From Palleronia caenipelagi (GTDB lineage Bacteria > Pseudomonadota > Alphaproteobacteria > Rhodobacterales > Rhodobacteraceae): a DNA stretch of 39,868 bases. Positions 1-39,868 of the stretch are shown in pieces. Below the pieces are notes generated by a model. It did not search any database and was not told the origin of the DNA. It was given only the letters and a program-made list of their open reading frames with translations. How positions within the stretch are numbered: position 1 is the stretch's first letter; every line of letters begins with the position of its first letter. A program made the translations under genes and the position numbers. The stretch spans positions 1 through 39,868 of the forward strand of contig NZ_VFSV01000030.1 in NCBI RefSeq assembly GCF_007004065.1. Direction: 5' to 3'.

Positions 1-263
1 CTTGTTCTCCTTGCGCAGCCGCTCCAGCTCGGCGGCATCGGCCTTCTGGCGGTGTTTCGCTTCCATCGAGCCGAAGGCCTCGATCTCCAGCCGCCAGGTT
101 TTCAGCTGCGTGCCGGTGATCCCCAGCTCTCTCGCAACGCTGCCCTGCGTCGCGCCTGGCTCATGAAGCCGGTCAACCGCGTTCGATGCGGTGTTTGAAC
201 CAGTGGCGCACAGCGCATCTAACCTTTGAACTCATCCGTGTATTTCCGTCGATGCTGTCCCAT
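1..263 (-). pseudogene. IS3-family OrfA remnant, frame-broken and cut by the window edge
   Basis: Read on the minus strand from ATG at 263, the first residues are MGQHRRKYTDEFK, the typical start of an IS3-family OrfA helix-turn-helix protein. The frame then hits a stop after about 14 codons. The OrfA-like sequence resumes in another frame, with a segment resembling SVARELGITGTQLKTW and then a Leu/Glu/Lys-rich coiled-coil part (AELERLRKENK) running off the window start. It is therefore a degenerate copy; any OrfB lies outside the window. The family call rests on the start motif, the HTH-like segment and the coiled coil. Confidence 0.7.
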
Positions 264-333
264 GGCGTGCTCCTCTCATGGACAGGGGTAAAGTACCCCG
301 CTGTCCGGTGACAGGCACGAAGATCACTACGGC

Positions 334-651
334 ACCTCACGCGCGATGATCACGAACAAGCTGGGTTCTTATCCGGCGGCGAAAAAGGAGCTCGCGCCGA
401 GGGTCGAGCACCGTTCACACAAGAGGATTAACAATCGCGCTGAAAATTCACACCAGCCCATTCGAGGAAGGGAGCGGATCATGAAAGACTTCAAGTCGCC
501 CGCTCACCTACAGCGCTTCGCTTCAATTCACGATCCGATCGCCAACCTGTTCCACCTCCCGCGCCACGAGATGACATCCCCTGAGTTCCGCTACCTCAGC
601 GCAGCCACCATGAAAGAATGGCCGGCGATCGCTGGACTGGCAGTGGCCTGA
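334..651 (+). pseudogene. C-terminal fragment of an IS6-family (IS26-like) transposase
   Basis: The roughly 100 residues match the end of IS6-family DDE transposases: an ITNKLGSY segment (usually xTDKLxSY, just after the second catalytic Asp region), then VEHRSHKRINNRAENSHQP, which contains the conserved Glu of the DDE triad in NRAENSHQP, and the RRERxMKxFKS and FxSxHDxxxNLF motifs. The N-terminal two thirds, with the helix-turn-helix and first catalytic Asp, is missing, so it cannot transpose. It abuts the IS3 remnant on its left. No terminal repeat could be assigned, and nothing was recognised in the roughly 210 bp that follow. Confidence 0.8.
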
Positions 652-862
652 GCACCCAATAATTTGGTTCATTCTGATCCGAAGGTGTTAACTTTACGAT
701 GCCCTCTGACAGCCTGTATTATAGCTGTTCGAGAGCGTTTCTTCAGGCCGGCAACCGTCGTCTTTCCGGGGCACCGCGCGTCAGGCGTCATCGCTAGGGT
801 TGACGGAGTTGCCATCCGAGGCCATGGCTCTGAAAGACTGCGTGGCCGATCTGACCTTTGAA

Positions 863-1574
863 AATCTAATGATGTTGAGCGTACGGTACGCCTTCCCATC
901 GTCCGTGCGGCAATGCACGAAGTCATATGACCAAACATGGTTTGGATGCTCAGGTCGCAATCGGACACACGATCCATCATTCAGCCAGAGCCGTCCCTTC
1001 TTTGGTTGCTTCATTGGGACTTTCAGCCCCTCTCGTCGCCACAGCCTTTCGACGCGCTTGTCGTTCACATGCCAGCCAGCATCTCTGAGCAGTGCTGCAA
1101 TCCGACGATAGCCATACCGTCCATATTGCCGGGTTAGCTCGATCATATCCGCCACCAAGCGCTCTTCGTCTGGACGACCAGCAGGCACCTTACGCGGTGT
1201 CGATCGGTGTTGTCTCAGAACGCGACACGCGCGACGTTCCGAAACGTTCAGTTCTGCACGAACACGATCAATGCAAGCACGGCGACGAGCGGGGCTCAGA
1301 AGTTTCCCTTTGCGGCCTCCGCCAGAATGAGCTTGTCCAGCGTAAGATCAGAAACGGCCTTGCGCAGGCGCTCATTTTCTTTCTGAAGACGCTTCAGGTC
1401 CTTCAATTGGTCCGCGCCCATTCCACCGTACTTTTTCTTCTAGCGGCAGAACGTCTGTTCAGTCACGCCGATCTGGCGGATCGCATCCAGACGCGGCATC
1501 CCTTGCCCCGTCAGAACCTCAACCTGCCGTAACTTCGTGACAATCTCTTCCGGCTTTGGTCGCTTGTTTGCCAT
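863..1574 (-). pseudogene. IS407-type IS3-family element remnant (orfA with nonsense codon, orfB truncated)
   Basis: On the minus strand orfA starts at 1574 (MANKRPKPEEIVTKLRQVEV), the usual start of IS407-group OrfA. An in-frame TAG at 1442-1440 stands where the family has a Trp codon after the FCR segment. The reading continues afterwards as KKKYGGMGADQLKDLKRL and ends near 1297. OrfB follows in a shifted frame, as expected for IS3 elements with programmed frameshifting, and shows GRYGYRRIAALLRDAGW and NHVWSYDFVHCRTDDGKAYRTLNI, which includes the first catalytic Asp. Homology stops near 863, so the rest of the DDE domain is lost. The element's outer end probably lies near 1620, where the sequence passes into an IS110 remnant. 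Confidence 0.8.
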
Positions 1575-1659
1575 CTGTTTCCTCCGTTTTCCTGAACATA
1601 GCGGAGGACCACTTCAGTGGGGGAAGACCAATCGGCCAAAACCCGGATAAGCCTAGCAA

Positions 1660-2112
1660 CTGTATTTCTCGATCTGGCTGAGAAGCCCATTTCTGGCGAG
1701 ATTTGCACAGCGCGTTTGCGATTGTGACGAGCTTTCGCGCGACGGCCGTGACAATGACTTTGTGTGGCTTCCCTGCAGTTTGAAGGCGTTGTGCGAATGT
1801 TTTCAGGATTGGATTGTGGTGACTGGCTACCAGAGCGGCCTGGAACATCACATGACGAAGAGAACGTCTCCCACCTGCGATGGCGCGTTTCCCGCGCAAT
1901 GCGCCGCTGTCATGTGCGATGGGGGCAAGTCCAGTCAGTGCGGCGGCTTGTTCGCCTGTAATCTGTCCAGGTTCAGGCATTTCCGCGATCAGCATTGCGA
2001 CTGTAACCGGGCCTGTCGCTGAAACAGAGCGCAGGATTTCGGCGGTCTGGAACATCTCGTCATCTGAGATGATGGTTTGTTTGATCTGTGCTTCAATTTC
2101 GGCGAATTAAAT
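1660..2112 (-). pseudogene. C-terminal fragment of an IS110-family transposase
   Basis: The minus-strand translation contains the hallmark C-terminal (transposase_20 / IS116-IS110-IS902) segment: TVAMLIAEMPEPGQITGEQ, then AALTGLAPIAHDSGALRGKR, and later VARKLVTIANALCKSRQKW. This domain carries the conserved Ser used by IS110 recombinases. The N-terminal RuvC-like DEDD domain is absent, so the copy is dead. The 3' end runs into the end of the IS407-type element near 1620-1660, suggesting that element inserted into or beside it. Between 2113 and 2246 lies about 130 bp of unrecognised sequence up to the next IS end. Confidence 0.8.
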
Positions 2113-2246
2113 ATCAAGAAGTGCGCTTTCCCTACATTTGCAATCGCGGCATTCTTTGCTTGTGCCGCCAACAAGGCCGAAGCCATAGGCCCCGGACTCA
2201 AGCCGATCAATAATATCAATTTTGAATGTGCTTTTAGTGCCGTATC

Positions 2247-3000
2247 GGCTCTGTTGCACAAATTCCATGAGTGATTCATCTCGTGAATCCAGTGTGGTAG
2301 CTGATCTGCATGAGCAGACCCATCCCCCTATCTACAGGACCAGGAATTGGCCTGCCTATAACGCAGCGCTGAAGCGCCGACGCTCGCTGACGATCTGGAT
2401 CGATCCCGCCATGAACTGGGAAGCTACGCCCACCGGCAAGCGTGGTCGCCAGCCCGACGACAGTGATGCCGCGATCCAGACCTGCCTGACCCTGAAACTC
2501 CTGTTCGGCATGGCGCTCAGGCAGACGACCGGGTTCGTCGAAAGCCTGCTGCGGCTAAGTGGGTTGGACTGGGTCTTGCCCGATTTCAGCACGCTCTCAC
2601 GTCGGCAGAAGACCTTGCAGGTCCACATCCCGTATCGAGGATCAGACGGACCACTGCACCTGCTGATCGACAGCACAGGCCTCAAGGTCGGGGGCGAAGG
2701 TGAATGGAACGCGCGCAAACACGATGGCACCAGACGCCGTGTATGGCGCAGGATACATATCGGGATCTGGAAAACACTGGAAATCCGGGCTGCCGAGTTC
2801 ACCACCAGCGACACAGGTAACGCCCCCATGCTGCCCGAACTGCTCGACCGGATCCCACCCGAACAAGAGATCGGTCGCGTCACCGCCGATGGCGCCTTCG
2901 ACACCCGCAAGTGCCACGACGCCATCGCCGCGCGTGGCGCCGCAGCGATCGTCCCGACGCGCAAGACTGCCAAACCATGGAAACCCGGCACCGCAGACGC
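2247..3000 (+). pseudogene. Truncated IS5-family transposase with its left terminal repeat
   Basis: The element begins with the end sequence GGCTCTGTTGCACAAAT, and a transposase frame follows: NWPAYNAALKRRRSLTIW, GKRGRQPDDSDAAIQTCL, TTGFVESLLRLSGLDW and LIDSTGLKVGGEGEWN. The last contains the first catalytic Asp, and VTADGAFDTR contains the second. The natural ATG at 2310 is out of frame with this body; a one-base loss in the C-run near 2325 would explain it. After KPWKP (about 2985) homology ends, so the final catalytic Glu region and right terminal repeat are missing. A related element in the same orientation starts at 39420. Confidence 0.85.
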
Positions 3001-3073
3001 GGATCAGCGAATTATGTTCCGATCAAGCGAGAGCTTTTCACATTATCTGCCACATACCGCCAACCGATGCATT

Positions 3074-4867
3074 TCAGGTCGCCACGTGGCTGACGTCCCG
3101 ATCCGGAGAGTAGATGTCCAAGATGTTCCAATGCCCGGTTGTCGGAGTTGGATTATTGATCATCGCCACATCGATGACAGTGGGCTTGCCGCTGGCGATG
3201 GCCGCCTGGAGCGCGGGCAAGAGTTCGTCGGCCGAACTCACCCGAACCCCCTCTGCGCCATAAGCCTGCGCAATCTCCGCATAGCCGGGACCGTTGGTGG
3301 GCGCGGCGGCCGTGCCAGGGAAGGTCGTTCCGTAGGTCAGGCCGTAATGGGCCTTTTGCAGACCAGCGATGGTGCCGAAGGCGTTGTTGTTCATCACCAG
3401 CCAGATGATGCCCAGCCCCCGCTCCACCGCAGTGGCCAGCATCGACGGGTTCTGGCCAAAGCCGCCATCCCCGACGAGGCTCAGCACCACCCGATCCGGT
3501 GCGGCCATTTTCGCACCGATAGCTGCGGGAGGGCCGAAACCCATGGTCGCAAACCCGCCCGGCGTCAGGATCGAGCCCGGCGTCAGGATGTCGAATTGCT
3601 GCCCGACGCCGTTTTTGTTCCAGCCCACATCGGTGGTGATGATCGCGTCATCGGGCAGGGCCTTGCGCGTGTCGGCGAGGATGCGTTCGGGCATCATCGG
3701 GAAAGCGTCGGAGGTCGCCATCTCCTCGTTACGGGCCTTAAAGGCTGTGCGGAATTCGGCGATCTCGGTGACCTTCTCTGACCGGTCGAACCCATCGGGA
3801 TACATCTCCCGCGCCACACGGGTCAGGACCCGCAGCGCGGCCTTGGCATCGGCCACGGCCCCGATCTCGGTGGGGTAATTGCGGCCAATTTCCTGTGGCT
3901 CGATGTCGATATGGATGACCTTCGTATCGTGGCCCTCTGCCCCGATATTGAAGGTGTAGCCGGGATACCAGCTGGAGCAATCGGCCTCCTTGAACCGGGT
4001 GCCGACGGCAAAGACCCAATCAGCATTCAGGCACGCCTGATTGACCAGCGACGTCCCCCAGAACCCGGTCATGCCCATGACCAGCGGATGATCGTCCCTG
4101 AGCGCACCCTTCCCCATCAGGGAATGAGCGACGGGCAGGCCCATATGCTCCACGAATTCCCGCAGAGCCTCGCTGGCCTGCGCCAGCAGAATGCCACCGC
4201 CCACATAGACCACAGGACGCTCCGCCCCGGCCAGCGCGGAGACGATCTCGCGGGCGGTCTCATCATCGAGAGACGGCTTTTTCAACGCGCGCGTGTTGCC
4301 CCGGAGGCGGTCGAAACTGTCGGAAGGGATCACCTGAGAAAAGATATCCATTGGCACGTTCACCAACACCGGGCCGGGCTGGCCACTCTCGGCGAGCTGA
4401 AATGCCTTTTCGAGGATCTCCGCCATCAGTTCCGCCCGATCCACGCGCCACGCCCGTTTCACGAAGGGGCGGTAGATCTCCCACTGGGCCGCATCGGCGT
4501 GCAGGTTCACCTCCTGATGGGGATGCTTGCCGTAGTAGTGGGTCGGAATATCGCCCGCGATCACCACCATCGGGATGCAGTCCAGCGCAGCGTTGGCGAC
4601 GCCGGTGGCGCAGTTGGTCAGCCCCGGAGAGAGGTGCGACAGGACGACGGAAGCCTTGCCCATCACCCGCGCATAGCCATCCGCCGCGTGGCTGGCGATC
4701 TGCTCATGGCGTACGGTGACGAAGTCGATGGGGCTCTCGGCCAGCGCCGCGAGAACGGCGATATTGGTATGGCCGCAGAGACCGAACACATGTTCGACAC
4801 CGCGCCTCTCCAGATAGTCCACCAGATGTTCGGCAACGGTCTTGCCGGTGACTGTGCTGCCGTCCAT
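3074..4867 (-). CDS. ThDP-dependent enzyme (acetolactate synthase-like family)
   Basis: This 597-aa protein has the three-domain layout of pyruvate-oxidase/acetolactate-synthase-type thiamine diphosphate enzymes. The N-terminal PYR domain contains VRHEQIASHAADGYAR with the cofactor-activating Glu at residue 55, the middle domain is Rossmann-like, and the C-terminal PP domain has the ThDP/Mg motif GDGGFGQN followed about 25 residues later by NNNAFG. The usual GIPG loop near residue 30 reads GLCGHTN. Start chosen at ATG 4867: it has AGGAGA at good spacing and shares its A with the TGA of the upstream dehydrogenase gene (TGATG), implying coupled translation. Within the family it could be a 2-oxoacid decarboxylase, a C-C ligase or a diketone hydrolase. 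It is the last gene of its unit, and the aldehyde dehydrogenase next to it suggests it makes an aldehyde. The substrate is unknown. Confidence 0.85.
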   Translation of the reverse strand: MDGSTVTGKTVAEHLVDYLERRGVEHVFGLCGHTNIAVLAALAESPIDFVTVRHEQIASHAADGYARVMGKASVVLSHLSPGLTNCATGVANAALDCIPMVVIAGDIPTHYYGKHPHQEVNLHADAAQWEIYRPFVKRAWRVDRAELMAEILEKAFQLAESGQPGPVLVNVPMDIFSQVIPSDSFDRLRGNTRALKKPSLDDETAREIVSALAGAERPVVYVGGGILLAQASEALREFVEHMGLPVAHSLMGKGALRDDHPLVMGMTGFWGTSLVNQACLNADWVFAVGTRFKEADCSSWYPGYTFNIGAEGHDTKVIHIDIEPQEIGRNYPTEIGAVADAKAALRVLTRVAREMYPDGFDRSEKVTEIAEFRTAFKARNEEMATSDAFPMMPERILADTRKALPDDAIITTDVGWNKNGVGQQFDILTPGSILTPGGFATMGFGPPAAIGAKMAAPDRVVLSLVGDGGFGQNPSMLATAVERGLGIIWLVMNNNAFGTIAGLQKAHYGLTYGTTFPGTAAAPTNGPGYAEIAQAYGAEGVRVSSADELLPALQAAIASGKPTVIDVAMINNPTPTTGHWNILDIYSPDRDVSHVAT

Positions 4868-6276
4868 CACGCGATCTCCTTCCCGTAGAATTCCCCGAAT
4901 AACTCCGCTTCTGAGGGTCGGTCTTCGGGGATGGGTCGGCTGACCCAAGTGTAGTTCATCATGTGTTTCATGGTGACGTTTTCATTGGTGATATTGCCCC
5001 CCCAGATCCCGCAGCCGAGGCTGGAGGTCATCGGCATCCCATTGGTCCAGGCACCCGCATTGGCTTTGGACTGGGGCTGGCGGACCATCATCCGGCTGAC
5101 CGGCGCGAGTCGGGCCAGACGGTCGATATTCTCATCATTATGGCTGTAGATCCCGCAGGAATGGCCCTTGCCGCCCACCGCGTAGATCCGGCTCACCGTC
5201 TCCAGCGCGTCGTCAAAGGTCTCGAAGTGATACAGCGCCATGAGCGTGGTGAGCTTCTCCTTGGAGAACTTGTGCTCCGGCCCGATCTGGTCCTGATTTT
5301 CCACCATCAGGAATTTGCGATCCTCGGGGATGGAAAACCCGGCCACCTCGGCGGTCTGCTGTGGACGACAGGCGATGGTGGGGAAGGTGCGGTTGCCTTT
5401 CGCGTCCCACATGGCCGTCTCCAGCAGAGCTTTTTCCTCCGCCGAGCACAGATAGCCGCCCTCGGCCTCGAGCGCCTTGACCATCTGATCGTAGATGGAG
5501 CGCTGGATAATGATATTGCCATCCGCCGAGCACCCCGACCCGAAATCGGAGGTCTTGGAAACCCGCGTGTTCCGGGCGGCGATGTCGATATCCGCCGTCT
5601 CATCAATGACAATCGAGCTGTTGCCCGCGCCGACCCCATAGGCGGGTTTTCCGGAGGAATAGGCGGCCTTGACCATGGGCTTGCCCCCTGTGGCAAGGGT
5701 CAGGTCGCAGATCTCCATCAGGTGCTGGGTCAGCGGGATCGACGGCTTGCGCACGCATTGGAACAGATCTTCGGGCGCCCCTGCGGCGCGACAGGCGGTG
5801 CGCATGACCTCCGTCATCTCCCAAGTGGTCTGTGCGGTGCGTGGATGGGGCGAAAAGATCACCGCATTGCGCGCATTGGCCGCCGAAACGCCGGTGACCG
5901 GAGGTGTCATCGCCGGATTGGTCATGGGGATGAGCGAGGCGATGACCCCGGCGGGTTTCGCGTATTTCATCAGACCGCGCGCCTCATCCACCTCGACGAT
6001 CCCGGTCGAGGGGGTGCGCAGCACGTCGCGCAGGACCATCTGGATCTTGAACCGCTTACCCACGCGACCCTCACGGTCGCCGATGCCGCTTTCATCCACC
6101 CCCTGACGCGCCAACCGGCCAAAGGTCTCTTCGTTGCCCGCATACCAGGCGATGGCTTGGCTCAACCGGTCCAGCCGGTCCTGTGACCAGTCTTCGATTC
6201 CGGCCATGGCCGCGCGGGCGCGCGTCAGCATGTCAGCGGCCAGCGCGCGGTCTTCGTCAGTGAGCTCTTTGCCCAT
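4867..6276 (-). CDS. CoA-acylating aldehyde dehydrogenase (SauS/EutE-like)
   Basis: This 469-aa protein of the NAD(P)-dependent aldehyde dehydrogenase superfamily is of the CoA-acylating type. It has VIASLIPMTNPAMTPPV near residue 111, comparable to the IxPxTNP segment of acylating enzymes such as EutE, AdhE and SauS, and a catalytic Cys249 in SDFGSGCSADGN. By family knowledge it would convert an aldehyde plus CoA and NAD(P)+ to an acyl-CoA. ATG 6276 is preferred because AGGACC lies just upstream; ATG 6288 in the same frame is an alternative. Its 5' end overlaps the isomerase-like gene by about 20 bp and its stop overlaps the ThDP gene start. Sulfoacetaldehyde dehydrogenase (SauS) is the nearest named relative I can suggest, but no other sulfonate gene lies nearby, so the substrate stays open. 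Confidence 0.85.
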   Translation of the reverse strand: MGKELTDEDRALAADMLTRARAAMAGIEDWSQDRLDRLSQAIAWYAGNEETFGRLARQGVDESGIGDREGRVGKRFKIQMVLRDVLRTPSTGIVEVDEARGLMKYAKPAGVIASLIPMTNPAMTPPVTGVSAANARNAVIFSPHPRTAQTTWEMTEVMRTACRAAGAPEDLFQCVRKPSIPLTQHLMEICDLTLATGGKPMVKAAYSSGKPAYGVGAGNSSIVIDETADIDIAARNTRVSKTSDFGSGCSADGNIIIQRSIYDQMVKALEAEGGYLCSAEEKALLETAMWDAKGNRTFPTIACRPQQTAEVAGFSIPEDRKFLMVENQDQIGPEHKFSKEKLTTLMALYHFETFDDALETVSRIYAVGGKGHSCGIYSHNDENIDRLARLAPVSRMMVRQPQSKANAGAWTNGMPMTSSLGCGIWGGNITNENVTMKHMMNYTWVSRPIPEDRPSEAELFGEFYGKEIA

Positions 6277-7171
6277 GATGGTCCTCATTTTTCGGAAATT
6301 CAGCGGGTGTCGGCAGGCGGCGCTGGGAGCGCGCGTCGCCGAAAGTGCGTTTGGCATGTTGCAGGCAACGGCGGGCGTGTTCTTCATAGCCCAGCTCCGC
6401 CACCCGGCTCTGGTTCGGCAGCTCGATGCAGTAATCCACGGGGGGCAGGCGTTCGATGATGCCGGTAAAGTCTATCCACCCTTCGCCCGGATACAGCCTT
6501 GCGTCGCGGGCGAGCTGGATCATCCCGGCGCGGGTATCGGCAATGCCGGGCAGGCAGTCGGAGATATGCAGGAAATGGATCAGATCGGCGGGGACATGCA
6601 GAAGCTCGCCCAGATCGACGCGGCTGAGATGCAGATAGAGTGTATCGACGAGGATCCCGCCATTGGGGCGGTCGGCGGCACGGACGATGTCCAGCGTTTC
6701 GTCCAGGGTGCGCAGACGAGAGAACGACGGGAATTCCAGATCGACCGTCAGCCCGTATCTGGCCGCGATGTCACAGGTCTCGCCGTAGACGTCGATCAGA
6801 AAATTACGGTCGTCGCGGGTGGGGGTCCAGGCGGACATGATCATCCGCCGCGCTCCGATTTCGGAGCCGAGCGCCAGCGCGGGCTCAAAACTGCGCGGGT
6901 CCACATCCTCGGTGATCCTAGCCAGCTCTATGTCGAGCACTTTCAGCCCAGTGGTCGCCAGCGCGGTGCGGGTGGCCTGCACTTGTGCATCGTCCAGCGG
7001 CGACGGCGTGAACTCCCCGTCCACATTCATCTGAATGAGCCGCGGGCTGACCGCGTCATACCCCGCCCGGGCGGCGATATAGACCAGCTCCGCCGGGGTC
7101 GCGCCAATCAATGTGAGATGCGCCAGCGAGAACAACGGCTCTCCGGGGGGCGTCTCGGTGGGATCTGACAT
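6257..7171 (-). CDS. Sugar phosphate isomerase/epimerase-like TIM-barrel protein
   Basis: This 304-aa protein fits the xylose-isomerase-like TIM-barrel (AP endonuclease 2) superfamily, which includes hydroxypyruvate isomerases, IolE-type dehydratases and sugar epimerases. Visible strand-end residues suited to metal binding include VDLEFPSFSR, ILVDTLYLHLSR, LIHFLHISDC, GEGWIDFTGII and DYCIELPN. ATG 7171 has GGAG about 7 nt upstream. It is first in a three-gene unit with the acylating dehydrogenase and ThDP enzyme. The 13-bp palindrome at 7221-7233 lies 50 bp upstream, so the GntR regulator probably controls it. The fold is clear; whether it isomerises, epimerises or dehydrates cannot be read from the sequence. 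Confidence 0.8.
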   Translation of the reverse strand: MSDPTETPPGEPLFSLAHLTLIGATPAELVYIAARAGYDAVSPRLIQMNVDGEFTPSPLDDAQVQATRTALATTGLKVLDIELARITEDVDPRSFEPALALGSEIGARRMIMSAWTPTRDDRNFLIDVYGETCDIAARYGLTVDLEFPSFSRLRTLDETLDIVRAADRPNGGILVDTLYLHLSRVDLGELLHVPADLIHFLHISDCLPGIADTRAGMIQLARDARLYPGEGWIDFTGIIERLPPVDYCIELPNQSRVAELGYEEHARRCLQHAKRTFGDARSQRRLPTPAEFPKNEDHHGQRAH

Positions 7172-7220
7172 GGGCGGCTCCGAATGCAGGCGAGTCGGAC
7201 CTTCATCCGACGTGTTAAAA

Positions 7221-7233
7221 AATATCCGATATT
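7221..7233. promoter_or_regulatory. Candidate GntR operator, copy 1
   Basis: The palindrome AATATCCGATATT lies 50 bp upstream of the three-gene unit starting at 7171. Reading the minus strand, a possible promoter TTGATG-N17-TATTTT overlaps it, and an exact TATAAT touches its edge. The same palindrome, or its reverse complement, occurs at 13031-13043 and 14225-14237. Confidence 0.75.
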
Positions 7234-7284
7234 ATAGAAAACATCAACGGATAAGTTTGCTGAAGCTCAGAGAGCCAAATTCCA

Positions 7285-7311
7285 CAAAAAACCCCGCCTC
7301 AGGGGCGGGGT
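7285..7311 (-). terminator. Rho-independent terminator after the citryl-CoA-lyase-like gene
   Basis: On the minus strand an 8-bp GC-rich stem (ACCCCGCC / GGCGGGGT, arms 7304-7311 and 7291-7298, 5-nt loop) is followed directly by a run of T residues (7290-7285). It sits 26 bp past the stop at 7337 and separates the TRAP unit from the unit that starts at 7171. Confidence 0.85.
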
Positions 7312-7336
7312 CATGCAGCGCGGTCTCGGGGAAAGG

Positions 7337-8149
7337 TCACTCACCCTCATAACGTGGCAGGAATTTCGGCGGCATGGGGCCCTTGTTCCGGCCCCCCTGT
7401 TGGGTTTGCTCCCAGGCATGTGCGAGCACACCCACCGAACGGCTGAGACAGAACAGCCCGCGCGACAGGGGCGCCTCAAAGCCCAGCTCGCAAAAAATCA
7501 CCGCTGTGGCGCCGTCGATATTCATCGCGATGGGGCGCCCGCCCCGCTGCCGCGCCAGCTCCGCCTGCACGGTCTCGCCGATTTCGGCAAAGCGCCCCGA
7601 AACCACGCCCGCCTCCGCCGCCTCTCGCACGAGCGCCATGAGACGCGGGGCGCGCGGGTCCACGGGTTTATGAAAGCGGTGACCAAAGCCGGAGACTATC
7701 TTGCCGTGGCGCGACCGCCAGTTATCGAGGCCACTCGGCACCGCTTGGGGGAGATCCGCTCCCGCATCCATCAGAGCGGCGATCCCGTAATAGAGCTCCG
7801 CGCATTGCTCGCCCGCCCCGCCGTGCACGTCACCCAGCATATTCACGGCGGTCGCCATCGCGTTGTTCAGGCCCACCCCACAGGTCGCCGCCATCCGCGC
7901 CGCCGCGATGGACGGCGCCTGAGGCCCGTGATCGACACCCGCCACCAGCGCGGCCTCCAGCAGAGCCGCCTGACCCGCGTCGGGCAGTTCGCCCCGCGTC
8001 ATCAGCCAGATCATCTGAGCAAAGCTCACATTGCCGATCAGCTCTTCGACAGGACGGCCGCGAAAGGCGATCTTGCCCGGCGCCATGTCGATGATCGAGG
8101 TGCGCCACCAGCCGGAGACGGCTTCGGCGTCGGTCGGGATATCGCTCAT
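7337..8149 (-). CDS. Citryl-CoA lyase-like protein (citrate synthase superfamily)
   Basis: At 270 aa it is much shorter than citrate synthase (about 430 aa) and matches the short citryl-CoA-lyase type. The N-terminus has DMAPGKIAFRGRPVEELIG, the usual YRG-like substrate-binding start. The core has NAMATAVNMLGDVHGGAGE, with the superfamily His in the HGGAGE loop, and SGFGHRFHKPVDPRAP, corresponding to the GFGHxxYxxxDPR motif. Known members split citryl-CoA into acetyl-CoA and oxaloacetate, or act on related acyl-CoAs. ATG 8149 overlaps the preceding stop by 4 bp (ATGA). It is the last gene before the terminator at 7285-7311. Its job here is probably a late cleavage of an acyl-CoA made by the neighbouring acylating dehydrogenase, which is inference. 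Confidence 0.8.
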   Translation of the reverse strand: MSDIPTDAEAVSGWWRTSIIDMAPGKIAFRGRPVEELIGNVSFAQMIWLMTRGELPDAGQAALLEAALVAGVDHGPQAPSIAAARMAATCGVGLNNAMATAVNMLGDVHGGAGEQCAELYYGIAALMDAGADLPQAVPSGLDNWRSRHGKIVSGFGHRFHKPVDPRAPRLMALVREAAEAGVVSGRFAEIGETVQAELARQRGGRPIAMNIDGATAVIFCELGFEAPLSRGLFCLSRSVGVLAHAWEQTQQGGRNKGPMPPKFLPRYEGE

Positions 8150-10038
8150 GCGCTTTCCTTGTCAGAGGTCTCCGGGGCGTGGCGTATCTGGGCGGCCAAT
8201 CGGACGGAGGCGTTTCGCGCCCCATAGCCGCGGTAGCCGCCGCGCCGCTCCACAATTTCAAAGAAGAACCCGCCGAAGATTGCGCGACTGAAGATCTGGA
8301 AAAACTCCGCCCCGCCGCGCCGTGCATAGAGGATCTGCTCCGCTGCGAGCCGCGCCACAAGCGCACCGTCGAGAGCATAGCGGGCGGCCAGATCGGCGTA
8401 GTAATTGGGCGAGATCTCCAGCCTGGGGAACTGCCGCTCCGCCAGACGCTCGGAGGTTTCGAAGATATCGTCGGTCGAAAGGGCGATATGCTGCACCCCG
8501 GCCTCGGCCCCGGACAGGAAAGACGCCGCGAAACTGCGGCGGCCCTCAGCCCCGTTCAAGACCAGCCGCACCTCGCCCTCGGGGGTCTCAATGGCCTGCG
8601 AGTGCAGCACGCCAGAGGGATCGGCCACATCCACGCCGGGCAGCTTCGCCATGTCGAAGGTTGACAGATAATAGAGCAGCCAGCTCTGCATATCCTCGTG
8701 GCGCATGGTCTGCGCCACATGATCAATGCGCCGCAGCCCGGCCGGTCGGGTGGCAGTGGTTTTTGGCACCGGCTGAAAGTCGATATCCCAGACCTTCAGG
8801 AGCGAGGTCTTTTCGTCGATGAAATGGACCACATTGCCGCCGACGCCACGGATAGCGGGGATATCAAGCTCGCCCGTAGCCACTGGCTGGGAGAAGCGCG
8901 GCGCGCCCAGAGCCGTGGCGCGGGCCACCGTCTGATCCGCATCCCCCACCCGCAGCGCCATGTCGCAGACGGTGGGGCCGTGGCGCTCAAAGGCATCGCG
9001 GGCAAAGCCGGTGGTCTCAGTGTTCACCAGAATGTTGATCGCACCCTGCCGCCACAGCTCAACCGATTTCGAGACATGCCGCCGCTCCATGCGGAACCCC
9101 ATGGCAGACAAAAGCCCGGTGAGCTCCGCCGCGCTTGTCTCATCTGCGGCGAACTCGATGAACTCGAACCCCGCCGCCTCTACGCGGTCGGGCAGATCCG
9201 GGATTGGCAGGGGCAGCTCCGGCTCACTCCGCGCGACGGTGTCGAGCAGGTTGACCAGCGCCCGGTAGCCGTCCCGCGCCATGTGGCTTGAACCGGGCAA
9301 GGGGCTGGTCTCGTTCACACGCGCCACCGACCACGGGCCGCGATAGCCGCTGCGGGCAAGCACCCGGACGAAGGCGGCAAGGTTCAGCACGCCCTGCCCC
9401 GGCATCAACCCGAAATGGTGCTTGAGCGCGCGGATCTCCGGCCCCGTGCCCGGCGCGTCCGAGAGCTGGACATGGAACAGCCGGTCCCCCGGAATTTCGC
9501 GGTAATGGGCGGGCTTGGTGCCGTCGGCGAGAGAGAAATAGCTGTTCAGCGCCAGTCCCAGAGCCTCGGAGCCAACCCGCTCGACCAGCGCCAGAGCGTG
9601 CGTGTCGTGGGTCACATGGGCCGCCCATGGCAGCGCCAGATAGGCCAGCCGCAGCCCCCGCTGAGCCGCCCTTTCCGCCGCCTCCGCCAGATCGGCGGCG
9701 ATGACCGTGTCATCGGCGGAACTGACCGGCTCCGACGACGCACCGATCAGCAAAAGCCCGATCCCCAGAGCCTCCATCAGATCGAATTTTCGCTCCAGCC
9801 GGGCAAAGGCGCGGTCCCGCGCCTGACCCGATAGCCCCTCTAAGTCGTGGAACGGCTTGAGCAAATGGATCGTCAGCCCGAGCTCCTCCACCAGCGCCCG
9901 CAGCTCCTTCGCCGTGCCGTGCCAGGCGGTAAAATCCGGCTCGTGCAGTTCAACCCCGGTGAACCCCGCCCCGGAGATGGCGCGCAGCTTCGTCGCCAGA
10001 TCGCCGGGGATCGAGGTGGTGGAGATGGTCAGCGACAT
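8146..10038 (-). CDS. QuiC1-like fusion: TIM-barrel dehydratase plus HPPD-like VOC domains
   Basis: This 630-aa protein has two parts. Residues 1 to about 275 form a sugar-phosphate-isomerase-like TIM barrel (starting SLTISTTSIPGDLATKLRAI). Residues from about 300 on form a vicinal-oxygen-chelate pair like 4-hydroxyphenylpyruvate dioxygenase, with metal-ligand segments RRIDHVAQTM, GVQHIALSTDDI and GGFFFEIVERRGGYRGYG (two His and a Glu). This fusion is the architecture of bacterial QuiC1-type 3-dehydroshikimate dehydratase, which makes protocatechuate. No other protocatechuate-pathway gene is visible here, so the substrate may differ. ATG 10038 shares its A with the DctM stop (TGATG), and the end overlaps the next gene by 4 bp, so it is translated as part of the TRAP operon. 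Confidence 0.8.
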   Translation of the reverse strand: MSLTISTTSIPGDLATKLRAISGAGFTGVELHEPDFTAWHGTAKELRALVEELGLTIHLLKPFHDLEGLSGQARDRAFARLERKFDLMEALGIGLLLIGASSEPVSSADDTVIAADLAEAAERAAQRGLRLAYLALPWAAHVTHDTHALALVERVGSEALGLALNSYFSLADGTKPAHYREIPGDRLFHVQLSDAPGTGPEIRALKHHFGLMPGQGVLNLAAFVRVLARSGYRGPWSVARVNETSPLPGSSHMARDGYRALVNLLDTVARSEPELPLPIPDLPDRVEAAGFEFIEFAADETSAAELTGLLSAMGFRMERRHVSKSVELWRQGAINILVNTETTGFARDAFERHGPTVCDMALRVGDADQTVARATALGAPRFSQPVATGELDIPAIRGVGGNVVHFIDEKTSLLKVWDIDFQPVPKTTATRPAGLRRIDHVAQTMRHEDMQSWLLYYLSTFDMAKLPGVDVADPSGVLHSQAIETPEGEVRLVLNGAEGRRSFAASFLSGAEAGVQHIALSTDDIFETSERLAERQFPRLEISPNYYADLAARYALDGALVARLAAEQILYARRGGAEFFQIFSRAIFGGFFFEIVERRGGYRGYGARNASVRLAAQIRHAPETSDKESA

Positions 10039-11333
10039 CAGCCCTGATACCCCAGAAGGCGCGGCAGCCAGAGCACCAGATCCGGCGAGAACATCATGAC
10101 AAGCAGCGCCACGACCAACACCGCGAGGAAGGCCCAGACCTCATGGATGATCTCCTTGAGCGGGATGCCCGTCACCGCGTTGATGACGAAAAGCAGGATG
10201 CCGTAGGGCGGTGTTATCAGGCCGATCATGGAGTTCACCACCACCAGTACGCCGAAATGCACGAGATTGATGCCAAGCGCCTGACAGCTCGGGATGAAGA
10301 GCGGCACGATGACGAGGATGATCGTGGTCGCGTCAAGGATACAGCCGAGGAGCAGAATCAGCGCATTGACCATCAGAAGGAAGGCGATGGGGCCAATGTC
10401 AGAGCCTTCGAGCACGGCGGAGATCGCTTGTGGGATCTGCTCGGAGATGACGATGAAGTTCAGGATGAACGCCCCGCCGATCACCACACCGACCGCTGCG
10501 GAAGAGCGCGCGCTGTCCACAAAGACCCGAAAGAGGCCGCGCAGGGACAGGGCACGGTAGAACAGCACCGCCAGCAACAATGCGTAGAACGCGGCGACGG
10601 CGGCAGCTTCGGTCGGGGTCGTGACACCCCCGTAGATCCCGTAAAGCAGGATCACCGGCATCAGCAACGCCGGGAACGCGTTGGCGGTCTTGCGGGGCAG
10701 CTCCTTCAGCGGCACCGGCTCTTCGATGGCAAAGCCCCGGCGGGCGGCCATGTAGCTATTCATCGCCATGAGCACGACCCCCATCAGAAGGCCCGGCACG
10801 ATCCCCGCGAGGAACAGCGCGCCGATAGAGGCCTTTGAGACCAGCGCATAGAGCACCATGGGGATCGAGGGCGGAATGATTGGGCCGATGGTGGCCGACG
10901 CCGCGGTGATCGCGGCGGCATACCCGCGCGGATAACGCCCGCCCTTGGTCATCATTTCGATGATGATTTTGCCGATGCCGGCCGCATCCGCGACGGCCGA
11001 TCCGGACATGCCGGAGAAGATCAGGGACGAGACCACATTCACATGCCCCAGCCCGCCCTTGAAGCGGCCCACGGCGGCGACACAGAAATTCAGCAGCCGG
11101 TCGGTGATCGAGCCCGCGTTCATGATGTTGGCGGCGACGATGAAGAGCGGCACGGCGAGCAGGATGGTGCTCTTGTAGAAGCCTTGCAGGATCTTCTCGG
11201 CGGCGAGCGAAATATCCATTCCCGCGAGACCGAGATAGACGATCGAGGCGAGGCCGATCGCATAGCCGATCGGCGTCCCGATCCCGGCGAGGAAGAACAG
11301 CGTGATCAGGCAGGACAGCAGCTCGAAGCTCAT
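10038..11333 (-). CDS. dctM: TRAP transporter large permease (DctM-type)
   Basis: This 431-aa, highly hydrophobic protein is of normal DctM length. Family signatures include GTPIGYAIGLAS near the N-terminus, FSGMSGSAVADAAGIGKIII (the conserved signature loop), ASATIGPIIPPSIPMVLYA, and GLITPPYGILLFVINAVTG near the C-terminus. It is the ion-coupled inner-membrane channel subunit that takes substrate from the periplasmic DctP protein using a sodium or proton gradient. Its ATG overlaps the dctQ stop by 4 bp and its stop overlaps the next gene start. The generic symbol denotes subunit type, not C4-dicarboxylate specificity. Confidence 0.93.
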   Translation of the reverse strand: MSFELLSCLITLFFLAGIGTPIGYAIGLASIVYLGLAGMDISLAAEKILQGFYKSTILLAVPLFIVAANIMNAGSITDRLLNFCVAAVGRFKGGLGHVNVVSSLIFSGMSGSAVADAAGIGKIIIEMMTKGGRYPRGYAAAITAASATIGPIIPPSIPMVLYALVSKASIGALFLAGIVPGLLMGVVLMAMNSYMAARRGFAIEEPVPLKELPRKTANAFPALLMPVILLYGIYGGVTTPTEAAAVAAFYALLLAVLFYRALSLRGLFRVFVDSARSSAAVGVVIGGAFILNFIVISEQIPQAISAVLEGSDIGPIAFLLMVNALILLLGCILDATTIILVIVPLFIPSCQALGINLVHFGVLVVVNSMIGLITPPYGILLFVINAVTGIPLKEIIHEVWAFLAVLVVALLVMMFSPDLVLWLPRLLGYQG

Positions 11334-11872
11334 TTTGCAGACTCCTGCGCGTGCAACTCATCCACGACGAGCTCGATTTCGGTTTTCGGGGGACCGTTGC
11401 GCCAGGTGTCGATGAACATCCACGTGTAGCGGACGATCAGCGCCAGCATGAACACCGCGTAGATCGAGAACACGTCGCGCAGCGGGATCTTCTGGTCCGT
11501 GAACGGGTTGCGCACCGTGGTGGTTTTGCGGATCTTCATCCAGTCAATGTAATCCCAGGTGGGCAGGAACGCGTAGAGCATCAACCCGACCACCGCCGCC
11601 GCAGAGATCAGCGTCATCACCCGGCGCACCGGACGCGGGCAGGCGAGGTAGAGGATGTCGAATTTCACCTGATCGCGGTCTCGGACAACGAAGGCGCAGG
11701 AAAAAAAGATCACCCAGACCCAGAGAATGCCGATCAGCTCCAGCGTCCATCCAGCGGGTTCAAAGAAATACCGCAGGATGATCTGATACATGAAGATCAC
11801 GAAAATGGCCGCCAGCATGCTTCCGGCAATGATTTCGGCCACGCGGGACAGCCCGCTCAGAAACGCTCTCAT
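11330..11872 (-). CDS. dctQ: TRAP transporter small permease (DctQ-type)
   Basis: This 180-aa membrane protein has four predicted hydrophobic helices (about residues 13-35, 45-65, 85-105 and 135-155), as expected of DctQ. The segment MYQIILRYFFEPAGWTLELI is the typical family N-terminal motif (xQVxxRYxF...W..E). It pairs with DctM in the inner membrane. The start at 11872 is supported by AGGAG a few bases upstream. It lies 65 bp downstream of dctP, behind a strong hairpin that probably lowers its expression relative to the binding protein. Confidence 0.92.
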   Translation of the reverse strand: MRAFLSGLSRVAEIIAGSMLAAIFVIFMYQIILRYFFEPAGWTLELIGILWVWVIFFSCAFVVRDRDQVKFDILYLACPRPVRRVMTLISAAAVVGLMLYAFLPTWDYIDWMKIRKTTTVRNPFTDQKIPLRDVFSIYAVFMLALIVRYTWMFIDTWRNGPPKTEIELVVDELHAQESAK

Positions 11873-11894
11873 CGGCTCCTCCCGCGATGTCTGG

Positions 11895-11927
11895 AAAAAG
11901 TGCTCCCGGCCGATGACCGGCCGGGAG
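11895..11927 (-). terminator. Hairpin between dctP and dctQ (partial terminator or mRNA stabiliser)
   Basis: A perfect 10-bp GC-rich stem (CTCCCGGCCG / CGGCCGGGAG, 5-nt loop, 11903-11927) lies in the 65-bp dctP-dctQ gap. On the minus strand it is followed after a few bases by five T residues (11899-11895). Such structures after a binding-protein gene commonly let that gene be expressed more than the permease genes. Whether it terminates or protects the mRNA cannot be decided here. Confidence 0.7.
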
Positions 11928-11937
11928 GGAGATGGGA

Positions 11938-12948
11938 TTAGTTGCCCAGAGCGTTGATTTTTTCGAGGACACCCTCGGGCCAGCTCGCCGCAAACTCGCT
12001 GCCCTTATAGGCGTTCTGAACCGTCTCACGGAACGCAGCCACGTCGGGTTCGTAGATTTCGAGACCCTGTTCCTTGAGGAACGCGCCCAGCTCATCTTCG
12101 AGCTGCAACTGCTTCTGGCGACCGGCTTCTGCGGCGGCATCGGCGGCTTTCTGAACCGTCTCTTGCTGCTCCGGGGTCATGCCGTCCCAGGTCGCCTTGG
12201 AGATCGCGATGTAGTTGAGGTCAACCAGATGGGAGGTCAGCACGATCTGCTTGGTCACCTCATAGAATTTCATATCCACGGTGGTGGGCAGCGGGTTATC
12301 CTGACCGTCGATGGAGCCGGTGGACAGGCCCGTATAGACCTCAGCGAAGGCCATCGGGGTCGGAGACGCGCCCAGCGCCTTGCCGAGGAACTGCCACGCA
12401 TCGGTGCCCGGCATCCGCAGGTTCACCCCGGCCATGTCCTCAGGAGTCATGACGGTCAGTTCGTCCTTGGGGGCGCGCAGGTTGAGCTGGCGACGGCCCA
12501 GATACATGACCGAGAGCAGCTTCACCCCGAGTTCGTCCTCAGTCTTCTGCTTGAACGGCTCCATCAGCTCGTCATTGAAGACGGCAACCTGATGGGCCGC
12601 ATCCTGATGTACGTAACCCGTCGCGAAGATCGAAAACTCGGGGAAAAACTGTGCCAGCTCCTGCGCCGAGGTGATCGACATCTCCAGATTGCCCCGGCTG
12701 ATCGCGTCAAGCTCGGTGCCCTGGGCAAAGATAGTACCGTTATAGCTGGGCTCGTAATCTGCAAATTCGGCAACCATGGGGGCGAAGACCTCCGCCATGG
12801 CGACGGACCGCTGGTCGGTATCGGAGCCGGACGTGGCCAGACGCAGCTGGATCTTGTCCTCCGCAAATGCACTGCCAGCACCCAGCGCCAGCGTGCCTGC
12901 AGCCATCATGAGCGAGAGCGTCGCGCGGCGGGTAAATTTCGAGATCAT
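11938..12948 (-). CDS. dctP: TRAP transporter periplasmic solute-binding protein (DctP-type)
   Basis: This 336-aa protein has a Sec signal peptide (RR...LSLMMAAGTLALGAGSAFA, cleavage probably before Glu30). The mature part shows the DctP family core: NLRMPGTDAWQFLGKALGAS with the conserved substrate-carboxylate-binding Arg, PMAFAEVYTGLSTGSIDGQD, and a basic C-terminal region. It captures the substrate in the periplasm for the DctQM permease. The start is supported by GGAGG with 5-nt spacing. A candidate operator lies at 13031-13043, about 83 bp upstream, so this gene probably opens its own transcription unit rather than depending on the Gfo/Idh gene before it. The conserved Arg points to a carboxylate substrate, though some family members bind other compounds. 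Confidence 0.92.
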   Translation of the reverse strand: MISKFTRRATLSLMMAAGTLALGAGSAFAEDKIQLRLATSGSDTDQRSVAMAEVFAPMVAEFADYEPSYNGTIFAQGTELDAISRGNLEMSITSAQELAQFFPEFSIFATGYVHQDAAHQVAVFNDELMEPFKQKTEDELGVKLLSVMYLGRRQLNLRAPKDELTVMTPEDMAGVNLRMPGTDAWQFLGKALGASPTPMAFAEVYTGLSTGSIDGQDNPLPTTVDMKFYEVTKQIVLTSHLVDLNYIAISKATWDGMTPEQQETVQKAADAAAEAGRQKQLQLEDELGAFLKEQGLEIYEPDVAAFRETVQNAYKGSEFAASWPEGVLEKINALGN

Positions 12949-13030
12949 GGTATCCTCCCTGTATGATCCATTCGTCGCTTTTGACTGAAGATTAGACCAG
13001 CCATTTCACTTTTTGCAATATGTTTTGCAA

Positions 13031-13043
13031 AATATCGGATATT
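13031..13043. promoter_or_regulatory. Candidate GntR operator, copy 2
   Basis: AATATCGGATATT, the reverse complement of copies 1 and 3, lies directly after the stop codon of the Gfo/Idh gene (13044) and about 83 bp before dctP. Its placement at the head of the TRAP unit supports a regulatory role. Confidence 0.75.
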
Positions 13044-14132
13044 CTATCCGGTAAACTGCAAGGTTTTTTCCCTTTCCGGCAGGTCGAGCGCGGTGATGGT
13101 CACCCCCGTGCCGGTCAGACAAGCGGTTTGCAGAGCTTCGAGCACTTGCATAGTGCGCAGGCCCTCGCGTCCGCTGACCAGTGGCTGAGCCTCCCCGCGG
13201 ATCACCTCTGCAAAGTGGCGGATCTGATTGATCAGAGGGTCGGAGTTCTCTCGAACCAGCGAGGTCGCCGCGATATCGCTCCACCAGTCCGGGCGCTCTC
13301 CCGTGTGCGACCAGACCCGCAGGTCGGGCACCGAAATGGCTCCGGTGCTCCCGCCGATCATATAGCAACTCTCTTGCGTCGCCGGGTAAATGGGGTTCTC
13401 GCCCGAAGTCAGCTCCCAACTCCAGGGCGACGCGATGCTGTCGGAGACGGTGATCGTCCCGATAGCGCCACTCTCGAACCGAAGCACCGCCGCCGCCACG
13501 TCCTCATTCTCATAACCCCGGCGTGACGGAGCCGCCTGCCCCTGCACGCTGACCACATCGCCACAGAGATAGCGGATCAGGTCCACGTCATGGACCAGAT
13601 TGACCGAAATCGGACCCGCCCCGAATTTTTTGCGCCAGGGTGCCGCGTCGAAGTAGTCGTCAGGCTTGTGAAACCAGCAGGTCGCATGGATGGCGCGCAC
13701 ATCACCGATCCGTCCGGCATCGATGACTTCGCGCGCCTTTTGGATCAAGGGATTGTGCCGGCGATGGTGACCGACCAGCAGCGGCACGCCGCGCGCCTCA
13801 GAGGCCCGGACCAGCGCCAGCGCATCCTCGGCGCGGGTGGTCAGAGGCTTCTCGATCAGCGCCGGAATTCCTGCCGTCACACAGGCCGAACCCATCTCCG
13901 CATGCAGCAACGTGGGCGTTGCAATGATGACGCCGTCCACCGTTTCGGCTGTGAACAACGCTTCGAGTGTGTCAAAACAGGGCAGCCCTCGCCGCACAGC
14001 AAAGGCTCGTCCGGCTTCCGAGGGATCGACCACAGCCGACAGGCTGACATCGCGCATATGCTCCATCGCGGCAGCATGGCGTTTGCCGATCAGGCCCACC
14101 CCCGCGATCGCTAATTTCAAGGATTGCGACAC
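13044..14132 (-). CDS. Gfo/Idh/MocA-family oxidoreductase
   Basis: This 362-aa protein has the family's N-terminal Rossmann fold (LAIAGVGLIGKRHAAAM), the VDGVIIATPTLLHAEM segment, the catalytic-Lys motif EKPLTT, and a C-terminal domain with NLVHDVDLIRYLCGD, whose His-Asp corresponds to the family active site. Members oxidise or reduce hydroxyl groups of sugars, cyclitols and similar polyols with NAD(P). The start is GTG 14132, backed by GAGGAG six bases upstream; an upstream extension to 14204 has no such support. It is divergent from the GntR regulator with an operator in between, so it probably catalyses the first oxidation of the imported substrate (inference). Confidence 0.88.
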   Translation of the reverse strand: MSQSLKLAIAGVGLIGKRHAAAMEHMRDVSLSAVVDPSEAGRAFAVRRGLPCFDTLEALFTAETVDGVIIATPTLLHAEMGSACVTAGIPALIEKPLTTRAEDALALVRASEARGVPLLVGHHRRHNPLIQKAREVIDAGRIGDVRAIHATCWFHKPDDYFDAAPWRKKFGAGPISVNLVHDVDLIRYLCGDVVSVQGQAAPSRRGYENEDVAAAVLRFESGAIGTITVSDSIASPWSWELTSGENPIYPATQESCYMIGGSTGAISVPDLRVWSHTGERPDWWSDIAATSLVRENSDPLINQIRHFAEVIRGEAQPLVSGREGLRTMQVLEALQTACLTGTGVTITALDLPEREKTLQFTG

Positions 14133-14224
14133 GATTTCTCCTCGCCCCTCGGCCCCGGCAACAAGCTTGCGCAGGGATGGCCTCTGTTGCTGGCTTAATA
14201 CCAAGGATCATCGGTAATGGCAAT

Positions 14225-14237
14225 AATATCCGATATT
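14225..14237. promoter_or_regulatory. Candidate GntR operator, copy 3 (divergent promoter)
   Basis: AATATCCGATATT sits between the Gfo/Idh gene (start 14132, minus) and the GntR gene (start near 14271, plus). One bound site here could control both directions and give autoregulation. Confidence 0.78.
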
Positions 14238-14270
14238 TTCTGGAATCGCCCATAAACCGTTCGATTGAGG

Positions 14271-14990
14271 ATGGGGCCGCCCTATGCTAATCATATGCAG
14301 AAACCCGAAACAGCGGACGTTTTCATGGATGAGCCGGCCAGAACGATTGGGGCGAGCACCTATCAGCGAATCAAGCAAGATATTATCTCCGGCGCCCTGA
14401 CGCCCGGTCGAAAACTGAAGCTGACCGATCTGAAAGAGCGCTATGACACCAGCCCGTCGACTTTGCGCGAGGCCCTGAGTCGGCTGGTCAGCGCCGGGTT
14501 TGTCGAAGCCCCGGAACAGCGCGGCTTTCTCGTCGCGCCGGTCTCGCCCGAGGATCTGACGGAGATCGCTGAACTGAGGGTGTTACTTGAGACCCACGCC
14601 CTGACCCTCTCGATCCAGAACGGGGACACGGAATGGGAAGGCGATCTGGTCGCAGCCTATCACAAACTGCGTCTGATGGAGCAGAAGATGCTCTCCGGCG
14701 ACGAGAGCGAGAAAGTGCAGTGGAAGCGCTATGACTGGGAATTTCACGAGACGCTGATCCGGGCCTGTAAATCCAGTAACCTCCTGGCGCTCCATGCGCG
14801 GCTCTACGAGAAATATCTCAGGTATCAGATGCTTGTCCTGACCTATCGTGGCGAAGATGCGGCAGAAGAACATCGCAAGATGTTTGAAGCCGCATTGGCC
14901 CGGGATACCGCAACAGCTGCAGCCGTTCTGGAAGCGCATGTTCTGAACGGTTTGCAACACACATTGGCCGCGATGGGAGCTCAGAGCTAG
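14271..14990 (+). CDS. GntR-family transcriptional regulator (FadR/FCD subfamily)
   Basis: About 239 aa. The N-terminal winged helix reads TYQRIKQDIISGALTPGRKL, then KERYDTSPSTLREALSRLVS (recognition helix) and GFVEAPEQRGFLVAPVS (wing). The C-terminal all-helical FCD ligand-binding domain begins around EIAELRVLLETHAL and has WEFHETLIRAC and an AxxxxxAHVLNGL end. Such regulators are usually repressors released by a pathway metabolite. The start is uncertain: ATG 14271 and 14295 are both possible, and a TTG at 14265 is in frame; none has a clear ribosome-binding site. The three AATATCSGATATT copies at its own promoter and at the catabolic promoters are its probable targets. The 275 bp after it, up to 15265, hold nothing recognised. 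Confidence 0.9.
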   Translation: MGPPYANHMQKPETADVFMDEPARTIGASTYQRIKQDIISGALTPGRKLKLTDLKERYDTSPSTLREALSRLVSAGFVEAPEQRGFLVAPVSPEDLTEIAELRVLLETHALTLSIQNGDTEWEGDLVAAYHKLRLMEQKMLSGDESEKVQWKRYDWEFHETLIRACKSSNLLALHARLYEKYLRYQMLVLTYRGEDAAEEHRKMFEAALARDTATAAAVLEAHVLNGLQHTLAAMGAQS

Positions 14991-15265
14991 CCGGGGCGTT
15001 CTCAGAATTTGGAGACTTGACGCCGAGGCCCGTCCCATCGGCTCTGACGTCGGTATTTTGCGGATGTGATCAGCTGCTTTGACGACCGGCCACTGGGATG
15101 ACACATCCCGGGCAATGACCGCGCGAAATGATCCACGAAGCGAAAGCTGACACGGCGTATTCGGAGCCATGACCGGCGGACCCCTCGTCCAGAGGGCCGC
15201 CGGCATCAATCACTCACCGCATTGTCTCGGAGGCCGTCGTCCAACTTGCATGGCGTCCTCTCAGA

Positions 15266-18200
15266 CTAGCGCCACGCCGCGCACGAGCCATCTTCATTCC
15301 GGTCGACGCATTCTTTCTTCTTCCGATCGATGTTGATGTTGAACTTCACGCAGACGCCTCCAATGTTCGCCGTGCCCGCCGGACATTTGGGTTGCTCCCG
15401 GACGACTTTGACGCAGCCGCGGCCGGACTGGAAGGAGTAGCCCTTCGTGCAGCCACAGCTGGTCTTGCTGATCTGAACCATGCCCTTGTAGCGGCAGACG
15501 CAACTGGAGCCACGCTTGACGGTTGTACCCTTTTCGCAGCGCAGGCCCCCACTCGTTGTCCCGCCACCGGACTTGCGCTTGACGCAGCCCTGACCCGCCT
15601 TGAAGTCGTAGCCCTTCACGCAGCCGCAGCTGGTCTTGTTCCGTTCGTACATGTTTCTGAAGCGGCAGGCACAGGCGCCATTCTTGAGGACCGCAGTCGC
15701 GGCATCACACACCAGCGGGGGTCGCGGCATTGGGGGCAGATCCACGCTGACGCAGACTGGTTCTGCGGCGCTCGATGATTGCAGCCCCAGCTTTTCGAGC
15801 AATTCCGGTGAGACCTCGCCCGTCGGAACAAGGCCAAGACGCTCCTGCAACTCGCTGACACCGGCGGCGGTTTGCTTGCCCGGCAACCCGTCCACGGGCC
15901 CGCCGTCAATCCCCATCAGCTGCATGGCAGACTGGACGATGGTCACCTGCTGGAAACTGCTGTCGCCAAAGCCCTGAGCCACGCAGTTCTCAAAGCTCCC
16001 ACCTTGCCGCAGACCCGGGATCGTCAGATCCATGGCGACCGAAGTGGACTGGCCGGGGGCCAGCGCCACATTGCCGGTCAGGCAACTCACGCCACCACCG
16101 CCCGCCGGGGTGCATTCCAGATCGCCACCGGTCACCTTGGCATCACGCGGTTCCGGAGACCCGAACTGATCATCAAGGACCAGTGGGCCAGTATAGGGCG
16201 CGTCGTCGGTGTTGGTCACGGAAATCTCAAATCCGCAACGGTAGGTCTGCGCAGATTTATTGACCTCGCAAGCACCTGTAGAAGCCTTTTCCAAGGCCAG
16301 GCCACTGCTGACCGGTGTCACGATGATGTTCTCCGAGGCAGGCACCGTGAAATCGACGCAGCTTTTGACCTCATCTGCCGGACCGCCCCACGCCCCGAGT
16401 GCGGGTTGCCCCCGAGCCGCAGACACGCAGTTCTCGTGCTCCTTAGGATCCGCATTCGGCGGGAAGGTCAGCGTGCTGGTCAGGTCCAGTGCACCACCCG
16501 CAGCGGTCAGCGTATCGGTCGCGAACGTGCAGGTCGCAGACAGCAGACCGTCCACATCCGCAGCCGGAGCACAGATCACACCGTCGGGCAGGACAGACAT
16601 CGCAAGCGTTCCGGCACCCGGCACGATATCGCTGAGCTCGGTCAGGGTGATCGTCTCGCCCGCGGGCAGCGCTTGTCCCTGAACAGTGAGCGTGCAGCTG
16701 ACTTCCCAGCCGGTTTCGGTCTCAACCGGTTCGGCGCACATCTTCTTGATGCCCAACTCTGGCTCGCCCGGATCTTCGCGCGGCGGCAGATCGATATCCG
16801 CGCAATCACCTGCGGTCATCGTGTCAAGCGTCGTCGTCACGCAATTCTGTCGCTGCTGCGGTTCTTCGGTTGCGGGGTAGCCGACATCGAAATTGAGAGT
16901 GAGACTCCCGCCCCCTGCAATCACCGCATCCGTAGGCACATCGCACGGCTGAACCCACTGGTTGTTCTGATAGACCGCCGACCCCATGCAGTAGGATACC
17001 GACCCGGTGTCAGGCGATATGCTGCCGCCCGGCTCGGTATTGGTGATCCCGGTTTGCTCCATCAGGGCAATGGTGCCGCCCGGCGTCAGGTTTGAGCCGG
17101 TCACAGTGACCGTGCAAGCAACCACGTATTCCTCGAATTGGCGGACCGGGGCCCCGCAGGTCTTGGTGACATCAATCACCGGCAGTTCAGGCAGGCTGTG
17201 CGGGATGATCTCGCAGGACTGCGGTGCGATCGCCGTTGGCACAAGGGATTGCCCGCCCGGATCCTGCGCCAGCGCGCTCGCGCAGTTCTGCCATTCGGTG
17301 CCATCCACCAAATCGCTGTAGGTCACCGTGACCGGGACCACCACGGTGCCCCCATTGGCGACGAGATGGGAGACCGGCATTGTGCAGTCGAGACCGCTGG
17401 CATTCAGACTCTGGCATTGCACCGGAGCCGCCGCCGGGCTGCTGACCGTCAAAGCCGGATCTGCCAGCAGGTTTGATGCGACGTCGTTGAAGCGGATCTC
17501 GTCGCCCGCTGGCAAGCCGCTGCCGGTCACCGTGAGCAGGCAATCCACCGCAAATCCTGCGGGACCCTCTCGGGGGATGTCACAAGTCTTCCTGATGGTC
17601 AGCTCGGGGTCAACAACCGGGACGGTCGCAGGGATAGTGACGCGTTCGCAGTCTGGCGCCGCATCCCAGCTGAGGATGTCGCCCAGCCCATTATTTGGCG
17701 CAACGACCGACGCATTACCGCAATTCACCACGGTCTGGTCCGTCGTGCCGTAGGGAACATTCATTGTCACAGAGATCGGCAGTCTGTCATTATTCTGCGT
17801 GATGAAGTCGTTGTCGATCTGACAATTTGCTCCGGGGCCGGACGACGCAGGCCAGTTCGCGCAGTTATAAGGCGGGCCTGGGGGAACCGAGAGGGTCACA
17901 CCGGTCGCGGACGTCCCCGCTCCGAAGCTGTCCTCAACCCCGGTCTTGCCGCCAGAGGGCAGATTTGCCCCGGTGACCGTGATGTCACAATCGACACGCC
18001 AGTCGGAGCCGGTATCAACAGGCGTCTGGCAAATTTTCCTGACGGAGATCGTTGTGGGGTCGGGAACCGGATCGTCGGCCATGGTGAGATCTTCGCAATA
18101 CTCGGTCTCGGATTTGCCATCGACGATCGCGCAGTTCTTCCAGTCCCCCAGATCTTCACCCGCGCCGGGGATCGTCACCGAAATCGGGATAGTGTAACCA

Positions 18201-21200
18201 AGCTGAGGGTCGATGACTCTGTTCTCGACGGTGCACTCCATACCCAGACCCGCGAGGGTCGGGAGCGGTGTGCAATTCACCGGGCTGCCGCTGGGACCGC
18301 TGAAGCTGGCCTGCGGGTTTGAGGTCTGAGCCTTCAGCAGATCCGTCACAGTCGTGTTTCCGTTGGGGTCAAGCCCTTGCTCCTCCACAGTGATGGAGCA
18401 TTGCAGATCCCAACCCGTGGACGTCGGGGTGGCCGGATCACATGACTTCGTGACCTCGGGCAGCTCTGGCGTGCCAACAATGGTGATGCGGTCGCAATCC
18501 TCCGGTCCCTTCTCGACCAGAGCGAGGCCACCCGACGGCACGATCGGTTGATAAAGACCGCTGCTCGCGCAGTTTTCCCAATCGGCCCCATCACCCGTTC
18601 CGCTGAAGGTCATGTCCACGGGGATCGTGACTTCGCCGCCCGCAAGCGCCAGCGCATCAGAGGACATCCGGCACAGCACGTCCGGCGCGGCACCGGGCGT
18701 CGGCGCATCGCAGGTCACAGGCGGGCTGGGGCGGGGGGTCAGCGACACCGAGCTGCCGACACCGAGATTGGTTGCGAAATCGCGAATCTCAACCGTTCCA
18801 ATCAGCGGCATGTCGCTGCCACGCACGATGATGTTGCACGCCGCGAAATAGGTGCCATCGTCCTGCGCAACAGCTTCGCCACAGTCTTTCTCGATCTCCA
18901 GCTCAGGATCGACCGGATAGCTGATCGGCACACAGAGAGCCTTATCCGCATCAGGCTGATCGCCGGGATTAACGCAGTTTTTCACTTCCGCTAGGTTGGG
19001 TTCCGTCGGTGGGAAGCTCATCAGCACGTCGATCCGAACCATGTCCCCCGCCGCAGCGAAGTCTGCCGGGGTAATGGTGCAGCCGGTCGCGGGCGACGTC
19101 GTACAGGTCGCGTTATCGCTCGTCAGGCTGCCAATCGTCCCTGACGTCGCATTCTGAATGAAATCGGTGATCGTGATCGGGGATGTCAGCTGCGGCCCGC
19201 TGTGGCTGACCTCGATGGCACACTTGAAGCTCACCGGCTGCCCCAGAATATCATTGGGCACCCACTGACAGCGTTTTGCCAGTTCGATTTCAGGCGCGGC
19301 CTCCCAACTGATGCAGGATTTCGTGATTTCGTCAGCAGGCAGCATCCCATATTTGTTCAGCGGATTATTCGGATCGCTCAGATCCACCGGGCCCAGAACT
19401 TCGTCGTCAGCGACGCGCAGCAGGTAGACGCAGTTCTTGCCTTCGGTCACTCCATCACCCATCTGCGCGGTGACAGTCACCGTCTCGCTCGTGTTTGCCG
19501 GAATGTTCACATCGAGCACACAGGGCGATGACAGATCGGGGAGGCACTGGCCGGGCAGAACCGGGTTGGTCGCGCTGATCGAGGTGACCGGGCCACCGGA
19601 GAACAATTCAGTGAAAGCATAGCGCCCGGCGATCGGGTCCGCTCCGGCGGTGATCGTAATCTCGAACGTACACTCCTGTCCGGCGAGACACTCCCCATCA
19701 ATGACCTTAGAGATTTCGAGATCGGTTTCCTTGATCTTCACAGGCGCGCAGGCGCGTTTCTGGCCCTGTCCACCCGGCGGCAGCGCATCGCGCAGGTTGA
19801 CGCAATTCTCGGCCGGAGTCCCGTTCGCATCGTAGCCCTGCCCCGGTGCGGGGAACCAGGTGACGCGGTAGCTCCGCTGGCCTCCCGGCAAGATCGTGGC
19901 ATTCTCCGAGCACCCTGCCTGAGACGTCAGGTTATTGATGTTGCCGCAGATATCCGCGGTGATCGCGGTGAATTTGCCCGGCGACTTGGAGCCATAGTCC
20001 ACCACCATGCTGTCATTGATGTTCAGAGCGCCAATATACGGACCTGTGCCAATATTGCGCACGGTGATGTTAAAATAGCACGGCTTGCCCGCCTCGCAGA
20101 ACTCGGTTTCGGCGGTCTTGACGATTTCCAGATCTGCTTTGGAGCCGAAATGGAAGCACGCCCGGTCAGATGAGCCGCCAGCCGCGCCGGACACGCAGTT
20201 CACGAACTCATCCCCAGCGGTCACGTAATACTGGTAGCTCGACGTAAAATTCGACCAGTTGGCGCTCGGTTCACGGGCGTCCCAGATCTTGCAGGTCATG
20301 TTGGCCGGAGCAGAGACTGGTGCATTGCAATCCCAATTATTTAGGGGCGCGACCGTCCCGGTGATCTCCCAGCCGCTGGTCGGAGAGGTCAGGCCATCAT
20401 CGAGTACCAGCGGATTCGACGCGGTGGGTGCCGGGCCACGGTACTGGACATTCACCGTGCAGAGCGCATCATCGTCGCCGTTGTAATTGTCTTCGACCGC
20501 GACGCAGCTTTTGGTGACCTCAAGATAGGTGTCCTTATCGCAGTCCGGGTCGTCCGGCGTACAAACAGGATTTGGATCGCAATCGTCGCCGACACATATT
20601 TTATCGCAGCCTGCGCCCTGACACTGGGTGCAATTCGGCCCGGCACAATAGCATTTTCCGGAGGTATCGCAGACACAATCGGGACCGACACAGCTCGACT
20701 CCCAGTCGGAGATATCGTCGCCGCCAAAGATCTCTCCGTCGCCGTTACAGCCAACGACTTCAACATCCCCAACCCGCCCGAGGCGCAGCTCTTCGGGATA
20801 GGACCCATCATAATCGTAGAACAGAGCGGTCCATGGGGGCGTATTCTTGAGGGCGTCAAAGGGATAGGGCTGGAATTGCACGCCATCGACCGGCAGGGCG
20901 CCACCGGGCTCCAGCTCGCGGCGCAAGCTCGGCTGGTTGCGCAGCAATTCACCCGACGCCCAAAGCGTTTCACGGCAGGTCCGCGGCACCAGCTGGCCCT
21001 CTTCATCCAGCTCCGGCCCGAGAGCCAGCCCCCCCAGCGCGTTGCGACCCTCGCGGGCAAAGCCAATCTGGTAGGGGGCCGCGACCGGCTCCCAGAGTTC
21101 CGGGGTCGTTGTGTCCTCGGGGTATTCCGCCGTGTAACGCAGAACATCCGACATCTGGTCGGGGACGAAGTTTTCCATCTCGAACTCGGCAAACACCGGC

Positions 21201-22384
21201 GGGCGCGTGGAGACGAGCATCTGCCCATCAGGCCCGAAATCCACGTCGAATACTTTGCTCTCAGGCTCGGTCTTGGTCACCGCAACCTCGAACCGCGGCG
21301 TCCCCAGTTCCCCTGTTTCCTTGTCGATCCCGATGGACCAGATTTCCGGTGCCTCTGTTGCGCCCGAGGCAACGGAATACCAAAGACGGCCCCCACGCAC
21401 TTCGAGCCCGCGCACCCGGCGGGCCGTCTGGGTCACGCCCCAGCTATCGGGATTGCCCGGATCAAAGAGCGGACTCTCCCGCTCGGCCTGCACCTCATCA
21501 TCAGCCACCGCTGTCCGCCCCACCAACGGCAGCGCCGTCAGCCCGTGATCGTAGACCTCCTGCTCGATGCCCGCAGCATTGATCCGGTGAATCGTGCCAA
21601 AATCCAGATCCGAGACGAAGATCTGGTCGTGCGTGGCATCATGGGCAATCCCACCAAGGGCGGCGCCGGAATTATCAAGCTCATCGTGGCGGATATTGGC
21701 AAACACACGGACTTGGCCCGTGCCACCATCCACGCGCCAGACGGTCCCCGGTCCGGCCTCCAGATCCGCCCCCCAGAGACCCGGCATCCACTCGGCCCCT
21801 TCGGCACCGCGGAACAACCTGTCCGGCACGCCGTCGTCGTCTGCATCGTCGCCAATGATCGGCAACCCAAATGACGAACCCGCGCTGAGATACAAGCCCG
21901 GTGTCTCGTCCAGATCCAGCGCCGCACCAAAGACCTGCCCCACATCCCGCGCCAAAAGCCGGTCATAGGGCCGGCGGCGCAGTTCGGAACCGTCATACGC
22001 GGTCGGGGTTTGGGTCGGATCGAGGAGCCCGGCGGAAATGCCGTCGAGATCGATGAACCGGTATCTGGGATCTTCGCGATCCCGCTCGGGCTGATCCGGA
22101 TCGATCTTGGGCGCCCGCATCCGCGTACCAGAAAACCCGGTCACCACAACGGCGCCGGGTCGAAAGAGGGGTTGCAAGGCACGGTCAGAGGGTCGCACCA
22201 CTTCGCTGCCATCCGGCAGCCACGCACGGGCCGGAGATGTAGGCAGAAGCCACCCGGTCGAGTTTTGCGGTGTCGCCACCACATCCCCGCCGGGCAGCAT
22301 CCAACCCGCCTGCGCCTCTGCCTGGGAAGTAAGGCCGATCGTTGAGAAAAGATATGTTAGCAGAACCAAAAATTTGATCTTCAT
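15266..22384 (-). CDS. Giant secreted DUF11-like repeat protein with peptidoglycan-binding-type domain and Cys-rich tail
   Basis: A 2372-aa secreted protein. A signal peptide (LVLLTYLFSTIGLTSQAEA) ends near residue 24. Residues about 30-555 look like a beta-propeller (for example GGIAHDATHDQIFVSDLDFG) and include an acidic calcium-binding-like loop (DDADDDGVPD). Residues about 560-615 are extremely Cys-rich (CxxxxCxC spacing). From about 620 to 2150 there are roughly 11 DUF11-like beta repeats, each opening with a pattern like LEVTKSC or LTIRKTC and carrying an ENCV/NCA segment near the end. Residues about 2150-2205 resemble PG_binding_1 (LMGIDGGPVDGLPGKQTAAG, LQERLG). The tail has two modules like SSCVCRYKGM...SCGCTKGY. 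ATG 22384 is chosen because it starts the signal peptide and GGGAG lies upstream. The architecture is shared with the 28898-35140 gene. It is likely a surface adhesin or structural protein; the exact role is unknown. Confidence 0.85.
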   Translation of the reverse strand: MKIKFLVLLTYLFSTIGLTSQAEAQAGWMLPGGDVVATPQNSTGWLLPTSPARAWLPDGSEVVRPSDRALQPLFRPGAVVVTGFSGTRMRAPKIDPDQPERDREDPRYRFIDLDGISAGLLDPTQTPTAYDGSELRRRPYDRLLARDVGQVFGAALDLDETPGLYLSAGSSFGLPIIGDDADDDGVPDRLFRGAEGAEWMPGLWGADLEAGPGTVWRVDGGTGQVRVFANIRHDELDNSGAALGGIAHDATHDQIFVSDLDFGTIHRINAAGIEQEVYDHGLTALPLVGRTAVADDEVQAERESPLFDPGNPDSWGVTQTARRVRGLEVRGGRLWYSVASGATEAPEIWSIGIDKETGELGTPRFEVAVTKTEPESKVFDVDFGPDGQMLVSTRPPVFAEFEMENFVPDQMSDVLRYTAEYPEDTTTPELWEPVAAPYQIGFAREGRNALGGLALGPELDEEGQLVPRTCRETLWASGELLRNQPSLRRELEPGGALPVDGVQFQPYPFDALKNTPPWTALFYDYDGSYPEELRLGRVGDVEVVGCNGDGEIFGGDDISDWESSCVGPDCVCDTSGKCYCAGPNCTQCQGAGCDKICVGDDCDPNPVCTPDDPDCDKDTYLEVTKSCVAVEDNYNGDDDALCTVNVQYRGPAPTASNPLVLDDGLTSPTSGWEITGTVAPLNNWDCNAPVSAPANMTCKIWDAREPSANWSNFTSSYQYYVTAGDEFVNCVSGAAGGSSDRACFHFGSKADLEIVKTAETEFCEAGKPCYFNITVRNIGTGPYIGALNINDSMVVDYGSKSPGKFTAITADICGNINNLTSQAGCSENATILPGGQRSYRVTWFPAPGQGYDANGTPAENCVNLRDALPPGGQGQKRACAPVKIKETDLEISKVIDGECLAGQECTFEITITAGADPIAGRYAFTELFSGGPVTSISATNPVLPGQCLPDLSSPCVLDVNIPANTSETVTVTAQMGDGVTEGKNCVYLLRVADDEVLGPVDLSDPNNPLNKYGMLPADEITKSCISWEAAPEIELAKRCQWVPNDILGQPVSFKCAIEVSHSGPQLTSPITITDFIQNATSGTIGSLTSDNATCTTSPATGCTITPADFAAAGDMVRIDVLMSFPPTEPNLAEVKNCVNPGDQPDADKALCVPISYPVDPELEIEKDCGEAVAQDDGTYFAACNIIVRGSDMPLIGTVEIRDFATNLGVGSSVSLTPRPSPPVTCDAPTPGAAPDVLCRMSSDALALAGGEVTIPVDMTFSGTGDGADWENCASSGLYQPIVPSGGLALVEKGPEDCDRITIVGTPELPEVTKSCDPATPTSTGWDLQCSITVEEQGLDPNGNTTVTDLLKAQTSNPQASFSGPSGSPVNCTPLPTLAGLGMECTVENRVIDPQLGYTIPISVTIPGAGEDLGDWKNCAIVDGKSETEYCEDLTMADDPVPDPTTISVRKICQTPVDTGSDWRVDCDITVTGANLPSGGKTGVEDSFGAGTSATGVTLSVPPGPPYNCANWPASSGPGANCQIDNDFITQNNDRLPISVTMNVPYGTTDQTVVNCGNASVVAPNNGLGDILSWDAAPDCERVTIPATVPVVDPELTIRKTCDIPREGPAGFAVDCLLTVTGSGLPAGDEIRFNDVASNLLADPALTVSSPAAAPVQCQSLNASGLDCTMPVSHLVANGGTVVVPVTVTYSDLVDGTEWQNCASALAQDPGGQSLVPTAIAPQSCEIIPHSLPELPVIDVTKTCGAPVRQFEEYVVACTVTVTGSNLTPGGTIALMEQTGITNTEPGGSISPDTGSVSYCMGSAVYQNNQWVQPCDVPTDAVIAGGGSLTLNFDVGYPATEEPQQRQNCVTTTLDTMTAGDCADIDLPPREDPGEPELGIKKMCAEPVETETGWEVSCTLTVQGQALPAGETITLTELSDIVPGAGTLAMSVLPDGVICAPAADVDGLLSATCTFATDTLTAAGGALDLTSTLTFPPNADPKEHENCVSAARGQPALGAWGGPADEVKSCVDFTVPASENIIVTPVSSGLALEKASTGACEVNKSAQTYRCGFEISVTNTDDAPYTGPLVLDDQFGSPEPRDAKVTGGDLECTPAGGGGVSCLTGNVALAPGQSTSVAMDLTIPGLRQGGSFENCVAQGFGDSSFQQVTIVQSAMQLMGIDGGPVDGLPGKQTAAGVSELQERLGLVPTGEVSPELLEKLGLQSSSAAEPVCVSVDLPPMPRPPLVCDAATAVLKNGACACRFRNMYERNKTSCGCVKGYDFKAGQGCVKRKSGGGTTSGGLRCEKGTTVKRGSSCVCRYKGMVQISKTSCGCTKGYSFQSGRGCVKVVREQPKCPAGTANIGGVCVKFNINIDRKKKECVDRNEDGSCAAWR

Positions 22385-22478
22385 TTTATATGTTCTCCCA
22401 GACAGAGCATCCGGCCGGCATAATCCCAGCCAGATGTTGCAGACACTTTCACCATAAGAGACGTGACGCCCCGGGCGC

Positions 22479-22496
22479 TTCACCCGTTTGGGTGAA
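22479..22496. promoter_or_regulatory. Perfect inverted repeat in the divergent promoter region of the giant gene and SGNH operon
   Basis: TTCACCC-GTTT-GGGTGAA, a 7-bp perfect inverted repeat with a 4-bp spacer, lies between the giant gene (start 22384, minus) and the SGNH gene (start 22597, plus). A one-mismatch version is at 28803-28820 in the other divergent promoter of this island. It is a candidate operator, possibly for the LuxR-type protein encoded at 23574. Confidence 0.6.
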
Positions 22497-22596
22497 AGCC
22501 GCCACTGATGTGTGTAAAATGACATTCCATACTGCTACGCTCTGACCTAAGGTTTAGAAAAACAAGCCCAAGTTAGGGATTGATGGGTGCCGGGAC

Positions 22597-23577
22597 ATGA
22601 GGCCAGACAAACTGGAAACGCTTGATCAGCTGATGTCTTCCGATCAGGCCGAGGAGGCACGGGCCTATTTTACACGCAATTACGACATGTCGTGGCCAAG
22701 CCCCTTTCGATGTGAAATCACAGAAAGAGTGCCGCCGGCGCCCCGGTCTGACAGTACGGTGTGGCAGCCCGAAGGCGCGACCGGTCTGCGCGGAATGCTC
22801 TTTCGCACGGTCTCTGCCATCGACAATTCCCGGCGCAATCGCCGCTTTTCCGAGGGGCCGGGGCATGAATCGGGCCTTCCGGTGATTACGCAAGGGGACA
22901 GCTGGTTCGCGTTTCCGATCATCGAGCCGGTGGATGTGAGTGAAAGCCTGGGGCGGCTGACGCCGGTCTATTCCCTGGCCTGCCCCGGCGACGAGATGCG
23001 CGACATTTGTCGGGGGGAGCAGCTCGACGAGCTCGCCTGGGCGGTCGAGGAAACCAAGGCCAGAAACGTGGCACTGTCTGCGGGTGGCAACGAGATGATC
23101 GGTGAAGAATTCCCCGACATCCTGCGCCCCGTCGATCATGCGCAATCGGCAACAGATTATCTTCACCTCGACCGGGTCAACCGAAAGATCGCAGAGCTGA
23201 TCGACGGCTTTGAGCGGATCATTCAGCATCTGGTCCGGATTGACCCGGAGATCCGCGTCTATGCCCACAGTTACGACTACCCCTTTCCCGATGTGCGGCA
23301 AGGTCGTTTCATGGGGCGGGCGCTGGATCGTGCGGGCATCCCACCCGACCGTCATCGGGCCGTTTGCAGTCAGATCATCGACCTGCTGGACAACGCGATG
23401 GTGACGCTGACGTACCGCTACCCCGGAACCTTCTCCCGGGTTGATTTTCGGGGAGTCAGCGGCGCGCGACCCGACGCATGGGCAGATGAAGTCCACCTGA
23501 CCACGGCGACGGCGGCCCTCGCGGCCCGCCGGCTCTTTGACGACATCATACGTCGCAACCACGGGTCCCACATATGA
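22597..23577 (+). CDS. SGNH/GDSL-type hydrolase
   Basis: This 326-aa protein carries the SGNH hydrolase blocks: VITQGDSWFAFP with nucleophile Ser102 (block I), ALSAGGNEM with Asn165 (block III, GxND-like), and DEVHLT with Asp297 and His300 (block V, DxxH). Family members hydrolyse esters of lipids, glycans or acylated polymers. No signal peptide is evident; the N-terminal 90 residues are charged and unassigned. The gene is the first of three coupled genes, and its stop overlaps the next start by 4 bp (ATGA). The inverted repeat at 22479-22496 lies 100 bp upstream. The fold is well supported; the substrate is not predictable. Confidence 0.82.
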   Translation: MRPDKLETLDQLMSSDQAEEARAYFTRNYDMSWPSPFRCEITERVPPAPRSDSTVWQPEGATGLRGMLFRTVSAIDNSRRNRRFSEGPGHESGLPVITQGDSWFAFPIIEPVDVSESLGRLTPVYSLACPGDEMRDICRGEQLDELAWAVEETKARNVALSAGGNEMIGEEFPDILRPVDHAQSATDYLHLDRVNRKIAELIDGFERIIQHLVRIDPEIRVYAHSYDYPFPDVRQGRFMGRALDRAGIPPDRHRAVCSQIIDLLDNAMVTLTYRYPGTFSRVDFRGVSGARPDAWADEVHLTTATAALAARRLFDDIIRRNHGSHI

Positions 23578-25175
23578 CCACGGCTCCGGCTCAAAAGCTC
23601 CTCTTCCTCTATGAATGCGTGACCGAGCAGGAGCATATCGAGAAACTGATCAAACTCATCGGGGACTGGCTGCGCTGCGACGCGGACACGGTGATCTCTA
23701 TCCCCGAGCTTGAGCGCCACTCGCAGATCGCCTTGTCTGCTGTCCGCGCCCAGATGGACGCTCTGCAGCAGGAGAACGCTCCGGAGATGGCCTGCGTTGA
23801 GATCGCGATCGGCGCGTCGTCTGGAGGACCGTCGTTGGTCGGACAGCTTGAACCGCATCTTGGGGGACAGCCTGATGCCGAGGGTCAGACCCGGCTAATG
23901 GGGTGGCTCAACGAGACCGAGGATTTCCTGCTGATCCCGGTCTGGGCGGAAGATGAGGATAGCAGCTTGCGCCTGCTACAACGCATTGAGCGTCCCGATG
24001 GCGAGATGGCGGTCCGTATATGGCAGGACAGCTATGGGATTACGCCTGCCATTGAGCGACTGCTAAAGGATAATCTGAAGATTTCCGACAGCGAAATCCA
24101 GGTTCTGCGCGCGATGGGCCGGGGCGGCAAGGTGGCGGAGATCGCAGTGGCCTTGGGCAAATCGGTCGAGACGGTGCGTTCCCAGATCAAGTCGCTCTCG
24201 AACAAGATGGGCGTCTCCGGTCAGACTCGCGTCGCGGCCGAGCTGAATAAAATTCAGCGCAGTCTCGACAGTGTGGCCGAGCGCAAGCGGAGCACGCCGA
24301 AAGCAGAAAACAGCCTCACGCTGTCTGATGGACGGCTGGTGCAATACTCGGTACGGGGAAAGGTCGGTGGCACGCCGGTGTTGTTCTTTCACTGCTCCGT
24401 CCACGGACGACATCTGCCACGCTCCATCGATCCGGCATTGCGCGCGGCCGGACTCCGCGTCATCGCACCGTCCAGGGCTGGGTTCGGCGGCTCTGACATG
24501 CGGCGCAAGGACCGTGCCGACCCCCTGCACGACACGGTCGAGGACTACGCCGAGTTCATCAATCAACTCCGGATCGGCCGCTGTTACCTGCTGGCTCATG
24601 GCTCTGGCTTCGCCCATGCATTTGCCTTCGCCCTGCAATATCCTGAGCTGTCGCGACGGCTGGTCACGCTGGACGGTATTCCGCCGGCCTCTGATGGCGA
24701 TGGCGACAGCATGTACCGGGGTCTCTTTCGAGATCTGATGTTGACGATGAAGACCGCTCCACAAACTTTCGACTTCATAGCCAATCTTGTGAATCTTCGC
24801 CTGATGAGTTTCGCCGATCCTGATAAGCGAATCCGCCGTCACATCATCTATCCTGACGTGGATCTGGAAGCCTTAGAGAGCCCCGAAGGTCTGGAGGCCG
24901 CGACGTTGAACGTGCGCGATGTGATGGCAAATCTGCTGGAGCCCGCCTATCGTGAAGCCCGCGCCTATACGCGCGACTGGGCCGAGGTCGGGCTTGGCAG
25001 CAACCTACCGCCGGTCATCAGCATGATCCATACGACGAATAACCCGTTCGTCACCGAAGACGGGGCCAAGCAATTTGCGACGCGCGCCAAGGCGCGGTTG
25101 CAGACCGGAGGGTCCACCTACCCGCTGTTTGAGGCGCAGATCGACCAGATCATTGGCGAATATGCACGCCCATGA
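23574..25175 (+). CDS. LuxR-type HTH protein fused to a catalytically degenerate alpha/beta-hydrolase fold
   Basis: A 533-aa protein in three parts. Residues 1-165 are an unassigned N-terminal domain. Residues about 169-230 form a LuxR/GerE-type helix-turn-helix (ISDSEIQVLRAMGRGGKVAE, ALGKSVETVRSQIKSLSNKM). Residues about 248-533 form an alpha/beta-hydrolase fold (VLFFHCSVHGR, RVIAPSRAGFGGSD, YAEFINQL, LLAHGSGFAHAFA, RRLVTLDG). In the nucleophile elbow the expected G-H-S-x-G reads A341-H-G-S-G, putting Gly where Ser should be. The segment near the C-terminus where the catalytic His is expected reads GGSTYPLFE, with no His. It may therefore bind rather than cleave a small molecule and act as a ligand-sensing transcription factor. 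It is coupled by 4-bp overlaps to both neighbours. Confidence 0.78.
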   Translation: MTTAPAQKLLFLYECVTEQEHIEKLIKLIGDWLRCDADTVISIPELERHSQIALSAVRAQMDALQQENAPEMACVEIAIGASSGGPSLVGQLEPHLGGQPDAEGQTRLMGWLNETEDFLLIPVWAEDEDSSLRLLQRIERPDGEMAVRIWQDSYGITPAIERLLKDNLKISDSEIQVLRAMGRGGKVAEIAVALGKSVETVRSQIKSLSNKMGVSGQTRVAAELNKIQRSLDSVAERKRSTPKAENSLTLSDGRLVQYSVRGKVGGTPVLFFHCSVHGRHLPRSIDPALRAAGLRVIAPSRAGFGGSDMRRKDRADPLHDTVEDYAEFINQLRIGRCYLLAHGSGFAHAFAFALQYPELSRRLVTLDGIPPASDGDGDSMYRGLFRDLMLTMKTAPQTFDFIANLVNLRLMSFADPDKRIRRHIIYPDVDLEALESPEGLEAATLNVRDVMANLLEPAYREARAYTRDWAEVGLGSNLPPVISMIHTTNNPFVTEDGAKQFATRAKARLQTGGSTYPLFEAQIDQIIGEYARP

Positions 25176-25987
25176 GCGCCGAGCACGACCCACGGCAGAT
25201 CGGTGCCGCAGATTTGGAATGGTACGAAACAGGCCATATCAACAGTACGCTGATCCTGACCGAGCTGGCCCGCATTGACAGGCGCCAAGGTCGCCAGATC
25301 GCTATATACTGCCAGCTGCCGGATTATTTCAAACTGACCTACTCCGCCGGCACACCGCTCTGGGCCTGGATCGGCGGGCGACACCGGGACGCGCGGGTCA
25401 TTTCACAGATCCTGCACGGGTTTCATGGAGGCGGAGGCGCGGAAGTGTCCCGCAGGCAAGCCTTTCTCCGGGCGCGATTGCGCAGCTACATGCGCGAGGG
25501 GGCACCGGACTGGCAGCTGGGGATCACCGCCCACGCGCTGGGGGACGCCTTTGCCCACACCTATCGCGACGATGACGGCGAGCGACACGCTTATGGCTAT
25601 CCTCTGGGACATGGGCTTGACTTCATCTGCGGGGTGAAACCCGATCACATCTCGCAACATCCCGAGCTCTATCTCGACTACTGCCGCGCGCTTTACTGGG
25701 CTTTGTGCGGAGAAGATGCCCGGGACAGCATCGAATTCGCCGGGTTTGAGGGCGGATTTCGTGCGACTCTGAGCCATCCCCGGTTTCAGGAGGCGTCCCG
25801 CGCCGGGCAGGAGGCCATGGTTACCGATTACATCGTCGAGCGCTCCCGCGATGACACCACCCATGCGGATTTCAGGACTGCGATGGACGCGCTCGATTAT
25901 GACGAGGTGATCGGTCTCTTGCGGAGCTTTGCGGTGGATCTGGAAGGTTGGGAGCCCGATGGTCAGTTTCGGCACCGCCCCGCATAG
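25172..25987 (+). CDS. Unrecognised His-rich protein, possibly zinc-phospholipase-C/DUF6765-like
   Basis: This 271-aa protein has no signal peptide. It contains a central cluster ITAHALGDAFAHTYRDDDGE (His121, Asp125, His129), then HAYGYPLGHGLD (His139, His147) and KPDHISQHPEL (Asp157, His159), preceded by LHGFHGG (His82, His85). The HxxxD...H pattern with further His and Asp residues resembles metal-binding helical proteins of the zinc-dependent phospholipase C / DUF6765 kind, but I am not sure of the family. It is the last gene of the coupled three-gene operon. Its 3' end overlaps the convergent caspase-like gene by 25 bp, so the two operons meet tail to tail. Confidence 0.6.
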   Translation: MSAEHDPRQIGAADLEWYETGHINSTLILTELARIDRRQGRQIAIYCQLPDYFKLTYSAGTPLWAWIGGRHRDARVISQILHGFHGGGGAEVSRRQAFLRARLRSYMREGAPDWQLGITAHALGDAFAHTYRDDDGERHAYGYPLGHGLDFICGVKPDHISQHPELYLDYCRALYWALCGEDARDSIEFAGFEGGFRATLSHPRFQEASRAGQEAMVTDYIVERSRDDTTHADFRTAMDALDYDEVIGLLRSFAVDLEGWEPDGQFRHRPA

Positions 25988-27636
25988 GAGGATGGCGCGG
26001 TCAACCGTCCGATAATCGCAAAGCCCAGCGGGGCATCGTTGCGCTTGCGGTCAATGTTCAGGCTCAGCGCACGGTCGCCCGATTTACGCGCCAGAAGCCT
26101 TACAGAATAGGGCGAACTCCGTGCCGAATGGAGATCGGCCTCGACACCAGAGCCGTAGTTAACCGCCGTGCGATCATTGTCGAGGCTGAGGACAAAGCCG
26201 TTATCCGCTCGAAACCAGTCGATCCCCGCCCGCGCATCAACCGTGTCGCAGGAACAGAACGGGATCTTGAGGTCGAGGTTGTCCAGCCCCTCCGGACGTC
26301 CATTGGAGGCCACCGACCACCAGCTCTGCGAGATGTCCCAGCGCTCCGGAACACTGGTCACACGCGTCAATGACGGTCCTGTATCACCGCTTTGCCACAG
26401 CTCTGGATCCGCCAAGTCGAGATCAATAGACGGCGCTCCGGCACAGAGCGTTGCGTGTCCCGGACCCGTGGGCACTACGAGGACCGGGACCGTCGTCTCA
26501 GATGGTGAGTTCAGCGCTGTCGGGGCGGTCAGGGACGCCACGGTAGCCTCGACCACGTCAAACGAACCCGCTGACGCGGTCTCTGATGGCGGATCCAAGG
26601 CGATAGGAACAGAGACAATGGCCTGAACCGGGGGAGCTTCCGATGTCGGTGCGGGTTCCGGAGAAACCGGTTTCGGCTGCACGATTGTGTCGGGCGCAGG
26701 CTCCCGCAGGGTTCGATCCGCGATCAAAGCCGCACCCGCGCCGAACACAGCTACGACCAGTCCGGCCACGACCAGATGCAAACCCCTGCGCCGCGATCCG
26801 GGCGCCGAGACGGATCGGGCGCTCAGCGGCACCGGCTCGGTGGGCATAACTGGCGCCGCCGAGGCAACTCCGGCAAAAGCCGGGTTGCGGGCAAATTCAA
26901 GCTGCCCGACCGCATTCGTGACATCGATATAGGGCCGTGTCGCCTGACCCTGTGCGTTCCGTTTGGCATATACATAGGTGCTGATGTCGATCAGAGTGAT
27001 GACCGGCTGGCCCGGCGCCGCCTCGCCGGACTCCACCCCCCGGATGAATGCATCGGTGAACAGCGAAAACGGCTGGCCATCTGCGCCAACGGTCTCATAG
27101 GCACTAGCCCCGGACTGGGACGCCCCGAGCACATAGGTGCCAGATCCCTTGGGGTCGAAATTGGCCACCAGCAACCCGGGATCATAGCTCGCGTCCCGCG
27201 CGACCATGTGGCCACTTTGCCGGAACGCCCCGGCATTGCAACAGTCGAGCACGACGATTTTCTGGTCCGAGAGGCACTGGAGCAAACAGCGCCGGATAAA
27301 GGACGCCTCCAGCGACATCGCTTCGAAATCCTCGATCCGTGTGTTGCGCAGCGCGAGGTAGAGATCGCCGGTTTCGCTGCGAATTCCGTGGCCAGCATAA
27401 TAGAAGAACAGATAATCATCGCCCTGCGCCTCGCGGAAAAACCGCGACACAGCCGTGCGGAAGTCTGTGAGCGACGGGTTCGACAGGAGGGTCACGTCCT
27501 CGGGCGCAAACCCGACATGGGGCGCAATCAGCAAATCGCGCAGACGCTCAACATCTGCGTCAGCTGCGGGCAACGGGTGCAGAGACGGATCCACGAACCG
27601 GCTGTTATGGATCAAGAGCGCGCGTCTCGCCCCCAT
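25963..27636 (-). CDS. Membrane-anchored caspase-family peptidase
   Basis: A 557-aa protein. Residues 1 to about 250 form a caspase/metacaspase-like (peptidase C14) domain, with catalytic His83 in FFYYAGHG and Cys133 in VVLDCCNAGAF, both in the standard context, plus a GTYVLGASQSGASAYE substrate-site segment and a LFTDAFIRG helix. Residues about 287-306 are a single transmembrane helix (LHLVVAGLVVAVFGAGAALI) preceded by Arg-rich residues, so the peptidase is probably cytoplasmic. A Pro/Thr/Val-rich linker leads to a C-terminal periplasmic domain (about 400-557) with several Cys residues. It lies 16 bp downstream of the trypsin-like gene, so the two proteases form an operon. Bacterial caspase-like proteins occur in conflict and cell-death systems; the role here is inferred. 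Confidence 0.85.
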   Translation of the reverse strand: MGARRALLIHNSRFVDPSLHPLPAADADVERLRDLLIAPHVGFAPEDVTLLSNPSLTDFRTAVSRFFREAQGDDYLFFYYAGHGIRSETGDLYLALRNTRIEDFEAMSLEASFIRRCLLQCLSDQKIVVLDCCNAGAFRQSGHMVARDASYDPGLLVANFDPKGSGTYVLGASQSGASAYETVGADGQPFSLFTDAFIRGVESGEAAPGQPVITLIDISTYVYAKRNAQGQATRPYIDVTNAVGQLEFARNPAFAGVASAAPVMPTEPVPLSARSVSAPGSRRRGLHLVVAGLVVAVFGAGAALIADRTLREPAPDTIVQPKPVSPEPAPTSEAPPVQAIVSVPIALDPPSETASAGSFDVVEATVASLTAPTALNSPSETTVPVLVVPTGPGHATLCAGAPSIDLDLADPELWQSGDTGPSLTRVTSVPERWDISQSWWSVASNGRPEGLDNLDLKIPFCSCDTVDARAGIDWFRADNGFVLSLDNDRTAVNYGSGVEADLHSARSSPYSVRLLARKSGDRALSLNIDRKRNDAPLGFAIIGRLTAPSSYAGRCRN

Positions 27637-27652
27637 CGCTCAGCCCCCCGCC

Positions 27653-28729
27653 TCAGACATAGTTCAGCGCCCGGTCTTCGAGATCATCGCGAAGGGCGGC
27701 GAGGGAATAGGCAAAGTTGCTCACGCGTCGGATCCCGGCGAAATGCACGCCCACAACCGTAGCGCTGCTCTCCCCAAGATCGACCACGGGCGAGCCGGAA
27801 TTGCCGCCGAGCGTGGTGCAGTCATGGCCAAACACGGCCTTGTCAGAGGTCTCGGCCACCTCCCCCAACCCGGAGGACACCTCGCCCGGACAATAGCGCT
27901 TGCGCCCGTATTCACAGTTGAAGAGCCGTTGCAGCAGGGAAAAGCGCTCGGTTCCCGGCAGGGGTTTTCCGGGATAGCCCACGATATAGACAGGGCGGTT
28001 CGGCAGCACAAAGCTCCGGCTGTCCTCCAGCCGCAGCGCCCCGGGCAGTTCCCCCCCGTCCAGCGCCGCGGCGACATCCATCAACACATAATCCCGACCC
28101 AACCCGCAGGTGGAGATGTCCTGCTCTGAGAGCCGAAAGCCGCGCTCGGCCCCATGATCACCAAACGCGATGGTCGCCTCGCCCCGAAACCGCCAAGCCC
28201 CATCCTGCCCCTCTGCCAGCCCTTCGAGCACGTGGCGGTTCGTCATGATCGTGTGCGGACCCACAACGAAGCCGGTCCCCATCTGCCGGTCTCCGAGATT
28301 GATCCGGCCGACAGATTGCGCGACCTCCTCGATCCGCGCTGCATCACGGAGCGTGACCTCAGCCCACTCGCCCAGGCGATCCGGCTCGGCCATGAGGGCA
28401 CCATCCCTGAAATCCACCACCGGACGGATCCCGTCGATGACCACAAGAGCTTCGAGCGCCATGATATCGGGCGGACTGAGCGCGGCATGGCCCCCGTCAC
28501 TCACCAGCTTCCCCAACGCCCGCCCGGCTGCATCCGTCAGACCCTCGCGCTCTGCTTCGCTGACCTCGGCCGTAGCGAGTTTAGAGGCCAACTTGTCCTG
28601 CAATCTCGCGCTTTCCGTGTCATCCAGGCGGGGATCAGGCGGCGGAATAATCACCTCGCGGGCCACCGTTCCAGCCACGGCGGGGACGGGTTTCGCCAGT
28701 AATTTCAGGTAGGACGACGCGGCAGACAT
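27653..28729 (-). CDS. Trypsin-like serine peptidase with N-terminal adaptor-like region
   Basis: This 358-aa protein has a trypsin-like domain in its C-terminal 220 residues, with an intact triad: His166 (IMTNRHVLEG), Asp213 (GRDYVLMD) and Ser311 (TLGGNSGSPVVDLG). Residues about 30-130 are helical and charged (DDTESARLQDKLASKL) and look like a protein-interaction or effector-associated module rather than a signal peptide; no export signal is seen. ATG 28729 is the start; no strong ribosome-binding site is visible. It is cotranscribed with the caspase-like gene and divergent from the second giant gene. Trypsin-like peptidases paired with caspase-like ones are known in bacterial conflict systems. 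The N-terminal domain assignment is uncertain. Confidence 0.82.
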   Translation of the reverse strand: MSAASSYLKLLAKPVPAVAGTVAREVIIPPPDPRLDDTESARLQDKLASKLATAEVSEAEREGLTDAAGRALGKLVSDGGHAALSPPDIMALEALVVIDGIRPVVDFRDGALMAEPDRLGEWAEVTLRDAARIEEVAQSVGRINLGDRQMGTGFVVGPHTIMTNRHVLEGLAEGQDGAWRFRGEATIAFGDHGAERGFRLSEQDISTCGLGRDYVLMDVAAALDGGELPGALRLEDSRSFVLPNRPVYIVGYPGKPLPGTERFSLLQRLFNCEYGRKRYCPGEVSSGLGEVAETSDKAVFGHDCTTLGGNSGSPVVDLGESSATVVGVHFAGIRRVSNFAYSLAALRDDLEDRALNYV

Positions 28730-28802
28730 GCGTGTATGTCAAAGCACATTCACCCGATTGGCAAGGCCTTGAGGCGCCGATTTCTGCGCCGCGTGATCGC
28801 TT

Positions 28803-28820
28803 TTCACCCTTTTGGGGGAA
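28803..28820. promoter_or_regulatory. Variant of the shared inverted repeat in the second divergent promoter
   Basis: TTCACCC-TTTT-GGGGGAA matches the perfect repeat at 22479-22496 except for one base in the right arm and the spacer. It lies between the trypsin-like gene (start 28729, minus) and the second giant gene (start 28898, plus), the equivalent position to the first copy. Confidence 0.55.
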
Positions 28821-28897
28821 GCGGGACGAGTTGGGTCCAGATTTCATGAACCGGACTCATTCCGCCTTTCGGGGCACATCACGGATTGGACAGGATC

Positions 28898-31078
28898 ATG
28901 CTGGCGACCTTTGTAAAAGTTCTCATACCGGTCATTGTCATCAGCCTGCGTGCGCTCCTCCGCGGATTTGGCCTGCGCACCCGGCTGGCGGTTCTGAGCC
29001 TCCTGCTCTACGCTACTGCCTTGGGTCTCGGAGCGCCGGCTTCGGCGCAGAGCCTCCCACCGAATGTGGGGTCCAAACAGCTCTGTCAGTACGAAGCGAC
29101 CCCCACCGCCTGCCAGCCCCTGCCCGGGCAGGCACAGTTCGGTGTCGTCTATTCCTACGAATTCCTCGTTGACGCCTCCCTGTTCAGCGGAAATGACCCG
29201 GCATTTCCAATCACCGAAGACTTCACCAATTTCACGCCAATTTCGCCAAATCCTGTTGTGTGCACCTCGGATAACTGGGCCACGACCTTCACGCCCAACA
29301 TCCAAAGCGCCGGGCCGCCGATGCTTTTGGATCTGAACGTCACGGGAGGGCAGATCTATTCGTGCAGGCTCAGCGGCGTGTTTACCGGGTTCGGCACAAA
29401 CGCTCTGAACAACGTCCATCACACCGGCAACCCGGAGCCGAGCGATACCAGCGAGAGGCTGAGCACTCCCCTGCCCGCGAATCCGAATCTCGATGCGGAC
29501 TTCATCCTCGAGAAGACAGTCATCACGACGCCCGATATCGATATTTCGAGCGGTCCCGCCACCGCGACATTCGAGATCACCCTGACCCGCAATCCCAACG
29601 ACACATCGCCTGCTGTGGTGCTTGGCCCGTATTTCAGCGTTTTCGACGAGATGGGCCTCAATCTTGGTTCGGTGCCCCTGTCAGCTGTCTTCCAGACTGG
29701 CGGCTTTAGCTGTGACTTCATTCCTGGTTCCAATGCGACCAGCACGGCCCAGTCCAATGTCTGTACCCCGAACATCGCGCCGGGCAATGCACTGAACAGC
29801 CCAGGTGGCACAGGTGGTCTGGTGGAATTCGAGTTTCCCGGAACCAACCCGACGATTTTCCTCCAACCTGGCGATAAGGTTGTCATCCGGTTCGACGTTG
29901 AAATTGGTCTTTTGCCAAACACGACCTGTGTCCTCAGCGACCCGGTCGGGGCCTATAACCGGGCCTTCCTCGCGCTGGCCGACGGCACCACAGCCCTAAA
30001 CGACACGGATAACAGCAACAACACGACTCTGGACGTGGCACTGAACGCGACAACGGGGATCAGTTTTGATCCGAACGCCTGCGCTCAACCGACCGGCGGT
30101 GGAGGCACCGGCAGCGGCACACCGCCGCCCGACCTCAAGCTCACGAAGACTGTGGTCAACAGTCAGCCGACCTACGCCTGGAATCAACCGATCCGCTTTC
30201 TGATCAAGGTCGAAAATATCGATCCGACCGATAGCGTGTATGACCTGAACCTCACTGACATCTTCCAGAATCTGGCCTTCACCCCGAATTTCGATTTCAC
30301 GGTGTCGAACGTGTCAATCGTGTCCTGTGGTTCCGGCAATTGCGTGCTGAACTCCTGGTTTTCCGGGACGGGTCACATGACCAGCTATTCCGACAACGAA
30401 GTGGTTCTGACCGCATCCATCCCGGAATTGCCGGCAGGACAAAGCGCAGAATTCGCTCTCGACATTACGCCCAACGTTCCGATCTGCGATGTTTCTTCGA
30501 GCTTCCCCGACAAGTTCATCCAGAACGGTGTCTACACGACGTTTGACTATATCGACTTCACCACCAACACGCGTGTGGGAGCGTTCGCGGCCACTGCCGT
30601 TCAGGTCGAGATGGAACCTGTGCCGCCCTGCGATATCGAAGTCATCAAGGATATTCTGACGCCTCCGGCGATCGAGTTTGGCGCACGGACGGTCTATGAG
30701 GTGACTTACAGAAATATGGGAGCGCGCACTCTGACGATAGGAACCGTGATCGACGCCTTGCGCATCACGGTGCCCAATTACGCCAATTCCATGGACGTCC
30801 GCTACAGATATGACTGCATGGATAATGGCGGCGTGACGGGCTATTCCACGACCTCCTCCCCTGGCGGAGTGTATCTGACGGGCAGCGTGACATACACGTC
30901 CCAGCCCAATCAGGGCCTGCGGTTGATAGACCATCCTGGCCCGGTGGTCTTTGCACCGGGGTCTATGCTCAGATGCGGCGTCGAGCTGATCGTTGAAGAA
31001 CCCGACGTCAACGACCCCTACTGCTTCAGCTCCGTGCAGGATATGCCGTTCATCGAGAACACGACCTTCATGGATTAG
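28898..31078 (+). CDS. Second giant DUF11-like repeat protein, N-terminal part up to an in-frame amber codon
   Basis: 726 aa. The N-terminus has two hydrophobic stretches separated by RGFGLRTR; the second (LAVLSLLLYATALGLGAPASA) ends in a signal-peptidase-like ASA-QS site near residue 50. Beta-rich repeats follow, opening with LEKTVITTPD, LKLTKTVVNSQ and IEVIKDILTPP, typical of DUF11-like repeats, with a Gly/Pro linker (GGGGTGSGTPPP) between two of them. ATG 28898 is preferred; an in-frame TTG at 28886 is possible. The frame ends at TAG 31076-31078 but stays open, codon for codon, into the 31145-35140 segment. The two are best seen as one gene of about 2084 codons interrupted by a single stop. 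As written, this part lacks the peptidoglycan-binding and Cys-rich end. Confidence 0.75.
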   Translation: MLATFVKVLIPVIVISLRALLRGFGLRTRLAVLSLLLYATALGLGAPASAQSLPPNVGSKQLCQYEATPTACQPLPGQAQFGVVYSYEFLVDASLFSGNDPAFPITEDFTNFTPISPNPVVCTSDNWATTFTPNIQSAGPPMLLDLNVTGGQIYSCRLSGVFTGFGTNALNNVHHTGNPEPSDTSERLSTPLPANPNLDADFILEKTVITTPDIDISSGPATATFEITLTRNPNDTSPAVVLGPYFSVFDEMGLNLGSVPLSAVFQTGGFSCDFIPGSNATSTAQSNVCTPNIAPGNALNSPGGTGGLVEFEFPGTNPTIFLQPGDKVVIRFDVEIGLLPNTTCVLSDPVGAYNRAFLALADGTTALNDTDNSNNTTLDVALNATTGISFDPNACAQPTGGGGTGSGTPPPDLKLTKTVVNSQPTYAWNQPIRFLIKVENIDPTDSVYDLNLTDIFQNLAFTPNFDFTVSNVSIVSCGSGNCVLNSWFSGTGHMTSYSDNEVVLTASIPELPAGQSAEFALDITPNVPICDVSSSFPDKFIQNGVYTTFDYIDFTTNTRVGAFAATAVQVEMEPVPPCDIEVIKDILTPPAIEFGARTVYEVTYRNMGARTLTIGTVIDALRITVPNYANSMDVRYRYDCMDNGGVTGYSTTSSPGGVYLTGSVTYTSQPNQGLRLIDHPGPVVFAPGSMLRCGVELIVEEPDVNDPYCFSSVQDMPFIENTTFMD
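31076..31078 (+). other. Single in-frame amber codon splitting the second giant gene
   Basis: The codons around it read ...ACC TTC ATG GAT TAG GCC ACG TAT CAC AAT.... The frame is open for 2181 bases before and 4062 bases after with no other stop. One base change from TAT or TAC (Tyr) or CAG (Gln) would create it. It could be a real nonsense mutation, a sequencing error or a readthrough site. Confidence 0.8.
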
Positions 31079-31144
31079 GCCACGTATCACAATCCTAATC
31101 TGGCCTTTCCCACCGGCCCGAGAGGGAGGGTCTGGGACCATCAG

Positions 31145-34100
31145 TTGACCGAGTTGCCGCGCTGCGTGAAGCTCGAGGTGACCAAGGCCGCTACTCCCAG
31201 CCAGACCGGTCCGCAGGGTCCCTTTGTCGGCACCTCCGACATCTCGTACACGGTCGAAGTCCTGAACTCCTCGAACAGTGGCGCGGATGGTGCTGTAAAT
31301 TTCGGCCCTACTTTCGGAGCGGAGATTCGTCTGACAGACGTGCTCTCCACTTCGCCGATGCCGACCCTGACCCTGCAAGCTCCGGACCCCTGTGCCGGCA
31401 CAACGGATTGCGACAGCTCCGCCTTCCCCAGCACGGCCAGTATCAACACACTCGCGGCGCAAGGGCGGCTTGCGTTCAAATACACCGCAACGCCAAACCC
31501 AGGTTTTTCACCCGACCGCTTCTGTAACACCGTCCGGGCGGATCTGTTGTTCGGCGGCCAGCCCTTCGATCCCAGGCTGTGGTACATCCGGGGCAACTGG
31601 CAAGACCAATTCTGCGTCGACGTGCGCAACCGCGTGACCGTGACCAAGGTATTGGACCTTCCGCCGAACATCACACTTGATCCCGCCGCGACATTCGATG
31701 TGACGCTGAATTGCGACCGTCCTGCGGGTCCCGGCTATCCGGCGAAATCACCCTACACCAAGACGATTGACCTCACCGCCCAACAACTGACTGGCAGCGA
31801 TGTCGTCTGGGTCGGGTCCAATTGCACGGTCTCCGAAACTCCCCCGGACCCCAGCTGGTTACCCGGTCATTGCAGCTGGGACGCGCCAGCCTACGCCCCG
31901 GCCAGCTTCACCAGCGATGCATCTCAGAATGACTGGGACGTGACCGTGACCAATCGGGCGACCTGTGAGTATCGGGACGTGACGATCAACAAGTCTGTAA
32001 TCACGGCCAGCAACCCGCAGAACGTCACCCTGCCGCCGGGACAGGTGCTGGCGAATCCCGTTCCGAACACCTCCATCCAGATCACCCTGGAATGCGAAGA
32101 TGGCATCCCGCCGGATCCGGACCACACCCTCACCTTCCCTGTCGGTCTGACGGGTGGCTCCGGGACTCTCCAGAATGTGGAGGCCAACATGAGCTGTACC
32201 GTGACCGAGACGACCTCTCCCCAAGCGCCCGCAGGGTGTCAGTGGACCAGCTCTATCGGCACGGGGACCACGTTCCCGGTCAGCAGCCTGACGCCCGTGC
32301 GCAGCCCGAACAATCCCGGAAATGGCGTTTCGTTCGATTTCGACAATGTCTACACCTGCACGACCGGTGCGCAATTCGAGATCGTCAAGCAGATCGTCCC
32401 GAGCCCTGCTTGGCAACCGGGCACTCAGATCACCTTTGACGTGACCGGCTGCACCAATGGGGCGACCCCGTCTCCGTCCAGTGTGACCATGACCTGGCCT
32501 CAGGACTTCAGCAACGGGCAGAGCAGCGCCCTGATCGGGCTCTCAGGGACCTCCGGCACGATGCCGACCTGTGCCGTCACCGAGACCGTCAACGTCGCCG
32601 GCTTGCCGCGCTATTGCGGCGTGACGGTCGAGGTTTCTCTCGATGGTGGGGCGACCTGGCAAATTACTCCCACCGCTCAGGTGCAAAGTTCAGATGACGG
32701 GTTGGTCAATGGAAACCCGCCGACGCGCGTTCTCTTCCGCAACAACGCCCATTGCGAGATGGACGCTGAGGGGAGCATTTCCAAGGGGATCAACAACGCG
32801 CCGGGCTTCGTTGCGCCAGCCGGTTACGCGGTCACTCCGCCACCCGCCGGCAACCAGTATGTGGTGGACATGTCCTGTACGGGCGGCGGCACCAACACCC
32901 CGAATGTGACACGCACCTTTACCCTCGACAGCCTCAGCACTTCGGACAGCTGGCTTGCCTTCCAGGGTCAGACCTGCACCTTCACCGAGCGCCAGCCTCC
33001 GGCGCCCGCCCCTGGTTGTTACTGGGCCCCGGTATCCTACACACCGTCAAATTCCCTGACGATGGCCGGCGGCAATAACCAGATCACGGTGCACAACACC
33101 TATCTCTGTTCGACACAGGCGCCCGCCGAGCTGGTGGTGAAGAAAATCGTGAATCCGGGGGGCAATCCCAACCCACTCTGGGAGTACAGGACCCCTCCGG
33201 CCAACACCGTCTATGGCTTCCCGATCATCTGCAACAATCCTCCCTCCCTGCAAAGTCTGAGTATCCCGAATCCGGCCGGAGGCAGTGCATCTCTCTCGGG
33301 TCTCCCCGTGGGTGCCGACTGCGAAGTGACCGAGGCAAAGCTGACCAACGCGGCGCGGCGGTGTAAATGGGAGACCACGATCACACCACCGGGCGGCCTG
33401 ATCACCCTGAAGCCCGGCCAGAACGTCGTGACGGTCACGAACCGCTACCTCTGCCGACGGTTCTTTTGGTGGGATATCGACTTCGAAATCGTACTCGACA
33501 AGGTGGATGACTTTGTCCTCGGACTCCCGCCCATAGGTGGTGGCATGGCCGGATGCTCGGGCGGCGCATCTGCCGAAAACCCGCAGATCTCTCTCAACCC
33601 CGGAGAACGCCAGAGTGTGACTATTCAGCCGGGTGGAGATGAGCCCTTCGCCTGTCAGATCGCCCCGGCGGTGCTGCCCGATGCCCCCGAAGGATGTGCG
33701 TGGCAGGAGCCCTCGGTCGAATACTCGACCGACGGTGGCGAGAGCTGGACCAGCGCTCCCCCCGAGATCAGTTTTGCCCCCGGTATCGAGGGCAATCCCG
33801 AGGTCCTGATCCGCCCCGACCTGCAATGTGAACCAGACGAAGCGCGACTGGAGGTCGAAAAGACCTGCACTCCCGATCGCCTGGATCTCACTGGCGACGC
33901 GCGAAACGTGCCGATCAACTGCACGCTGATCGTTCGGGGGGAGAACCTGCCCGAGGGCCACGACATTCGTCTGACCGACACGCTGAACGGTGCGAGACCG
34001 ATCTCTGTTCAGGGGTCCACGCCGGATGGCGGACGGTGCCAGCTTGACCGCGGCACTGGCCAGACGACCTGCATGGTCTCGGGAGCGTCTCTTGGTGATA

Positions 34101-35140
34101 CGGGAGAGGTATCTGTCGATCTCCAAATTATGCTCCAGGATCTCGCCGCAGAAACCACCGTAGAGAACTGCGTCACCGCGATGAGCGAAGGCCCCGACGG
34201 AACCGGGATCGAAGCACCCATGGAGGCCTGTGCCATCGTGGAGATCACGCGCGCAGCTCCGCCCGCACCGGACGTGATCCGGTTCGAACTGGACAAGGCC
34301 TCTCTTGAGGACTGTTCCGTGAACCGCGAGGCCCAGAGCTATGACTGTCCCTTCGGCCTTGAGATCCGGAATACCGGCACCGCCGATTTCACCGGCCCCA
34401 TGGTCCTGACCGATCGCGTCATCGAGGGCCCTGCCCCGACCGCAGCCCGGCTCGTTGAGGGAGAGGGATGGACCTGCCCCGGCGTCTCCGAAGGTGCGCT
34501 GACCTGCCTCAACGGTACCCTGTCGCTGCCCGCCGGACGCTCTGATCGGGTGGCGGTCAATGTGACCCTGCCCGGGCTCCGCGAAGGCGGTCAGTATTGC
34601 AACCGTGTGATGACCGGTTTGGGGGATGATCCGACCCTGCAAACGCTCGTGGTGCAGCAGGCCATGGGACTGATGGGGATCGATGTCGGCCCCACCGACG
34701 GCAAAGCAGGCCCCCGCACCGAGGAAGGTGTGCGGGAACTCCAAGAGCGTCTCGGGCAGGAGCCCACCGGGCAGATCGATGGCTCTCTCCTCACCGCTCT
34801 GGGTGTGCCAAGTCTCGATACTCTGCAAAAAGCCGAGGCATGCGTTCCACTGCCCCCAATGCCCGCACCGCCTCTGGCCTGCCATCCGGCGACATCCGTG
34901 AAACGCGGCGAGGCGTGTGTCTGTCGGTACAGCGGCATGGTCCAGAAAACCCAGACGTCTTGCGGCTGCAAAAGCAACAGTGTGCTGATCGAGGGCAAAG
35001 GCTGCATCATCCGCGACCGCGCAAAGCCTGACCCGCTCCCTGTCCGTCGTTGTGATCCCCAAACCACCGTACAACGTGGCGAAGCATGTGTCTGCCGCTT
35101 CAAAGGCATGCGCCGGATCTCTCCAACCCAGTGCCAGTGA
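31145..35140 (+). CDS. Second giant DUF11-like repeat protein, C-terminal part with peptidoglycan-binding-type domain and Cys-rich tail
   Basis: 1331 aa from a possible TTG start, but the frame is open from 31079 and continues the upstream gene, so this start is only what remains after the stop; a GGGAGG 14 bases upstream might allow reinitiation. It has no signal peptide. It has about nine beta-repeats, opening with LEVTKAAT, VTVTKVLD, VTINKSV, FEIVKQIV, GSISKGIN, LVVKKIV, FEIVLDKV, LEVEKTC and FELDKAS; several have a CTVTE/CTFTE end like surface-protein prealbumin-like repeats. Near the end comes a peptidoglycan-binding-type domain (LMGIDVGPTDGKAGPRTEEG, LQERLG) and two Cys-rich modules (EACVCRYSGM...SCGC, EACVCRFKGM). 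This end is paralogous to that of the 15266-22384 protein. Without readthrough it would not be exported. Confidence 0.72.
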   Translation: MTELPRCVKLEVTKAATPSQTGPQGPFVGTSDISYTVEVLNSSNSGADGAVNFGPTFGAEIRLTDVLSTSPMPTLTLQAPDPCAGTTDCDSSAFPSTASINTLAAQGRLAFKYTATPNPGFSPDRFCNTVRADLLFGGQPFDPRLWYIRGNWQDQFCVDVRNRVTVTKVLDLPPNITLDPAATFDVTLNCDRPAGPGYPAKSPYTKTIDLTAQQLTGSDVVWVGSNCTVSETPPDPSWLPGHCSWDAPAYAPASFTSDASQNDWDVTVTNRATCEYRDVTINKSVITASNPQNVTLPPGQVLANPVPNTSIQITLECEDGIPPDPDHTLTFPVGLTGGSGTLQNVEANMSCTVTETTSPQAPAGCQWTSSIGTGTTFPVSSLTPVRSPNNPGNGVSFDFDNVYTCTTGAQFEIVKQIVPSPAWQPGTQITFDVTGCTNGATPSPSSVTMTWPQDFSNGQSSALIGLSGTSGTMPTCAVTETVNVAGLPRYCGVTVEVSLDGGATWQITPTAQVQSSDDGLVNGNPPTRVLFRNNAHCEMDAEGSISKGINNAPGFVAPAGYAVTPPPAGNQYVVDMSCTGGGTNTPNVTRTFTLDSLSTSDSWLAFQGQTCTFTERQPPAPAPGCYWAPVSYTPSNSLTMAGGNNQITVHNTYLCSTQAPAELVVKKIVNPGGNPNPLWEYRTPPANTVYGFPIICNNPPSLQSLSIPNPAGGSASLSGLPVGADCEVTEAKLTNAARRCKWETTITPPGGLITLKPGQNVVTVTNRYLCRRFFWWDIDFEIVLDKVDDFVLGLPPIGGGMAGCSGGASAENPQISLNPGERQSVTIQPGGDEPFACQIAPAVLPDAPEGCAWQEPSVEYSTDGGESWTSAPPEISFAPGIEGNPEVLIRPDLQCEPDEARLEVEKTCTPDRLDLTGDARNVPINCTLIVRGENLPEGHDIRLTDTLNGARPISVQGSTPDGGRCQLDRGTGQTTCMVSGASLGDTGEVSVDLQIMLQDLAAETTVENCVTAMSEGPDGTGIEAPMEACAIVEITRAAPPAPDVIRFELDKASLEDCSVNREAQSYDCPFGLEIRNTGTADFTGPMVLTDRVIEGPAPTAARLVEGEGWTCPGVSEGALTCLNGTLSLPAGRSDRVAVNVTLPGLREGGQYCNRVMTGLGDDPTLQTLVVQQAMGLMGIDVGPTDGKAGPRTEEGVRELQERLGQEPTGQIDGSLLTALGVPSLDTLQKAEACVPLPPMPAPPLACHPATSVKRGEACVCRYSGMVQKTQTSCGCKSNSVLIEGKGCIIRDRAKPDPLPVRRCDPQTTVQRGEACVCRFKGMRRISPTQCQ

Positions 35141-36057
35141 AGGGAATGGTACCATTGGAGATGCCACATGGTGAGTTTCAAGGGAGGCCAGGTGCGCGAT
35201 GTGACTGTATGACAGGACCTGATCCCGACCGACACCGTCGCTTTTCGTCTGATGTTGCGACCCTAGTCAGCTGACAGATTTCTCATGAATCGCAGACGCA
35301 TGGATACTTGCGGTTCGGTCGGGAAAAAATCGTCACTCCCTATAAATCGGTCTGATTGGTGCGCTTCATATGGAATCCGGACAATGCCGTCCTTCGGATT
35401 CGGGGTAAGACATACTGGTACCAGAGCTGCGCCAACCCGAAGTGGGCTAAATCGCCGGACGTTTTTTGCCGCTCCAGACCGCTTCGAGACCCGAATCATG
35501 CCTCTCTGCGTCAAATTCATCGCGCGCGAATTTGCACTGATTTCAGGACCTTTCCAGTCGCCAAAATTGAGAAACGGCGAAAAACCGCCCGCATTCAGAC
35601 AGCTGGATCACCAGCCCGGTGACGCCATCACGAACCCACCCGAACGACCTCACGGAAAAGTATCCTTACTGCAAGTCTGAGCTTACAGAAATAGTCACGT
35701 TAACAATACGGTAACGTTTCGGAACATCCCGCTGCGGATAGTGTTGAGGCGGCAATACGCGCTATCGAAGTCCCACCCCGAACGCCGAAATATGTAAACC
35801 ATTCAGGCGAGTGGGTTGTGGCCCCTCAATCTCTGGGTCGCGATAACGGCAAATCCGGATCGCGATAACGGTAAAAAAGTATAGACCACTTTGGAGGGTC
35901 TTGGATGCGTTGAAACCTCGTGTTAACAACTCAAGCGGGCTAGGAGGTCGTTGGCGTATGTTGTAGAGGCGCCCTCTGGGACCGTCGTTATCGGTAATTT
36001 GTCGGGCGTCACTGCGATCCTTGCCGTCCGGGTCAAGACAGAAAGTATGAGGCAGCT
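35141..36057. other. Gene-poor stretch between the second giant gene and the Hint gene
   Basis: About 900 bp without a convincing gene. Short open frames (for example 35285-35680 plus, 35356-35622 plus, 35263-35520 minus) have no recognisable motif, no good ribosome-binding site and overlap one another. The stretch looks less GC-rich than the flanking genes towards its right end. The only structure seen is the repeat set at 35836-35994. Confidence 0.5.
35836..35874 (+). repeat. Two direct copies of a 19-bp motif upstream of the Hint gene
   Basis: GGGTCGCGATAACGGCAAA and GGATCGCGATAACGGTAAA occur with a 22-bp period (core TCGCGATAACGG at 35838-35849 and 35860-35871), close to two helical turns. 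A partial inverted copy (CGTTATCGG, 35986-35994) lies nearer the gene at 36058. The layout suggests tandem binding sites for a regulator on one DNA face, but no regulator is known. Confidence 0.6.
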
Positions 36058-37665
36058 ATGACATTCTACAACGATCCCTTTGTTTTGTTTACAGACCTGA
36101 GTCTGGCGGGGACGTGGTCTTCTCTCGGCGGCACTACATTCGCAGTTGACCCTACGCTCGTTGACACGACCTTTACCGGCGACTTCGAAGCCTACACGAC
36201 GTCTGCGGAATACAACGACTTTGATAGCAACAACGTTATGGAAGATGCCAGTAATCTGGCGGCGGCGTCCCAGAATACGGTGTTTATCCTTGCCGGAACC
36301 CAGCCGGGATCAACCGGCAGCAGCGGTGCATACGTAACCCACGCCGAAGGTTTTTTCAATTCCACGCTCCATTTCGATGACGGGTCCTCCTACACCGTTT
36401 ACATGTGCACTCGGACGCTGAGCAACGGGGACACCTATCTGGACCTGCTCGACGGTGATTTGAGCGTCATGTACGGCTACCTCGAGACAAACGATGTCGA
36501 GTTGGTCGGCGTCACCCTCGGGACCTTCGACGCCTACGATTATAACGGTTTCTATCCGACCGGATTCGATCTCGCGGATACCGGGGTCGACGAGTACATG
36601 TTGCTGACAAACGCAACTGCGGGCAGCCTCACTTCCGGTGATATATTCAACGTGGATGGATTGAGCACTGGCGGCACTTACGTCGCCGAGACGACAACGG
36701 GTACGACGGCTGACCTGAACAATAACGGCTTGATCGACGAGGGTTCGGCGGAAAGTTCTGTCGCGTCCTCTGCTACCTTGACGGGATCGGGCGGAGCGAC
36801 TCTGGTCAATGTGAGCGGTTTTAGCTCATCTACAGTCACACTGACGAATGGAACCGTTCTGAATTTGTACGTCGCGGTCCGCGAGTATTCCGACGGCACC
36901 GTCGCGCTCGATTTCTTTGACGATCTCATGCGGGATCCGAACATCCTCGAACTCGCTGTCATCGAGTCTATCCAGCTTGGCACACTGGATACGTTTGATT
37001 ATACTGGCTTCTATTCGAACTCTTTCGATGAGCCGCTTGTGGTGTGCTTCACCAAAGGCACTCTGATCCGGACAGAAAATGGCGACGTCCTGATCGAGGA
37101 CCTGACCTCCGGAACGTGCGTCGAGACCGTCACCGGCGAGATGCAACCTGTTCGTTGGGTGGGATCGACCGTCTTGTCGGAGCGCATGCTGGAACAAAAA
37201 CCGCAGTTGCGGCCCGTCCGAATCAAAGCGGGCGCACTCGGTCCGAACACACCCGAAACAGATCTGTGCGTGTCGCCGCAACACAGGGTCCTTCTGCGGT
37301 CAGACATCGTCGGACGGATGTTTGGTTCCGAGGAAGTTCTCGTTCCGGCAATCAAACTGCTGGATTTGGACGGGGTCGATCAGATCGACGCCGGGAAGAC
37401 CGAGTATTTCCACATCCTCATGGACAAGCACGAGGTGATCTGGGCTAACGGCGCGCCGGCAGAAACTCTGTTCAATGGTCCGCAAGCGGCAGTCATGCTC
37501 AGCGATGAAGCGCGCGTGGAAATTTCTGAGATTATGCCTCAGTTCTTTGACGTGGCCACCGCCACGTTCGGCCACAAAGCGCGTCTCGTCAGCAAGAAAA
37601 GCAAGATTGCACATCTGGTCCATCGTCATTCCAAAAACGGTAAGCCGCTGTATACGGCTCACTAA
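36058..37665 (+). CDS. Hint-domain (Hedgehog/intein-type) protein with duplicated N-terminal beta module
   Basis: A 535-aa protein. The C-terminal part from Cys330 (VVCFTKGTLIRTENGDVLIE) is a Hint_2-type domain: the leading Cys, the GTLI and V.IEDL segments, QPVRWVGS, and CVSPQHRVLL with the conserved His. Rhodobacteraceae carry many such proteins. Residues about 97-175 and 252-326 are two copies of one acidic beta module, ending LGTFDAYDYNGFYPTGFD and LGTLDTFDYTGFYSNSFD. A DLNNNGLIDEG loop (about 219-229) looks calcium-binding. There is no classical signal peptide; the acidic, Thr/Gly-rich body suggests type I (ABC) secretion, which is inference. GAGG seven bases before ATG 36058 supports the start. 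Hint domains can self-cleave; whether this one does is unknown. Confidence 0.85.
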   Translation: MTFYNDPFVLFTDLSLAGTWSSLGGTTFAVDPTLVDTTFTGDFEAYTTSAEYNDFDSNNVMEDASNLAAASQNTVFILAGTQPGSTGSSGAYVTHAEGFFNSTLHFDDGSSYTVYMCTRTLSNGDTYLDLLDGDLSVMYGYLETNDVELVGVTLGTFDAYDYNGFYPTGFDLADTGVDEYMLLTNATAGSLTSGDIFNVDGLSTGGTYVAETTTGTTADLNNNGLIDEGSAESSVASSATLTGSGGATLVNVSGFSSSTVTLTNGTVLNLYVAVREYSDGTVALDFFDDLMRDPNILELAVIESIQLGTLDTFDYTGFYSNSFDEPLVVCFTKGTLIRTENGDVLIEDLTSGTCVETVTGEMQPVRWVGSTVLSERMLEQKPQLRPVRIKAGALGPNTPETDLCVSPQHRVLLRSDIVGRMFGSEEVLVPAIKLLDLDGVDQIDAGKTEYFHILMDKHEVIWANGAPAETLFNGPQAAVMLSDEARVEISEIMPQFFDVATATFGHKARLVSKKSKIAHLVHRHSKNGKPLYTAH

Positions 37666-37687
37666 GTAAAAGACCGTTATCTGATCC

Positions 37688-37713
37688 CCGGGGTAAAGTG
37701 TCACTTACCCCGG
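37688..37713. terminator. Hairpin after the Hint gene
   Basis: A 9-bp perfect stem (CCGGGGTAA / TTACCCCGG) with an 8-nt loop containing further GTG/CAC pairing lies between the Hint gene (stop 37665) and the next gene (37740). There is no T-tract on either strand, so it may be a weak terminator or an mRNA-stabilising structure. Confidence 0.5.
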
Positions 37714-37739
37714 ACCATCGTTGTGAGACAGGATGATCA

Positions 37740-38657
37740 ATGGCACGTGTCTTCTTAAATCAGCTGCGTAACCAGACCCTCGACGGCCCGACTCCAGGTA
37801 GGATCATGCGGTTCTTTGGCGTCAGGCGTAGTGGTAACCACGCGGTTATCGACTGGATCATGTCAAATCTGCCGGACACGAACCATATCCACTTCAATAC
37901 GGTTGGTATCGGCGGGCGTTTGAACGCGGCGAAGGCCATTACCGTAAATGGCCAGGAATTGAGACAGATTGCCATGAGTCCCACGGACATGGAACGGTTC
38001 GAGGAGGACAAAAAGCGAGCCGACGTCGTCACGATTTTCTACGAAGATCAACCACTTCGCCAAGTTCTTAAATTCGCTGAGCGGATCACGCCCGACTATG
38101 ATCCCTACCGCCCAGTCTATACTGATATCATTATTCGCCGAAGCTTCCTGAACTGGATTGCATCGGTCTACCAGCACCCCAAGAAATTCGGCCTTGGCGA
38201 GCATCACTCGGTTGGAACATATGCCACCATTTTCCGATCAATTGAGGCTTGGAAACACCTACTATTGGCCGAATCAGGTGACATCGGCATGTTCAAGGGT
38301 GCTGTCGTTCTCAGCTATGACGAATGGCTGCAATCGTCTGACTACCGTAGTAAGTTCCTCAGCACCCTGCATATCGAGCCTCGAAATCTCGAGTTGCCTG
38401 ACCGAATGTCTCATTACGGTGGGGGTTCATCCTTCGAAAGTGATGATCGAAAGAACCGATCTGACATTACATCACTGTTGAAACGTATTAATGTCGTATC
38501 CGAGATGCCCGGTTTCCTCCGCATGCTTGATCTCGTACTCTCCGATCCGGAAGTGGAAGAATTGCTCGCCAAGCGGGAGCCTGATCAACTGGCAAAAGCG
38601 AAGAAATTGCAAAGCAAGTGGCGTTCCCACCTCGCTGACGGCGAGCAGGCCGCATAG
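37740..38657 (+). CDS. Sulfotransferase-like protein
   Basis: This 305-aa protein has FFGVRRSGNHAVIDWIM near residue 25, which fits the PAPS 5'-phosphosulfate-binding loop region of sulfotransferase-like proteins (often RSGNHALxxWL). YTDIIIRRSFLNWIASVYQH near residue 128 fits the 3'-phosphate-binding segment (RDPxNxxAS-like), and VVLSYDEWLQS resembles the later WxLxYExL part. It would transfer sulfate from PAPS to a carbohydrate or protein if active. It has no membrane segment or signal peptide. It follows the Hint gene by 75 bp on the same strand; a functional link is not shown. Alternative: another P-loop kinase-like nucleotide-binding protein. Confidence 0.65.
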   Translation: MARVFLNQLRNQTLDGPTPGRIMRFFGVRRSGNHAVIDWIMSNLPDTNHIHFNTVGIGGRLNAAKAITVNGQELRQIAMSPTDMERFEEDKKRADVVTIFYEDQPLRQVLKFAERITPDYDPYRPVYTDIIIRRSFLNWIASVYQHPKKFGLGEHHSVGTYATIFRSIEAWKHLLLAESGDIGMFKGAVVLSYDEWLQSSDYRSKFLSTLHIEPRNLELPDRMSHYGGGSSFESDDRKNRSDITSLLKRINVVSEMPGFLRMLDLVLSDPEVEELLAKREPDQLAKAKKLQSKWRSHLADGEQAA

Positions 38658-38742
38658 GCTCCGCTACTGTCAGGCGCACCGTTCGAAAGGAGCGTGTTGC
38701 GTAGATCAAACTCTGGACGTATTTGGCCCTATCCCCGCTCTT

Positions 38743-38835
38743 TTAAATGACATGCTCATAGGCCGCGCGACCGAGGTCGGTCATGCGGTTGAGGGCTTCG
38801 ACGGCGATTAGAGGCTCGGTCGTCTGGCTCTCCAT
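38743..38835 (-). CDS. Possible 30-aa micro-ORF, left member of a divergent related pair
   Basis: On the minus strand an ATG at 38835 opens a 30-codon frame ending TAA at 38743. Its translation starts MESQTTEPL and ends ALNRMTDLGRAAYEHVI. AAGG lies about 8 bases before the ATG. Its right-hand partner (38863-38955) has the same length and 22 of 30 identical residues, with several synonymous codon differences, as expected for two related coding sequences. It could also be remnant termini of a mobile element. Confidence 0.4.
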   Translation of the reverse strand: MESQTTEPLIAVEALNRMTDLGRAAYEHVI

Positions 38836-38862
38836 ATTTCGGCCTTGTAGCGCGGGCGCAAA

Positions 38863-38955
38863 ATGGAGGCCCAGAAACTCGAGACCGTGATCGCCATCAA
38901 TGCCTTGAACCGAATGACCGACCTCGGTCGCGCGGCCTACGAGCGTGTCATCTGA
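38863..38955 (+). CDS. Possible 30-aa micro-ORF, right member of a divergent related pair
   Basis: ATG 38863 opens a 30-codon frame ending TGA at 38953-38955. It starts MEAQKLETV and ends ALNRMTDLGRAAYERVI. The two starts are 27 bp apart and point away from each other. The ribosome-binding site is weak (GCGGGCG). No family is recognised; the shared core is ALNRMTDLGRAAYE. Confidence 0.4.
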   Translation: MEAQKLETVIAINALNRMTDLGRAAYERVI

Positions 38956-38988
38956 ACCGGCGGGGAAAGGGGGAGCTGCGACCAGCGA

Positions 38989-39418
38989 ATGGTTTATGCA
39001 ACACAGTCGGTCAAAGCGAACCTGACACGCCTCCGGGGGCGATCCCTGCGCGGGAAGAGACTAACGGCATCTGCGCCGTTTGGGTCATGGGGAACCCAGA
39101 CCTTGATCGCGCCCTGGGTCATCAAAGGCGCAATGGATGGGCCCGCCTTTGTCGCCTACATCCGCGACGTGCTGATCCCCGAATTCGAACCCGTCACTGC
39201 CGTGATCCTCGACAACCTGGCCACCCATCGCAACAAGGAGGCCGAAGCGCTTCTGCGCGACCACGGTTGCTGGTTCCTCTTCCTGCCGCCTTACAGCCCG
39301 GATCTGAACCCGATAGAAATGGCATTCTCGAAACTCAAAGCGCATCTGCGCAGAATCGGTGCGCGGACCTTCACCAGCCTCTTTCCAGCCCTCAGCGAAA
39401 TCTGCGACCTCTACACAC
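38989..39418 (+). pseudogene. IS630-family transposase fragment
   Basis: The translation shows NLTRLRGRSLRGKRL, then AVILDNLATHRNKEAEALLR with the second catalytic Asp, and FLPPYSPDLNPIEMAFSKLK with the catalytic Glu, all characteristic of the IS630/Tc1-mariner DDE domain. The N-terminal helix-turn-helix part is missing. Between GSWGTQTLIA and PWVIKGAMDG a few residues usual in the family seem deleted in frame. The 3' end is cut by the IS5-type end at 39420, after which the frame runs on without meaning. Confidence 0.82.
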
Positions 39419-39419
39419 G

Positions 39420-39868
39420 GCCTTGTTGCACAAATCTAGTGAGGGATTCGCTGCTTGAATCCAGCGTGATAGCTGGAAGGTATGAGCAGTTGGGCCCCTA
39501 CGAAGGACAAGACCACGAACTGGTCGGCTTACAATGAAGCACTGTGCCAGCGCGGATCTCTGACGATCGGGTTCGATCCCGACATGATGTGGAAGCTGCC
39601 GCCCAGCGGGAAGCGTGGGCGGCAGCCGAGTTTCAGCGATGAAGCTATCCAGACGTGCCTGACAATGAAGGGTGAAGGGCGCTCGGAAAACAGTCCGGTG
39701 GACTGTTTTCAGCCCTGAACGGGCGGAGCCCCGGGCAAGTTTGGCATGGTCGCCATTGGGAGCGCCATTGGTCCGAGCGACAATGGCGACGAGACAAACG
39801 ACCGGGTTCGTTCAGAGCCTCCTGCGGCTGGTTGGGTTGGATTGGCGAGTGCCGGACTTCAGCACCCT
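39420..39868 (+). pseudogene. IS5-family element, 5' part, transposase broken by a hairpin insertion
   Basis: The element starts with GGCCTTGTTGCACAAATC, close to the end at 2247. The transposase begins at ATG 39482 (MSSWAPTKDKTTNWSAYNEA, GKRGRQPSFSDEAIQTCL). After TMK at about 39670 the normal VLFGMALRQ sequence is replaced by about 120 bases of foreign sequence with a stop at 39716-39718. IS5 coding sequence resumes as TTGFVQSLLRLVGLDWRVPD to the window end. The orientation is the same as that of the left remnant. Confidence 0.85.
39671..39790. repeat. Hairpin-rich insertion inside the right IS5 transposase
   Basis: It contains a perfect palindromic hairpin at 39686-39710 (GAAAACAGTCC-GGT-GGACTGTTTTC), a GC-rich GGGCGGAGCCCCGGG stretch, and an inverted pair TCGCCATTG (39750-39758) / CAATGGCGA (39781-39789), with CGCCATTGG also directly repeated at 39763. 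A short piece resembling original IS5 sequence (TTTGGCATGG, 39740-39749) separates two parts, so it may be two insertions or one insertion with rearrangement. It encodes no product. Confidence 0.65.

What the first reader, a model, noticed from the sequence alone, without database searches (positions are those of the whole stretch)
15266..35140. Candidate new system: twin giant DUF11/peptidoglycan-binding proteins flanking paired proteases, an SGNH hydrolase and a pseudo-hydrolase regulator
Seen: two giant proteins with the same C-terminal architecture (DUF11-like repeats, peptidoglycan-binding-type domain, CVCRYKGM-type Cys modules) face outward at the two ends of a 20-kb block. Between them are two convergent operons: SGNH / LuxR-HTH-hydrolase fold / His-rich protein, and trypsin-like / caspase-like-TM. 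Both divergent promoters carry a related inverted repeat. Known: caspase-like and trypsin-like peptidases co-occur in bacterial conflict systems, and DUF11-repeat proteins are surface proteins. Inference: the block is one functional unit, perhaps a surface structure processed or policed by the proteases and sensed through the LuxR fusion.
Basis: partly seen in the sequence, partly recalled or inferred. Interest (0 to 1): 0.8.

Follow-up and report, generated by a model that had tools for sequence, protein, structure and literature searches.

The report
Caspase–trypsin–SGNH module tied to giants
A rare block of seven bacterial genes, in which two protein-cutting enzymes, a lipase-like enzyme and an unusual gene switch sit beside two giant cell-surface proteins, seems to be inherited and controlled together and is probably a self-destruct or conflict device linked to the cell envelope.

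Summary
A five-gene core (SGNH hydrolase, LuxR–pseudo-hydrolase, DUF6765-like protein, converging with EACC1-type caspase and trypsin) lies between two giants. It recurs in the same order and orientation in two diverged MAGs at 39–58% identity but is rare: 1 of 394 family and 1 of 385 class genomes, own genome included.

The giants are tied to it. Giant A's N-terminal domain is in 3 of 3 core genomes and 6 of 394 family genomes; giant B's in 1 of 198 and in L002. The palindrome TTCACCC-N4-GGGTGAA marks both divergent promoters here and two block promoters in L002: 4 hits, 0.01 expected. Against: A homologs occur with no core nearby, the third MAG lacks a convincing palindrome, and giant B has an in-frame TAG.

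The SGNH domain is fused or adjacent to caspase/trypsin in 15 of 19 plasmid loci but only 1 of 7 chromosomal ones.

Best reading: a protease-switched, envelope-associated conflict module with a new enzyme partner, co-regulated with surface giants. Function is inferred, not shown.

The parts
15266..22525 (-). Giant A: NTD with only weak beta-propeller matches (res. ~120-595), DUF11-type repeats, PG_binding_1, two CxCR modules; likely start at 22384
22479..22496 (.). Palindrome TTCACCC-N4-GGGTGAA, perfect, between giant A and the SGNH operon (about 105 bp from each likely start)
22597..23577 (+). SGNH hydrolase with invariant GDSW, GGN and ExH blocks
23574..25175 (+). Regulator: unknown N-terminal region, LuxR/GerE HTH, C-terminal alpha/beta-hydrolase domain without catalytic residues
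25172..25987 (+). His-rich DUF6765-like protein, possibly a metal-dependent hydrolase (inference)
25963..27636 (-). EACC1-associated-type caspase (res. 4-225), TM at ~288, divergent C-terminal domain predicted periplasmic
27653..28729 (-). Trypsin-like protease, His/Asp/Ser kept in three orthologs, related to the protease part of a PADLOC nacht (Avs-type) model
28803..28820 (.). Palindrome, 1 mismatch, between the trypsin operon and giant B (about 85 bp from each start)
28886..35140 (+). Giant B: leader, repeats, DUF5979 repeats, PG_binding_1, two CxCR modules; interrupted at 31076-31078
31076..31078 (+). Single in-frame TAG in giant B; the L002 homolog's frame runs open through the equivalent place

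Best explanation
The block is a horizontally scattered, co-inherited conflict or cell-death module attached to the cell envelope. Shown by sequence: five core genes kept together in three genomes; active-site residues kept in caspase, trypsin and SGNH; catalytic residues lost in the LuxR-hydrolase fusion; a palindrome shared by core and giant promoters. Inferred: the LuxR fusion is a ligand-binding transcription factor whose dead hydrolase pocket senses an ester, lipid or peptidoglycan-derived signal and binds the palindrome, switching on the core and the secreted, wall-binding giants together. The membrane caspase senses envelope state through its variable periplasmic domain; caspase and trypsin form a proteolytic switch; that switch activates the SGNH hydrolase and perhaps the DUF6765-like protein, which attack the cell's own lipids, wall or another ester substrate. 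The giants are the outward-facing arm (adhesin, shield or bait).
For: Same gene order and orientation in L002 and L003. L002-L003 identity exceeds window identity for all five core proteins and the giant-A NTD, a congruent history. Giant-A NTD in 3 of 3 core genomes against 6 of 394 family genomes. Palindrome: 4 sites at up to 1 mismatch in window plus L002, 0.01 expected, largest of 200 simulations 1. Caspase passes NF047832 EACC1-associated caspase, 160.6 bits against 140. Trypsin matches PADLOC nacht at 4e-25. SGNH domain with caspase or trypsin in 15 of 19 plasmid loci, same reading frame in 9 of 19; 12 of 16 without the three loci that fed the models; 0 of 40 control loci. Caspase domain 61-69% identical among orthologs, C-terminal part 15-33%. 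Precedent: trypsin and caspase activate pro-nucleases in antiphage systems (PMC12799240, abstract and passages).
Against: No phenotype. In a chromosomal sample only 1 of 7 SGNH relatives has a caspase/trypsin within the fetched stretch. L003 has only 3-mismatch palindromes, not better than chance, and none lies near giant A in L040 or L039. Giant-A homologs occur without a nearby core. In G787 core and giant A are on different contigs, so linkage is unknown there. No sensor ATPase (STAND, MoxR) is in the core. Giant B has a stop. The two structure models failed, so active-site gating could not be examined. No core protein was found in viral contigs by three scans except one weak trypsin relative.
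Confidence: 0.5

Rival explanations
1. An envelope-building or remodelling locus: the giants form an extracellular or periplasmic structure, SGNH modifies its lipid or sugar esters, and the proteases do ordinary quality control; no conflict role.
For: The giants carry PG_binding_1 and Cys modules; shared operator between giants and core; SGNH relatives also sit beside amidase, chitosanase, L,D-transpeptidase and murein endopeptidase genes.
Against: SGNH, trypsin, LuxR fusion and His-rich protein lack export or membrane segments in the hydropathy scan; core very rare; protease families are those of conflict systems.
Confidence: 0.22
2. Two independent neighbours: a mobile caspase-trypsin-SGNH module inserted beside a surface-protein pair, with giants under an unrelated regulator.
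For: 5 of 5 other giant-A loci lack the core within 30-38 kb; one of them, G368, keeps a 2-mismatch palindrome upstream of giant A, so the operator may belong to the giants; the giants lie on opposite sides here but on the same side in L002; IS genes lie near both window ends.
Against: Giant-A NTD in 3 of 3 core genomes against 6 of 394 background; giant-B NTD 1 of 198 and present in L002; in L002 palindromes also precede the SGNH operon.
Confidence: 0.18
3. A small-molecule signalling circuit: SGNH and the DUF6765-like enzyme make or remove the ligand of the pseudo-hydrolase regulator, which controls surface adhesins; the proteases end the response.
For: Regulator and SGNH are translationally coupled (4-nt overlap); dead hydrolase domain next to a live hydrolase; six readable Rhodobacterales-range relatives of the fusion also lack the nucleophile.
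Against: No ligand or synthase identified; does not account for two proteases.
Confidence: 0.1

Closest known systems
EACC1-caspase membrane-associated two-gene system (Kaur et al. 2020, PMC7159879, section 33 read)
   Same: Caspase of the EACC1-associated subfamily with TM and a highly variable C-terminus.
   Different: No EACC1 gene: caspase and trypsin are 16 bp apart and no other ORF space is left; a trypsin gene takes its place. SGNH, LuxR-pseudohydrolase, DUF6765-like protein and giants are not described there (word search).
NucA-trypsin system of alphaproteobacteria (PMC7159879, section 32 read)
   Same: Trypsin-like proteases; that paper reports peptidoglycan-peptidase effectors; SGNH relatives also occur beside a NucA-trypsin protein (L086).
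   Different: No NucA-type nuclease among the core proteins.
Trypsin/caspase-activated pro-nuclease pairs, Hachiman, AVAST and canu (PMC12799240, abstract and passages)
   Same: Trypsin related to an Avs-type protease module; caspase beside a candidate effector hydrolase; same proposed logic.
   Different: No MBL-fold nuclease in the core; the trypsin is stand-alone; SGNH would be a new enzyme class for this logic.
SGNH-caspase, SGNH-trypsin, SGNH-amidase and SGNH-S8 fusions on alphaproteobacterial and cyanobacterial plasmids
   Same: Same SGNH family (18 aligned sequences keep the catalytic blocks).
   Different: The window keeps SGNH, caspase and trypsin as separate genes and adds LuxR-pseudohydrolase, DUF6765-like protein and giants.

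Membership tests
EACC1-caspase system | caspase of the EACC1-associated subfamily | tested here: met
   NF047832 160.6 bits, cut-off 140
EACC1-caspase system | 5' gene encoding EACC1 TM protein | tested here: not met
   the neighbour is trypsin, 16 bp away; no hydropathy TM segment in it; by my reading an EACC1-like ORF precedes the Caballeronia caspase (L070; not scanned against a model)
EACC1-caspase system | variable C-terminal module, often with TM | tested here: met
   TM at ~285-288 in three orthologs; C-term 15-33% identity against 61-69% for the caspase domain
NucA-trypsin system | NucA-type endonuclease | tested here: not met
   no nuclease among core proteins
Trypsin/caspase pro-nuclease pairs (canu, Avs1, Hachiman) | MBL-fold nuclease partner | tested here: not met
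Trypsin/caspase pro-nuclease pairs (canu, Avs1, Hachiman) | effector activated by partner protease | not testable with these tools
   needs biochemistry; structure models failed
VMAP/iSTAND ternary systems | MoxR ATPase and vWA proteins | tested here: not met
   none among the core proteins or giants scanned
SGNH/GDSL hydrolase | catalytic blocks GDS, GN and H | tested here: met
   G30-D31-S32-W33, G94-N95, E228, H230 invariant in 18 of 18 aligned sequences
SGNH/GDSL hydrolase | Pfam GDSL gathering score | tested here: inconclusive
   window protein no match, L003 ortholog 27.4 < 32.9; relatives L066, L068, L083 pass
LuxR/GerE regulators | GerE HTH | tested here: met
   26.8 bits, cut-off 23.5
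catalytic alpha/beta hydrolase | Ser nucleophile, acid, His | tested here: not met
   elbow AHGSG/ANATG/AHATG, acid region TTNNPF/TKDNPF/TKNNPF, His region TYPLFE/TFPFLE; a Ser/Thr lies one residue past the elbow position
DUF6765 | Pfam PF20551 gathering score 26.6 | tested here: inconclusive
   window 14.8, L003 20.1, L002 30.5

The most novel reading that the evidence does not exclude
Bacteria use caspase- and trypsin-type proteases to switch an SGNH lipase/esterase, a new class of protease-gated effector, and in this variant a ligand-sensing pseudo-hydrolase transcription factor couples that intracellular suicide switch through a dedicated 18-bp operator to giant wall-bound surface proteins, making an outside-sensing, inside-killing unit.
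Probability: 0.3. Interest if true: 0.8.

Novelty: new variant of a known kind. Interest (0 to 1): 0.6.

Why it matters
Caspase and trypsin modules are known to activate nucleases in bacterial immunity, and the authors of that work suggested other proteolytically activated enzymes may exist (PMC12799240, passage). The repeated fusion of one SGNH family to caspase, trypsin, amidase or subtilisin domains on plasmids is a concrete candidate. The block also offers a testable link, through a shared operator, between intracellular caspase-type proteases and surface giants, and a regulator whose sensor is a dead hydrolase.

Tried and rejected
Structure prediction of the His-rich protein and the LuxR fusion from three-sequence alignments failed (pLDDT 41 and 43), so no fold search was run. 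PDB sequence searches gave nothing significant for the His-rich protein (best E 0.099) or the SGNH profile, glutamyl endopeptidases for trypsin, and only a weak beta-propeller hint for giant A (E 0.026). Viral-contig scans: none for A1 and A3, one weak trypsin relative for A5. Plasmids: no P0003 relative at E 1e-20, one distant His-rich relative in Pseudomonas nitroreducens, no near match of the window's flank. Rejected: the idea that loss of the hydrolase nucleophile is special to this block, since 6 of 6 readable relatives also lack it (of 14 loci, 8 gave a frame and 2 of those were wrong-frame rows that I dropped). Rejected: that every SGNH relative is tied to caspase/trypsin (1 of 7 on chromosomes; a papain-type protease gene in 2 of 7 from 10 chosen ORFs of 6 loci). 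Of 25 plasmid records with SGNH matches I fetched 19; several are near relatives, so the 15 of 19 are not independent.

Literature: searches gave listings only, except PMC7159879 (passages, sections 32 and 33), PMC8195603 and PMC10907252 (passages), and PMC12799240 (abstract and passages). SGNH, GDSL and lipase do not occur in the main text of PMC7159879, SGNH not in that of PMC8195603; supplements were not open to me, so I do not claim that the association is unpublished.
Full report
WHAT IS THERE. The window is a whole contig (C117) of a 4.02-Mb, 192-contig genome. Pfam and NCBIfam support the trypsin, the EACC1-associated caspase, the GerE HTH plus alpha/beta-hydrolase fold, and DUF11/DUF5979 repeats with PG_binding_1 in the giants. 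The giants' C-termini are homologous, 39% over about 435 aa, each with two CxCR modules. Giant B is cut by one in-frame TAG at 31076-31078; the homologous L002 protein is open over 1918 aa and aligns up to that point (27% over 225 aa).

THE CORE IS A CONSERVED UNIT. One scan of 84,980 species genomes with the SGNH protein found two relatives. Both carry all five core genes in the same order and orientation. Window identities are 39-58%, and L002 and L003 are closer to each other than to the window for each of the five proteins and for the giant-A NTD, a congruent history. The unit is rare: the His-rich profile hits only the own genome among 394 family genomes and 385 class genomes, and only G786 and G787 themselves among 61 genomes around G787.

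THE GIANTS TRACK THE CORE, BUT NOT STRICTLY. The giant-A NTD is in 1 of 60 relatives, in both other core genomes, and in 6 of 394 family genomes. In L002's genome giant A is adjacent but split into two genes, and a giant-B homolog lies beside it. In L003's genome giant A is on another contig, so linkage is unknown. The giant-B NTD was found in 1 of 198 family genomes. Against strict coupling, the five other giant-A genomes show no core gene by tblastn within 30-38 kb.

A SHARED OPERATOR. TTCACCC-N4-GGGTGAA occurs at 22479-22496 (perfect) and 28803-28820 (1 mismatch), each near the middle of a divergent promoter. The own genome has five distinct sites at up to one mismatch, two of them here; the reversed-pattern control gave none. 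L002 has a perfect site between giant B and a LuxR-type gene and a 1-mismatch site just upstream of SGNH (at the 3-mismatch setting of that call the number of matches alone was not unusual, 31 of 100 shuffles having two or more). In window plus L002, four sites at up to one mismatch compare with 0.01 expected and at most one in 200 simulations. G368, which has giant A but no core nearby, has a 2-mismatch site upstream of giant A. L003 has only 3-mismatch matches, not better than chance; none lies near giant A in L039 or L040.

WHAT THE PARTS SAY. Caspase His/Cys and trypsin His/Asp/Ser motifs are kept in three orthologs. The SGNH blocks are invariant in 18 of 18 aligned sequences. The LuxR fusion has lost nucleophile, acid and His in three orthologs, as have the nucleophile position in 6 of 6 readable relatives. 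A hydropathy scan finds no membrane segment in SGNH, LuxR fusion, His-rich protein or trypsin, and one in the caspase between a conserved caspase domain (61-69% identity) and a divergent C-terminus (15-33%). Giant A's leader, read by eye as a signal peptide, did not reach that scan's threshold; giant B's did.

RELATIVES POINT TO CONFLICT SYSTEMS. Among 25 plasmid records with SGNH matches I fetched 19; 15 of 19 carry a caspase or trypsin by local profile, 9 of 19 in the same reading frame, against 0 of 40 control loci. Three of the 19 supplied sequences to those profiles; without them it is 12 of 16. The four without are L068 (fused S8), L071, L087 and L090 (adjacent S8 by annotation). Neighbours include amidases, chitosanase, L,D-transpeptidase and a NucA-trypsin protein. 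The link weakens in a sample of 385 class genomes: 7 other SGNH relatives, 1 of 7 with trypsin, a papain-type protease gene in 2 of 7; 0 of 7 control stretches. Published relatives are the EACC1-caspase and NucA-trypsin systems and trypsin- or caspase-activated pro-nucleases.

MECHANISM (INFERRED). The regulator's dead hydrolase pocket senses a ligand and drives the palindrome promoters; giants go to the wall; the membrane caspase monitors the periplasm; caspase and trypsin switch on SGNH and perhaps the DUF6765-like protein. Steps shown are co-inheritance, the shared palindrome and residue conservation; the rest is inference, at 0.5. Membership fails for each known system on a defining partner (EACC1, NucA, MBL nuclease, MoxR/vWA), so I call it a new variant that works like them rather than a member of any.

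Noticed in passing
window 31076-31078: Single in-frame TAG in giant B; sequencing error, recent inactivation or readthrough cannot be told apart.
   Followed up: partly
L065, L066, L078, L080, L081, L083, L085, L088, L089: SGNH domains in one reading frame with caspase or trypsin on alphaproteobacterial and cyanobacterial plasmids, a recurring architecture.
   Followed up: partly
L002 8759-9361: Extra LuxR-HTH gene between the two palindromes in the L002 block, absent from the window block.
   Followed up: no
L074 1501-1518 (G000:C1:182612): One-mismatch palindrome just upstream of an ORF that looks like a secreted CAP-type protein (my reading, no family scan).
   Followed up: no
L065 4255-7206, L066 2567-5427, L069 5061-7690: About 600-aa protein with no Pfam function plus a substrate-binding protein beside SGNH genes on three plasmids, a possible sensor pair.
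   Followed up: no
window 8146-12948: AP_endonuc_2 plus HPPD-like fusion protein followed by a TRAP transporter operon.
   Followed up: no
window 36058-37665: Hint_2 domain protein downstream of giant B.
   Followed up: no
window 346-3781 and 38989-39537: Transposase genes and fragments of several IS families near both contig ends.
   Followed up: no
L052 9410-18142: Cluster of three secreted-looking giant-A-type genes in G368 with PG-binding and CxCR modules but no core.
   Followed up: partly
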